49,411 nucleotides of DNA from an uncultured Verrucomicrobiales bacterium (GTDB lineage: Bacteria > Verrucomicrobiota > Verrucomicrobiia > Verrucomicrobiales > Akkermansiaceae): the NCBI GenBank assembly GCA_949373085.1, contig CASICJ010000011.1, positions 1 through 49,411 on the forward strand, read 5' to 3'. Position numbers and translations under genes: made by a program. Positions 1 through 49,411 of this stretch are shown here, piece after piece. Position 1 is the stretch's first letter. Every line of letters starts with the position of its first letter. The notes beneath the pieces are model-generated. The model was not told the DNA's origin. It ran no database searches and saw nothing but the letters and a program-made list of their open reading frames with translations.

Positions 1-1892
1 TGGAGCGCGCGGTGCCCCATCTTGGTGATGGCTTGAAGCCAGTGCAGCGTCGGATCCTCCACTCGATGCGCGAGTTGGAAGATGGCCGCTACAATAAGGT
101 CGCAAACGTGGTTGGAAATACCATGAAATATCACCCGCACGGGGATGCTTCAATTGGTGATGCCATGGTGCAGCTGGGTCAGAAAGACCTTCTCATAGAC
201 ACGCAAGGAAACTGGGGGAACGTTTTAACTGGAGATCGGGCAGCTGCCCCAAGATATATTGAGGCTCGGCTTACCTCGTTCGCACTTGAGGTCGCCTTTA
301 ACCCAAAAACCACCGAGTGGACTCGTAGCTACGATGGTCGGAACAAGGAACCAGTCACCTTGCCGATGAAGTTTCCTCTCTTGCTGGCACAAGGAGTGGA
401 AGGCATCGCTGTCGGGTTAGCTTGTAAGATTCTTTCGCATAATTTTATTGAGCTGATTGAGGCCTGTATTTGTGTCTTGCGGAAGCAGCCCTTCGAGCTG
501 TTCCCTGATTTTCATACCGGTGGTCTGATCGATGTAGGCGACTATCGCGATGGTTTACGGGGCGGTAAAGTCCGGGTGCGCGCCGATGTTGAAATCGTGA
601 AATCAAAGCTGATTAGAATTAGCTCAATTCCCTTCGGAACCACGACTGGGGGAGTGATGGATTCTATTGTTAGTGCAAATGATAAGGGAAAGATCAAGAT
701 TTCTAGAATTGAGGATAACACGGCGGAGAATGTTGAGATCCTGGTCCACCTGCCGGCTGGGGCCGATGCCGCAACAACACGTGAGGCTCTCTATGCTTTT
801 ACTGATTGTGAGGTGAGTATCTCGCCGAATTCCTGTGTCATTCACGATGGCCGGCCGCATTTTATGCCGGTGAGCGAAATCCTTAAGAATTGCGCCTTCC
901 GGACAAAGGATCTCCTGCTCAAAGAGCTGGAAATCCTCCTCGGTGAACTCAATGAGAAGTGGCATTTTAGTTCTCTAGAGAAGATTTTCATTGAGAACCG
1001 TATTTACCGCGATATCGAGGAATGTGAAACTTGGGAGGCGGTCATCGAAGCAATTGATAAAGGCTTAGGGCCCTTCAAAAAATTGCTTAAGCGCGAGGTG
1101 ACTCGGGATGATATTATTCGTTTAACCGAGATCAAAATTAAGCGAATTTCAAAGTACGATGGATTTAGAGCTAACGAGGAAATTCGAGGTCTTGAAGACC
1201 GCATCGAAGAGACTGAAAAAAATATTAAGAATATCACACGTTATTCGATTGCTTACTTTAAATCACTCATCAAAAAGTATGGCAAGGGACGTGAGCGTAA
1301 AACCGAAATTACTGAATTTGGGGTAGTGAAACGGTCGGCAGTTGTGGTTGCTAGCGAGACCCTTTATCTGGATCGTAAGAATGGCTTTGCAGGGATTAGC
1401 TTGAAAAAAGAAGATGCTCTTGAGAAATGTTCGACGCTCGATGACATCATTATCTTTTCCCTCGATGCCGAGATGCGGGTCACGAAGGTGGCCGATAAGA
1501 TTTTTGTCGGGAAGCGTCCCATCCATGTCTCGGTTTTCCGTAAGGGTGAGCCCAAGGTCTATTCAATGATCTACCGGGAGGGTCGCGAAGGTCCCTACTA
1601 TGCCAAACGATTCAAAGCAGGTGGCGTGACTCGTGATAAGATTTATAAAATGGGTAAAGGGACAAAAGGGTCTCGGGTGATCTATTTTGCGGTTCATGAC
1701 ACAGAGGAAGCGAGTGCCACAAACACGGTTGTCGTCCATCTTAAACCTGCGCTCCGTCTGAGAAATGTTTCCCGTCCTTTTTCTTTCGGTGAAATTGCTC
1801 TCAAAGGGCGTGGCTCAAGGGGAAATATCGTTACTAAGCTGAATGTTGATAGGATCGTGCGTGCGATAGGTAGTGATTTTGGCGAAACTTAG
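1..1892 (+). CDS. DNA gyrase/topoisomerase IV subunit A, 5'-truncated
   Basis: This is the DNA-cleaving A subunit of a type IIA topoisomerase, which relaxes or decatenates DNA together with an ATPase B subunit. The window begins inside the gene: the frame is open from base 3 and reads ERAVPHLGDGLKPVQRR, a motif near the N-terminus of ParC-like proteins, so only about 30 residues are missing. Counting from the GTG at base 12, the catalytic tyrosine is Y82 in APRYIEARL. The winged-helix segment reads KYHPHGDASIGDAM. A long coiled-coil-like stretch follows (about 310-430), then a short C-terminal domain ending in a GyrA-box-like GRGSRGNIVTK. The sequence looks like the ParC-type subunit of Bacteroidota and Verrucomicrobiota and not classical GyrA. 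The quinolone-contact serine is alanine (A46). Its B-subunit partner would lie upstream, outside the window. Confidence 0.93.
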   Translation, partial: ERAVPHLGDGLKPVQRRILHSMRELEDGRYNKVANVVGNTMKYHPHGDASIGDAMVQLGQKDLLIDTQGNWGNVLTGDRAAAPRYIEARLTSFALEVAFNPKTTEWTRSYDGRNKEPVTLPMKFPLLLAQGVEGIAVGLACKILSHNFIELIEACICVLRKQPFELFPDFHTGGLIDVGDYRDGLRGGKVRVRADVEIVKSKLIRISSIPFGTTTGGVMDSIVSANDKGKIKISRIEDNTAENVEILVHLPAGADAATTREALYAFTDCEVSISPNSCVIHDGRPHFMPVSEILKNCAFRTKDLLLKELEILLGELNEKWHFSSLEKIFIENRIYRDIEECETWEAVIEAIDKGLGPFKKLLKREVTRDDIIRLTEIKIKRISKYDGFRANEEIRGLEDRIEETEKNIKNITRYSIAYFKSLIKKYGKGRERKTEITEFGVVKRSAVVVASETLYLDRKNGFAGISLKKEDALEKCSTLDDIIIFSLDAEMRVTKVADKIFVGKRPIHVSVFRKGEPKVYSMIYREGREGPYYAKRFKAGGVTRDKIYKMGKGTKGSRVIYFAVHDTEEASATNTVVVHLKPALRLRNVSRPFSFGEIALKGRGSRGNIVTKLNVDRIVRAIGSDFGET

Positions 1893-2489
1893 CCTTGCTC
1901 GCTTCCTTAAGCGCTTTTATAGTGTTTAAATGAACACTAAAATGTATTGGCGGTTGCGGTTGGGTTGGGCTCGGTGGCGTATGACAATCTTGCGCAGCCG
2001 AGTCTGGAGGGCCAGGCGCCAGTCGAGCCTTCGTCGTGCCCCGAGGCATTTGCATCAACTTGAATTACCATTTCGGTAAGTCGGCCGGATATCGAGGTGG
2101 CTCAGTAGTCCCTTGTAAAATAGATGATGGGAAATTGGCTGGAAGGGAGAGGATGATGGATTCCTTTGGTTTTAGCGAAATTTAGAAAAGGGCAAGCGAA
2201 GCTCTTAGAGCGTCTTAAATTTCTTGTGTTCCAGAGCGATTCACTAGGATCTAAAAATCCGTGATTGGCCCGGCGAAGGCCAATTTGGCTAATTCCATCA
2301 TGAGAAAATAGCTCGGGAAATGAGTGGTAGGTTAATTGACCCCGATCCGTTCTAGCGCTACTCGATAATTTTATTGTTGAAGCTCTCCTAATCTATTCCC
2401 GAGTAAGAGGGTGATATTCGAGTAAGGTTTCAGGCGATTATAAGATGAAATAGGCTTTAATTTCTGGCTATTCTCATTGAAGTTCGTCC
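1893..2489. other. intergenic region without recognisable gene
   Basis: About 600 bases separate the topoisomerase gene from the DUF3592-like gene. I read all frames and found no convincing protein. Short open stretches such as 1948-2085 on the plus strand are arginine-rich and look random. The only clear structure is a small inverted repeat, TAGTGTT-N6-AACACTA, just after the topoisomerase stop codon. The promoter of the next gene presumably lies in the AT-rich part near 2380-2480, but I could not define -35/-10 boxes with confidence. Confidence 0.5.
1920..1939. other. 7-bp inverted repeat downstream of topoisomerase gene
   Basis: TAGTGTT and AACACTA form perfect arms around a 6-base loop, 28 bases after the stop codon. 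There is no T-tract after the stem, so it is a poor intrinsic terminator. It could be an operator or a stabilising 3' hairpin. Confidence 0.3.
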
Positions 2490-3746
2490 ATGGAAGGCTT
2501 TGGATTTATTCGTAAGTATCTTAAACTCCTTGGGAGCACGAATAAAGTGAGTGACAAAAGAAAAAACTTAAGTTTTGCGGCAAGAGTGGTGCGTGCGCTG
2601 GGTGACTCAAAACCGAAGTGGTGGAAGCGTCTTTTAGCTGCTCTTCTGGCTTCATTGATTTTTTTTGGATGTGGAAAGATTTCTGAGGAATTGACTTCGG
2701 CGTTTATTGATTTGGTTCGTAGCATTTGGTGGGAAGAGGTAACTGCGACATTGTTGGATAGTCATGGGCAGACTGCGATTCGCTATTCGTATGAGGTTGG
2801 GGAAGAGACCTTTTCAGGAACTCAATTCTCATTTGGCAATATCAGTGGCGATTTGATGGAGGTAGAGATCGCACAATTTATTAAGAATCAGAATTCAGAC
2901 GAAGGATTTACGATTTTTGTGAATCCGGATGCGGCAGGTGAAGCCGTGATTCAGCGCTCTTTAGCCCCAAATACCTGGATGTTAATTCCGCTTTCTCTAG
3001 TTTTGTTGCCGCTGGGCATCGGAATTGCAGGATATGCCGTGCTTCCGACCCTTATTTATTGGTGGCGAGGAAAATTACGGAGGGAATTTATATTAGATGC
3101 CCCTGGTTTAATTGTGTCTTCCTTAAAAGACGGCGGGGCTGGAACCAAATTGTTATTCTCTTCAATGACGACGGTCTATCGCGGGGCTTGGTTCTTAATG
3201 TGGTCGATATTCTGGATCCTCTTAATCTCATTGGGGGCGGTGGGGGCTGGATTACTAATGATCAAATTAGGAGATTTTCGATGGATATATGTCTGGGCGA
3301 TCTTGGGATCATTAGGCGTGGTTGGTTTTTTTATTAGTTGGGTGACCTTTCGGAGATCATTCGGCTCGCAACCTCCGGGGGTGGTGTTTTTCTTGGATGG
3401 ATGGAAGGCCAAGAAATCAGTGGTTGAGGACGAAAAAGTGAGCGTTCATTGGATGTCAGATCCGGATGAGAAAGACAATTTCCGCTCTTGTCGAGTTGGT
3501 CTAGGAAGATGGCAAAATGGGCAATCTTTCTCCAAGTGGCGCAAAAGTCATCCGGACTGGCGTGATAGCCTAGTAGACATTTTACGGAATACCGTCGGGG
3601 CTCATAGTTTCGATTTAGAAACCGTGGGTCGTTTTGATGGTCCGGTGCTGTTAGGCGAGGAGCTCCATCTCGTCATGATCTGGCAAGAGTGGGATGGTAA
3701 GGTGCGTCAGACCTCCATCTATTTAGGTCGACTCTATGCAAGTTGA
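2490..3746 (+). CDS. DUF3592-like multi-pass membrane protein
   Basis: The function is unknown. The 418-residue product has a hydrophobic segment near 47-62 and another near 163-190. Between them lies a beta-rich segment of DUF3592 type (about 82-155), in which a Y-x-Y strand (YSYEVGEETFSG) and a F-V-N-P turn (TIFVNPDAAGEAV) match the usual Y-Y-x-P pattern. Two further membrane helices follow (about 234-258 and 265-287), then a hydrophilic C-terminal domain of about 130 residues. The gene stands alone, with long non-coding stretches on both sides. The ATG at 2490 is chosen because it is the first start; no Shine-Dalgarno sequence precedes it. DUF3592 proteins often sit in cell envelopes, but no reaction is known, and I infer no more than a membrane location. 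Confidence 0.7.
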   Translation: MEGFGFIRKYLKLLGSTNKVSDKRKNLSFAARVVRALGDSKPKWWKRLLAALLASLIFFGCGKISEELTSAFIDLVRSIWWEEVTATLLDSHGQTAIRYSYEVGEETFSGTQFSFGNISGDLMEVEIAQFIKNQNSDEGFTIFVNPDAAGEAVIQRSLAPNTWMLIPLSLVLLPLGIGIAGYAVLPTLIYWWRGKLRREFILDAPGLIVSSLKDGGAGTKLLFSSMTTVYRGAWFLMWSIFWILLISLGAVGAGLLMIKLGDFRWIYVWAILGSLGVVGFFISWVTFRRSFGSQPPGVVFFLDGWKAKKSVVEDEKVSVHWMSDPDEKDNFRSCRVGLGRWQNGQSFSKWRKSHPDWRDSLVDILRNTVGAHSFDLETVGRFDGPVLLGEELHLVMIWQEWDGKVRQTSIYLGRLYAS

Positions 3747-4241
3747 CTGAGCTTCGGGCTGGGAATGGTATTTGAGATACCGAGTGAGTGTGATGCGCTT
3801 ACATGGAAAAATAGAAGGAAAGCGTATCGGAAAAATATCGTTTCAAGGCGCAACCCCATTGAGAATTTTAGATATCTTTCGCTTCGAAAATCAATAATTC
3901 CGGATACCTAGTTCCGGACATACGGAATCATTAATTATCTGCAGATTGAGTCTTCATCGCTGGATTTTACTGGCACTTTTTCTTTTTTAAAGGGCGGCGC
4001 GGGCTTTTTCTTAACTCACTCCAATCAGCCTACTCCAAACTTGACCCGATTTTTTATGGTAGGTGGATAGTTTGTAAGCGAATGGGGACTCTTTTTTCTT
4101 CAACACGGCATGATCTGGGTCAAAGATCCCCCGGCACTTGAGAAGATTTCAGCTAGACATCAGAGCTACGGATAATAGTTCCTGATCTCGGAGGGGTCTG
4201 GCGAATCGTCAGTTCAAAGTTTCAGAAAACTATTTTAAATT
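3747..4241. other. intergenic region upstream of the rhamnose operon
   Basis: About 500 bases contain no recognisable gene. A weak hairpin, GGTAT-N5-ATACC, lies shortly after the preceding stop codon. The only other notable signal is a cluster of TTCCGGA repeats near 3898-3928. The promoter of the sugar operon should lie here. I could not identify -35/-10 boxes that I trust. Confidence 0.4.
3898..3928. promoter_or_regulatory. candidate operator: repeated TTCCGGA palindrome cores
   Basis: Two copies of TTCCGGA (3898-3904 and 3912-3918), each containing the palindrome TCCGGA, are 14 bases apart. They are followed by CGGAAT at 3923-3928, the inverse of ATTCCG at the left edge. The cluster is the only ordered repeat upstream of the rhaEW-type gene, so a sugar-responsive regulator is possible. 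It is 314 bases from the start codon, which is far for a simple operator. Confidence 0.25.
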
Positions 4242-6434
4242 ATGTCATTTAAATCATCGGAATATCGTCACGTGGATTATGGCTGGGACGATGCTAGGGT
4301 CGGCTCAATGAGCGCTGCCGAGCGTCTAGCTTATCGATCAAATATTCTTGGGAATGATCAGCGCATCACTAATACGGGAGGTGGGAATACTTCGTCTAAA
4401 GCGATGGAGACTGATCCCTTGACCGGTGAGGAAGTTGAGATTCTTTGGGTCAAAGGGTCTGGTGGGGACCTAAGGACTTCAACAATCGAAAACTTTTCTT
4501 CCCTGTATCAGGATAAGCTCATCGCGTTACAGAAGATTTATAATGAAACTTCACCGAACGGAGTGAAGACTCAAATCGAAGATGATATGGTGGGAATGTA
4601 TCGCCATACGACCTTTAATCTTAACCCGCGGCCTTCCTCGATTGATACTCCGCTGCATTCATTTATTCCATACAGGCATGTCGATCATATGCATCCGAAC
4701 GCGTTCATTTCGATTTGCGCTACCAAGAATTCAGAGGCGATCACCCGGGAGATTTTTGGAGATGATGTGATTTATACTTCTTGGCAGCGCCCGGGTTTTG
4801 ATCTCGGTCTTTTATTTCAAGAGGTTTGTAAAAAGTATCCAAAGGCTAAAGGCATTAATATGGGGCAGCATGGGCTAATCAATTGGGCGGACGACGATAA
4901 GGAATGTTACGAACTCACCCTAGAGTTAATTGAGCGAGCTGGTAGGTATATCGAAGAGAGAGATAAGGGCGAGCAGACTTTTGAAGGGCAGAAATATGAA
5001 AATCTTTCGCCCGATAATCAGAAAGAATTAGTCAGTAAAATTGTGCCATGGCTGCGTGGGCAGGTCAGTCAGCAGAATCGTTTTGTCGCAACAATTGAAT
5101 CAACGGAAGCTGCCCTTGAGTTTGTCAACTCTCATGCGGCAAAGCGTCTCGCTGAGCTGGGTACTTCTTGTCCGGATCATTTTCTGCGAACCAAGATCAA
5201 GCCACTTTATGTTGAGTGGGATCCCAAAAATCAAGATTTCGAAGTCCTGAAGGCTAAAATCCTCGAGGGTTTAAGAGAATACCGTGCTGACTATGCGAAA
5301 TACTACGAGGCGAACAAGGAGCCGTCCTCGCCTACAATGCGTGATCCGAATCCGACCGTGGTGCTTATTCCGGGGATCGGGATGGTGGCTTTTGGAAAGA
5401 ACAAATCAGAATCACGGGTGACAGCTGAATTCTACAATTGCGCAATTTCGGTGATGCGCGGTGCAGAGGCGATCGATGAATACATTGGGTTACCACAGAA
5501 AGAGGCTTTCGATATTGAATACTGGGCTCTTGAGGAAGCGAAGCTGAAGCGGATGCCTCCCGAGTGTGAGTATGCACGGAGAGTGGTTGTTGTGGTAGGA
5601 GCCGGGAGTGGAATTGGAAAAGAAATGGCTCATCTTATGATTGATCAGGGTGCGCATGTTGTCTGTGCTGATTTGAATTTGGAGGCAGCCGAAGAGACTA
5701 CGGCCGAATTGATTGCAAAGGTTGGAAAGGGGATTGGAGTTGCCGGAACCGGAGTTTCGGGTTGTGGAAATGCCATTGGCGTGGCGTGTAACGTGACAGA
5801 TCGTGGTTCGATTAAGTCGATGCTAGACAAAGTGATTTACGCTTATGGTGGTTTTGATCATGTCGCGGTGACCGCCGGAGTTTTTGTGCCACCGGATCGG
5901 ACCGGACATATCCCTGATGAAAAATGGGAGCTTACTTTTGGGATCAATGTTTCTGGGCCTTACTTTGTTGCGGATGAGGCTGCCAAAATTTGGAAGCAAC
6001 AAGGGCTTAAAGGCTCGATGGTGGTCACGACGAGTGCTAATGCGGTTGTTTCTAAAAAAGGCAGCCTTGCTTATGATGCCTCGAAGGCGGCTGCTAATCA
6101 TTTACTCCGGGAATTGGCGATCGAACTTGCGCCTCTCGTTCGGGTGAATGGAGTCGCTCCCGCTACGGTGGTGGCTGGAAGTGGGATGTTTCCAAGAGAC
6201 CGGGTGATTGCGTCGCTCGCGAAGTACGAAATTTCTTTTAGTGATGATGAAAGCACTGAGGGGCTTCGTAACAAGCTTGCGCATTTTTATGCCGACCGGA
6301 CACTCACCAAGTCTCCTATTACGCCTCAGGACCAAGCGCAGGGGATGCTCTTTATGCTCAGTGATGCTTCTTCAAAAACGACCGGCCAAATCCTAGCGGT
6401 TGACGGAGGACTTCAGGAGGCGTTTCTGCGCTAA
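4242..6434 (+). CDS. rhaEW: bifunctional rhamnulose-1-phosphate aldolase / short-chain dehydrogenase
   Basis: This fusion cleaves L-rhamnulose 1-phosphate to dihydroxyacetone phosphate and L-lactaldehyde and then oxidises the lactaldehyde, probably to L-lactate with NAD+. Residues 1 to about 430 are a class II aldolase domain, with candidate metal histidines in DHMHPNAF (H149, H151) and NMGQHGLINW (H210). Residues from about 446 to 730 are a Rossmann short-chain dehydrogenase with glycine motif GAGSGIG near 453-459 and catalytic Y611-x-x-x-K615 (YDASK). The 730-residue length fits the RhaEW family known from Bacillus. It is the first gene of a tight unit with an Mqo-family gene 6 bases downstream and rhamnulokinase after that. 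No isomerase (rhaA) or transporter lies in the window. L-fuculose or a related 6-deoxyhexulose phosphate is an alternative substrate. Confidence 0.93.
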   Translation: MSFKSSEYRHVDYGWDDARVGSMSAAERLAYRSNILGNDQRITNTGGGNTSSKAMETDPLTGEEVEILWVKGSGGDLRTSTIENFSSLYQDKLIALQKIYNETSPNGVKTQIEDDMVGMYRHTTFNLNPRPSSIDTPLHSFIPYRHVDHMHPNAFISICATKNSEAITREIFGDDVIYTSWQRPGFDLGLLFQEVCKKYPKAKGINMGQHGLINWADDDKECYELTLELIERAGRYIEERDKGEQTFEGQKYENLSPDNQKELVSKIVPWLRGQVSQQNRFVATIESTEAALEFVNSHAAKRLAELGTSCPDHFLRTKIKPLYVEWDPKNQDFEVLKAKILEGLREYRADYAKYYEANKEPSSPTMRDPNPTVVLIPGIGMVAFGKNKSESRVTAEFYNCAISVMRGAEAIDEYIGLPQKEAFDIEYWALEEAKLKRMPPECEYARRVVVVVGAGSGIGKEMAHLMIDQGAHVVCADLNLEAAEETTAELIAKVGKGIGVAGTGVSGCGNAIGVACNVTDRGSIKSMLDKVIYAYGGFDHVAVTAGVFVPPDRTGHIPDEKWELTFGINVSGPYFVADEAAKIWKQQGLKGSMVVTTSANAVVSKKGSLAYDASKAAANHLLRELAIELAPLVRVNGVAPATVVAGSGMFPRDRVIASLAKYEISFSDDESTEGLRNKLAHFYADRTLTKSPITPQDQAQGMLFMLSDASSKTTGQILAVDGGLQEAFLR

Positions 6435-6440
6435 TTTTTC

Positions 6441-7931
6441 ATGAAAACGGATGTTCTGCTTATCGGCTCGGGGATCATGTCTTCGACGCTCGGAGTGATG
6501 CTCAAGGAGTTGAATCCCGCTCTCTCAGTGCAGCTCTATGAAGTGACTGAAAAGCCTGCTCAGGAAGCTTCGAATGGCTGGAATAACGCGGGGACTGGGC
6601 ACGCCGGAATTTGCGAGCTATCTTACACTCCAAACCAGGAGGAGGATGGAACGGTCGATGTGTCAAAAGCGATCTCGGTTTTTGAAGACTTCGAATATTC
6701 TCTTCAGTTTTGGGCGCACGCGGCGCGTCGAGGAATCATCAAAGATACAAGAAAATGCCTGACGGCCTTACCACACATTTCGCTTGTTCATACTGAAGAG
6801 CAGGTGCCTTACCTTAAGGCTCGCTACGAGGGGTTGAAGAAGCATCATTTTTTTGAGCCGATGAGTTTTTCGACAGATCGGGAGGAGATTGCTGATTGGG
6901 CTCCACTTTTAATGAAAGGAAGGGATCAGGAACAACCGGTTGCCGCGACTCATATGGATGGCGGAACCGATGTGAATTTCGGCGAGATTTCTCGAAGTTT
7001 TTGTCAATGGATCGATGAGCAAGAAAATTGTTGCACCCAATTTGGACACCGGGTTGTCGATCTCAATAAAGAGACTTCGGGAAAGGGTTGGATTGTCACT
7101 GTGCGAAATGAGGAAACGGGGCAGAAAGAGAAAATTTATGCCGAGTTTGTTTTCGTAGGAGCTGGCGGGGGATCGCTTCCGTTGCTTCAAAAATCGGGTA
7201 TCCCTGAAGTAAATGGCTACGGCGGTTTTCCGATTGGTGGGCAGTGGATGATCACCCGGAATCCTGATGTTGTAGCGAAGCATACAGCTAAGGTGTATGG
7301 TCAGGCTCTTGGCGCAGCACCGACGATGGCGGTTCCCCACCTTGATACGCGTATGATCGATGGTAAGCAGTCCTTACTCTTTGGCCCATTTGCGGCCTGG
7401 ACTGGCAAATTCCTTCACAATGGGGGGAGCCATTTTGATTTGCCCCTCTCGGTGCGTCCCGGAAATATTCTCTCACTGATGAGGGTGGGAATGCACAATT
7501 TGGATCTCGTCAAATACCTTGCCGGGCAAGGGTTGCAGTCAAAGGAATCGCGGATGCGTGAATTACGCAATTTTTATCCGGATGCCTTGGCCGAAGACTG
7601 GGAGGTTATCGATGCTGGTATTCGGGTTCAGGCCATCAAACAGGAACCCGGTGAAGAACCAGGGATCGTTCATTATGGAACGGAAGTAATTACCAGCGCT
7701 GATAGAACTATTTCAGCGCTTCTCGGAGCATCACCGGGCGCTTCGGTTTCAACTCAAGTGATGCTTGAGTGCCTTCAGCGTTGTCTTCCACACCTGCTTG
7801 AATCTGACGAAGCGAAGGAGCGAATGACCGATATGATTCCAAACTGGAATAATGATCTAAAAGTAGATTCGGCGCGGAACCGTTATCTTGAGATTCATGA
7901 GAAGGCGATGGCTAACCTTAATCTTATTTGA
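6441..7931 (+). CDS. mqo: malate:quinone oxidoreductase family protein (possible lactate:quinone oxidoreductase)
   Basis: This is an FAD-dependent, membrane-associated dehydrogenase of the Mqo family, which oxidises L-malate to oxaloacetate and passes electrons to quinone. The N-terminus has the FAD dinucleotide motif (LLIGSGIMSSTLG, about 6-18), followed by the family signature SNGWNNAGTGHAG (about 44-56). At 496 residues it is full length. It lies between the aldolase/dehydrogenase and kinase genes of a rhamnose pathway, 6 bases after one and 3 bases before the other, so it is almost certainly co-transcribed with them. That context suggests the substrate may be the L-lactate made upstream. 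Mqo-family paralogues acting as lactate:quinone oxidoreductases (Lqo) are known in Staphylococcus. From sequence alone I cannot tell malate from lactate specificity. Confidence 0.9.
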   Translation: MKTDVLLIGSGIMSSTLGVMLKELNPALSVQLYEVTEKPAQEASNGWNNAGTGHAGICELSYTPNQEEDGTVDVSKAISVFEDFEYSLQFWAHAARRGIIKDTRKCLTALPHISLVHTEEQVPYLKARYEGLKKHHFFEPMSFSTDREEIADWAPLLMKGRDQEQPVAATHMDGGTDVNFGEISRSFCQWIDEQENCCTQFGHRVVDLNKETSGKGWIVTVRNEETGQKEKIYAEFVFVGAGGGSLPLLQKSGIPEVNGYGGFPIGGQWMITRNPDVVAKHTAKVYGQALGAAPTMAVPHLDTRMIDGKQSLLFGPFAAWTGKFLHNGGSHFDLPLSVRPGNILSLMRVGMHNLDLVKYLAGQGLQSKESRMRELRNFYPDALAEDWEVIDAGIRVQAIKQEPGEEPGIVHYGTEVITSADRTISALLGASPGASVSTQVMLECLQRCLPHLLESDEAKERMTDMIPNWNNDLKVDSARNRYLEIHEKAMANLNLI

Positions 7932-7934
7932 GCG

Positions 7935-9425
7935 ATGGCTGACGGTGCGGTTTTTCTGGCTGTTGATCTGGGCGCGGGGAGCGGCCGGATCATTGCGGGT
8001 TTGATGTTAGAAGGAAGGCTCTCTCTAGAGGAGGTCTATCGCTTCGAGAACGAACCTTATGAAAAAGGCGGAAATCTTTATTGGGATTTCGAGGGGCTTT
8101 GGGCTGGGGTGGTAGAAGGTTTACGTTTATCAGTAGTTCGGTACGGGTCTGAAAATATTTGTTCTATTGGGGTAGATACCTGGGGGGTCGATTACGGGTT
8201 TATTGATAAGGGCGGGCAGCTCCTCGGTAAGATAAGGCACTACCGTGATCCGCGAACAACAAACATGTATGAGGATCTTGAGAAACGCGTTTCCAAGGAT
8301 GTCATTTTTGAAAAGACAGGGATCCAATTCATGAACATTAATACGCTTCCGCAGATGCGTGCAGAAGTGACGGATCCAGATTCATTACTGCCTCTTGCAG
8401 ATCAGTTCTTGATGGTGCCAGACTTAATTAACCTTTCACTAACTGGGCAGGCCTTTTGCGAGCGAACCAATGCAAGTACGACTCAGTTTTATAATCCTAT
8501 AAAAAAGGATTGGTCGCGAACTTTGTTCGAAGCTTTGACGCTTCCGTTGGACGTTGCTCCGAAATTGGTATCCCCCGGGACCAACCTCGGAATGGTCAAG
8601 GCTTCAGTTAAGGATCAAACTGGATTATCTTCCGAGACAAGAGTGGTAACGGTGGGGGCGCATGATACCGCTTCGGCGGTAGCAGCTGTTCCTGCAAAAA
8701 GTGGAACGAAATTTGCCTATTTAAGCTCGGGAACTTGGTCTTTGTTGGGGGTAGAACTTGAAAAGCCCATCATCACTTCTTTGGCGCGGTCCTATAATTT
8801 CACGAACGAGGTTGGGGTTTTCGATACGATTCGTCTCCTGAAAAATATTAATGGCTTATGGGTGGTGCAGGAATGCCGTCGAGTTTGGAAGGAGCAGGGG
8901 AATGATTGGAGTTACCATGATCTTGGAGAAATGGTGTCGGGAACTAAGCGATTGCAATCATTTATTGATCCTGACGATGTCCGTTTTGCGGGGCGCTGTA
9001 ACATGCCTCTTGTGATTCAGGACTATTGCCGCGAAACGGGACAGGATGTTCCAGAGGCACCAGCCGAGATTCTCCGATTGGTCACTGATAGTTTAGCCAT
9101 GAAGATTCGCTTTGTGCTGGAGAGGTTAGAAGAGGTGATTGGATACCGGATTGAAGTTCTTCATATCATCGGAGGCGGAGGTCAAAATGATCAGCTAAAT
9201 AAAAGCATTGCTAGTAGTATTAATCGACCGGTTGTGGTGGGGCCATACGAGGCGACTGCAGCGGGAAACGTTATGATGCAAAAGGTGGCTCTGGATGGTC
9301 TTCGGAGTTTGGACGAAGGTCGCGATCTGATCCGAGAGTCTTTTCAGACAAGGCGCTTTGAGCCGGCTCATCCCGATGATTGGGCGACTGCCTACATGCG
9401 TTTTAGGAATCTCCTGAATCTTTAA
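7935..9425 (+). CDS. rhaB: rhamnulokinase
   Basis: A FGGY-family carbohydrate kinase that phosphorylates L-rhamnulose to rhamnulose 1-phosphate, the substrate of the aldolase encoded two genes upstream. The N-terminal phosphate-binding motif is AVDLGAGSGRIIAG (about 9-22). A family block GVDTWGVDYGF follows near 79-89, the central GAHDTASAVAA motif is near 243-253, and LSSGTWSLLG near 265-274 begins the second actin-like domain. At 496 residues it is the usual length. It starts 3 bases after the Mqo-family stop codon and is the last gene of the unit. No clear intrinsic terminator follows; the next gene is convergent. A related kinase specificity such as L-fuculose cannot be excluded, but the similarity to RhaB is strong. 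Confidence 0.93.
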   Translation: MADGAVFLAVDLGAGSGRIIAGLMLEGRLSLEEVYRFENEPYEKGGNLYWDFEGLWAGVVEGLRLSVVRYGSENICSIGVDTWGVDYGFIDKGGQLLGKIRHYRDPRTTNMYEDLEKRVSKDVIFEKTGIQFMNINTLPQMRAEVTDPDSLLPLADQFLMVPDLINLSLTGQAFCERTNASTTQFYNPIKKDWSRTLFEALTLPLDVAPKLVSPGTNLGMVKASVKDQTGLSSETRVVTVGAHDTASAVAAVPAKSGTKFAYLSSGTWSLLGVELEKPIITSLARSYNFTNEVGVFDTIRLLKNINGLWVVQECRRVWKEQGNDWSYHDLGEMVSGTKRLQSFIDPDDVRFAGRCNMPLVIQDYCRETGQDVPEAPAEILRLVTDSLAMKIRFVLERLEEVIGYRIEVLHIIGGGGQNDQLNKSIASSINRPVVVGPYEATAAGNVMMQKVALDGLRSLDEGRDLIRESFQTRRFEPAHPDDWATAYMRFRNLLNL

Positions 9426-9545
9426 TCTTAAGCGGTTTTCGAGTTGAAGTCGAAGGAGGCCCAACCTAGCGCGCCGATAAAAGAAGAGTGTATGCTCCAA
9501 AAAGGAGAATACTGCTCTGAGAATACTAAGATAAGCTTCCTTAAT

Positions 9546-12308
9546 TTATTCGTTTTCGACGACCCGCAAGAAGAGCTTATCGATTTCCGGATTCAAGTTT
9601 GTGAAGCTAAAGGTCGTCATCTCACCTTGAGATGCAATGCTGTCATTGATATCGGTTTCAAAATCGAACAGATCTGTTGAGGTGAACACAGAATAGGTTC
9701 GATTGTCTCGTGAGTTCCATGTGAGAGACACTTGTTTTGTCTCTTTGTCATATGAAAAAGCTATGACCTCCAGAGGAGCCAAGGATCCGGCCTCTCCGAA
9801 ATACTCAATCTCTGCCAAGGCATGGTTTGATCCCCCTGTCCGGGTCACATCGTAACGGATGAATTTGTAAGGATTTGAAGCAGAGGGAAGGTCAATACGA
9901 GCAGTCTGGTTCCGCGTCGCACCCCAGATAGAAGGAGCGTCGATACGCTCGTAGATGGTCTCAAAAGTGATGCCATCGTTTGATCCCTGAATTTGGAAAT
10001 CAAGAGGATCACGAGCAGGAGTGTCATTACTTGAAGTCAGGGTGAAGTGAGTCAGCGAAACTGGGTTTTCAAACTCGACGGTTGCAAAAACCGGAGCTCC
10101 ACCACAGCAAAGTTTGTTTTGTCCGCCGCCCGTTAGGTTATCGAACATGTCAAATGATCCCTCACTTCCGCCAAAGTTTCCGAAGTATTCCTCAGCATTT
10201 GCAGTGATTGAAACCCAGTTGAAATTTGTGCCGGCAGTTTGGCCGACATCTCCATTAGGAAAAATAGTCTCACCCTCTGTGCCATCATCTTCAGGATCGG
10301 TCAGATCACCTCCAAGGAGGCCGTCGATTAGAGTGATCGTAGCAATTGCTGACTTGCTTTGGGGATCGTTGGGATCAGTAAAATTTTCAACTTCAAATCC
10401 GTCTTTTTGATCGTCATCGTCCGTATCGGGAAGATTCGGATCCGATCCGGTCTTGGTGACGGATATAAATGTGCCCCCACCATCTTCGACTCCGTCTAGA
10501 AGTCCGTCGCTGTCGCTATCGGGATTGAGGGGGTTCGTTCCGGTCTGGGAGGCACTCACAAAAGTGCCTGTGCCATCCTCGACTCCATCCTTTAGCCCAT
10601 CGCTATCAGTGTCGTCGTTGCTAGGATCGAGCCCGCTTTCAGATTCTTCGAGGTTTGTTAGACCATCCATGTCAAAATCGTCATCGGGTCCTTCCGAAAG
10701 GTCGCCAAAAAAGTTTGTTTCAAAATCATCATCGAGACCGTCCATGTCCGAATCAAGTTCATCTTTAAAAGAGGTTTCCAGAAGTTCATAATCTGCAACA
10801 TTGAATGGAATAGCAGTCTTGTCACCTTCTTCCTTCGCCACAAATAGCTGAACTTGTGCTCCACCTCCTCTCTCCCAATAGACAAATTCCATCACATGGT
10901 TTCCGTAGGCTAGTGAAATTGCTCCGAGTGTGGTAGTTGAACCACGATTACGATCGTCAATCGTGGCGATTTCTCCATCGATAAATAGCCCGCCACCGTC
11001 ATCCGAGTTAAAGCCAAAGGTATATATACCCGGTTCACTGATAAAGATTGTGCCACTAGCGATCAACCCATAGTCATCGGCGGCAAGATCTTGTGTTCCC
11101 AAGACAGGGAATGGGCGTGGATTCGGGAAGGGGCCGTTGGCAGTGTCTCGGAAGTTAATCGAGATCTCGGCCGTGCTGGTTTCGGCGATAATATTCGCCG
11201 GTGTTTCAAACAGGGCGCGGGTATCAGCGATTGAATTTAGACCCACTAATGAAGTGGCATTTCGAACTGACCATCCAGTCGGAACGCTGGCGTCGTCGTT
11301 CGGATCGGTCGATGATTTAATTTCAGAGCCGTCGCTGAAGCCGTCATTGTCGGAGTCAGAGAGACTCGGGTTGGTTCCGGTATTATTCTCATCAACAAAA
11401 ATGCCGGTGTTGGTTTCAACGAGGTCGAATAATCCATCGCTGTCGGTGTCCGCATTCAAAGGATTGGTTCCGGTATTGCTGCTGCTGACGTAAATCCCAG
11501 TATTGGTTTCCACGCCGTCTAAAAGCCCGTCGTCATCCGTGTCGTCATCTTGGGGATCGCTCCCCGCGATGTATTCATCAAGGTTGATCAAACCATCCAA
11601 ATCAAGATCGCCCGACGCATCATCTACTGTTTTGTCCAGTCCATTGTCATCTTCATATAGGTCCGGCATGCCGTCACCATCCGCATCGTTGGTAGTCGAG
11701 ACCTTGATCGAATTAATTTCCCAGTTTGGAATATTGGTTCCGCGGGCGCCTTCGTCAAATGCTCCGACGAAGCGAATCTGAATATTGGAGCCGGCAGTCA
11801 CACCGCCGACCCTCGCTATACTGGTGATAAAGGTCCCGTCTAGATAACCAGGGGAATCCATACTAAATCCATCAAGATCTTTTAAAACATGGTTTCCAAT
11901 CAGTGGGTTAATGTTGGTGTATCCATTCTGGGTAAAGGCTGATCGAGGCACGTTTGTAAATTCACCACCATCGATTGAGAGTTGCAGACCAGCACCATCC
12001 CAATCGCCGCCTTCAATACTGTATCGATGATCAAAACTTACTTGGATCCCAGCTGTCGATGGAACCGCTATTGTGGGGCTCGTAATGGTATTCGTCGCAG
12101 GTCCGGAGTCATCGCCTTCAATCGACCAAGTTCCAGTCCCCGCGCTGTAAAATGCCGGAATCGGCGTGTTGCCAGTCGCTTCCTGAACAAAACCACCATC
12201 ACTGTCAGCAAAGTCCTCGACCAGTAAATCGGCGGCCTTCGCTAAATTGAAAGAAATAAGCGCCACTATCGCCGCAGTTGTAGAGAATTTGTAGTTAAGG
12301 TTTATCAT
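9546..12308 (-). CDS. secreted TSP3 / PA14 / discoidin-like multidomain protein
   Basis: A large exported protein of unknown role, probably at the cell surface and possibly carbohydrate-binding. A signal peptide covers about residues 1-26 (ends NLAKAA). An N-terminal beta domain follows (27-205), then a first block of thrombospondin type 3 calcium-binding repeats (208-340) of D-x-D-x-D-G-L-x-D form. A PA14-like domain (about 345-500, with FGFNSDDGGGLFIDG) is followed by a second TSP3 block (516-650). An F5/8 type C (discoidin)-like domain lies at about 700-838 (FQIQGSNDGITFETIY). A C-terminal module of about 70 residues contains YSVFTSTDLFDFE. There is no PEP-CTERM tail. The repetitive GAC/GAT-rich DNA at 10.38-10.75 and 11.28-11.69 kb is due to the TSP3 repeats. 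The gene is monocistronic and converges with rhaB. No catalytic domain was recognised. Confidence 0.88.
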   Translation of the reverse strand: MINLNYKFSTTAAIVALISFNLAKAADLLVEDFADSDGGFVQEATGNTPIPAFYSAGTGTWSIEGDDSGPATNTITSPTIAVPSTAGIQVSFDHRYSIEGGDWDGAGLQLSIDGGEFTNVPRSAFTQNGYTNINPLIGNHVLKDLDGFSMDSPGYLDGTFITSIARVGGVTAGSNIQIRFVGAFDEGARGTNIPNWEINSIKVSTTNDADGDGMPDLYEDDNGLDKTVDDASGDLDLDGLINLDEYIAGSDPQDDDTDDDGLLDGVETNTGIYVSSSNTGTNPLNADTDSDGLFDLVETNTGIFVDENNTGTNPSLSDSDNDGFSDGSEIKSSTDPNDDASVPTGWSVRNATSLVGLNSIADTRALFETPANIIAETSTAEISINFRDTANGPFPNPRPFPVLGTQDLAADDYGLIASGTIFISEPGIYTFGFNSDDGGGLFIDGEIATIDDRNRGSTTTLGAISLAYGNHVMEFVYWERGGGAQVQLFVAKEEGDKTAIPFNVADYELLETSFKDELDSDMDGLDDDFETNFFGDLSEGPDDDFDMDGLTNLEESESGLDPSNDDTDSDGLKDGVEDGTGTFVSASQTGTNPLNPDSDSDGLLDGVEDGGGTFISVTKTGSDPNLPDTDDDDQKDGFEVENFTDPNDPQSKSAIATITLIDGLLGGDLTDPEDDGTEGETIFPNGDVGQTAGTNFNWVSITANAEEYFGNFGGSEGSFDMFDNLTGGGQNKLCCGGAPVFATVEFENPVSLTHFTLTSSNDTPARDPLDFQIQGSNDGITFETIYERIDAPSIWGATRNQTARIDLPSASNPYKFIRYDVTRTGGSNHALAEIEYFGEAGSLAPLEVIAFSYDKETKQVSLTWNSRDNRTYSVFTSTDLFDFETDINDSIASQGEMTTFSFTNLNPEIDKLFLRVVENE

Positions 12309-12395
12309 GACTAATAGTCTAACAGGATCATGCCAGTAACAGACTTTGGCGTTGGGACGTCAAGTTGTTTCTAAAAATGGTCAAGGTGGATGCCT

Positions 12396-12710
12396 TTACC
12401 TTTTAACAAGAAGTGTCGGACGGGAATTTGGAGCAAGACGTTTAGGGTTTTCTATGAGTTTTTCGATTTTGAATCCTTGGGCCTTGATCATTTGAAGCGG
12501 TTCGGTGAAGTCGGAAAGGATATCTGCTTGATCCTTCGATAAGATCAAAAGTAATTACGATTGGGGGATCCCATGATGGACCGCCTATAATTTTCATTGA
12601 CCCATAGAACCCAGTAGTCTTTTGGGATTAAATTTGTGCCAAATGGATCAAAACGAACTTCGAATTTGCCGTTGCCAATCAGCTTGGGAAACGATTTAGG
12701 ACGCTTCAAT
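12396..12710 (-). pseudogene. decayed lipocalin (Blc-like) gene remnant
   Basis: Read on the minus strand, 12700 down to about 12550 encodes PKSFPKLIGNGKFEVRF and then DYWVLWVNENYRRSIMGSP, the usual YWV...Y..(A/S)(I/V)(M/V)G.P block of bacterial lipocalins. At 12543-12550 the frame breaks: inserting one base (TGATC to TGGATC) restores the expected Y-x-W-I-L-S junction. The continuation ILSKDQADILSDFTEPLQ...QGFKIEKLIENPKR runs to the stop codon at 12396-12398. Upstream of the PKSF segment the frame is closed by a TAA codon, and the G-x-W-Y N-terminal motif is absent. Both a frameshift and loss of the 5' part argue for a true relic and not a single sequencing error. Lipocalins of this family are outer-membrane lipoproteins binding lipids. 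Confidence 0.7.
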
Positions 12711-12960
12711 TAGGAGGTTGTCGAAGTGATTCAGGATTTCAGCAAATTATGGTCCCATTGAATTATTTTGCTACAGCGTTAAGCTTCTGAAGCTATGGGG
12801 TTGACACATTTAGGTAGAAAATAGCGCGAAGCCCCTCATTTTAAGACCGAACAGGCAAGGAAGTAAGCAATGGTTGTTTTGGCGAATGGCCTAGTCGATA
12901 AATCACCAGTAATCCTAGAGGGGTTCGAAAATTTAAAGCTCTTATATTAAGCGGCTTATG
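12711..12960. other. intergenic, upstream part of the act operon control region
   Basis: No gene is recognised here. An open frame of 71 codons on the minus strand overlapping the actA start shows no family features and was discounted. A TATATT box at 12943-12948 could be a -10 element for the respiratory operon, but I found no matching -35 sequence at a normal spacing. Confidence 0.35.
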
Positions 12961-12964
12961 GAGC

Positions 12965-12982
12965 TTGTGAAATTTTTCACAA
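12965..12982. promoter_or_regulatory. CRP/FNR-family palindrome, site 1
   Basis: TTGTGAAATTTTTCACAA contains the exact CRP-type core TGTGA-N6-TCACA (12966-12981) with symmetric flanks. It lies 47 bases before the actA start codon and 25 bases upstream of a second identical core. The family of the cognate regulator is inferred; the palindrome itself is seen directly. Confidence 0.72.
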
Positions 12983-12989
12983 ATTCCCC

Positions 12990-13007
12990 TTGTGAAACAA
13001 TTCACAT
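12990..13007. promoter_or_regulatory. CRP/FNR-family palindrome, site 2
   Basis: TTGTGAAACAATTCACAT contains a second TGTGA-N6-TCACA core (12991-13006), ending 22 bases before the actA ATG. This is too close to the start codon for a class I/II activator site with a promoter downstream. The pair therefore more likely overlaps or follows the promoter and represses, or the start site lies within it. Confidence 0.7.
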
Positions 13008-13028
13008 GCTCATAAGAGTCTTTCAGCG

Positions 13029-13790
13029 ATGGCAAACTTTTTTCCCCGTTGGACAAACTTATTGCCGCTGAAAATTGCGGTTTGTCTTGGAGCTCTTGGT
13101 GCTGGCGTAGTTGCTGGAATCACCTACTATGCAACGCCTAAGGCACAAAGGGTTGGCTACCAGCCCACTCAGCCCATTCATTTTGATCACAATCTTCACG
13201 TGGACCAGCTTGGTATGGATTGCCGTTATTGTCACAGTTTCGTTGAACATTCCGGCCACGCCAACGTTCCGACTGCCAACACGTGCTGGAATTGCCACCA
13301 GCATGTGAAAAAGGGTTCACCCAAGCTAGCGGCCTTACGCTCTGCCATGGGGGTGGATGAATTCCATAGCCCGATTCTTGATGATGGAGGAAGCCCAGTC
13401 GACGGGAAGCCTATCGAGTGGGTCCGTGTCCACAAGGCGCCGGATTACGTCTACTTCAATCACTCGGCTCACCTAAACCGGGGAATTTCATGTGTGAGCT
13501 GTCACGGGGAGGTTAACAAGATGGAAAAAGTCTATCATGCTGAGTCCCACTCAATGGGATGGTGTCTCGATTGCCACCGCGCCCCCGAGAAGCACCTCCG
13601 TCCACTGGAGGAAGTTTTTAATCTCAACTACGATCCTAAAATTTATCTGCAAGACAACGAAGTCATCGACACCGAAGGCTTGATCGTTGGAAAAGGAGAG
13701 CGAATCGAAGAACCTAAAGATTTTGGCAAATTCCTCCGCCTGCATTGGGGAGTTCAGCCGAAGGAGTCCTGTGCGACTTGTCACCGTTAA
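13029..13790 (+). CDS. actA: alternative complex III subunit ActA, pentahaem cytochrome c
   Basis: This is the multihaem subunit of alternative complex III, a menaquinol:cytochrome c oxidoreductase that replaces the bc1 complex. One N-terminal membrane anchor (about 12-34) is followed by a periplasmic domain with five CxxCH haem sites: CRYCH 65-69, CWNCH 86-90, CVSCH 155-159, CLDCH 179-183 and CATCH 248-252. Five haems is the usual number for ActA. Additional histidines such as HFDH (51-54) and FNHSAH (143-148) fit bis-histidine ligation of the cytochrome c7/c3 type. It is the first gene of the operon, directly behind two CRP-type palindromes, and actB follows after 15 bases. There is no Shine-Dalgarno sequence. 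Confidence 0.95.
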   Translation: MANFFPRWTNLLPLKIAVCLGALGAGVVAGITYYATPKAQRVGYQPTQPIHFDHNLHVDQLGMDCRYCHSFVEHSGHANVPTANTCWNCHQHVKKGSPKLAALRSAMGVDEFHSPILDDGGSPVDGKPIEWVRVHKAPDYVYFNHSAHLNRGISCVSCHGEVNKMEKVYHAESHSMGWCLDCHRAPEKHLRPLEEVFNLNYDPKIYLQDNEVIDTEGLIVGKGERIEEPKDFGKFLRLHWGVQPKESCATCHR

Positions 13791-13805
13791 ATTTACCTGC
13801 CTGAG

Positions 13806-16800
13806 ATGAGCAAACGCGTCTGGAACCCACCTGTTACTCCAAACAAAGGAGATACCACAACCGCCTGGCGTAGTCTCGGCGAGAAGGAAGGCACCGAGAA
13901 CTTCCGTAAGCTCCTTGATCGTGAATTCCCGCAAGGGGATACACTTGATGAAGAGGAGCAAAAGCTGTCCCGTCGGAACTTCACCAAGTTAATGGGAGCT
14001 TCGAGCGCTCTTGCTGGTATCGGCTTAGTATCTTGCCGTCGTCCCGAATCTTACATCGTGCCCTATAAAAAGGCTCCTGAATGGATTATTCCTGGAACGC
14101 CGCTTTTTTACGCTAGTACGCGCCCATCGGCAGCTGGAGCGATTCCTTTGGTGGTAACGACTTATGAAGGCCGCCCGACAAAGCTTGAGGCTAACCACGA
14201 TCATCCTGATGCTTCCGGAACTTGTGCACAAACCCAAGCTTCGGTTCTTGATCTCTATTCTCCTTCCCGGTCCCGTAAGATCCTCAAAGGAGGCAAGGAA
14301 GCGACAAAGAGCGAGCTTAAGGCGTCGCTTCAATCTCTAGATCTTGCCAAGACGGCCTTGGTTTTTGGGAATGATGATTCTCCCACTCGTAACCGCCTGG
14401 CGCAAAGTTTAGCCGACAAAGGGGCTACTCTAGTTTCCTATGAGGCAACTTCAGGCGTGCCGCTTTCACCCGGGATTTCGTTTGTCGTCGATTTTGCGAA
14501 GGCGTCCCGTATTCTTTCTCTTGATTGTGACTTCCTTGAGACTGATCCCATCGGAAGCTCCAAGGCTTTTTCGGCAAAGCGTCAGGGCGGGAACGCAAAT
14601 TACGATCAAGAAGGAGACGTCAATCCTGACAAGATGAATCGCCTTTACCAGGTCGAGACCCAGTTCAGCCTCACTGGTGGAATGGCGGATCACCGACTTA
14701 GGGTTGCGCCAAGTCGAGTCGAACTCATCGCGGGCGCTATTGCTGCCGCATTTGAGATCGGTTCTTTCAAAGTAGGGGTTGAGGACAAAAGGGCTCTATT
14801 TCCTGGTGCTGAAGATCCAGAAGGCGAATTTGATACTTGGATCGCCGAGTGCAAAAACGATCTTGAAACTGCTGGCACGGGTGCCTTGGTTCTCGCTGGT
14901 TCTCGCCAGAGCAGAGTTGTCAAACAGATTGCGGCTGCTCTCAACGAAAAGCTTAGTTCCTCAGCAATTCGTCCGGTTCAGACCGACCTTGGGAAATACG
15001 GAGACCTTGCTGACCTCACCAGAAAGCTTGAAAATGGTTCCATTGAGAATGTGGTGTTTCTAACCCCATCAAATCCTGTCTTTGATGCCGATGGCTTTGC
15101 TGAGGTTCTTTTAAAAGCAAAGGTTTCGATTCATTTTGGTCTCCGCACAGACGCAACGGCATGGGCTTGTAATTGGCACATTCCTGCGGCTCACTATCTT
15201 GAAAGTTGGGGTGATGCCCGCACAGAGAACGGTGTTTATTCTCTCATCCAGCCGATGATTCTGCCTCTATACGGTGGACTTTCTGAGCTGGACCTTTTAC
15301 ATATCCTTTGTGGGGGAGATCTTCCTCAAGGCGAGTTTTTCCCAGCAATGGGCGAGGTCAAGACAACCCTAGCCGAGTTGACTGGTAAGTCAGATGACGG
15401 AACTTGGCGGAATGCGCTCACCAATGGGTTTGTCAAGGATACAGCCTATCGAGATAGCAAAGTCAACGTGACCGCGCCGGAGGTCAAGCCGACCCCGGCT
15501 CCTTCGCCAAATGCCTTAGAGGTAATCTTTGCGACTGATCATTCTCTCTTAGATGGTCGTTTCATTGACAATGCCTGGCTTCAAGAGGCGCCCGATCCCG
15601 TTACCAAGTTGACTTGGGATAATGCAGCCCAGATTTCACCGATTACAGCGAAGGAACTAGGTATTTACGACAAAGTGATTGCTTTAGAGCCGAAAACTCC
15701 GTTGATGCGTATCGGAACCAAGGTCAAGGTTTCTAAGCGCTACGAGACTGGCGAGGGCGAGGGGAATCATTCTCCTATGATCGATCTTGCCGTCAATGGT
15801 CGTGAGATCCGTGTGCCCGTTCTCATCGCCTATGGCCATGCTGATAATGCGATCACTCTTCCCGTCGGATATGGCCAAGCCGCCGATGACGGTCGGCAAG
15901 GAGCAGTCGAGTTTGACGAAAATGAGCCGGTAGTCGGTCACGTCGGTCTCAATACTGGCTTTAATGCCTACAGTCTCAGGATTAACGACACTCCTTATTT
16001 CGCTACCGGCGGTGTTGTTAAGAACACGGAGGACAAGTATCCAGTCGCGCTCACCCAAGAGCACAATTCTATGTATGGTCGTGCGCTTGCTCGCGAGATT
16101 TCGACCGATGATGTTGCTGGGAAGGGTGGCTTTGAGAAACAATTGGAAAATGTGAAGAAGCAGGGAATGGATTCCCATGCTCCACCCAACATTTCACTAT
16201 ACAAGCCGGAAGGAAGCGAGACTTGGTCCAAGACCGAACTTGCTAAGAAGACTCACCTTGCTGATGAAATTCACCAGTGGGGAATGGCGATCGACCTCAA
16301 CACCTGCACGGGCTGTAATGCTTGCCTCGTGGCGTGTCAGGCGGAGAATAATATTCCCGTTGTTGGTAAAAGCCAGGTTGCGATGGGGCGCGAGATGCAC
16401 TGGGTTCGGATGGATCGTTATTTCGCTTCTCAAGAGCATCCGGTCGAGCATGGTCACGTCAACCATTCCAAGGAGAATCCAGAGTGGGTTACCCAAAATC
16501 CCGAATCTATCCCTCAACCTGTGTCCTGTGTTCAATGCGAAATGGCTCCTTGCGAGACTGTTTGTCCGGTGAATGCTACCATTCACACAGAAGAGGGTCT
16601 CAACTCAATGGCATACAATCGCTGCATTGGGACGCGCTACTGTGCAAACAACTGCCCTTACAAGGCTCGTCGCTTCAACTTTTTCGACTACAACAAGCGC
16701 AACCCACTCATTAAAGGTAACCTTTACAAAGGTCCATTCGGCGAGAAGCAGGTTGGCGAGGCTCCATCAAAGCAGCGTAATCCAAACGTAACCGTACGCA

Positions 16801-17246
16801 TGCGCGGTGTCATGGAAAAGTGCACCTACTGTGTCCAACGTCTCGAGTCAGCCAAGATCAAACAGAAACAGCAACAGAAGGTTAATAAATATGCCTCTGG
16901 TAAGAAGTCTTACGAAGTCGCGGTGGATCGCGTGAAGGACCTTCGTATCAAAACCGATACCGTGAAGGTGGCCTGCGAAGATGCCTGTTCCTGCGGGGCC
17001 ATTTCTTTCGGAAATCTCCTTGATATCAAATCAAAAGTTGTCCGTGCCAAGGGTAATGTCCTTGATTCGATTAAGATTATTCAGGGGCCTGAGTATCAGG
17101 AAGTCGAAGGTAGCAAGCGAAATTACGACTTGCTTCAATACGTCAATACCCGTCCGCGCACGAGCTATCTAGCTCGTGTTAAGAATCCAAATCCTGCAAT
17201 GCCCGATGCAAAGTTCCTCGGCCAGGCAACAATCAATATTCATTAA
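13806..17246 (+). CDS. actB: alternative complex III subunit ActB, molybdopterin-like / iron-sulphur protein
   Basis: The large periplasmic subunit of alternative complex III. After an N-terminal cytoplasmic stretch there is a Tat-type signal (SRRNF at 55-59) with a cysteine after LVS (C77) that could be lipidated. Residues from about 80 to 800 resemble the molybdopterin oxidoreductase fold, which in ActB carries no molybdenum cofactor. The C-terminal part from about 820 is an iron-sulphur domain with four cysteine groups: CTGCNACLVAC starting at 834, CVQCEMAPCETVC starting at 908, CIGTRYCANNCP near 940, and CTYC near 1005 combined with CEDACSCG near 1059. The 1146-residue length is normal for the fused B1-B2 form. 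It is flanked by actA and actC in the conserved order. Confidence 0.95.
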   Translation: MSKRVWNPPVTPNKGDTTTAWRSLGEKEGTENFRKLLDREFPQGDTLDEEEQKLSRRNFTKLMGASSALAGIGLVSCRRPESYIVPYKKAPEWIIPGTPLFYASTRPSAAGAIPLVVTTYEGRPTKLEANHDHPDASGTCAQTQASVLDLYSPSRSRKILKGGKEATKSELKASLQSLDLAKTALVFGNDDSPTRNRLAQSLADKGATLVSYEATSGVPLSPGISFVVDFAKASRILSLDCDFLETDPIGSSKAFSAKRQGGNANYDQEGDVNPDKMNRLYQVETQFSLTGGMADHRLRVAPSRVELIAGAIAAAFEIGSFKVGVEDKRALFPGAEDPEGEFDTWIAECKNDLETAGTGALVLAGSRQSRVVKQIAAALNEKLSSSAIRPVQTDLGKYGDLADLTRKLENGSIENVVFLTPSNPVFDADGFAEVLLKAKVSIHFGLRTDATAWACNWHIPAAHYLESWGDARTENGVYSLIQPMILPLYGGLSELDLLHILCGGDLPQGEFFPAMGEVKTTLAELTGKSDDGTWRNALTNGFVKDTAYRDSKVNVTAPEVKPTPAPSPNALEVIFATDHSLLDGRFIDNAWLQEAPDPVTKLTWDNAAQISPITAKELGIYDKVIALEPKTPLMRIGTKVKVSKRYETGEGEGNHSPMIDLAVNGREIRVPVLIAYGHADNAITLPVGYGQAADDGRQGAVEFDENEPVVGHVGLNTGFNAYSLRINDTPYFATGGVVKNTEDKYPVALTQEHNSMYGRALAREISTDDVAGKGGFEKQLENVKKQGMDSHAPPNISLYKPEGSETWSKTELAKKTHLADEIHQWGMAIDLNTCTGCNACLVACQAENNIPVVGKSQVAMGREMHWVRMDRYFASQEHPVEHGHVNHSKENPEWVTQNPESIPQPVSCVQCEMAPCETVCPVNATIHTEEGLNSMAYNRCIGTRYCANNCPYKARRFNFFDYNKRNPLIKGNLYKGPFGEKQVGEAPSKQRNPNVTVRMRGVMEKCTYCVQRLESAKIKQKQQQKVNKYASGKKSYEVAVDRVKDLRIKTDTVKVACEDACSCGAISFGNLLDIKSKVVRAKGNVLDSIKIIQGPEYQEVEGSKRNYDLLQYVNTRPRTSYLARVKNPNPAMPDAKFLGQATINIH

Positions 17247-17276
17247 TCTGCGAATTCTTTCCAGCGACTGAAACCC

Positions 17277-18806
17277 ATGTCCGAAGCGACCACACAGTCT
17301 GAGAACAACACGAACGGGATCAAAATTCCTGTCCTCGAGCGTGAGGAGTTGATTCTTAATAAACGTTCCTACCACTGGATCACCGAGCGGATTTGTGGTG
17401 TTGTCGAAAATCGTCAGCCTTTTCTTTGGTGGATCCTTTTTATTCCGTCTGCCATTATTGCTCTTGTCGGAGTTGTTGGTGGCCTCACCTACCTCGTTTC
17501 TACCGGAGTGGGAGTTTGGGGTAATACCAACCGCGTCATGTGGGGATGGCCTATCGTGAACTTCGTTTTCTGGATTGGTATCGGACACGCCGGAACATTG
17601 ATTTCTGCGATTCTTTTCCTGACCCGTCAAAATTGGCGGACTTCTATCAATCGGGCCGCCGAAGCTATGACGATTTTCGCGGTGATGTGCGCGGGCATCT
17701 TCCCAGCCTTCCACGTGGGACGGGTTTGGATGGCTTGGTTTCTTGCTCCGATCCCTAACTCGAACGCGGTCTGGCAGAACTTTAAATCGCCGCTCCTCTG
17801 GGATGTCTTCGCGGTTTCGACCTACTTTACAGTTTCTTTGATCTTCTGGTTCCTTGGGATGGTCCCAGACCTCGCTACCATTCGCGATCGTTGTAAGCCA
17901 GGTATTCGGAAGTTCATGTATGGACTTTTCTCTTTGGGATGGCGTGGCGGTAACCGTCAGTGGAGCCATTACGAGATGGCTTATCTACTCCTCGCAGCGC
18001 TCTCGACCCCCCTCGTTCTCTCGGTGCACTCAGTCGTTTCGTTTGACTTTGCGACTTCGGTTGTTCCCGGATGGCACACCACTATTTTTCCTCCTTACTT
18101 CGTGGCGGGTGCGATCTTCGGTGGATTTGCGATGGTGCTAACCATCATGATTCCTGCACGGGCCCTCTACGGGCTGCATGACATGATCACGATGAAGCAT
18201 ATCGATAACATGTCGAAAATCATTCTCTTGACTGGCACGATCGTCGGTTATGCCTACTTGATGGAGCTCTTCATTGCGTTCTATTCGGGCGCTAAGTATG
18301 AGGGGGCAGCCTTCCTCTTCCGCATTGATGGGCCTTATTGGTGGGCTTATTATTGTATGATGGGTCTCAATGTTCTCTCCCCGCAGATTTTCTGGTTTAA
18401 GAAGTGCCGCGAAAATCTATGGGTTGTGATGGCCGTTGCGATGTGCGTGAACATTGGAATGTGGTTTGAGCGATTTGTTATCATTGTCACCACTCTAGCC
18501 CGGATGTGGCTTCCGGGTGACTGGAAGACTTATAGTCCGAGCGGGGTTGACATACTCACCTTTGTTGGAACGATCGGAATGTTCCTCGCTCTCTTTCTTC
18601 TGTTCCTCCGCTTCCTGCCTTGCATAAATATTGCGGAGGTCAAATGGACTCTTAAAGAAAGTGATGTTCACGATGAGGATAAAAAGGCTCATCCCGACAA
18701 AGGCATTGAAGTGATCGAAGCCTACCAATACGAATTACACGAGAATCCCGAAGGAGCCGCCAAGGAGGCTGGGATCAAAATTGAAACCTCAACTGCCGAG
18801 AGCTAA
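17277..18806 (+). CDS. actC: alternative complex III subunit ActC, NrfD-like quinol-binding membrane protein
   Basis: A polytopic NrfD/PsrC-family membrane subunit, one of the two that bind quinol and anchor ActB in alternative complex III. The sequence starts with the family motif [12 protein letters not shown] (about 29-40), which is typical of ActC. Successive hydrophobic helices follow, about ten in all, with conserved blocks such as [11 protein letters not shown] and [10 protein letters not shown]. At 509 residues it has a hydrophilic charged tail of about 60 residues. Its stop codon TAA is immediately followed by the actD ATG with no gap, indicating translational coupling. Confidence 0.95.
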
Positions 18807-19364
18807 ATGAGCACGAAAGTCCGCAGAGTTTACGGCTACCTTGCCGAGTTCGAAAATGCCTCGCAGCTTTACAAGGCTGCCGAAAAGGTCCGGGATGCCG
18901 GGTTCAAAAAGTGGGATTGTTACACACCGTATCCGGTTCACGGGTTGGATGATGCAATGGGTGTGAAGCGCTCTATTCTTCCTTACTTCGTGTTCTTCGG
19001 AGGGCTGACCGGTTTCATCACCGCGATCGCTTTAGCTTACACGACTCAAGTTGGTCTTTACCCGACAGTCGTGCAGGGTAAACCCGCCAATATCTTCACC
19101 ACAGCGGCCTTCTTTCCGGTGATGTTTGAGCTCACCATTCTTTTCTCGGGTTTTACGGTTCTCTTTGGGTTGCTCGCTCTGATCGGGCTGCCACGCTGGA
19201 ACCATCCTATTTTCGCGAGTAAGCAATTTAAACGTGTGACCGACGATAAATTCTTTATCGCGATTGAAGCCCGTGATGCCAAGTTTTCAGCTGAGAACAC
19301 TAAGTCTCTCCTCGCTGAAATTGGCGGGGATAACATCGAGCTCGTGGAAGACGATTCCGAGTAA
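18807..19364 (+). CDS. actD: alternative complex III subunit ActD (DUF3341)
   Basis: A membrane subunit of alternative complex III belonging to DUF3341. The N-terminal cytoplasmic part has the family pattern VYGYLAEFENASQLYKAA and YPVHGLDDAMG. Two membrane helices follow (about 52-72 and 96-128), then a short soluble tail. It holds no cofactor; a structural role is known for the family. It abuts actC with no spacer, and actE begins 3 bases after its stop codon. Confidence 0.93.
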   Translation: MSTKVRRVYGYLAEFENASQLYKAAEKVRDAGFKKWDCYTPYPVHGLDDAMGVKRSILPYFVFFGGLTGFITAIALAYTTQVGLYPTVVQGKPANIFTTAAFFPVMFELTILFSGFTVLFGLLALIGLPRWNHPIFASKQFKRVTDDKFFIAIEARDAKFSAENTKSLLAEIGGDNIELVEDDSE

Positions 19365-19367
19365 ACC

Positions 19368-19988
19368 ATGAAATATTTTTTCCTCTCTCTTATCGCCCTT
19401 TCGATCCTTGTGGTCGGGGTGTTTGGTTTCCGTGGTGACAAATTTTCACAGGCGCCGATTCAGGTTTTTCCTGATATGGATGACCAAGATAAGGTCAAAG
19501 CCCAGACTGGTGATTCCTTTTTCGCCGATGGCATGGGAGCGCGTAGACCGGTCACGGGGACTATCCCTCGCAACGCCGAAGTAGGAGTGATGCCCGTCGA
19601 GTTCGGAGCCGGTCGGGCCGGATACTACTTTGACGGAAAGAAGGAGGCTACCTTTGGGAATGGTCTTCCTGATGATCTTGAAATCGAAAGCGAGGCCGAT
19701 ATGGTTGGACTTTTGGGACGTGGAGAGGAGATGTTTAATGTCCACTGCGCCATCTGTCACGGAAAGTCGGGTAACGGAAAGGGCGTTGTTTCCCACCATC
19801 TTGGAAATGTTGGTGTCGGTGTTCCTAGTCTGTATAATTATCCTCAGGAGACCTCACCTGATGGCTATATTTACGAGGTCATCTCAAACGGCAAGGGCCT
19901 TATGGGAGGCTATAAACACAACCTGCCCGTTCGCGACCGATGGGCCATCGTTTCCTATCTTCGCGCGCTTCAGGCTTCTGCTAAATAA
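19368..19988 (+). CDS. actE: alternative complex III subunit ActE, monohaem cytochrome c
   Basis: A monohaem c-type cytochrome that passes electrons from alternative complex III to its acceptor. The hydrophobic N-terminus (about 1-20) is a signal or anchor. No cysteine follows it, so unlike some ActE homologues it is probably not a lipoprotein. The haem site is CAICH at 127-131, and M179 in GLMGG is the likely distal ligand. Length is typical at 206 residues. It sits between actD and actF in conserved order. Confidence 0.93.
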   Translation: MKYFFLSLIALSILVVGVFGFRGDKFSQAPIQVFPDMDDQDKVKAQTGDSFFADGMGARRPVTGTIPRNAEVGVMPVEFGAGRAGYYFDGKKEATFGNGLPDDLEIESEADMVGLLGRGEEMFNVHCAICHGKSGNGKGVVSHHLGNVGVGVPSLYNYPQETSPDGYIYEVISNGKGLMGGYKHNLPVRDRWAIVSYLRALQASAK

Positions 19989-20012
19989 CATTTTCATCTG
20001 ACTCAATACGCC

Positions 20013-21332
20013 ATGGCACATCAAGTGACATCAAAAGACATTCCGATCAACGGGGAGCACCTGGAGGAGGGTAAAATTGCGACCCTTAAGATGATTTGCG
20101 GCGGGGTCGGTGGAATTGGTCTGCTCGCAAGCATCATTTATCTCGTCACCGGGAGTGGTGAGGCCCATGGAAGCTATGCATTTTCATGGCTTTTTGCAGT
20201 TTTCTTCGTCACGACAATCGTTCTTGGTGGTTGTTTTTGGACCTTCCTTCATAATCTCTCGAACTCGGGATGGGGAACATCCGTTCGCCGATTGATGGAG
20301 AATCTTGGATTCGTTTTTCCGTTTATGGTCGTCTTGTTCATTCCATTTCTTTTTCCCGGTGTTCAGCAGTATCTCTACGAATGGATGACAGCTTATCGTG
20401 ATGTTGTGGGGGACAGTGCGAATGCCAAGGAGGCACTCTTGCACGACTCCGACCCTCATAATCATCTGCTTGCCGTCAAGACCTTCTACCTCAATCCAGG
20501 GTTCTGGTATGCACGGATTGCTTTCTACTTTATTGGTCTTGGCTTCTTCATCTTCCTTGTTCGAAAGTTTTCTATTGCACAGGACACTGACGATAAGCCC
20601 GGAACCAAGAATCTCTTTGCAGCCCGTAAGCACTCCTCCTGGAGCATGATCATCTTCGGAGTGACTTTGACCTTTCTTGCTCTCGATTTTGTGATGGCTC
20701 TCGATTATTCATGGTTCTCGACCATGTTTGGTGTTTACGTCTTTGCGGGATCGGCGCTGAACTCAATGGCTGTTCTTATCCTGACAGGGATTTTTCTGCA
20801 GAGGATGGGCTATCTCAAAAACGTGGTCACGCAAGAGCATTATCACATTATGGGCAAACTCTGCTTCGCCTTCACTGTCTTCTGGGCTTACGTTTCCTTT
20901 TCTCAGTTCTTCCTGATTTGGTATGCGAACATCACGGAGGAAACCCGTTATTTCCTCCTGCGAAATACTGAGAACTGGAACCTACTGAGTTTAGCTCTCG
21001 TGTTCATGCACTTCGGGCTTCCTTTCTTGGCGCTCCTCCGTTCTGACGTAAAGAAGAGCTCGAAGTTTATGACGATCTTCTGTTTCTACATCCTTTTTAT
21101 GCATGTTTTGGATGTTTATCATATGATCATTCCTGAGCGTGGACCATCGGTCGGTCTTATTATCGATCATCATCCTCAACTTTGGATCTCAGGTTCATGG
21201 CTGGGTGATATTCTTGCTCTTGTTATTGCCGTTTGTGCTTTTCTGTTCGTTTATCTTAGGAATCTGACGTCTGCAGCTCTCTACCCTCATCGCGACCCTC
21301 GAATTCTCGAGTCCGCAAATCTTCATAATTAA
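20013..21332 (+). CDS. actF: alternative complex III subunit ActF, NrfD-like membrane protein
   Basis: The second NrfD-family polytopic subunit of alternative complex III, paralogous to ActC. About ten hydrophobic helices run through the 439 residues. Family blocks include FWTFLHNLSNSGWGTSVRR near 75-93 and ALDFVMALDYSWFSTMFG near 228-245. The C-terminus has HHPQLWISGSWLGDI before the last helix. No cofactor motif is present. A small membrane-protein gene follows after 5 bases. Confidence 0.94.
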   Translation: MAHQVTSKDIPINGEHLEEGKIATLKMICGGVGGIGLLASIIYLVTGSGEAHGSYAFSWLFAVFFVTTIVLGGCFWTFLHNLSNSGWGTSVRRLMENLGFVFPFMVVLFIPFLFPGVQQYLYEWMTAYRDVVGDSANAKEALLHDSDPHNHLLAVKTFYLNPGFWYARIAFYFIGLGFFIFLVRKFSIAQDTDDKPGTKNLFAARKHSSWSMIIFGVTLTFLALDFVMALDYSWFSTMFGVYVFAGSALNSMAVLILTGIFLQRMGYLKNVVTQEHYHIMGKLCFAFTVFWAYVSFSQFFLIWYANITEETRYFLLRNTENWNLLSLALVFMHFGLPFLALLRSDVKKSSKFMTIFCFYILFMHVLDVYHMIIPERGPSVGLIIDHHPQLWISGSWLGDILALVIAVCAFLFVYLRNLTSAALYPHRDPRILESANLHN

Positions 21333-21337
21333 AGGTC

Positions 21338-21661
21338 ATGGATCATACCCGCGACAATCCTCTCAAACGCTTCACTGCTTTCTGGATCGCCATCTTATTG
21401 GCGACTTCCTTTGGGATAGCTCTTATCATCACTCAGCCCTTTGCTCCTGACAAGACCGACAAGGCTTATGAAATGGTAGGTGAAGGCCGGCTTGAAATTA
21501 AAGAGGAGATTGATCGTGCCCAGGATGACGCTCTCAACGAATCAGCTCTCGCTGATGCCTTTCAAGCACAGGCAAAGTCTTTTGATAAGAATACGGAAAG
21601 CAAAGGGAGTATGCCGATTCCGGGTGCCGCACCCGCTTCTGCCGAAAAACCCGTTGAATAA
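21338..21661 (+). CDS. small single-span membrane protein in the act operon
   Basis: A 107-residue protein with one membrane helix near 13-32 (FWIAILLATSFGIALIITQP), then a charged, probably helical stretch (about 40-85) and a proline/alanine-rich tail. No cofactor motif is present and I recognise no family. It lies between actF and the CcoN-like gene, 5 bases after the former. By position it could correspond to a small accessory subunit such as ActG of other complexes, but sequence does not prove that. It could equally connect the complex to the next module. Confidence 0.75.
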   Translation: MDHTRDNPLKRFTAFWIAILLATSFGIALIITQPFAPDKTDKAYEMVGEGRLEIKEEIDRAQDDALNESALADAFQAQAKSFDKNTESKGSMPIPGAAPASAEKPVE

Positions 21662-21693
21662 TACCTTTTCAAGGATCTAACCCGCACACTTTC

Positions 21694-23181
21694 ATGGCTG
21701 AGACCAATTCTACCGCAGATTCCGAAGACGTCGTTTTACGCTCGTCGATTGATCGATCGCTTCGTCATCCCGTGATGTTTCTCTTCGCGAGTGGAGCCGC
21801 CTGGCTCGTGCTCTCCATCGTTCTTGGGCTGGTGGCCTCCGCCAAGAAGCATAGCCCCGAATTCTTGACCTACTTTTCATGGCTGGACGCGGGGAAGGTG
21901 GACGCCGCTCATATGAGCGCGATGATTTATGGGTGGGGCGCACAGGCTGCTTTTGGAATCATCATCTGGCTGATGGCCAGACTTTCCCGCAAAGAGTGCA
22001 CTGCCTCTGGAATCATCCTCTGGGCAGCCCATGTCTGGAATGCGGTGGTCCTATATGGAGTTGTTCGGATCATGATGGGTGAGGGTTCGGGGGTGACGTA
22101 TATGGAATTTCCAAGCGAAGTTTGGCCACTTCTTTTGGTTTGCTATACCACCATCACAATTTGGTCCCTGGTTCAGTTTCAGGTTCGTGACGCCGGTCAT
22201 GTTTATGTGAGTCAGTGGTATCTCCTCGCTGGTCTTTTGTGGTTTCCTTGGATTGCAGTGACGGCCTGGGTTTTTGTTTTTCTTATGGACGGCCATCCGC
22301 TGATGATTGCGGGCGTGGCAGCTTGGTTCAAAGGAACCTTGTTCACTCTCTTCTTCCTCCCGGTCGCTCTTGGCAGTGCATACTATCTGGCTCCCAAAGT
22401 AACGGGGCGTCCGGTTTATAGTTACAACATTGCTCTCTTCGGTTTCTGGTCTCTTGCAGTCTTTGGACCATGGGCTGGGATGCAAAAACTTGTCGGTGCT
22501 CCGATTCCTCAGTTCATTCCATACGCGGGGGCGGCTTCGATGATTTTGATTCTCATTCCGGCAATCGCAGTTGGTTACAATATTATTAGAACTGTCATGG
22601 GTAACAGCGAAGTTGTAGCGGAAAGTCCGTCTCTTCGATTCACTGCGGCTGGAATCGTCCTGTTTGTCGTTTTTGGCGCCCTATCTGTCTTTCTTCACAC
22701 TGTTCCAGCTTTGAAATTGACCCAGTTCAGCTACACCGGCTATGGATTTGATATTCTTGGACTTTATGGAGTGTTCTCGCTTTGCGCATTTGGAGCGATC
22801 TACTTCATTGTGCCGCGTATCACCTGTCGTGAGTGGCTATCTCGCCGCTTCATCAAGTGGCACTTTTTCTGTTCTCTCTATGGTATTTCTTCCGTTGTTA
22901 TTTGTGCTGTTGCGGGTGGGCTTTCTCAGGGGCAGGGAATCGAGGATCTCAGCCAGCCCTTCGGAACCATGGCCGAGCGGGCCAGTCAGATCGGGTGGGG
23001 TGTCACGCTAGCCTGGGCATTTCTTCTTTTCGCCAACCTTTTTTTCTGCCTGCACTTGCTCCTGATGTGGGCTCGTCTAGGTCGTCGATCTTCACATCCA
23101 ACACTTCTCGATGCACATCACCCGACTAGCCCGCATGGACCGGAAGGAGAGGTTGATAATTACAGTTCCGCTTCCGCCTAA
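21694..23181 (+). CDS. CcoN-like (cbb3 subunit I family) protein lacking the active-site ligands
   Basis: The 495-residue sequence follows cbb3 oxidase subunit I over its whole length, with about twelve hydrophobic helices and the anchor motifs AAHMSAMIYGWG (helix II) and RPVYSYNIALFGFW. The ligands are not conserved. The helix-II histidine for low-spin haem b is kept (H73). The three CuB histidines correspond to G214 (WYGH reads WFKG) and Q264-K265 (PHH reads MQK). The HxH pair that holds haem b3 and haem b reads F352-D-I354. A haem-copper reaction centre therefore cannot form. The gene is intact, in frame and followed by a CcoO-like partner, so it appears to be a maintained non-catalytic subunit. 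A structural, docking or electron-relay role is inference. Confidence 0.85.
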   Translation: MAETNSTADSEDVVLRSSIDRSLRHPVMFLFASGAAWLVLSIVLGLVASAKKHSPEFLTYFSWLDAGKVDAAHMSAMIYGWGAQAAFGIIIWLMARLSRKECTASGIILWAAHVWNAVVLYGVVRIMMGEGSGVTYMEFPSEVWPLLLVCYTTITIWSLVQFQVRDAGHVYVSQWYLLAGLLWFPWIAVTAWVFVFLMDGHPLMIAGVAAWFKGTLFTLFFLPVALGSAYYLAPKVTGRPVYSYNIALFGFWSLAVFGPWAGMQKLVGAPIPQFIPYAGAASMILILIPAIAVGYNIIRTVMGNSEVVAESPSLRFTAAGIVLFVVFGALSVFLHTVPALKLTQFSYTGYGFDILGLYGVFSLCAFGAIYFIVPRITCREWLSRRFIKWHFFCSLYGISSVVICAVAGGLSQGQGIEDLSQPFGTMAERASQIGWGVTLAWAFLLFANLFFCLHLLLMWARLGRRSSHPTLLDAHHPTSPHGPEGEVDNYSSASA

Positions 23182-23202
23182 ATACCAAGCTTCCAATCAA
23201 CC

Positions 23203-23961
23203 ATGACTTTTAAAGCGTTCATTATCGGTCTCCTAGCAACCTTTGGTATTCCTTGGCTGCTTTTGGTAGTGGTTCCGTATTCAACAATGCGAAGTCTTGA
23301 CCCTGTCGAGTATGATAAGAATTCGGAGTTTACCGGAGCTTTCGTACCAAAGCGCGATGGTCGTATTAAAGAGGGCTCCAGAATTTTTGGTCAGGAAGGG
23401 TGTGCTCTTTGTCACACCCAAATCATCCGCCCAACCTACGCTGGGAATGACGTCCACCGTGGTGAGTGGGCCGGACTTCGGAAGAGCAGTAGTGTGGATA
23501 ATGACACTCGTCGTGAGACCGTCGCCCAAGATTTCCAGCAGGAAGATGTTGCTCACATCGGTCAGACTAGAGTTGGACCTGATCTTTCTAACTTTGGACG
23601 GCGCCTCGAACACTATCTAACGGTTAATAAAAGTAGTCGGACTCCGGAAGAATGGTCTTTGATGCACCTCTATAATCCGAAAGCAGTCCCTCGCTATGAG
23701 GTTCCAGAGACTGGCGCGCGGCTTATTACTGCGCGGAAATCAGCCTGCCCGCCAAAGTCTGGCCTGTTTGACGAGATCCAGGTGAATGGTGCAGGGCACG
23801 GTAACTTACCAGTTGATATAGGTGAGGGGATCGGTCTCAAGCCCACCGACCGGGCCCGGGCTCTTGTAAGCTATTTGGTTTCCCTCAAAAAGGACACTTA
23901 TGGGAACCCGCTTCCCGATGCTCTTAACTTTAATCCAAAGGCCCCTCAATCCGAAGAATAG
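23203..23961 (+). CDS. CcoO-like membrane-anchored monohaem cytochrome c
   Basis: A CcoO-family protein: an N-terminal membrane helix (about 5-26) and a periplasmic monohaem domain with CALCH at 67-71 followed by TQIIRPTYAG, the family signature. The block TRVGPDLSNFGRR (about 122-134) and the helix HLYNPKAV (155-162) also match. The position of the axial methionine in CcoO (x-M-P-A-Y) is V167 (YEVPETG), and no methionine occurs after it. The haem may be five-coordinate or use a histidine such as H155 or that in GAGHGNL. The gene begins 21 bases after the CcoN-like gene and presumably forms a pair with it. No cbb3-type CcoP diheme subunit follows; a monohaem cytochrome does. Confidence 0.86.
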   Translation: MTFKAFIIGLLATFGIPWLLLVVVPYSTMRSLDPVEYDKNSEFTGAFVPKRDGRIKEGSRIFGQEGCALCHTQIIRPTYAGNDVHRGEWAGLRKSSSVDNDTRRETVAQDFQQEDVAHIGQTRVGPDLSNFGRRLEHYLTVNKSSRTPEEWSLMHLYNPKAVPRYEVPETGARLITARKSACPPKSGLFDEIQVNGAGHGNLPVDIGEGIGLKPTDRARALVSYLVSLKKDTYGNPLPDALNFNPKAPQSEE

Positions 23962-23963
23962 TC

Positions 23964-24734
23964 ATGTCTGATCCATCATCATCCAGTGACCTTCGTCCAG
24001 ATTTGGACGAATCGATCAACGTAAAAGATGCTCACGGCGCTCTCAAAGGCGATCTGGCTGCAGGTCGGGAAAAGACAGTTCGTGAAAACGGCATGGAAGC
24101 TGTTTCTTTATGGCTTGTCTTAATCTCCGCGATTGTGGTTCTTGCTGCTGGAGCAGTAATGGGCCAAGGTGGTGCCTTTTTTGGATATAGTGAGTTGGTC
24201 AAGGAAGGGTATATGAGGAGGCCATCTCCGGTCCCACAGGACGCGCCCAAAATGCCAATTGCAGCTCTCTCATTGTTTCAAAAGGAGGGTAAAAAGGTCT
24301 ATGGTACTTGTGTGGCTTGTCACCAAAATAGCGGCCTCGGGCAGACTGGCCAGTTTCCACCTCTAGCCGGCTCCGAATGGGTTGTCGGAAATACCGAGGC
24401 TCTTTCGATGATTATTCACAACGGAGTAGCGGGTAAAATCGAGGTTTCAGGGACTCAGTACAACGGGAACATGAGCGCATTTGGCGCTAATTTGAACGCC
24501 AAGGAGCTTGCGGCCTTGATGACATACATCCGCACATCCTGGGGCAACAATGCAAGTATTGTGTCTCCCTCCATGGCAGCCAATGCTCTTGAAATTTCCA
24601 AGAAGCGCGGTGGTAGCCAAACAAGTGCCGAAGTGCTTAAAAAATCACATGACAAGATGCTTCTCGGTGACATCTTAGAGCCAGATACAATGTTGGATCC
24701 CGAAACATGGGAGCCAATTGCGATCGAGGAATAA
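23964..24734 (+). CDS. membrane-anchored class I monohaem cytochrome c
   Basis: A 256-residue cytochrome with a hydrophilic N-terminus of about 45 residues, one membrane helix (about 47-67) and a periplasmic class I domain. Haem binding is at CVACH (116-120) with M170 (GNMSAFG) as the normal axial ligand. It occupies the position of CcoP after the CcoO-like gene but has one haem where CcoP has two. The C-terminal 60 residues are polar. It begins 2 bases after the preceding stop codon. A role in carrying electrons between alternative complex III and the aa3 oxidase fits the gene order. Confidence 0.88.
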   Translation: MSDPSSSSDLRPDLDESINVKDAHGALKGDLAAGREKTVRENGMEAVSLWLVLISAIVVLAAGAVMGQGGAFFGYSELVKEGYMRRPSPVPQDAPKMPIAALSLFQKEGKKVYGTCVACHQNSGLGQTGQFPPLAGSEWVVGNTEALSMIIHNGVAGKIEVSGTQYNGNMSAFGANLNAKELAALMTYIRTSWGNNASIVSPSMAANALEISKKRGGSQTSAEVLKKSHDKMLLGDILEPDTMLDPETWEPIAIEE

Positions 24735-24760
24735 ATTTAACACCGACCATCGATATTACC

Positions 24761-26650
24761 ATGAGTGCGGAAGCCCACGACCATCACGACGATCACCACC
24801 ACGTTCTTCCTTGGTGGAAGAAATATTTTTTCTCAACAGACCACAAGACGATAGGTATCCAATATGGCCTGTCGGCTGGTGCGTTCCTGCTTTTTGGTTT
24901 CTTTTTAATGATCGTGATGCGTTGGAGCATCGCTTATCCGCATGAGCCACTTCCTGGTTACATGAGTTGGATGTTCACTGATGGATGGAAAGCTCGCTGG
25001 TTAGATGACGGAAAAGTTACTGGCGAGACTTATAACATGTTCGGTGCAATGCATGGTACGATTATGGTGTTTCTTGGAGTGGTGCCTCTTGGATTTGCGG
25101 CCTTTGGAAACTACGTCACACCTTTGCAGATTGGTGCTCCAGATATGGCGTTTCCAAAGCTCAATATGGCCAGTTTTTGGGCCTATCTTGCTGGTGGACT
25201 TGTGATGTGCATGAGCTTTTTCATGGAATCAGGGGCTGCCAAGTCCGGATGGACAAACTACTCGCCTCTCGCCGGCTATGCGGACAAGCAAATCGTCAAC
25301 CAATTTCTGGCGGGTCAGACGCAGTGGTTGATTGGTCTAGTCTTACTAATTACATCTTCGCTCCTCGGTTCGGTAAACTTTGTTACTACGATCATCCAAC
25401 TGCGCGCGAAGGGACTAACTTGGATGCGACTCCCATTTTTTGTGTGGGCCATGCTTGTCACAGGTTTTCTTCTCTTGCTCGCTTTCCCACCTCTCGAGGC
25501 CGCCGGAATCATGCAGCTGATGGATCGTGTGGTTGGTTCGAGCTTCTTCATGCCTTCTGGTCTTTACTCTGCCTCAAGTGGAGCGGCTATGGATCTTTCG
25601 GGGTCAGGTAGCCCTCTTCTTTTCCAGCACCTCTTTTGGTTCCTAGGGCATCCTGAGGTATATGTCCTTCTTCTCCCCGCAATTGCATGTGTTGCTGAAA
25701 TTATACCTTGTAACACTCGCAAGCCTCTCTGGGGATACAAGCCGATGGTTTGGTCAGTTATTGTTCTTGGTTTCCTCTCCTTCATTGTTTGGGCCCACCA
25801 TATGTATCTGACAGGAATGGGTCCTGTGATCTCTACCTTTTTCCAGACGACGACAGTTTTAATTTCGGTGCCCTCGGTTATTCTGCTCACAGCAATGATC
25901 ATTTCGCTGTGGGGTGGTTCAATCCGCTTTACAATGCCTATGATTTGGGCTGCGGCCTTCCTCCCAATGTTTGGTATCGGTGGCCTTACCGGACTGCCAT
26001 TAGCTTTCAATCTCGCTGATCTTCACCTCCACGACACGTATTACGTGATTGGGCACTTCCACTATGTGGTGGCTCCCGGAATTCTCTTTGGTCTCTTTGC
26101 TGGTATTTATCATTGGTATCCCAAGATGACGGGTCGCTTCATGGATAATTTCCTCGGGCACCTCCACTTCTGGCCTTCCTTAGTGTGTATGAACCTTCTC
26201 TTTTTTCCAATGCTGACCCAAGGTATGGCAGGGTTCCACCGGCGGTGGTATAACGGAGGTGAAGGATACATCGAGAAAGGAGCCGAGGGGGTCAACGTTT
26301 TCGGTCTTACCGTAGCTGATAAAATTTCGCTCAATGAGATTATGACCGGATCTGCAATCGCCCTTGCGGTATTTCAGCTGCCTTTCCTTGTGAATATGGT
26401 GATCAGCTACTTTTGGGGTAAGAAGGTGACCAGTGACAACCCGTGGGATGCAACCACTCTTGAGTGGGCTACACCTACTCCTCCGGGACATGGCAATTTC
26501 ACCTTTGATCCAGCAGTCTACCGCGGGCCCTACGAATACAGCCGTCCCGACCATGATTCTGATTTCTTCCCGCAATGGGAGGAGCCTAAGCGTGATGCTC
26601 CGGTTGAAGAGTCCGAGGCAGAACCGGAAAAGCAAACGACAGTGGTCTAG
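24761..26650 (+). CDS. coxA: cytochrome c oxidase subunit I, aa3 type
   Basis: Catalytic subunit of a haem-copper oxidase that reduces oxygen to water and pumps protons. The ATG at 24761 is preferred: the in-frame start at 24707 overlaps the preceding gene and adds no conserved residues. The low-spin haem ligand is in GAMHGTIMVF. CuB ligands are in FLGHPEVYVLLLPA, which also holds the cross-linked tyrosine and the A-type glutamate, and in WAHHMYLTGM. The remaining haem ligands are in VIGHFHYVVA. The D-channel aspartate is present (GAPDMAF). The K-channel lysine is not: the usual VPTGIK reads VPSVIL (L375). The N-terminus is rich in His/Asp, and the C-terminal tail is acidic. Confidence 0.95.
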   Translation: MSAEAHDHHDDHHHVLPWWKKYFFSTDHKTIGIQYGLSAGAFLLFGFFLMIVMRWSIAYPHEPLPGYMSWMFTDGWKARWLDDGKVTGETYNMFGAMHGTIMVFLGVVPLGFAAFGNYVTPLQIGAPDMAFPKLNMASFWAYLAGGLVMCMSFFMESGAAKSGWTNYSPLAGYADKQIVNQFLAGQTQWLIGLVLLITSSLLGSVNFVTTIIQLRAKGLTWMRLPFFVWAMLVTGFLLLLAFPPLEAAGIMQLMDRVVGSSFFMPSGLYSASSGAAMDLSGSGSPLLFQHLFWFLGHPEVYVLLLPAIACVAEIIPCNTRKPLWGYKPMVWSVIVLGFLSFIVWAHHMYLTGMGPVISTFFQTTTVLISVPSVILLTAMIISLWGGSIRFTMPMIWAAAFLPMFGIGGLTGLPLAFNLADLHLHDTYYVIGHFHYVVAPGILFGLFAGIYHWYPKMTGRFMDNFLGHLHFWPSLVCMNLLFFPMLTQGMAGFHRRWYNGGEGYIEKGAEGVNVFGLTVADKISLNEIMTGSAIALAVFQLPFLVNMVISYFWGKKVTSDNPWDATTLEWATPTPPGHGNFTFDPAVYRGPYEYSRPDHDSDFFPQWEEPKRDAPVEESEAEPEKQTTVV

Positions 26651-26689
26651 TTCCGGCCAAGCTTCCACCGAATAACTTCTTTTTGATCC

Positions 26690-28465
26690 ATGGAAATTCC
26701 ATTTATTGTTAACGCCCGTAAGGACACTGGTCTCTTCAACTCGAAAGTCGGTATCTGGCTATTTTTAGCCTCCGAAGTCACTCTCTTCGGTGGTCTGTTT
26801 TCGGGCTATTTGTTCTTACGACTCTACGCGGATTACCCATGGCCAGAGCGCGCACTTCCTGTGCTTCCTGGTTTGATCAACACTTTTGTTTTGATCGGTT
26901 CTTCGGTCACTGTTGTTTTTGCATGGGCTGCATTGAAGATGCGGGAATGGAGAAAGTTTCAGATCTACATGGCGATCACACTTGTTTGTGCCGGTCTTTT
27001 TATGGTGCTCAAGGGGATTGAGTATAACGCAAAGTTTGGTCACCAGGCTGTCCGTCTCCAAGGCGGCGGCCCGGTCCAAGATAACGCGATTGTTGAGGGT
27101 CATCTACACTACGCTAAGCTGGGTGAGGATGGACTCATGGTTGAGGTTGATGAGGACCGTAAGAAAGACGATGGTGTCTTTAAGGCTAACCGCGTTTTGG
27201 TAAAGGCGTCGGAATTTAGTTTCGTTCTGACCCGGCCGACTCATGAGGCCTATGTTCAGGAGATTCTTCGTCAGGCTGGTGACAGCAAGATCACTCTCGT
27301 CGAGCCATACCAAGTCATCGATAAAAGCGAGCTGTCTGCCGGTCAAATGAATCGTGACCAGCTCGTCAGTAGCGAGAATGCTCAAGTTGCCGAGAAGGGT
27401 AGCGAACTTACAATCGAATTACTCGACGATCTCGAAGATTCATATCTTGAGGCACGCTCACATGACCGGAAAATCCGGACTGAGTTTCTTTCTGCTTCGT
27501 GGGATTGGATTCGAAATGAAAAGGGTGAGGAGCAAGCCGCAACCTATATTGTTGAAAAAGAGGTATGGAAAGAACGCCGTGTCGAGGACGGAGAGAAACT
27601 CAAGATCCTGACTCTCCGCGCCTCCTCGGAAGTCACTTTTAAGGTTGATCCTCCGTTTACCTTAGTCCTTGAAACTGGCGACCTTGTCAAAAAAGCGAAT
27701 GTTGATGATTCGAGTGTTAAACTTCGTGATGACACTCTCGTGACGGGTAAAGTGCTCAAAAGTCCAATGATCATGGGGGTCGATGCCCTGGATTTCCGAA
27801 CCACTGCTCAGCGGGCTGAAGCTGAAGCGCTTGATCCGCTTCCTGTGATTGAAGGGACCTGGTTACTCACCCACACACCTGATCACGACAGCCATGATGA
27901 TCACGCCGATAGCGAAGATGCTGATCATAGAAATCAGTTCAAGAAAATTTGGGATTGTCACATGGCGTGGTTGAAGGCTGAGGAGGAGAGACTCAAGGAG
28001 AAGGGGCGTGTTCCATCTCGCAATGATAAGTATCGCGTTAATTGGGATCAGATTCTCGCCTACGGGGGATTGGGTTATGATGCCGACAAGGTTTATCAAG
28101 AGAGTAAAGCCCGGACATTGAAGCGGGCTGGGCTTTTCTCTCTTGATGGGTTCGCAGGTGCTAATCACAAGATTCATAAGGGCGAGTTTCCCCATCTCGA
28201 AATTCCACGCGCCAAAGTTGGATTTGAGTCCACCTTCACACCTAAATGGAATACTTACTATGCAATTTACTTTACGATTACAGGATTGCATGGCCTGCAC
28301 GTGATTGGTGGTGCCCTTGTGCTTGGTTATTACCTATTCTTTGGACGCAAGATGTATGAATCTAACCCTGAATGGTTGGCAAATCGGGTCGAAGTAGGGG
28401 GGCTTTTTTGGCACTTTGTTGACCTTGTCTGGATCTTTCTCTTCCCGATTCTCTACTTGATGTAA
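26690..28465 (+). CDS. coxC: cytochrome c oxidase subunit III with a ~400-residue insertion
   Basis: Subunit III of the aa3 oxidase, a membrane protein that stabilises the catalytic core. The first three helices (about 18-111, with FLASEVTLFGGLFSGYLFLR) and the last two (about 520-591, with TGLHGLHVIGG and VEVGGLFWHFVDLVWIFLFP) are normal. Between them, where the usual protein has a short loop of a few dozen residues, residues about 115-515 form a hydrophilic insertion. It is rich in charged residues and ends with a His/Asp-rich stretch (about 395-413). The total of 591 residues is about two to three times the usual length. The insertion has no membrane segment and no family I recognise. By topology it should be extramembranous. 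The gene is in frame throughout with no sign of a mobile element. Confidence 0.92.
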   Translation: MEIPFIVNARKDTGLFNSKVGIWLFLASEVTLFGGLFSGYLFLRLYADYPWPERALPVLPGLINTFVLIGSSVTVVFAWAALKMREWRKFQIYMAITLVCAGLFMVLKGIEYNAKFGHQAVRLQGGGPVQDNAIVEGHLHYAKLGEDGLMVEVDEDRKKDDGVFKANRVLVKASEFSFVLTRPTHEAYVQEILRQAGDSKITLVEPYQVIDKSELSAGQMNRDQLVSSENAQVAEKGSELTIELLDDLEDSYLEARSHDRKIRTEFLSASWDWIRNEKGEEQAATYIVEKEVWKERRVEDGEKLKILTLRASSEVTFKVDPPFTLVLETGDLVKKANVDDSSVKLRDDTLVTGKVLKSPMIMGVDALDFRTTAQRAEAEALDPLPVIEGTWLLTHTPDHDSHDDHADSEDADHRNQFKKIWDCHMAWLKAEEERLKEKGRVPSRNDKYRVNWDQILAYGGLGYDADKVYQESKARTLKRAGLFSLDGFAGANHKIHKGEFPHLEIPRAKVGFESTFTPKWNTYYAIYFTITGLHGLHVIGGALVLGYYLFFGRKMYESNPEWLANRVEVGGLFWHFVDLVWIFLFPILYLM

Positions 28466-28503
28466 TGCTCGAAACTCTTTTCTGATCTCAAAACTAAAAA
28501 ATC

Positions 28504-28902
28504 ATGGCGGATTCTATTGAAGGAATAAAAAAGGCGAAGAAGCTCTATTTGTTTATTGGTACCCTGTTGTTTGTTTTCACTGTGGTAACTGTGATGGTAG
28601 CGACAGTCGAGTGGCTAGACTTTGGGGACCATGGGTTTGATTGGGTAGATGCAACGATTGGCCTTTGTATCGCCGCTTTTAAAGCCACGCTTGTGATGCT
28701 CATTTTTATGCACCTAAACCACGAGCGCCCGATGATTTATTTTTTCTATGTTCTCGGATTAGTGATGGCATTTTTCTGTATGTGGTTGATTGGTTGGTCA
28801 AAGAGCGATCCTATCCAGTTTGGTAATGAGATCTACAGTGATGGCTTTTACGATTTGTCGAAGCCGGCGACTGATGTTCACGGCCACGGAGCGAGGGAAT
28901 AA
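28504..28902 (+). CDS. coxD: cytochrome c oxidase subunit IV family protein
   Basis: A 132-residue membrane protein of the prokaryotic subunit IV (caa3-type) family. It has three helices, the second containing the family motif A-x-x-K-A-x-L-V-x-x-x-F-M-H-L (AAFKATLVMLIFMHL, about 58-72). It is a small accessory subunit of the oxidase with no cofactor. It lies after coxC and before two tiny membrane-protein genes. Confidence 0.9.
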   Translation: MADSIEGIKKAKKLYLFIGTLLFVFTVVTVMVATVEWLDFGDHGFDWVDATIGLCIAAFKATLVMLIFMHLNHERPMIYFFYVLGLVMAFFCMWLIGWSKSDPIQFGNEIYSDGFYDLSKPATDVHGHGARE

Positions 28903-28914
28903 CTGTATTAAGTC

Positions 28915-29118
28915 ATGTCAATCAAAGGATTCCATCTAATCTTCATCGCAATTGCTGCCTTGTTCTGTGCCGGTTTTGGAATTTGGGCGCTTTTCTTTGA
29001 TGAGCAGTCCTCTGGACTTGGTATCAAAATCTTCGGGGGGATTACTCTTGCCGTTTCTGTCGTCCTAATTGTCTACGGTTTTTATTTCAGACGAAAATCA
29101 AAGGACATCATTGTTTAA
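28915..29118 (+). CDS. small two-span membrane protein in the cox cluster
   Basis: A 67-residue protein with two predicted membrane helices (about 5-27 and 36-57) and a short positively charged tail. I recognise no family. It begins 12 bases after coxD and precedes another tiny gene by 14 bases. Its place inside the oxidase operon suggests an accessory or assembly role, which is inference. Confidence 0.72.
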   Translation: MSIKGFHLIFIAIAALFCAGFGIWALFFDEQSSGLGIKIFGGITLAVSVVLIVYGFYFRRKSKDIIV

Positions 29119-29132
29119 ATCTTAATAAATCC

Positions 29133-29354
29133 ATGATTTCATTTTTCTCAGTTCTAGCCTGCGCAACCTGTGCGAACTCCTTCAAGCATGGTGGTCAGGA
29201 TGCCGCAGGTTGGGCGATTGCCCTGATGCTTTTAGTCATTGTTCCACTCGTCACGATGGTCGTGTGGTTCATGGTCAAAATTGCAAAGCGTGAGCGCGCC
29301 GCTTTAGATTCCCAGTATTGCGACGATTATGTTGCGCCCCACAGTAATTCCTAA
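29133..29354 (+). CDS. small membrane protein with N-terminal CATCANS motif
   Basis: A 73-residue protein. A short hydrophobic start (MISFFSVLACATCANSF) contains a CxxC pair (C9 and C12, counting CATC) and is followed by a membrane helix (about 26-49). The tail is polar and holds one further cysteine. No family is recognised. The cysteine pair could be structural, metal-binding or a site of processing. The gene lies directly upstream of coxB (11 bases), so a part in oxidase assembly, for example CuA handling, is possible but not shown. Confidence 0.7.
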   Translation: MISFFSVLACATCANSFKHGGQDAAGWAIALMLLVIVPLVTMVVWFMVKIAKRERAALDSQYCDDYVAPHSNS

Positions 29355-29365
29355 TTTTTTTACCC

Positions 29366-30178
29366 ATGTTCACTTCATTAAACTGGTCAAAATGGCTCGG
29401 GATTCCCGAGAATTATTCCGATCACGGTGGTAACGTCGACCACCTCATCGATATTGTTCACTGGTTCATGTTCGCTCTCTTCATAGGGTGGACCCTTTTC
29501 TTCCTATTTTGCCTTTGGAAGTTCCGGGCTTCTAAAAATGCTAAAGCAAGTTATCACGGCGTTACTAATCATGTCTCCAGCCATTTGGAAATAGGGATGG
29601 TGATTATCGAAGCTGTTCTGTTATTAGGGTTTGCATTTCCTCTTTGGTGGGAACGGACGGATAGTTTTGACGAGGTTCAACAGACTGACCCTGCCCGCGT
29701 GCGCGCCGTTGCTTACCAGTTTGGTTTTAGTTACCACTATCCTGGAGAAGATGGTAAGTTTGGCAGGATTGATCGGACTCTTGTCAGCAGGCCGGGCGAT
29801 CCGTGTATTGATCCGGATGACCCAAATGGCTATGACGACTTTGTCTCAGGAATCCTCAAACTTCCTGTGAAGCGGAATATTATTCTCCAAGTCACTTCGA
29901 CCGATGTGATTCACAACTACTCAATTGTTCCGATGCGGATCCAGCAAGATGCGATCCCCGGCCGTGATATTCCTATGTGGTTCATGCCAACAAAGGAGCT
30001 CGAGACTTACGTGGTTTGTGGCCAGCTTTGTGGAGAAAATCATGCTAATATGCGCGGTGTTATGGAGGTTGTGAGCCAAAAATCATTTTCGAGTTGGGCG
30101 GCTGAGCAAAGCAAAGCTTCACTTGAAAAATCCCAAGAGGCTCTTGAGGCCGACAACGCAGGTCTCGCAAGGAAATAG
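29366..30178 (+). CDS. coxB: cytochrome c oxidase subunit II with CuA site
   Basis: Subunit II receives electrons at its binuclear CuA centre and hands them to subunit I. Two membrane helices (about 28-52 and 75-94) are followed by a periplasmic cupredoxin domain. CuA ligands are all present: H183 (DVIHNYS), C218, Q220 carbonyl, C222, H226 and M229 (CGQLCGENHANM). Q replaces the more common glutamate, as in several caa3 enzymes. The aromatic entry region usually written QWYW reads QFGF (about 118-121), so the electron-entry tryptophan is missing. There is no fused cytochrome c domain. It is unusual as the last gene of the cluster, behind coxA, coxC and coxD. A strong terminator follows. Confidence 0.94.
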   Translation: MFTSLNWSKWLGIPENYSDHGGNVDHLIDIVHWFMFALFIGWTLFFLFCLWKFRASKNAKASYHGVTNHVSSHLEIGMVIIEAVLLLGFAFPLWWERTDSFDEVQQTDPARVRAVAYQFGFSYHYPGEDGKFGRIDRTLVSRPGDPCIDPDDPNGYDDFVSGILKLPVKRNIILQVTSTDVIHNYSIVPMRIQQDAIPGRDIPMWFMPTKELETYVVCGQLCGENHANMRGVMEVVSQKSFSSWAAEQSKASLEKSQEALEADNAGLARK

Positions 30179-30202
30179 ATTGATCCCAATCGGATGCAAG
30201 AT

Positions 30203-30232
30203 AGCCAGAGGTTAAACTCTGGTTGTTTTTTT
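30203..30232 (+). terminator. intrinsic terminator of the respiratory operon
   Basis: AGCCAGAG and CTCTGGTT form an 8-bp stem (one G-T pair) around the loop GTTAAA, followed by G and seven T. It begins 25 bases after the coxB stop codon. Confidence 0.85.
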
Positions 30233-30246
30233 GGGGAGATATTAGG

Positions 30247-30294
30247 ATGCATTTTTCGTGGCACTTGACGAAAGTGCTACATTCCTTTTCATGA
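30247..30294 (+). other. possible 15-codon leader ORF overlapping the next start codon
   Basis: An ATG with a GGGGAG 8 bases upstream opens a 15-residue frame (MHFSWHLTKVLHSFS). Its TGA stop overlaps the ATG of the thioredoxin-like lipoprotein gene (ATGA). This could couple translation. It may also be chance, because the frame starts only 15 bases after a terminator. Confidence 0.25.
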
Positions 30295-31283
30295 ATAAGT
30301 TGGCTGTTTTCTCTTTCGTTACCACTTTGATGTTGGTTTCCTGTGGAGACTTGCTTGAGGTAAGAACAATTAGGCCGAAGGCCCAAAAATCGTCAAAGTT
30401 CAGCGAGGGTGAAAATGGGGTGTCGGGAATGAGCGGGAATGCAAACGCGAGGATCAAGAAGGAGAGTGAAGACATCGCTGTCGGAATGACTCCAGAAATA
30501 GCCGGATATTTGCCTGAAAGGGTCGGAGATAATGTGGTAGTGGGAGATATGAAGCTCCCGTCGGACGATGACTTTGATTGGGCTCCGATGAATCTGGATA
30601 CTGAGTTCAAGCTTGGAGACAAGTTTAAGAATCGGCCCAAGAAGACAACTTCTTGGGTTGCCAGCTATCAAGAGGCTCGACGTGAATCAATGCGAGAGGG
30701 GAAGCCCCTATTAATATGGTTCACCAAAACTGGGAGTCCGGGTAGTCCTATGTGCGCCCGTTTACAGCGTGAGGTTTTTGCAAAGGCTGACTTTGAAAAA
30801 TGGGCCAAGGAAAAATTAGTGCGTTTAAAGATTGATGCAACCGGCGGTAAACGAGAGGTGGATGAGTTTGGTCAGTTGACTGGCTCAGTCACTGCTCGGC
30901 GCAAGTATGCTGAACGATTAAAAAAGCAGTTTAATGTCTTGGGTTACCCAACCTTGGTTGTTCTTCAGCCTGATGGTGCGGTTTACACCCGCGAGCGCGG
31001 CTTTAGTCGAGGCGAGAAATCCGAATTATGGGGGAAGTTGAAAAATGCAGCTCTTACAATTGATCACAATCGTGGAGTGTGGGAGAGGAAGATGGCGAAA
31101 AGGGGGTATCGGAAGTGGATGGGAATGAATGATGAAGTGGTATTCGCTAAGCTGACCCGTTACCACAATGGTAATTTGTGGCTCACCGAGCCTGATGGCC
31201 ACGTTGTTAAGACATCCCAAAAATATCTCTCCAAAAATGATCGTGGATGGATCATCGCGGAAAAGGAAAAGAGAGGGCTTTGA
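30291..31283 (+). CDS. lipoprotein with thioredoxin-like and SHD1-like domains
   Basis: The ATG at 30291 gives a clean lipoprotein signal (MNKLAVFSFVTTLMLVSC, lipobox cysteine C18). An in-frame GTG at 30258 would spoil it. A polar linker follows (about 20-125). A thioredoxin-like domain (about 125-255) has the strand LLIWFTKTG and the cis-proline segment GYPTLVVLQPDG. The C-terminal part (about 275-325; RKWMGMNDEVVFAKL to TSQKYLSKNDRGWI) resembles the SHD1 module common in planctomycetes and verrucomicrobia. The active-site CxxC is degenerate: the aligned residues read S-P-M-C, leaving one cysteine, so a dithiol oxidase role is unlikely. It stands next to the oxidase operon but behind its terminator. 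The function is unknown. Confidence 0.8.
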   Translation: MNKLAVFSFVTTLMLVSCGDLLEVRTIRPKAQKSSKFSEGENGVSGMSGNANARIKKESEDIAVGMTPEIAGYLPERVGDNVVVGDMKLPSDDDFDWAPMNLDTEFKLGDKFKNRPKKTTSWVASYQEARRESMREGKPLLIWFTKTGSPGSPMCARLQREVFAKADFEKWAKEKLVRLKIDATGGKREVDEFGQLTGSVTARRKYAERLKKQFNVLGYPTLVVLQPDGAVYTRERGFSRGEKSELWGKLKNAALTIDHNRGVWERKMAKRGYRKWMGMNDEVVFAKLTRYHNGNLWLTEPDGHVVKTSQKYLSKNDRGWIIAEKEKRGL

Positions 31284-31354
31284 TTTTTGGCTAAGGCGTG
31301 ATTCCCCTTGGTGAAAACTAAGAGCTAGATGGCGACTTTTCCAATTTCGTCTTC

Positions 31355-34303
31355 TTAGTTGTTTGTCTGGCTGGCAACACGGATGAAAATCCTTGGAGCG
31401 TCACCTTCATAGATGATGCTGCGAAATTTAAAATCAGGGCCAAGATTAGAATCACTATCAACGATTTCTAATTCGCTACTAACCCAATTTTGAAGGTCTG
31501 TACTGCGTTGGGCCACAAAGCTGTAGATAGGATCATCAATTCTCACGTTGACTGATATCGTGCCGTTCGTCGTGTCGTGCAAGGTGATCGGAGTAACTGC
31601 CGAATCAGTAGGATTTCCACCGAAAAGGTATTCGTCCAAGTTAGAAAAACTGTCGCCATCACTGTCATCTCCAGGCGCGGTTCCCGCTAGTCCCAAATTG
31701 GTAAGGTAAACGTTGAATGCGGTTAGCGTTTGAACGTAAGGGGTGAAATCCTGAGCTTGATCGACCTCTGATCCGAGTGGCGCAAACAGATTTGGTGAAC
31801 CAAAGGTAGAGCCCGAGGAACCATCATCGTATCCCAAAACTGTTTCAGAGGCATCATCGACGGGGGAAACTTTAGAAGAGGCATCGTTTTCAAGTTCAAG
31901 GATTTCAGAGCTTCCGACACCATCAAGTGGAGCGACTCCTTCACCGGCAGGACCGAAGATGATGGCGCCGTTGGAATCTTTGAGGATGAAGGCTGTGTTA
32001 CTGGAATTGATACGAATGTCATCGAGGTTGCTCCCTGTTATGAAACCTGGCGTTCCCAGGTGGATGTTTGTCCACGCATAACCATCAGTAGCGATTTTAT
32101 TGACGCGGTTGATTTCGGTGTCAAGTCCACCGGCTATGCTGTTTCGCTCGATAAAGGTGAGCAAGGTGCCATGAGAAATTGAAGACCAGGTCGCGGCATC
32201 GCTCAGAACAATTGTGGTGGAGGATACAAACTTGCCCGAAGGAGCAATTTTTCCCACTTCGATGTTCCAATCGGTTAAGTTGATTGTCCCAGGTGTGTCG
32301 TCACCTACGACCGCGAGTTCAAACCAGTTTCCGCCGTTTCCGACGATTCGGCCAAAGTGGGAGTCGTTGGAGGCTGGAGCTCCATCTTCATCGGCTGTGG
32401 CGGTGCCACCATTTAAATAACGATCGGGCTCGACCGCGTTATATTCATTGAGAACGACGCTGGGCGAGGGGTGCAGGACTTCGAGAAGAAAGACGAGATA
32501 ACTGAGATTGTTTGCGGCGGAACCACTATCGATTTGGATGGCTACCTCGTAGGTTCCTATATCGGCGGTGGTCAGCAGGCGATTACTTGAAAGAGTCAGA
32601 GTAGCTCCGGCGGTTGTCATTTCTATGAAGTTGGGCATCGCGAGACCCGTCACACTGTGGGTTGAGTCGAAAAAGCTGGCCTCAGCACTGTAACTTCCTC
32701 TGACTGCCTTGGTAGTGGAAATCGAAGTGATTGGAGGAGGGCTGCTTACCGCAAGGAAGCCGTTGAAAAGCTGTACTATTGAATCGTTGCTCCAGCGATT
32801 GGGCCGCCCATAGCTTGAGGAGCTTCCGTCGTCGTAGTTGATATTGAGAGGATTGGTCGAAGCGGAAGGATTGGCTTCCAAGCGGAAGACCTCGCTGCTA
32901 CCGACTGCGATCGGTTCGTCGCCAATTCCATTGTCATTTGAATCGGAGAGGGCGATTTTTTCCCCTGAAGGACCGTAAATGATCTCATCGGCGGCGTTTT
33001 TCCAAGTAAAACGGGTATCATCACTGCCGATGGGGGAATTTGTAGGGTGGGTGCTGTTGGCCTGATCAATGACAATGGAATCGTGCATCCAGATATTGGT
33101 CCAAGTGTAGCCATCGATATTAAGCCTAGAGGTCTGATTGAAGCTCGTTCCAAGGTAACGATTGCCTTCAGAGAAAGTGAGGATCGTACCGGCAGGAATA
33201 CTTTCGAGCGCGACATGGTCTGCGAGTTTGAGGATCTGGGTGCTATCCTCGTTCGTGATTTCGAGAGTCCATTTTCGGATGTCCAAGTTTTGGGTGACTA
33301 CAAATTCAACCCATGCCCCTCCATTACCTTCGATCCGGGAGAAGAATGAATCGAATGGAGCTCCGGCCTCGAGTTCGTCGCCACCCCCAAGATATTCCTC
33401 GGTGCCTACGCCATTGTATTCGTTCAGGATGATGGGGGTTAGAGCTGGGAGAACATCGATTTGGTATGTTTGAGACTCTTCTCGATTGGTGTTGTCGGTG
33501 GCGGTAATCTGAAAGGTATGTGTTCCGATATCATCGCTGCTTGGGGTTCCGGTAAACCTGCCAACACCATTGCTCACTGAAATTAAGTTCAGCCAAGCTG
33601 GAGCATTGGAAAGAGAGAGAGAGATGGTGTCTCCGGGGTTTGGGTCAACCGATCGAACGCGGTATTCCGATACCGAAAGCGAAGAACCAGCGATAACGCT
33701 TGTCTGGAAGGGCATCACAAAAAATGGGGGAAGGGGTGCCGGAACATCCGATGAAATTCCCGGGGAAGCAACATCGTCGCTCGGATCGTCGCTTTCGTAT
33801 GCCCCAAGAACACTATTACTGCTAAGACCCCCAGGAACAGATTGACCATCATTGTATTTCGCAAAGCTGAATCCTTCGGTGGCCGCTCCAAAGGTAAATC
33901 GGTCGACCAGTCCTCCGCTATTATTGAAGAGGTTGACCTCGTCCCCCGCAGATCCAAGGCCCGGGAAGTTACTGATTTCGGACTTGCTAATGACGCGGAT
34001 AGAAAGATCGAGATTCCACAGAGAGCGGAAGGTGGTGTCAGGAGTATCGTTGAGCACGATCATCGAGGCACCAGATTGCAACACATAAGGAGGGAATCCC
34101 CCAGATGCACCAGAAATTCGATCATCATCGTCAAAGCTGTATCCTGCTATGTTTACGGCCGTTGCCCCCGTGTTGGTGATCTCGAACCAATCGCCATTAG
34201 CAGCGGTGTCTGAGTGATTGCTGTTCGACATGACCTCGGTGATTCTCAGTTGGGCACTGAGCGGGAGGGCAAGAGCTGGAAGGAGCAGGAGGGTCTTGGT
34301 CAT
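31355..34303 (-). CDS. secreted lamin-tail domain protein with internal duplication
   Basis: A 982-residue exported protein of unknown role. A signal peptide ends at about residue 17 (PLSA). A lamin-tail (LTD) domain covers about 18-150 (ITEVMSNSN... GDWFEITNTG). An immunoglobulin-like domain follows (about 192-285). Then a module of about 225 residues occurs twice, at 289-515 and 615-840; both copies begin with LNEYN and share GxIxGNGGxWxE, GYxWTNI and YDDGSS. A second Ig-like domain (520-610) separates them. A single EF-hand-like TSP3 motif (DDSDGDSFSNLDEY, 879-892) precedes a C-terminal module (about 905-978) with YSFVAQRSTDLQNW and IFIRV. No catalytic motif was recognised. It converges with the thioredoxin-like gene. 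Confidence 0.86.
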   Translation of the reverse strand: MTKTLLLLPALALPLSAQLRITEVMSNSNHSDTAANGDWFEITNTGATAVNIAGYSFDDDDRISGASGGFPPYVLQSGASMIVLNDTPDTTFRSLWNLDLSIRVISKSEISNFPGLGSAGDEVNLFNNSGGLVDRFTFGAATEGFSFAKYNDGQSVPGGLSSNSVLGAYESDDPSDDVASPGISSDVPAPLPPFFVMPFQTSVIAGSSLSVSEYRVRSVDPNPGDTISLSLSNAPAWLNLISVSNGVGRFTGTPSSDDIGTHTFQITATDNTNREESQTYQIDVLPALTPIILNEYNGVGTEEYLGGGDELEAGAPFDSFFSRIEGNGGAWVEFVVTQNLDIRKWTLEITNEDSTQILKLADHVALESIPAGTILTFSEGNRYLGTSFNQTSRLNIDGYTWTNIWMHDSIVIDQANSTHPTNSPIGSDDTRFTWKNAADEIIYGPSGEKIALSDSNDNGIGDEPIAVGSSEVFRLEANPSASTNPLNINYDDGSSSSYGRPNRWSNDSIVQLFNGFLAVSSPPPITSISTTKAVRGSYSAEASFFDSTHSVTGLAMPNFIEMTTAGATLTLSSNRLLTTADIGTYEVAIQIDSGSAANNLSYLVFLLEVLHPSPSVVLNEYNAVEPDRYLNGGTATADEDGAPASNDSHFGRIVGNGGNWFELAVVGDDTPGTINLTDWNIEVGKIAPSGKFVSSTTIVLSDAATWSSISHGTLLTFIERNSIAGGLDTEINRVNKIATDGYAWTNIHLGTPGFITGSNLDDIRINSSNTAFILKDSNGAIIFGPAGEGVAPLDGVGSSEILELENDASSKVSPVDDASETVLGYDDGSSGSTFGSPNLFAPLGSEVDQAQDFTPYVQTLTAFNVYLTNLGLAGTAPGDDSDGDSFSNLDEYLFGGNPTDSAVTPITLHDTTNGTISVNVRIDDPIYSFVAQRSTDLQNWVSSELEIVDSDSNLGPDFKFRSIIYEGDAPRIFIRVASQTNN

Positions 34304-34420
34304 GTGGTTAATAGAACTAAGATAGTTTTTCTTTTCGTGAGTTAAAGAGGAAAGAATTTTACGGGAAGTTGTTCGATGATTTGGTGTTGAGACTTTCCAT
34401 TTGTTGAGGGACTGTCATTC

Positions 34421-34591
34421 ATGGCAGTTGCATTCGCATCACTTGGGACAGGTTTAATAGTCGGCTTAATTTTCACTGCTTGCAAATTGCCACTTCCAGC
34501 TCCGCCGTTTTTTGCCGGTGTTATGGGCATTGTGGGCATTTGGGGAGGGAGCAAATTATGGGTCTTGCTCGAGCAAGCCTTTAACCGCTAA
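34421..34591 (+). CDS. XapX-like small membrane protein
   Basis: This 56-residue gene is easily missed. It reads [18 protein letters not shown], then [19 protein letters not shown], ending EQAFNR. It matches the XapX (DUF1427) pattern of two short hydrophobic segments around L-P-x-P-A-P-P. A GAGGG 10 bases before the ATG is one of the few clear Shine-Dalgarno sequences in the window. The stop codon is 5 bases before the nucleoside phosphorylase start, so both are probably one unit. In other bacteria XapX neighbours purine nucleoside genes; here it precedes a pyrimidine nucleoside phosphorylase. A role in nucleoside uptake is suggested only by context. Confidence 0.72.
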
Positions 34592-34596
34592 ACACG

Positions 34597-35910
34597 ATGT
34601 TAACTCAGGAAATTATTAGAAAAAAGCGGGACGGTCAGGCTCTGAGCCGTGATGAGATTAGGTATTTTGCCCAAGGAATAGGTAATCAATCGATATCAGA
34701 GGGACAAATTGCCGCTTTTGCGATGGCCGTTTTTTTCCGGGGGATGTCGCTGGACGAACGGGTGGCCTTGACCGAAGGAATGCGGGACTCGGGAGAGATT
34801 CTTGCGTGGGACGATCTGGATGGACCTGCGATCGACAAGCACTCGACTGGCGGGGTGGGTGATAATGTTTCTTTGATGCTAGGGCCGTTGGTCGCAGCCT
34901 GTGGTGGCTATGTCCCTATGATTTCGGGTCGCGGGTTGGGACATACCGGTGGGACGCTCGATAAGCTTGATAGCATTCCGGGATACCAAACGATGCCATC
35001 TAATCAGGTGTTTCGCAGAGTCGTGAAGGATTGCGGGGTTGCCATTATTGGTCAAACTGCTTCGCTGGCCCCAGCAGACAAACGATTTTATGCCACCCGC
35101 GATATTACGGCGACGGTAGAGTCGCTTGACTTAATCACCGCCTCCATTCTTTCCAAAAAGCTGGCGGCGGGTTTGGAAGCCTTGGTAATGGATGTTAAAA
35201 CAGGGAGCGGAGCCTTTATGAAAGACTATCCTGATTCGGTGGCGCTCGCTGAAAGTATTGTAGGGGTTTCCAATGGGGCGGGACTCAAAACGAGTGCTCT
35301 TGTGACCGATATGAATGAATCCTTGGCGGGAACGGCGGGCAATGCACTCGAGGTTTTGGATGCCGTAAAATTTTTGAGAGGGGAGAGCGACCGCTCGCGG
35401 CTCGAAACTGTGGTGATGAGCCTCTCCTCCGAGTTGTTAGTTCTGGGAGGTTTGGCGAAGGATCGGGATCAAGCGCGCCGTGATCTGGGGCGAGCTTTGA
35501 ATTCTGGGAAGGCAGCACAGATCTTTGGTCAAATGGTCGAGGGACTGGGTGGACCCGGCGATTTCGTAGACGAACCCGAGAAGTATCTTCCCAAGGCGGA
35601 GGCGATTGTTGAGGTGAAATCGCCCGGAAGTGGCTGGGTGGCGCAAATTGAGACCCGTGAGCTTGGCTTAGCGGTGGTCGAACTGGGCGGTGGAAGGCGG
35701 CGGGCGGAAGATGAAATCGACCATGCTGTCGGATTGTCAGAGCTGCCCCAGTTGGGGCAGCAGGTGAGTGAGGGGGATTGCTTGGCTTTGGTTCACGCCA
35801 GTTCGGTAGAGAAGGCCGAACTGGCTGTCGCAAAAGTTCAGTCCGCAGTGACGTTGAGGAATATGGTGTCTAGTGGGCAACCCGTAGTTTACGAGGTTAT
35901 CGAGGGATGA
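34597..35910 (+). CDS. deoA: thymidine / pyrimidine-nucleoside phosphorylase
   Basis: This enzyme cleaves thymidine, and possibly uridine or deoxyuridine, with phosphate to the free base and (deoxy)ribose 1-phosphate in nucleoside salvage. The 437 residues cover the whole family. The N-terminal helical domain (1-65) is followed by the phosphate-binding block [16 protein letters not shown] (about 80-95). The conserved [19 protein letters not shown] is near 111-129. K and S residues in [16 protein letters not shown] and the strand [14 protein letters not shown] are near 176-213. The C-terminal domain carries the usual [16 protein letters not shown]. It follows a small XapX-like gene by 5 bases and ends at a strong hairpin. 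DeoA and Pdp cannot be separated with certainty. Confidence 0.93.
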
Positions 35911-35918
35911 AGATCGAA

Positions 35919-35946
35919 AAAGACCGCAGGCGAACCCGCGGTCTTT
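35919..35946. terminator. bidirectional terminator between deoA and amt
   Basis: AAAGACCGC and GCGGTCTTT form a perfect 9-bp stem around a 10-base loop. The A-run before it supplies a U-run on the minus strand, so it can serve the convergent amt gene as well as deoA. Confidence 0.8.
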
Positions 35947-35971
35947 GAAAGGTTGGTCAGTAGGAAGTGGC

Positions 35972-37510
35972 TCAGTCAGTGTAAGCTGGAGCACCGTGCT
36001 CGGCGACATCAAGCCCTTCAGCTTCTTCCTCGTCGCTGACGCGAACCCCCATAACTATTTTCAGAATGTAGAAGACTACGAATGAGAAGACGAAGGCGAA
36101 GGCGCAGACAGAAACAATTCCAGTGAGCTGAACTATGAGGTCACCACCACCGAAGATTGCAACTGCTAATGTTCCCCATATCCCGCAAACCCCATGAACC
36201 GAGATCGCCCCAACAGGATCGTCAATCTTCAGTTTGTCAAAGAAAAGGATAGAAACAACGACCAATCCTCCGGCGATCAGGCCAACTAAGATTGATGAAG
36301 TAGTTCCGATGACGTCCGGGCCAGCTGTGATACCAACAAGTCCGGCCAAGAATCCGTTCAGTGCCATTGAGAGGTCGGGTTTCTTAAGAAGTCCCCAACC
36401 CACGATTATTGAACCAACGGCACCACCAACGGCAGCGAGTGCAGTAGTTGTCACAACGTATGAGACTGATGCTGACTCGACCGAAAGGACAGAACCTCCG
36501 TTGAAACCAAACCATCCAAAGAAAAGGAGAAAAACGCCGATAGCTGCCATTGGCATACTGTGTCCAAGAATAGGCCTCACACCGTTCGCGGTGTATTTTC
36601 CGGCACGGGGTCCGAGGACAATGACACAACCAAGAGCTGCGAATCCACCGAATGCGTGAACAACAGTCGATCCAGCGAAGTCAGCAAATCCCATTCCATT
36701 GAGGAAGCCACCACCCCAGTGCCACGATCCGGCCCAAGGATACGCAATTCCGACCAAGATGACCGAAAAAATCATGAAACTCGTTAGCTTGACGCGCTCA
36801 GCAACAGCACCCGAGACGATGGTAGCTGCCGTGGCGGCAAACATTCCCTGGAAGAGGAAGTCGGTCCAGACGGTGTAGGCCTCGTAGTAGAGGTTTGTTT
36901 CAAACAAGAGCTTTTGGTCGGCACCGTGACCAACCATCGATCCCATCGCGAAAAAACCTTCACCGTCCCAGCCAGGATAGTGAGCATTGAATCCCCAAAA
37001 ATAGTAGGTGAGGAGACCTATGGAAATAATCCAGCAGTTCTTGAACAGAATATTCACAACGTTCTTCTTTTGACAAAGACCCGACTCAAGGGTGCAGAAT
37101 CCGAGGTGCATCAGGAAGACCAGAAAGGCTGCGATAAGAACCCAAATGTTATCGACCAAGAACTGAGTGTAGAGGTTGGTCGACTTCCAAACGTTATCGT
37201 AAAGGGCCGCATTACCTTCTTCGCCAACTCCGGTCAGTTTTTCCTTCGCGGCATCACCGGTTTCTTCATCGCCAACAGCGTCAGAGATGGTTGACCAGAC
37301 AGTATTGGCATCGTCGGTAACATAGCTTTCCCAAGCAGGTGCTTTGTCTTCGTCATCACCAGCCTCGCTGGCCGCTTTGACGAACTCTTCCGTCTTGGAG
37401 ATGATAGTATCAAAGTCCATTGCGGCGTTTGATTCGCCGAATCCGGCGAGGATACTGACTGCTAAGGTTAGCAGCCATGCCTTTGTCATTTTTTGTGTTA
37501 GCTTTCGCAT
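35972..37510 (-). CDS. amt: ammonium transporter with extended periplasmic N-terminus
   Basis: An Amt/MEP-family channel that takes up ammonium. A signal peptide (about 1-29, ending ESNAA) and an acidic extension of roughly 85 residues precede the first membrane helix of the core (about 117-142). This extension is longer than in typical Amt proteins. The pore histidines are in FAGSTVVHAFGG and AISVHGVCGIWGTL. The C-terminal signature VRVSDEEEAEGLDVAEHG is the usual one. Eleven helices are expected. It is transcribed away from a second amt gene across a 140-base gap with paired sigma-54-type promoters. No glnK/PII gene accompanies it. The start at 37510 gives a basic signal peptide; ATG at 37489 is an alternative. 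Confidence 0.92.
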   Translation of the reverse strand: MRKLTQKMTKAWLLTLAVSILAGFGESNAAMDFDTIISKTEEFVKAASEAGDDEDKAPAWESYVTDDANTVWSTISDAVGDEETGDAAKEKLTGVGEEGNAALYDNVWKSTNLYTQFLVDNIWVLIAAFLVFLMHLGFCTLESGLCQKKNVVNILFKNCWIISIGLLTYYFWGFNAHYPGWDGEGFFAMGSMVGHGADQKLLFETNLYYEAYTVWTDFLFQGMFAATAATIVSGAVAERVKLTSFMIFSVILVGIAYPWAGSWHWGGGFLNGMGFADFAGSTVVHAFGGFAALGCVIVLGPRAGKYTANGVRPILGHSMPMAAIGVFLLFFGWFGFNGGSVLSVESASVSYVVTTTALAAVGGAVGSIIVGWGLLKKPDLSMALNGFLAGLVGITAGPDVIGTTSSILVGLIAGGLVVVSILFFDKLKIDDPVGAISVHGVCGIWGTLAVAIFGGGDLIVQLTGIVSVCAFAFVFSFVVFYILKIVMGVRVSDEEEAEGLDVAEHGAPAYTD

Positions 37511-37545
37511 CTTTTTTTTGGGTTCGAGTTGAACAACAGGAAGTG

Positions 37546-37561
37546 AGCAACGGGTGTGCCA
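37546..37561 (-). promoter_or_regulatory. sigma-54 (-24/-12) promoter for the minus-strand amt gene
   Basis: On the minus strand TGGCACACCCGTTGCT matches the consensus TGGCAC-N5-TTGCW at every defined position. It predicts a start about 26 bases before the amt start codon at 37510. Nitrogen control through RpoN is known for amt genes; the match itself is seen directly. Confidence 0.78.
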
Positions 37562-37586
37562 CGCTATGATGAGCAGAATTCATGTC

Positions 37587-37602
37587 TGGCATGAAAAATG
37601 CT
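37587..37602 (+). promoter_or_regulatory. sigma-54 (-24/-12) promoter for the plus-strand amt gene
   Basis: TGGCATGAAAAATGCT keeps the essential GG and GC dinucleotides at the exact 10-base spacing and differs from consensus at two less critical bases. It predicts a start about 38 bases before the ATG at 37651. It points away from the minus-strand element with 25 bases in between. Confidence 0.65.
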
Positions 37603-37650
37603 CCACCGTAATTCCCGACCTAAATAGTTCGGAATACAACTCGACAAATT

Positions 37651-39000
37651 ATGACGAAATACCGCCATTCCATGAAATCCTTCGGAGCATTCTTAGCAAT
37701 GCTGTTCCTTAGTTCAGGCTCTCTTTGGGCTCAGGGTGAGAACCCAATCGACACCGGCAATACAGCCTGGATGATTACTGCCACGGTTCTTGTGCTGATG
37801 ATGACTCTTCCTGGCTTGGCCCTTTTTTACGGCGGGTTGGTGAGATCTAAAAACGTCCTCTCAGTCTTAATGCATTGTTACGCGATCGCAGCATTGGCGT
37901 CGATCATGTGGGTGATCTTCCTCTATACCATCGCCTTTGACTCCGGAGATTCAGGCTTGTTGGGAGGTGGCTGGTTGGGAGGTCTTAGCAACGTGTTCTT
38001 GAATGGAGTGGAGGGTAATAATTCCAATGGAGTCCCAAATACGGTGTTCGTAATATTTCAGATGACTTTTGCCATCATAACACCTGGTTTGATCGTGGGT
38101 GCTTTTGTAGAGAGGATGAAATTTGTTGCGGTGATGGTTTTCACCGCGTTGTGGCTAACCTTAGTTTATGCTCCTGCAGTTTATTGGGTGTGGGCCGATG
38201 GAGGAATCATGCTCGGTTGGGGAGCCATTGATCTTGCTGGAGGAATTGTGGTTCACGCGACGGCTGGGGTATCTGCGCTGGTTCTAGCCAAGATGATCGG
38301 GCCACGTCGGGGATTCCCGAAGCAGCTTCAGCCGCCTCATAGTCCGGGCCTTGTAATGATTGGAGCCTCTCTCCTCTGGGTGGGTTGGTTTGGTTTCAAT
38401 GCCGGTTCTCAGGGCGCAGCCAGCGGAGCGGCAGGGATGACAATGTTAGTGACTCATATTTCTGCTGCCACAGCTGCGCTGGTTTGGTGCCTCGTCGAGC
38501 GGATCCAAACAGGTAAAACCGGGGTAGTTGGAATCGCGACCGGAATGGTGGCTGGCTTAGCTACAATAACGCCGGCTTCAGGTCACGTTGGGCCGATGGG
38601 GGCTCTTTTGATCGGACTTTCGGCCGGGGTCATTTGTTACTTCATGTGCGGAGTTGTCCGTCACAAATTGAATATTGATGACTCGCTCGATGTGTTTGCG
38701 GTGCACGGGGTGGGCGGCATATTGGGTACCATCATGGTAGCATTTCTAGGTGCCGAGGGTGTTCTCGGAGGCTTGGGGCTTAATGAGAATCCTGAAACTG
38801 GTGAAACTTATTCCAGTATCGAGCAGCTTATTGTTCAGCTGAAGTCGGTGGGAATCACGGTCGTTTGGTCCGCAGTCGCAACAATCATTATTGTTACGCT
38901 TATCAAAAAGACGGTGGGGCTGAGGGTTTCGGAAGAGGTTGAGGCAGAAGGTCTAGATTCTGCCGAGCACGGTGAAACGGCATATAACTTTGATGCTTGA
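37651..39000 (+). CDS. amt: ammonium transporter
   Basis: A second Amt-family ammonium channel, of 449 residues and conventional AmtB length. A signal peptide (about 1-27, ending SLWA) precedes the core. The first helices contain AWMITATVLVLMMTLPGLAL and FYGGLVRSKNVLSV, which are typical of AmtB. The pore histidines are in DLAGGIVVHATAG and DVFAVHGVGGILGTI, with the conserved aspartate before AGG present. The cytoplasmic tail GLRVSEEVEAEGLDSAEHG is the segment that GlnK docks to in other bacteria. It is divergent from the other amt gene. A GC-rich terminator follows. Two transporters with different N-termini may serve different ammonium concentrations, which is inference. Confidence 0.95.
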   Translation: MTKYRHSMKSFGAFLAMLFLSSGSLWAQGENPIDTGNTAWMITATVLVLMMTLPGLALFYGGLVRSKNVLSVLMHCYAIAALASIMWVIFLYTIAFDSGDSGLLGGGWLGGLSNVFLNGVEGNNSNGVPNTVFVIFQMTFAIITPGLIVGAFVERMKFVAVMVFTALWLTLVYAPAVYWVWADGGIMLGWGAIDLAGGIVVHATAGVSALVLAKMIGPRRGFPKQLQPPHSPGLVMIGASLLWVGWFGFNAGSQGAASGAAGMTMLVTHISAATAALVWCLVERIQTGKTGVVGIATGMVAGLATITPASGHVGPMGALLIGLSAGVICYFMCGVVRHKLNIDDSLDVFAVHGVGGILGTIMVAFLGAEGVLGGLGLNENPETGETYSSIEQLIVQLKSVGITVVWSAVATIIIVTLIKKTVGLRVSEEVEAEGLDSAEHGETAYNFDA

Positions 39001-39034
39001 TTCTAGGTTACAGAAGTAAGCCACGATTCCAGAC

Positions 39035-39067
39035 AAAAAGCGGGCCCTGACTGGTCCCGCTTTTTTT
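39035..39067 (+). terminator. intrinsic terminator after the plus-strand amt gene
   Basis: AAAAAGCGGG pairs with CCCGCTTTTT around an 11-base loop and runs into seven T. It lies 34 bases after the amt stop codon. Confidence 0.9.
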
Positions 39068-39345
39068 GTGGGAACTATGCCCATTAATTATCTTAGACTT
39101 GGAACAATTTAGTCTTGGTTTGAAAAATAGATAAACGAGCGATTCGCTAACAGAATGGTTTGGGGCAGAAGGTTAGAGGATCAGGCTCAAAACCAGATGC
39201 ATTTTGAAAATCTGTAAATTTCATACAAATGAAGTAACGAAAGAGGGGATAGGTGCGTCACACTGAGTAGATGCTTGAGTTTACATTGTGATCACGATGT
39301 TTCAGCGAAAAGCAGAGTTCCAGTTGCTTTACGAAAGACAAAACT
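39068..39345. other. non-coding region before the sigma factor gene
   Basis: About 280 bases hold no gene that I can support. Small palindromes are present, TTCAT-ACA-AATGAA-like at about 39220 and TGTGATCACG near 39286, but neither has a clear regulator match. I could not place promoter boxes. Confidence 0.35.
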
Positions 39346-40236
39346 ATGAAAACACCCCCCCAAACACCAAAAATCAGCTCCTCACGCTATGATGCCGACA
39401 GCAGCTTAAGACTCTACATGCGTGAGATCAGCGAAACTCCCTTGCTGACTTCAAAGGAAGAAGTGAAATTGGCAGCTCTGATCAAAAAGGGTGATCAAGA
39501 CGCCAGAACGCGTATGATTAAAGCAAACTTGCGTCTCGTTGTGAAAATTGCGCAGGATTATTCAAACTATGGCCTTCCTCTTATGGATTTAATTTCGGAG
39601 GGCAATATTGGACTCATGAAGGCTGTCGAGCGCTTTGATCCGGCAAAAGGGGGGAAGCTCTCAACTTATGGGTCTTGGTGGATCAAGCAGTCAATGAAGC
39701 GAGCTCTTGCCAACCAAAGCAAGACGATCCGTCTTCCAGTCCACATGGTGGATAAAATTGCAAAATTACGTCGTGTCATGACGCTGCTCGCCGAATCTTA
39801 TGGTCGCGAGCCCACCGACGAAGAATTATGCGGGGAAACTGGGATGGCTCCCAAAAAGCTTTCACTCCTGAAACGGGCAGCACAGCGGCCAACCTCTCTG
39901 GATTCGCCTGTGGGGGACGATGAACGCTCAAGTTTTGCGGAAATCATTGGCGATGAGCATGCCGAGAATCCTTTTGAGGTGCTTTCTGACAAAAATATGC
40001 TCAATCAGATTGATTCTTTGCTCGAGGTGCTCGATGAGCGCGAATCAAAGATAATTGAAGCCCGGTATGGTCTTTGTGGTAAAACCGCAATGACATTAGA
40101 AGAAGTTGGGAGCGAATTGAAGGTCACTAGAGAGAGGATCCGCCAACTGCAAAATATTGCGCTTGATAAAATGCGGAAAAGCCTGCGTATAAGAGAGAAG
40201 CCGAAAGAGGTTTTTCTCGCGAGAAAGGCTTCTTGA
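39346..40236 (+). CDS. RNA polymerase sigma-70 family factor (RpoD-like, group 2)
   Basis: A sigma factor that directs RNA polymerase to promoters. Regions run in order without a large region 1.1. Region 1.2 is DSSLRLYMREISETPLLT (about 19-36). Region 2 holds RMIKANLRLVVKIAQDY (56-72) and the promoter-melting part FDPAKGGKLSTYGSWWIKQ (97-115). Region 3 is about 135-190, and region 4 has a helix-turn-helix with LEEVGSELKVTRERIRQLQ (about 253-271). At 296 residues it is much shorter than a primary RpoD and resembles group 2 or RpoH-length factors. Its signature is housekeeping-like, so it should read -35/-10 promoters. It is monocistronic with its own terminator. Confidence 0.92.
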   Translation: MKTPPQTPKISSSRYDADSSLRLYMREISETPLLTSKEEVKLAALIKKGDQDARTRMIKANLRLVVKIAQDYSNYGLPLMDLISEGNIGLMKAVERFDPAKGGKLSTYGSWWIKQSMKRALANQSKTIRLPVHMVDKIAKLRRVMTLLAESYGREPTDEELCGETGMAPKKLSLLKRAAQRPTSLDSPVGDDERSSFAEIIGDEHAENPFEVLSDKNMLNQIDSLLEVLDERESKIIEARYGLCGKTAMTLEEVGSELKVTRERIRQLQNIALDKMRKSLRIREKPKEVFLARKAS

Positions 40237-40278
40237 GGTTAGATAACACAATCCATTGCGATTGGGATCGTAGGTGTG

Positions 40279-40311
40279 AAGAGCGGCAGGGGTGACCCTG
40301 TCGCTCTTTTT
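40279..40311 (+). terminator. intrinsic terminator after the sigma factor gene
   Basis: AAGAGCGGCAGGG pairs with CCCTGTCGCTCTT (one G-T pair) around the tetraloop GTGA, followed by a T-run. It lies between the convergent sigma factor and DUF2071 genes. Confidence 0.88.
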
Positions 40312-40340
40312 CTTTCGGTATGAGTAAGTCCTTGTAACCA

Positions 40341-41069
40341 TCAATTTACTGGGCGGAGCGGGTGGATGCTCACTGGAACACCTGGGCTATAGAGTTGAGA
40401 GATGGGTTCCTCTCTGACTGAGAATTTTTCCCATTCTAAAGGGACTCTGCTACTTTTTGCGACATTAGCCTTGGTGAATTGATAGGGTGAGTGGTGAACT
40501 TGGCCACAATGGATTTTACCGCCCCGCGATTCTGAAAACAGGAGGTAGCGCTCGAGGAGGAAAAATTCCAGTGACCCCGGCTCTGCGGTTCGGAGGTCGC
40601 CGGAGCTTTCGTAATCAAAGACGGCTTCCTTTTCGCAATCTTTACGCTGACAGCGATAGACCGATCCTTCGCTCGACATCTGAGCATGTTGATAGGGAAG
40701 ATGGAAAAATTTACGGGCCACTTCCACGGCAATTGTCTGGTCGCAATCGAGCGAAAAAAACCAAACTCCGGGCTGCCCTTGTTCGTCGTGCACATATGCC
40801 CTGATGTTTAATTCGAGAAAATTGGAAAGCCCGGGTATTGGCGGTAGAAAGCGCGGCCGGACCTTTCTCATGAAAAAAGGGACGAGACCGAGGTAGGTTT
40901 TACCTTCGTGCAGATCAACTGAGAGACGATTGGGAATTCGTTTCGCAATTTCCTGTGCATCGATTTCCCAGTGGAGGAAAAGGAGATTACTCCACGTTTG
41001 AAACATCATAGGAGAGCTTGCGGGCTTTTCGCGGACGGCGAGGCGGTCCTTTAGGGTCGGAATTGTCAT
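40341..41069 (-). CDS. DUF2071 (YqjF-like) protein
   Basis: A 242-residue protein of the DUF2071/YqjF family, function unknown. Family features include FQTWSNLLFLHWEIDAQEI near the start, the LP/IP-x-R-L turn (RIPNRLSVDLHEGKTYLGLV) and FLELNIRAYVHDEQGQPGVWF. The start at 41069 (MTIPTLKD) is chosen because upstream in-frame codons run into the divergent thrS gene and lose family similarity. It is divergent from thrS with an 80-base gap. No partner genes give a clue to its role. Confidence 0.85.
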   Translation of the reverse strand: MTIPTLKDRLAVREKPASSPMMFQTWSNLLFLHWEIDAQEIAKRIPNRLSVDLHEGKTYLGLVPFFMRKVRPRFLPPIPGLSNFLELNIRAYVHDEQGQPGVWFFSLDCDQTIAVEVARKFFHLPYQHAQMSSEGSVYRCQRKDCEKEAVFDYESSGDLRTAEPGSLEFFLLERYLLFSESRGGKIHCGQVHHSPYQFTKANVAKSSRVPLEWEKFSVREEPISQLYSPGVPVSIHPLRPVN

Positions 41070-41149
41070 TCGAAGTTTATAGATACTCGCATTTCCGCTG
41101 TGAGCAACGCTTGCATTTCCTTCACCGACCTGCTTTATCTCCGGCTTCC

Positions 41150-43032
41150 ATGGCAGACGAAAAAGACCGTAAAACCCTCGAAGAGCGCCACCAGATGTCG
41201 GATCTGGAGCGCCTGCGCCACTCCTGTGCTCACGTACTGGCGACCGCGGTTTCGCGGATTTGGCCGGATGCTCAGTTTGCCGCCGGACCTCCAGTCGAGG
41301 GCGGTTTTTATTACGATATTGATTTAAAGCACCGGATTTCGCCCGATGATTTTCCGCAGATCGAGGCTGAGATGAAGAAGGTGGTGAAGGAAAATTCTTC
41401 TTTTGAGCGAGTGGTAATGAGCCGTGACGAGGCAATGTCTTTGGCCAAGTCTGGTCGTCTGGCTGCGGTCAGTAAGCGTGAGGTCGAATCAGTCTTTAAA
41501 GTGGATCTCCTCAACGATATCCCTGAGGACGAAGAGATATCGATCTTCAAAAATGGCGATTTTTGGGACCTCTGCGCCGGTCCTCACGTCGGCCGGACTG
41601 GTAATTGTAAGGCCTTTAAGGTGATGTCAGTCGCCAGTGCCTTTTATAAAGGAGATAAAGACAAGCAATCTCTTCAGAGGATTTATGGAACTTGTTTTAA
41701 GAATCGTACCCTCCTTGACGAGCATCTCGAGCGACTCGAAGAGGCGAAGAAGCGCGATCATCGTCGACTTGGGCAAAGAGATGAATCTTTTTACCTTCGA
41801 TGAATCGGTGGGGCAGGGCCTGCCACTTTGGAAGCCGAAGGGTGGAATCATTCGTCGTGAGTTGCAGGACTTTATCACCGAGGAACTTGACAAGCAGGGA
41901 TACTTTCAAGTGTTTCACGCCGCACATTGGCAAACTTGGTCTTTATCGAACATCGGGCCACTTCCCGTATTACGAGGACAGCCAGTTCCCGCCTATCGTG
42001 GAGCGGGATGCCATGAAGAAGCTTGGGGAAGAAGGTGCAAAGTGCAGTGACTTGGTCAATTTCATCTCCACCGGTGAAATCGAGGGTTTTCTTCTCAAAC
42101 CGATGAATTGTCCCCATCACATTAAGATTTTCGACAGCGAGCATCGCTCCTATCGTGATCTTCCGGTGCGACTTGCGGAGTTCGGAACGGTTTATCGGTG
42201 GGAGCAATCTGGTGAGCTTGGCGGATTGACTCGCGTTCGTAGTTTCACTCAGGATGATGCTCACCTTTTCTGCACGCCAGAGCAGGTTGGTGAAGAAATT
42301 CAGGGGTGTCTCGGCCTCGTCAAGAAGGTCCTCAATACTCTCGGTATGAATGATTACGGGGTCAGGCTTTCCCTTCGCGATCCTGATAGTGATAAATACG
42401 TGGGCGACCCCGAAAATTGGGATAAAGCGGAAGCAGCCCTGCGTGAAGCTGTCCAAACTCTTGGAGTTGAGTACACCGAGGAGCCTGGAGAAGCCGCTTT
42501 TTATGGTCCCAAGATCGACTTTGTGGTCAAAGACGTGATCGGCCGAGACTGGCAACTTGGAACTGTGCAGGTCGATTACAATTTGCCCGAGCGCTTTGAT
42601 CTCAGTTATATTGGCTCGGATAACAAAGCACATCGTCCGGTCATGATTCATCGCGCACCCTTTGGGTCGCTTGAGCGGTTTGTAGGACTTTTGATCGAGC
42701 ACTTTGAGGGCAAGTTTCCGACCTGGCTCGCTCCTGAGCAGGTAAGGATTCTTCCGATTTCCGAGAAATATTCCACAGAAGCCGATAAGCTAGCGATGGA
42801 ACTTTCCGAGGCAGGGGCCCGCGTTTCGGTCGACCACGCAGGTGACAAAATTGGCGCCAAGATTCGCCTTGCGCGCATGGACCGGATTCCTTATCTTGCC
42901 GTCCTTGGTGCGCGTGAAGTGGAAGAAAACTCCGTGAGTGTGCGCCATCGGGATCAAGGTGATCTCGGCAGTATTTCAACGAATGATTTCGTCAGTAAGA
43001 TTTCCCAAGACATCTCCAACCGATCGCTTTAG
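41150..43032 (+). CDS. thrS: threonyl-tRNA synthetase, broken by two +1 frameshifts
   Basis: Charges tRNA-Thr with threonine. The N-terminal TGS domain is absent: the protein starts MADEKDRK and reaches the editing-domain HxxxH (RHSCAHVLA) within about 25 residues. The frame breaks twice. At 41771-41773 GGGC should be GGC, so CTT-GGC-AAA-GAG (LGKE) is restored. At 41913-41915 TTTC should be TTC, so GTG-TTC-ACG-CCG-CAC (VFTPH) is restored. Both are one extra base in short homopolymers, 142 bases apart. With both corrected the protein is about 626 residues and intact: zinc cysteine in KPMNCPHH, motif 2 YRWEQSGELGGLTRVRSFTQDDAH, motif 3 HRAPFGSLERF and the anticodon domain. thrS is essential, so sequencing or assembly error is the most likely cause. 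It heads a thrS-infC-HAD unit. Confidence 0.9.
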
Positions 43033-43179
43033 TGACTGGTTGTTATCCATTTGCGTGTCCCACGTATGAGAGATGATGCTAGCATGCGCCGTTCCTCGGC
43101 TGATTTTAAACCTTTCGGATTCAAGGTGGCTTTGTGTCTACCTGGATTCTCCCCCTGATAACCACAACCTGCCAAGACC

Positions 43180-43851
43180 ATAGCTAAGAAGAAAAAAAAG
43201 TTCAAAAGAGCACGCCGGGATATGACCCGGGTGAACGATCGAATTCGTGCTCCTAAGATCCGTGTTGTTTACGGTGAAGATAGTCAACAACTCGGTGTCA
43301 TGACGACTCGTGAAGCGATCGATAAGGCCAAATCAGTGGGGCTTGATCTCGTTGAAATTGCTCCCAAAGCTGATCCCCCGGTTTGCCGAATCGTGGATTA
43401 TGGAAAATATAAATACGAGCAGTCTAAGTTGAAAAAAACTTCAAAGAGCAAAGGCCCGGTAAAGATGAAAGAAGTGAAATTTCGCGTCCGCACCGAGGAG
43501 CATGATTATAATATTAAGTGCGCTCGGGCTGAGAAGTTTCTCGATGAGGGCAACAAGGTTCGTGTTCAGCTTCAATTCCGTGGTCGTGAGAATGCCCACC
43601 GCGATATTGGGTTTGTGGTCATGGAGCGAGTCAAGGATGATCTTGCTGGAATGTCGCACGTTGATATGGAGCCCAAGTTGGCCGGCCGTGCTATCGGAAT
43701 GGTTCTCTCACCGATTGCAGCTGAAAAGCGTGAGCGCCGTTTCATGCTATCCCACGGGGAGCTTATCCATGAGGATGAGGCTAAGGATCATGAGTTTGAC
43801 GACTCGGATGACATCGAAAAAGAAGAGGGTCACGAAAGCGAAGATGAGTAG
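43180..43851 (+). CDS. infC: translation initiation factor IF-3 with probable AUA start codon
   Basis: IF-3 binds the 30S subunit and checks the start codon and initiator tRNA. The family core begins RVNDRIRAPKIRVV and runs through LVEIAPKADPPVCRIVDYGKY to KEVKFRVRTEEHDY. The first ATG (43222) would start only four codons before that core. The frame continues upstream through a basic segment AKKKKKFKRARRD to an ATA codon at 43180, with TAA at 43159. No ATG, GTG or TTG lies in the extension. Non-AUG starts are a known feature of infC and allow autoregulation, so ATA is preferred, though not certain. An acidic tail follows residue about 190. thrS is upstream as in many bacteria, but rpmI-rplT do not follow. 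Confidence 0.9.
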   Translation: MAKKKKKFKRARRDMTRVNDRIRAPKIRVVYGEDSQQLGVMTTREAIDKAKSVGLDLVEIAPKADPPVCRIVDYGKYKYEQSKLKKTSKSKGPVKMKEVKFRVRTEEHDYNIKCARAEKFLDEGNKVRVQLQFRGRENAHRDIGFVVMERVKDDLAGMSHVDMEPKLAGRAIGMVLSPIAAEKRERRFMLSHGELIHEDEAKDHEFDDSDDIEKEEGHESEDE

Positions 43852-43871
43852 AATCTTCCCTAAATCCTTCG

Positions 43872-44522
43872 ATGCTTATTTTCTTTGATATCGATGGCAC
43901 TCTAGTGGATACCGGTGGTGCGGGGTTGACTGCTCTTCAGGATGCCGCGGTTGAAATTTTTGGCGCAGCGGGTCCGTCTCTTGATCTTGCTGGAAGTACT
44001 GACGGTGCAATTCTTCAAGGATTCTTTGAATACTTCGGATGCAAATACGATCCGGTAGTTGAAGAGCGGTTTTATCAATCCTACCTGTCTCGAATACGAG
44101 ACAATCTAAGAAGCCCTAATTATGTGGGGTGCCTTCTTGGAGGTGTGAACACGATGTTAGCTTCCTTGAGAGAAGAGGGTAATTCTTTAGGGCTTTTGAC
44201 TGGGAATATCGAAAGAGGAGCGATGATCAAAGTTTCTCACTATGGTATCGCCGACTATTTTCAATTTGGAGCTTACGGAGATGATCACTGGAATCGGAAT
44301 AAGCTAGGTCCAATCGCTTTGGAGCGGGCCGAAAAATCGACGGGGATGAAGTTCTCTCAGGATGAGATTCTTGTGATTGGCGACACTCCTAAGGATGTTG
44401 CTTGTGCTCATGCTTTTGGGGTGAAATGCGTCGCGGTTGCGACTGGTGATTTTAGCGAAGAGGAACTTGCTGCCTGCGGTGCGGATCGTATTGTTCCTAA
44501 TTTTGACGGGTTCTCACTTTAG
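43872..44522 (+). CDS. HAD-superfamily phosphatase (phosphoglycolate phosphatase-like)
   Basis: A 216-residue HAD hydrolase with all four motifs. Motif I is FFDIDGTLVDTGG (nucleophile D6, acid D8). Motif II is the threonine in LLTGN near 115. Motif III is the lysine in NRNKLGP near 142. Motif IV is VIGDTPKDV near 173. The all-helical cap after motif I places it in subfamily IA, with phosphoglycolate and beta-phosphoglucomutase relatives; the substrate cannot be read from sequence. It follows infC by 20 bases at the place where ribosomal protein genes rpmI-rplT would be expected. Confidence 0.85.
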   Translation: MLIFFDIDGTLVDTGGAGLTALQDAAVEIFGAAGPSLDLAGSTDGAILQGFFEYFGCKYDPVVEERFYQSYLSRIRDNLRSPNYVGCLLGGVNTMLASLREEGNSLGLLTGNIERGAMIKVSHYGIADYFQFGAYGDDHWNRNKLGPIALERAEKSTGMKFSQDEILVIGDTPKDVACAHAFGVKCVAVATGDFSEEELAACGADRIVPNFDGFSL

Positions 44523-44560
44523 AGTCGAGAGCCACCCGTCGCTTAATTTGGCGACTTGGG

Positions 44561-44580
44561 AAAAGGTTAATACCTTTTTT
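44561..44580. terminator. weak AT-rich hairpin between convergent HAD and lptB genes
   Basis: AAAAGGT and ACCTTTT form a 7-bp stem with loop TAAT and further T residues. It overlaps the lptB stop codon. A second hairpin, GTCGC-N8-GCGAC, lies at 44538-44555. Either could end transcription, but both are weak. Confidence 0.4.
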
Positions 44581-45319
44581 AAAAACGAAAATCCGATCCA
44601 AAATAGAGTTTGCGCGCAGTTTCGTTGTTAACCAGTTCTTCTGAGGATCCTTCGATCATTACTTTTCCTTCCACCAGAAGAGATGCGTGATCAACAATAT
44701 CTAATGTTTCTCGGACTTGGTGATCGGTGATTAAGATAGAAAGACCGTCGGTATCTCTGAGCTCTCGGATAATCTTGTGAATTTCTTGGACTGCAATTGG
44801 GTCGATCCCGACGAAAGGCTCGTCGAGTAGTAACAGTTTTGGTTCGGTGCAAAGACAGCGGGCGAGAGAGAGGCGTCTTTTTTCACCGCCGGAAAGAGCT
44901 AGCGCCATTGAGTTATGCACATGCGTGATGCCGAAACGCTCAAGTAAAAAATCGGCCCGCTCGTGACGTTGTTTTTTTGACATTCCTTTGCGGGTTTCAA
45001 GGACGGCAAGGAGGTTGTCTTTCACGCTGAGTCTTCGGAAAATTGATTCCTCTTGAGGTAGGTAACCCATCCCATGTCGCGCCCGCTTATGCATGGGTTG
45101 ACGGGTGATTTCTTTTGAGAGAAAAGAAACCCGCCCGTGATCGGGGCGAACCAAGCCCGCGACCATATAAAAAGTGGTGGTTTTTCCCGCTCCATTAGGG
45201 CCGAGTAATCCTACGATTTCGCCGGGATTTACTCGGAGTCCTACTTCATCGACTACCTTTCGACCACCGTATGACTTTTGGAGTCCTTGGACCTCAAGGA
45301 GTGGGGATGGAGTGCTCAT
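44579..45319 (-). CDS. lptB: LPS export ABC transporter ATP-binding protein
   Basis: The ATPase that drives the Lpt bridge moving lipopolysaccharide from the inner to the outer membrane. Walker A is GPNGAGKTT (40-48), the Q-loop is in GYLPQEESIF, the ABC signature is LSGGEKRR, Walker B is LLLLDEPFVGIDP, and the switch histidine is in LITDHQV. The match to LptB is close over 246 residues. The ATG at 45319 (MSTPSPLLEV) is chosen over an in-frame start at 45397 that would overlap the lptA-like gene and add no conserved residues. It is the last gene of the DUF1844-kdsA-lptC-lptA-lptB operon. The permeases LptF/G are elsewhere. Confidence 0.93.
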   Translation of the reverse strand: MSTPSPLLEVQGLQKSYGGRKVVDEVGLRVNPGEIVGLLGPNGAGKTTTFYMVAGLVRPDHGRVSFLSKEITRQPMHKRARHGMGYLPQEESIFRRLSVKDNLLAVLETRKGMSKKQRHERADFLLERFGITHVHNSMALALSGGEKRRLSLARCLCTEPKLLLLDEPFVGIDPIAVQEIHKIIRELRDTDGLSILITDHQVRETLDIVDHASLLVEGKVMIEGSSEELVNNETARKLYFGSDFRF

Positions 45320-45326
45320 GTGTTCC

Positions 45327-46190
45327 TTATTTTTTTTCCGAGGCTTGTGGCGGAAATCCGACCTTTGTAAGCCAGCCAGTAGGACTCCATTCAACAAAAA
45401 GCATTTTGCCTCGGACTACAGCTTTGATCCATGCGTTGTTGGAGACGGAAGTCATGGCGTATGAAGTTCCTATCTTACTTTTATTAGTGACGTCTCCCAT
45501 CATGAAACCAATTTTTTTCCCACGAAAAGTAATCGTAGAGTTTTCTAAGTCACTTTCTTTACTCATTTCATAAAGAGCGTTGTCCCCCCCCATGTAGACT
45601 ATTTGGCCATCCTCAGTTTTACCGTTAACCCGGACATTTCCGCTTGCGGTAAATTGTTTGAGATCGCCAAATCCTCCGAATTTTGCAAGTGGGTCTTTCT
45701 CCGCTTGTTCGGTGGGTAGTTTTCCTGCGGCTTCTTCTTTCTTAGGAGGGTAGAACAGAGCTTTCAGCTGTTTGTCGCAGGTCATGGTCAGTCCTTTGCC
45801 TTGGATTTTCACTTCGCCTAGATAATCAATCTCATAGGATTCTCCATCAAGGTAGATTCCTTTACTGCAGGAAATAAGTAGCGTGTCTGGTTCTGGTTCA
45901 AAAAGTCCTTCCAGAGGATCTTCAATTTCATCCTGAGAAGGTGCGGGAGAATCGGTTTGAGAAATTAGGGTAGGTTGGCTGGCCGAATTTAAAAAGTCCA
46001 CCATGCGTTTAGTCGTTGCTTGATTACGCGCTTGTGCTTTCTCGTAACTTTCTACCGCTCCAAGATCAGGTCTTCCCCTCGGGGTTACGAGACGCTCAAA
46101 GCGAGCAAGATCCTTATCAGTTACGCGGGGAGGGGGAGCCGCAAACAGAATAGGAATGACAGTGAGTAGGATGAGAGGCTGTAATTTCAT
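45327..46190 (-). CDS. lptA: LptA/OstA-like periplasmic protein
   Basis: A 287-residue exported protein with a signal peptide (about 1-17, ending LFA). After a polar linker of about 80 residues a beta-rich OstA/LptA-like domain runs from about 100 to 275. Repeated strands such as LLISCSKGIYLDGES and FTASGNVRVNGKTEDGQIVYMGG fit the LptA pattern of a periplasmic bridge that carries LPS. The gene is longer than E. coli LptA because of the linker. It overlaps the lptC-like gene by four bases (ATGA), and lptB follows by 7 bases, which supports the assignment. Similarity at residue level is modest, so the family call rests partly on position. Confidence 0.75.
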   Translation of the reverse strand: MKLQPLILLTVIPILFAAPPPRVTDKDLARFERLVTPRGRPDLGAVESYEKAQARNQATTKRMVDFLNSASQPTLISQTDSPAPSQDEIEDPLEGLFEPEPDTLLISCSKGIYLDGESYEIDYLGEVKIQGKGLTMTCDKQLKALFYPPKKEEAAGKLPTEQAEKDPLAKFGGFGDLKQFTASGNVRVNGKTEDGQIVYMGGDNALYEMSKESDLENSTITFRGKKIGFMMGDVTNKSKIGTSYAMTSVSNNAWIKAVVRGKMLFVEWSPTGWLTKVGFPPQASEKK

Positions 46191-46711
46191 GGGGCTTCAA
46201 TATCTTTTTTTTGCGGAATTTTAAATTGTGCGGTGGCCGGCCCGAGTAAGATAGCTTGGCCGCTGGTGAGTGAGAAAACTCCGCCTTTTGATTTGGCAGC
46301 AAATTTTCCATTGGATCCAATCATGAGCACTTCGCTTTTGGCAACGAGTTGTTCCTTATTTACGAGGTAATCGGCGGATGAGATAACGGTCGTGCTGCGA
46401 ACGGCTCCCTCATCATCGAAAAGCCAGACCTTTAAATTTTCACCTTTAAGAATGGTCTTGTCGCTACGAAGGTCGTCGGCGACTGTTACTTCTTTTATTG
46501 TCAAAAGTGAGACCTTTTTTTTGTCATCGTTATAATATGGGAGAACGAGATCTTCAATTACAGCTCCTGCCGGCACATTGAGAAGTGATTGTTTTTGTTT
46601 CTCATTAGGGTCTTCGGTGTTTGCTTCTTTTTGGATGGGGGGCCTTGCACGCTTTTCTTCCTTCTGGCACGAGGGCAGGAAGAAAATCAACATAAGAAGG
46701 GGGAGTTTCAT
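46187..46711 (-). CDS. LptC-like lipoprotein
   Basis: A 174-residue lipoprotein (lipobox LPSC, cysteine 15) with a charged linker and a beta-rich domain from about 50 to 165, for example GAVIEDLVLPYYNDD and ISSADYLVNKEQLVAKSE. The repeated A/S-D-x-L-x-x-x...L-x-A-x-S-x-V pattern is that of the LptC/LptA fold. In the Lpt system LptC is anchored to the inner membrane; here a lipid anchor would replace the membrane helix. It overlaps both neighbours by four bases (ATGA), kdsA on one side and the lptA-like gene on the other, so the operon is translationally coupled. The function is inferred from fold pattern and context. Confidence 0.7.
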   Translation of the reverse strand: MKLPLLMLIFFLPSCQKEEKRARPPIQKEANTEDPNEKQKQSLLNVPAGAVIEDLVLPYYNDDKKKVSLLTIKEVTVADDLRSDKTILKGENLKVWLFDDEGAVRSTTVISSADYLVNKEQLVAKSEVLMIGSNGKFAAKSKGGVFSLTSGQAILLGPATAQFKIPQKKDIEAP

Positions 46712-47529
46712 GATTCAGGATGAGCGGCGCGATGGATCGCGAGAAGGCGCGTGAGAACGTTTTCGATTTGATCAAGTGGGATTTGGTTTGGGCCGTCGGA
46801 GAGAGCTTCGGCAGGGTTTTCGTGAACTTCCATGAAAACGCCATCGACTCCGGCTGCAATAGCACTGCGAGCCAAAACGGGGGCAAGTTCGCCATCGCCA
46901 CCGGTTGTCCCTCCCAGTCCTCCGGGACGCTGGACGGAGTGCGTGGCATCAAAAATTACTGGAACTCCTTTCTCTCGCATCCATGGCAGTGATCGCATGT
47001 CTGCAACGAGATTGTTGTATCCGAAAGTGGTGCCTCTCTCTGTAATTGCGAATTGATTACAGTCGAAGTGTCGGAGCTTTCCTAAGATGGGATCGATGTC
47101 CCACGGAGCAAGGAATTGGCCTTTTTTGACGTTGACAGGACGACCGCTTCGGGCAGCCGCTGCGAGGAGGTCGGTTTGCCGGCAAAGGAAAGCTGGGATC
47201 TGTAACAGGTCGATATTCTTGGCTGCGATTCCAATTTCTTCGGGAGTGTGAACGTCTGTAGTGACGGGCACGCCCAGATCTTTTCCAATTTCACCAAGGA
47301 TGCGGCAGCCTTCTTCGACTCCGGGGCCTCGGTAGGAATCCACTGAAGTTCGGTTAGCTTTATCGTAAGAGGCTTTGAAGGCGAATTTGATTTCGAGCCG
47401 GCCAGCGATTTCTTTCAAAGTTCGGGCCATACGCCAAGCGAAGTCTTCTTCTTCAAGTCCACACGGACCAAGAATAAAGAAGGGGTCACCAGAGCCGACG
47501 GTGAAGTTTCCAAGCTCAAAGGTGTTCAT
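46708..47529 (-). CDS. kdsA: 3-deoxy-8-phosphooctulonate synthase (KDO-8-P synthase)
   Basis: Condenses phosphoenolpyruvate with arabinose 5-phosphate to KDO 8-phosphate, the first committed step to the KDO of LPS. Family blocks are present throughout the 273 residues: FKASYDKANRTS, QIPAFLCRQTDLLAAAA, NVKKGQFLAPWD, TERGTTFGYNNLV, DATHSVQRPGG and GVFMEVHENP. C23 in LGPCGLE is the metal-site cysteine of the metal-dependent class seen in Aquifex; metal-independent enzymes such as that of E. coli have asparagine there. The remaining metal ligands, H in DATHS, E in FMEVH and D in ALSDGP, are also present. It sits in an operon with LPS export genes, so synthesis and export of LPS are linked. Confidence 0.95.
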   Translation of the reverse strand: MNTFELGNFTVGSGDPFFILGPCGLEEEDFAWRMARTLKEIAGRLEIKFAFKASYDKANRTSVDSYRGPGVEEGCRILGEIGKDLGVPVTTDVHTPEEIGIAAKNIDLLQIPAFLCRQTDLLAAAARSGRPVNVKKGQFLAPWDIDPILGKLRHFDCNQFAITERGTTFGYNNLVADMRSLPWMREKGVPVIFDATHSVQRPGGLGGTTGGDGELAPVLARSAIAAGVDGVFMEVHENPAEALSDGPNQIPLDQIENVLTRLLAIHRAAHPES

Positions 47530-47822
47530 AAATCTGTAGGTTTGAGTGGGGGGGGCGAAACTTCGTCTAAGAGTTTACGAAGGTTTTCGGTGGCAACCTT
47601 CAGCATGCTATCTTCTGTTTGATTTAGATTACCTTTAGTTTTTTCGGTGAGCATTTCCAATGAATCTACAACGCTCTGAGCTGCCCGGATGTTCACACTA
47701 GTTTCGCCTGTGGTAGGATTTGGGATTCGTCCTAGGAAAAGCCCCCCGTTTTGGGCTTGAAAATAGACAAATGCAGCAAACCGTTCGTCCGGGGGTTCTG
47801 CCTCGGAAGGTGAATCACTCAT
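47526..47822 (-). CDS. DUF1844 protein
   Basis: A 98-residue soluble protein of the DUF1844 family, function unknown. The family pattern is clear: FAAFVYFQAQNGGLFLGRI, PNPTTGETSVNIRAAQSVVD, and the helix LEMLTEKTKGNLNQTEDSML. The ATG at 47822 (MSDSPSEAE) is preferred; a start 36 bases upstream adds no family sequence. Its stop codon overlaps the kdsA start by four bases (ATGA). As first gene of the kdsA-lpt operon it might have a housekeeping link to the envelope, but nothing in the sequence shows it. Confidence 0.85.
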   Translation of the reverse strand: MSDSPSEAEPPDERFAAFVYFQAQNGGLFLGRIPNPTTGETSVNIRAAQSVVDSLEMLTEKTKGNLNQTEDSMLKVATENLRKLLDEVSPPPLKPTDL

Positions 47823-48007
47823 GAGTCGGAGGTTACCTGAGCTGATTTGAATTCTCAAGAACTGCCTCTTTTAAAAACGCTCAAGTAATGGCGGGGTTGG
47901 GCCAAGTGTGACAGTTTGTCGTTCTAGCTTGAGTCGAAGCGCGACATTATGGCGCTCCTGAGACAATCTCAATGGTAGTTTTACTAGTAATTCAAGGATT
48001 TGAGTGA

Positions 48008-48027
48008 TTGGCACATCTCTTGCCAAT
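48008..48027 (+). promoter_or_regulatory. inverted repeat / sigma-54-like element upstream of dnaK
   Basis: ATTGGCA and TGCCAAT form a perfect 7-bp inverted repeat with a 6-base spacer. Inside it TGGCACATCTCTTGC (48009-48023) matches the sigma-54 consensus TGGCAC-N5-TTGC fully. A start about 60 bases before the dnaK ATG would follow. It may instead be an operator, since the sigma-54 core is itself partly palindromic. No CIRCE or HAIR element is seen. Confidence 0.45.
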
Positions 48028-48095
48028 AGAGACCACAAATCGACTCGGCTAAAAGGCCAACACTTCAAAATTAATTTAACTAGGAAATAAAGATA

Positions 48096-49411
48096 ATGGG
48101 AAAAATTTTAGGAATCGACCTCGGGACAACTAACTCTTGCATGTCTGTCATGGAGGGTGGGGAAGCTACTGTTCTCGAAAATTCGGAAGGTGCACGCACT
48201 ACTCCATCAGTAGTCGCCTTTGCAAAAAACGGAGAACGCCTTGTCGGTCAGGCGGCGAAGCGCCAGGCCGTCACCAACGCCAAAAACACGGTCTTTTCGG
48301 CTAAGCGTCTGATTGGACGTAAATTCGAGGAACTGACCGATGAGGACCGACGGGTTCCTTACGATATCGTAAAGGCTGAAAATGGTGATGCTCATATCGA
48401 GGTTGAAGTTGAAGGTGGGAAAAAGGTGTTTTCGCCCCAAGAAATCGCCGCGATTGTTCTTGGTAAATTGAAGTCTGACGCTGAGTCCAAACTTGGCGAG
48501 ACGATCACAGAAGCGGTCATTACTGTTCCTGCTTACTTTAACGACTCTCAGCGTAATGCGACGAAGGCTGCTGGAGAAATTGCCGGTCTTACAGTTCGCC
48601 GTATTATCAACGAGCCTACCGCAGCCTCACTCGCCTATGGGCTTGATTCAAAAGCTGATCAGAAAGTCGCTATTTACGATCTAGGTGGCGGGACTTTTGA
48701 TATTTCAGTCATGGAAATCTCTGATGGCGTCTTTGAGGTCCTTGCGACCGATGGTGACACCCAGCTTGGTGGTGATGATTGGGACAACGCTCTCATTGAC
48801 TTTATTGTGGCTGATTTTAAGGAGAAAGAAGGCATTGATCTTTCAGGTCAGCCCGACGCTCTCCAAAGAATTAAAGAGGAAGCAGAGAAGGCTAAAATCG
48901 CTCTCTCTTCATCGCAGAATTACGATCTCAACCTGCCATTCATTACGGCGGATGCCACTGGTCCTAAACACATTCAGGTTGGCCTCAGTCGGAACAAGCT
49001 TGAACAGCTCACCGATCATCTTTTCACACGCACAAGAAAGCCTGTCACTGAGTGTCTCAAAGAGGCTGGAGTAAGCGCCGGCGAACTCGATGAACTCGTT
49101 CTTGTGGGTGGGATGACCCGTATGCCGAAAGTGGTTGAAACTGCTAAGGAATTAGCCAGTAAGGACCCTCACCAAGGTGTAAATCCTGATGAGGTGGTCG
49201 CTATCGGAGCTGCTATCCAAGGTGGAGTTCTCCAGGGAGATGTGAAGGACGTTTTGCTCCTCGATGTCACCCCTCTTACTCTTTCGATAGAGACGGAGGG
49301 CAGCCGTGCGACCGCGATGATAGAGCGCAATACAACTGTTCCTGTCAAAAAGTCACAAGTTTTCTCAACTGCAGTTGATAATCAACCCGCCGTCGATATT
49401 CGCATTTGCCA
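48096..49411 (+). CDS. dnaK: chaperone DnaK (Hsp70), 3'-truncated
   Basis: An ATP-dependent chaperone that binds unfolded proteins with DnaJ and GrpE. The window holds the ATPase domain and the beginning of the substrate-binding domain. The N-terminus is [20 protein letters not shown], and further Hsp70 signatures are [32 protein letters not shown] and [13 protein letters not shown]. The linker [15 protein letters not shown] precedes the peptide-binding beta sheet ([13 protein letters not shown]). The frame is open to the right edge, so about 200 residues are missing. An AGGAA 10 bases before the ATG is a modest ribosome-binding site. It is divergent from the DUF1844-kdsA operon. Confidence 0.97.

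Follow-up and report, generated by a model that had tools for sequence, protein, structure and literature searches.

In an uncultured Verrucomicrobiales bacterium, a cbb3-like module whose core subunit has lost the haem-copper active site is encoded between the genes of alternative complex III (ACIII) and those of an aa3 oxidase. We judge it rather probable that the module is an ACIII-linked cbb3 oxidase that was repeatedly disarmed and was kept as a subunit holding a cytochrome c through which electrons leave ACIII, in this genome for the CuA centre of the aa3 oxidase. The module would descend from a functional oxygen reductase of the cbb3 type whose genes lay immediately after those of ACIII. 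The haem and copper ligands of its CcoN subunit would have been lost here and separately elsewhere, with another haem-copper oxidase doing the oxygen chemistry. The present CcoN would then be a catalytically dead membrane subunit under selection, holding CcoO and an anchored cytochrome c beside ACIII.

Organization of the gene cluster

The window, that is, the whole 49,411-nt stretch of contig CASICJ010000011.1 that was analysed, carries 16 ORFs between 13029 and 30178, all on the plus strand, with intergenic gaps of 0-39 nt. The initial annotation had described 16 same-strand genes, separated by at most 39 nt, running from CRP-type palindromes to a terminator-like hairpin. This layout and the coordinates of all 16 ORFs were confirmed, with the qualification that a coxA ORF starting at its first ATG shares 28 nt with the cytochrome ORF. 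The second ATG is codon 19 (~24761), perhaps the true start, and a start there would leave a gap after the cytochrome ORF.

Two exact TGTGAN6TCACA palindromes of the CRP type lie upstream of actA (12966-12981 and 12991-13006, no strand assigned). Only 0.04 exact sites are expected in the window, and two sites occurred in 0 of 100 shuffles. Among relatives, a CRP-type site with at most one mismatch was present near the actA ORF (up to 600 nt upstream of it or in its first 150 nt) in 13 of 61 loci examined, and eight of these 13 belong to the nine loci of families f1 and f2 that have an actA ORF. At the other end, a terminator-like hairpin followed by a T run, CCAGAG-GTTAAA-CTCTGG-TTGTTTTTTT, was read directly from the plus strand (~30205-30232). 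A consensus scan did not list this hairpin, but the scan is weak evidence either way, as it returned 39 terminator-like sites against 22 in shuffles and 11 promoter-like sites against 17.5. The gap lengths, the upstream palindromes and the hairpin are compatible with a single transcription unit.

The first six genes form a complete actABCDEF set, and their initial identification was upheld by matches to solved ACIII subunits (A, B, E and F), by the Pfam family of ActD and by an NrfD/DsrP match (C). ActA (13029..13790) is a pentahaem cytochrome c with five CxxCH motifs and one predicted N-terminal helix and matches 8k9e_A, 6f0k_A and 6btm_A. ActB (13806..17246) is a fusion of a molybdoenzyme-like and an iron-sulfur part (6f0k_B, E 3e-182), ActC (17277..18806) is an NrfD-type membrane subunit, and ActD (18807..19364) matches PF11821 with 203 bits. 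ActE (19368..19988) is a monohaem cytochrome c matching 6f0k_E. ActF (20013..21332) matches 6f0k_F (E 7e-55), and a Pfam search with it gave no match.

The last six genes encode an oxidase of the A-type (aa3). CoxA (24707..26650), subunit I, has the His ligands and the HPEVY motif. CoxC (26690..28465), subunit III, is longer by ~390 residues, which separate its N-terminal from its C-terminal part, and CoxD (28504..28902) is of the subunit IV type (COX4_pro match). Two small membrane proteins with two (28915..29118) and one (29133..29354) predicted helices follow, and similar ORFs occur in relatives. CoxB (29366..30178), subunit II, has the CuA motif CGQLCGENHANM. A CxxCH motif was sought in CoxB and was absent in the window and in 31/31 further loci with coxB, a count that includes the near-copies L102 and L111 and the short CoxB of L093 and omits L118 and L122. 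ActA has five CxxCH motifs in these 31 loci as well. In the genome of the window, which is 81% complete, only this CoxA and the CcoN-like protein matched PF00115, and neither cytochrome bd (PF01654) nor cytochrome b (PF00033) was found.

The CcoN-like subunit lacks the haem-copper site

The CcoN-like protein (21694..23181) has the fold of cbb3 subunit I. Its AF2 model (pLDDT 92) found cbb3 CcoN chains as best PDB matches, with TM-scores to the query of 0.83-0.85 (0.85 for 3mk7). It matches the COX1 and ccoN profiles, the latter with 95.5 bits, which is below the NCBIfam equivalog cut-off of 583; an intact act-linked CcoN (G088) likewise falls below it with 224 bits. Ligand positions were read from an alignment of 136 of 141 rows, four short sequences (L118, L134, L138 and L166) and one split sequence (L122) being left out. 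The six His ligands of haem and CuB and the active-site Tyr, which read H, H, Y, H, H, H, H in 13 reference forms, are H73, G214, G258, Q264, K265, F352 and I354 in the window. In other words, only H73 is kept, and the protein cannot hold a known haem-copper centre, which bears out the early claim that the middle module cannot reduce oxygen. NO reduction or another known haem-copper function was rejected for this CcoN because the ligands are gone. Separately, H454 is newly fixed in families f1 and f2 and, together with H73, may be a candidate new haem site.

Linkage and ligand retention in relatives

Of 122 genomes with any match, 93 genomes of the class bore the module. From a scan of genome contigs the best 80 of 576 confirmed places were kept. 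Five of the other 29 genomes were fetched (L073, L074, L075, L083 and L084); all kept 7/7 active-site residues and had no act cassette. L130 (6/7) and the truncated L172 also lie outside the 93. actF was on the same fragment as the module in 92/93 genomes, and actABCDEF-ccoN-ccoO-cytochrome is a conserved cassette. The expectation that the module always lies between act and cox genes failed in this gene-order survey, as coxA and/or coxB followed the module on the same strand in only 17/47 long loci. The other 30 lack same-strand cox genes after it, and the idea that the module belongs to the aa3 cluster only was rejected on this ground. A metagenome-assembly artefact was also rejected, since genomes consisting of one contig, G254, G018 and G099 among them, have the module too.

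Retention of the seven active-site residues across the 93 genomes was sharply divided: 28 keep 7/7 (intact), 65 keep 0-3 (dead), and none keeps 4-6. Both states occur within family f5, probably the Opitutales, which has 8 intact and 27 dead CcoN. In all five pmoA-positive (methanotroph) genomes the act-linked CcoN keeps one of the seven residues, and no protein in these five scored above the TIGR00780 cut-off. A further PF00115 match of at least 418 bits was present in 32/32 dead-CcoN genomes checked, and PF00115 was matched only once in just two genomes, both with an intact CcoN. This pattern of another oxidase is weak, however, because an additional PF00115 match likewise occurs in 13/15 genomes with intact CcoN. 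Many dead-module loci have no aa3 genes adjoining the module.

The cytochromes and the proposed electron route

The CcoO-like protein (23203..23961) has one predicted helix, one CxxCH (residues 67-71) and weak homology to CcoO. The column of the axial Met holds Cys182. This assignment rests on the alignment column, because the structure model (pLDDT 78), which matches CcoO chains loosely (TM-score to the query 0.33-0.38), is uninformative at the axial position. CcoO was found in 91 and the third-gene cytochrome in 91 of the 93 genomes. That cytochrome (23964..24734) is a membrane-anchored monohaem protein with CxxCH at 116-120 and Met170, and Thermus cytochrome c552 is the closest PDB sequence to its haem domain (E 4e-20). 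The CxxCH is present in 91/91 and the Met in 90/91. The protein before CcoN (21338..21661), initially annotated as a one-helix protein, has no haem motif but is similar to the anchor part of another cytochrome c, one that bears a haem domain in several relatives: the corresponding ORF was called as a cytochrome in 11/16 module-bearing f1 genomes, and the four inspected have CxxCH.

How would electrons leave ACIII? They would pass from menaquinol to ActB, through the five ActA haems to ActE, and from there via the c552-like, membrane-anchored cytochrome to the CuA centre of the aa3 oxidase whose genes follow. Both this route and the physical assembly of the module with ACIII are inferred from the genes. 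The relay through the module cytochrome is reached by elimination, because ActA has five haem motifs and CoxB has none. For the same reason a bridging cytochrome between ActE and CuA, as first suggested, is plausible. A relay of two ordinary c haems, the other part of that suggestion, is doubtful because the CcoO axial Met is Cys in 16/16 module-bearing genomes of the window's family, whereas the third-gene cytochrome retains both CxxCH and Met. The available part of a Flavobacterium johnsoniae study describes an aa3 oxidase that receives electrons without ActE (PMC8552683), and the route could therefore bypass ActE.

Alternatively, dead CcoN and CcoO may serve in assembly or lateral contacts and carry no electrons, with CuA reduced directly by ActE or by a soluble cytochrome c. 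The axial Met of CcoO is replaced in 24/63 dead forms and in 0/28 intact forms (Fisher p 5e-5), although 16 of the 24 come from one family and the rows are not independent; outside the window's family another residue stands there in 8/47 dead forms. The CcoO haem may therefore not carry current. Moreover, the accessible text of PMC5928083 describes ActE of Rhodothermus marinus as donating electrons directly to caa3. On the other hand, a pure scaffold would not need the CxxCH that CcoO keeps in 63/63 dead forms examined, nor that of the cytochrome. Docking without electron transfer appears unlikely, though a serious contender.

Probable repeated inactivation of CcoN

It seems that CcoN was inactivated repeatedly, as trees of neighbouring genes suggest, in conflict with the tree of CcoN itself. 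The ActB+C+F tree (FastTree, 87 loci with long ActB, ActC and ActF) needs 16 changes between intact and dead, 14 of them forced by starred branches; if losses are irreversible, it needs 20, or 15 once weak branches are collapsed. The CcoO+cytochrome tree, for which four rows had no usable CcoO, needs 11 changes, six of them forced. CcoN's own tree needs two, as all dead forms group together except L051. Seven near-copies were dropped from the latter two trees and six outgroup rows added; L130 was scored as intact in the trees, and L172 was not included.

The CcoN tree could also be read as one ancient dead copy that spread among clusters by recombination, rather than as many losses in place. 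Loss of the active-site Tyr in every dead copy of the 93 is what a shared first loss predicts. The genes adjoining CcoN argue against this: CcoO+cytochrome reject a single dead clade (p-AU 1e-34; 1e-7 without L051), and in their tree dead and intact forms are intermingled in a similar way to the act tree. In each of the three trees dead L051 falls with intact L046/L049, joined in the CcoO+cytochrome tree by dead L062. Dead rows are long branches in the CcoN tree, and their grouping is probably due to long-branch pull. Spread of a single dead copy is therefore considered improbable.

A broader version of the favoured model can be put forward, more tentatively and as something we would hesitate to bet on. 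A terminal oxidase joined by operon to ACIII would have lost catalysis many separate times (11-20 in the neighbour-gene trees) and become an obligate unit for the exit of electrons from ACIII. ACIII plus pseudo-cbb3 would then be a distinct quinol:cytochrome c class, in which the dead oxidase core would bring a c552-like cytochrome to CuA or to another acceptor; in one family the CcoO haem would have been re-tuned to His/Cys ligation. Verrucomicrobial methanotrophs would lack the high-affinity cbb3 oxidase attributed to them in print.

Selection on the inactive CcoN

The evidence supports a module that is conserved and under purifying selection. The dN/dS of dead CcoN was 0.050-0.157 (eight pairs) and that of active CcoN 0.047-0.100 (four of five pairs with an estimate), where some pairs share a member and several have dS >1. 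A new membrane function, in which the former copper/haem pocket, now polar in many lineages (K, R, E, D, Q, S), would conduct protons or other ions in a manner coupled to ACIII, is regarded as quite improbable. Former CuB positions are polar or charged in many dead lineages, with K265 in 15/16 f1 genomes and E, D or R elsewhere, and most forms, dead or intact, retain YY230-231 and K235. However, no single new polar residue is common to all dead lineages, 65/65 dead copies have lost the active-site Tyr (His in one), and buried polar residues may merely pack the vacated cavity. A CcoN decaying without function is scarcely credible, and a pseudogene was rejected: ligands were lost in many combinations, the copy of Chthoniobacter flavus Ellin428 is split over two ORFs and mean column conservation is 0.49 in dead against 0.72 in intact forms (uncorrected for relatedness), but the ORF is at least 459 aa long in 65/65 dead copies of the 93-genome set, dN/dS is about 0.1 (0.05-0.16), and 42 columns are kept in both sets.

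Comparison with known systems

The module resembles the cbb3 (C-type) oxygen reductase in the CcoN fold, CcoO homology, a membrane c cytochrome and the gene order N-O-c. It differs in that dead forms miss 4-7 of the seven active-site residues. The third subunit of cbb3, CcoP, is dihaem, whereas the protein in the window has one haem motif. Thermus thermophilus cytochrome c552, its closest PDB sequence, is a soluble donor to CuA; the cytochrome in the window is membrane-anchored and operon-encoded. Other papers cite Refojo 2010 for ACIII-linked C-type oxidases.

The ACIII-linked 'cbb3' of verrucomicrobial methanotrophs and Opitutaceae occupies the same place beside ACIII and, in the portions of text available, is described as a cbb3 oxidase (PMC8498564, PMC6688271, PMC11102522), whereas the methanotroph CcoN keeps 1/7 residues here. 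aa3 genes also follow the module in methanotroph loci, as in the window. The act-cbb3-aa3 neighbourhood is already published for one methanotroph, where the cbb3 part is interpreted as an oxidase (PMC11102522, available text), and the genes directly after ActABCDEF in Verruconatronum are listed as 'Cox I-IV caa3' in the part of PMC13274419 at hand. Within the partial texts covered, a literature search recognised no report that an ACIII-linked cbb3 subunit had lost its ligands. Wherever a 'cbb3 high-affinity oxidase' is annotated in Verrucomicrobiota, also in the methanotroph papers that connect it with high O2 affinity, the ligands need to be checked. If the proposed role is true, function was lost recurrently inside a core respiratory enzyme while the protein was retained, and the question of what a dead oxidase does becomes testable in cultured bacteria.

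The ACIII-aa3/caa3 supercomplexes of F. johnsoniae and R. marinus, as far as the accessible texts describe them (PMC8552683, PMC5928083), likewise have act genes followed by an A-type oxidase, and direct electron transfer has been proposed in them. In those systems the bridging role is assigned to a sixth c haem in ActA or to a c domain in CoxB, whereas the window has neither motif and instead has the CcoN/CcoO/cytochrome module between the two enzymes. The module would thus be, if the model is true, a third solution to the hand-over of electrons from ACIII to an aa3 oxidase.

An ACIII-linked oxidase subunit that has lost its ligands

The module in the window, which consists of a CcoN-like protein, a CcoO-like protein and a membrane-anchored monohaem cytochrome c (the third cytochrome), is likely a cbb3 oxidase linked to alternative complex III (ACIII) that was disarmed and retained as a subunit. 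In a PDB search, the CcoN-like protein (21694-23181) aligned with cbb3 subunit I (best E 9e-23). Its AlphaFold model (pLDDT 92, built with 46 sequences) is predicted to share the fold of cbb3 CcoN chains, with a TM-score to the query of 0.83-0.85. Ligand columns were defined as the His and Tyr columns conserved across 13 reference forms (L073-L085), which we take to be H60, H207, Y251, H257, H258, H345, and H347 in Pseudomonas cbb3 numbering. Of these seven residues, six His and one Tyr, the window's protein retains only the first His. Judged by these residues, a haem-copper centre of known type cannot form, in line with the initial annotation, which held the middle module unable to reduce oxygen. 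H73 is retained in all 22 dead CcoN of the window's family (f1) and a second family (f2), despite the loss of its haem partner, and H454 is likewise fixed in each of them.

When 387 genomes of the phylum were searched at the protein level, 122 had matches; 93 of these, including the window's genome, belong to the window's class and have this form of CcoN. All seven residues were present in 28 of these (intact) and three or fewer in 65 (dead); no genome had four to six. Among the dead forms, 17 retained none, 41 one, five two, and two three. Five genomes fetched from the other 29 had CcoN with 7/7 residues and no act cassette.

Dead CcoN is evidently still in use. Its dN/dS was 0.050-0.157 in eight dead pairs (some share a member and several have dS > 1), and 0.047-0.100 in four intact pairs, a fifth being saturated. 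One possibility is that another oxidase is needed before CcoN can lose its chemistry. The distribution of PF00115, the Pfam family of CcoN and CoxA, fits this: a further match of at least 418 bits occurred in 32/32 dead-CcoN genomes checked, and the only genomes with a single match (G001 and G146) both have intact CcoN, two genomes being thin support. A further match also occurred in 13/15 intact-CcoN genomes. Because most intact-CcoN genomes thus contain another oxidase, the reading of the module as a disarmed, retained oxidase is slightly less secure.

Organization and conservation of the gene unit

All sixteen same-strand genes that had been claimed were found as ORFs on the + strand at 13029-30178. 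Two exact TGTGAN6TCACA sites (0.04 expected) lie upstream of actA, bearing out the CRP-type palindromes described there, and a hairpin with a T run after the last gene, read from the sequence (a consensus scan did not return it), fits the proposed terminator. Of 61 loci inspected, 13 have a similar site close to actA, including eight of the nine f1 and f2 loci that possess an actA ORF. ActA, ActB, ActE, and ActF matched subunits of solved ACIII; by profile, ActD matched its own Pfam family and ActC matched NrfD. CoxA carries the His motifs and HPEVY, and CoxB the CuA motif. In CoxC (26690-28465), ~390 extra residues without a Pfam match separate the N- and C-terminal parts. CoxC measures 541-611 aa in long f1 loci, 466-489 in f2, and 263-290 in methanotrophs. 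The charge rule would place the insert in the periplasm, and it is possibly a docking domain.

That the module always lies between act and cox genes, a point the initial annotation put forward for testing, did not hold. actF and the module shared a fragment in 92/93 genomes (the exception is a 5.2-kb contig), and same-strand cox genes followed in 17/47 long loci; in 13 of those 17 they are arranged coxA-C-D, as in the window. What is conserved is therefore the act genes together with the module, the aa3 genes being a lineage-specific addition. In two f1 genomes (G268 and G316), A-type coxA and ccoN are on different contigs.

The window's assembly is 81% complete. PF00115 matched only this CcoN and CoxA in it, and profile searches of it gave no bd oxidase (PF01654) and no cytochrome b (PF00033). 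As far as this assembly goes, quinol oxidation with O2 would be routed through this unit.

Several other loci were observed. In Chthoniobacter flavus Ellin428, ccoN is broken into two overlapping ORFs (L122:8522-10004) by a sequencing error or a real break; the readable ligand positions look lost too, and three cytochrome c ORFs lie downstream. Act-cco clusters are also present in L104, L106, L107, and L164, MAG records whose titles read Akkermansia muciniphila or Methylacidiphilum sp. Phi. ActC of L104 and L106 is 98% identical, yet they bear two genus names, so the titles look mislabelled. Among the best 80 of 576 confirmed places, intact ccoN-ccoO-cytochrome trios with no act genes in the sequence retrieved were found in L156, L160, L152, L124, and L121, whose records bear the titles Methylobacillus, Marinobacter, Bryobacterales, Chloroherpetonaceae, and Bdellovibrionales. 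Such trios are a possible source of the module.

Probable repeated inactivation

The surprising part is repeated inactivation, not gene order. An ActB+ActC+ActF tree (87 loci, FastTree) required 16 intact/dead changes, 14 forced by starred branches; with loss irreversible, it required 20 losses, or 15 with branches under 95 collapsed. A CcoO+cytochrome tree (86 rows) required 11 changes, six of them forced. When the single-dead-clade test was applied to the latter, holding all dead rows together cost 511 log units (p-AU 1e-34), and placing L051 outside the dead group gave p 1e-7. CcoN's own tree allows another reading, as two changes suffice. Its dead rows have long branches, and even here L051 is placed with intact L046 and L049. 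The conflict between trees is real; repeated loss in place seems the better reading.

Haems and the proposed electron bridge

How might the module connect ActE and CuA? A relay through two membrane-anchored c haems had been proposed. CxxCH is present in 91/91 CcoO, and the axial Met in 28/28 intact and 39/47 non-f1 dead forms; in 16/16 f1 genomes this column is Cys. His/Cys ligation usually strongly lowers haem potential, making a relay via the window's CcoO haem doubtful. The axial Met of CcoO (23203-23961 in the window) is replaced only alongside dead CcoN (24/63 versus 0/28 intact), one family contributing 16 of the 24. The one-helix protein (21338-21661) is similar to a second anchored cytochrome c, but in a haem-less form. 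In 11/16 module-bearing f1 genomes, the ORF between actF and ccoN was called as this cytochrome (CxxCH in the four inspected), so loci differ in how many c haems they encode.

The third cytochrome retains CxxCH in 91/91 and Met in 90/91, the remaining one being a gap. The nearest PDB match of its haem domain is Thermus c552, a CuA donor. ActA has five CxxCH in 81/84 ORFs (the other three have three or four, including short ORFs in L108 and L111), and CxxCH is absent from CoxB in 31/31 further loci. Neither ACIII-oxidase bridge in the published excerpts consulted was found in these loci, which by elimination makes the anchored cytochrome the probable bridge. The initial interpretation stands in part: the anchored cytochrome is more likely the electron bridge than a two-haem relay.

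Comparison with methanotroph oxidases

The act-linked CcoN of 5/5 pmoA-positive genomes of one family has one of the seven residues left, and no protein in these five genomes reached the ccoN cut-off. Because intact act-linked forms also miss it (G088, 224 bits), more weight goes to the ligand test. A named isolate, Methylacidimicrobium tartarophylax (L094), has dead CcoN as well. The parts of the literature consulted place a methanotroph cbb3 oxidase next to ACIII (PMC6688271, PMC8498564) and link it to high O2 affinity (PMC6688271). In one of the five pmoA-positive genomes, nitrous oxide reductase genes, nosZ and nosD among them, form a cluster between actF and dead ccoN (L071:11475-17165). 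This insertion resembles the arrangement in Methylacidiphilum caldifontis IT6, where, in the portion of the report consulted, aa3 and cbb3 genes lie by an ACIII cluster carrying an insertion of nos genes (PMC11102522).
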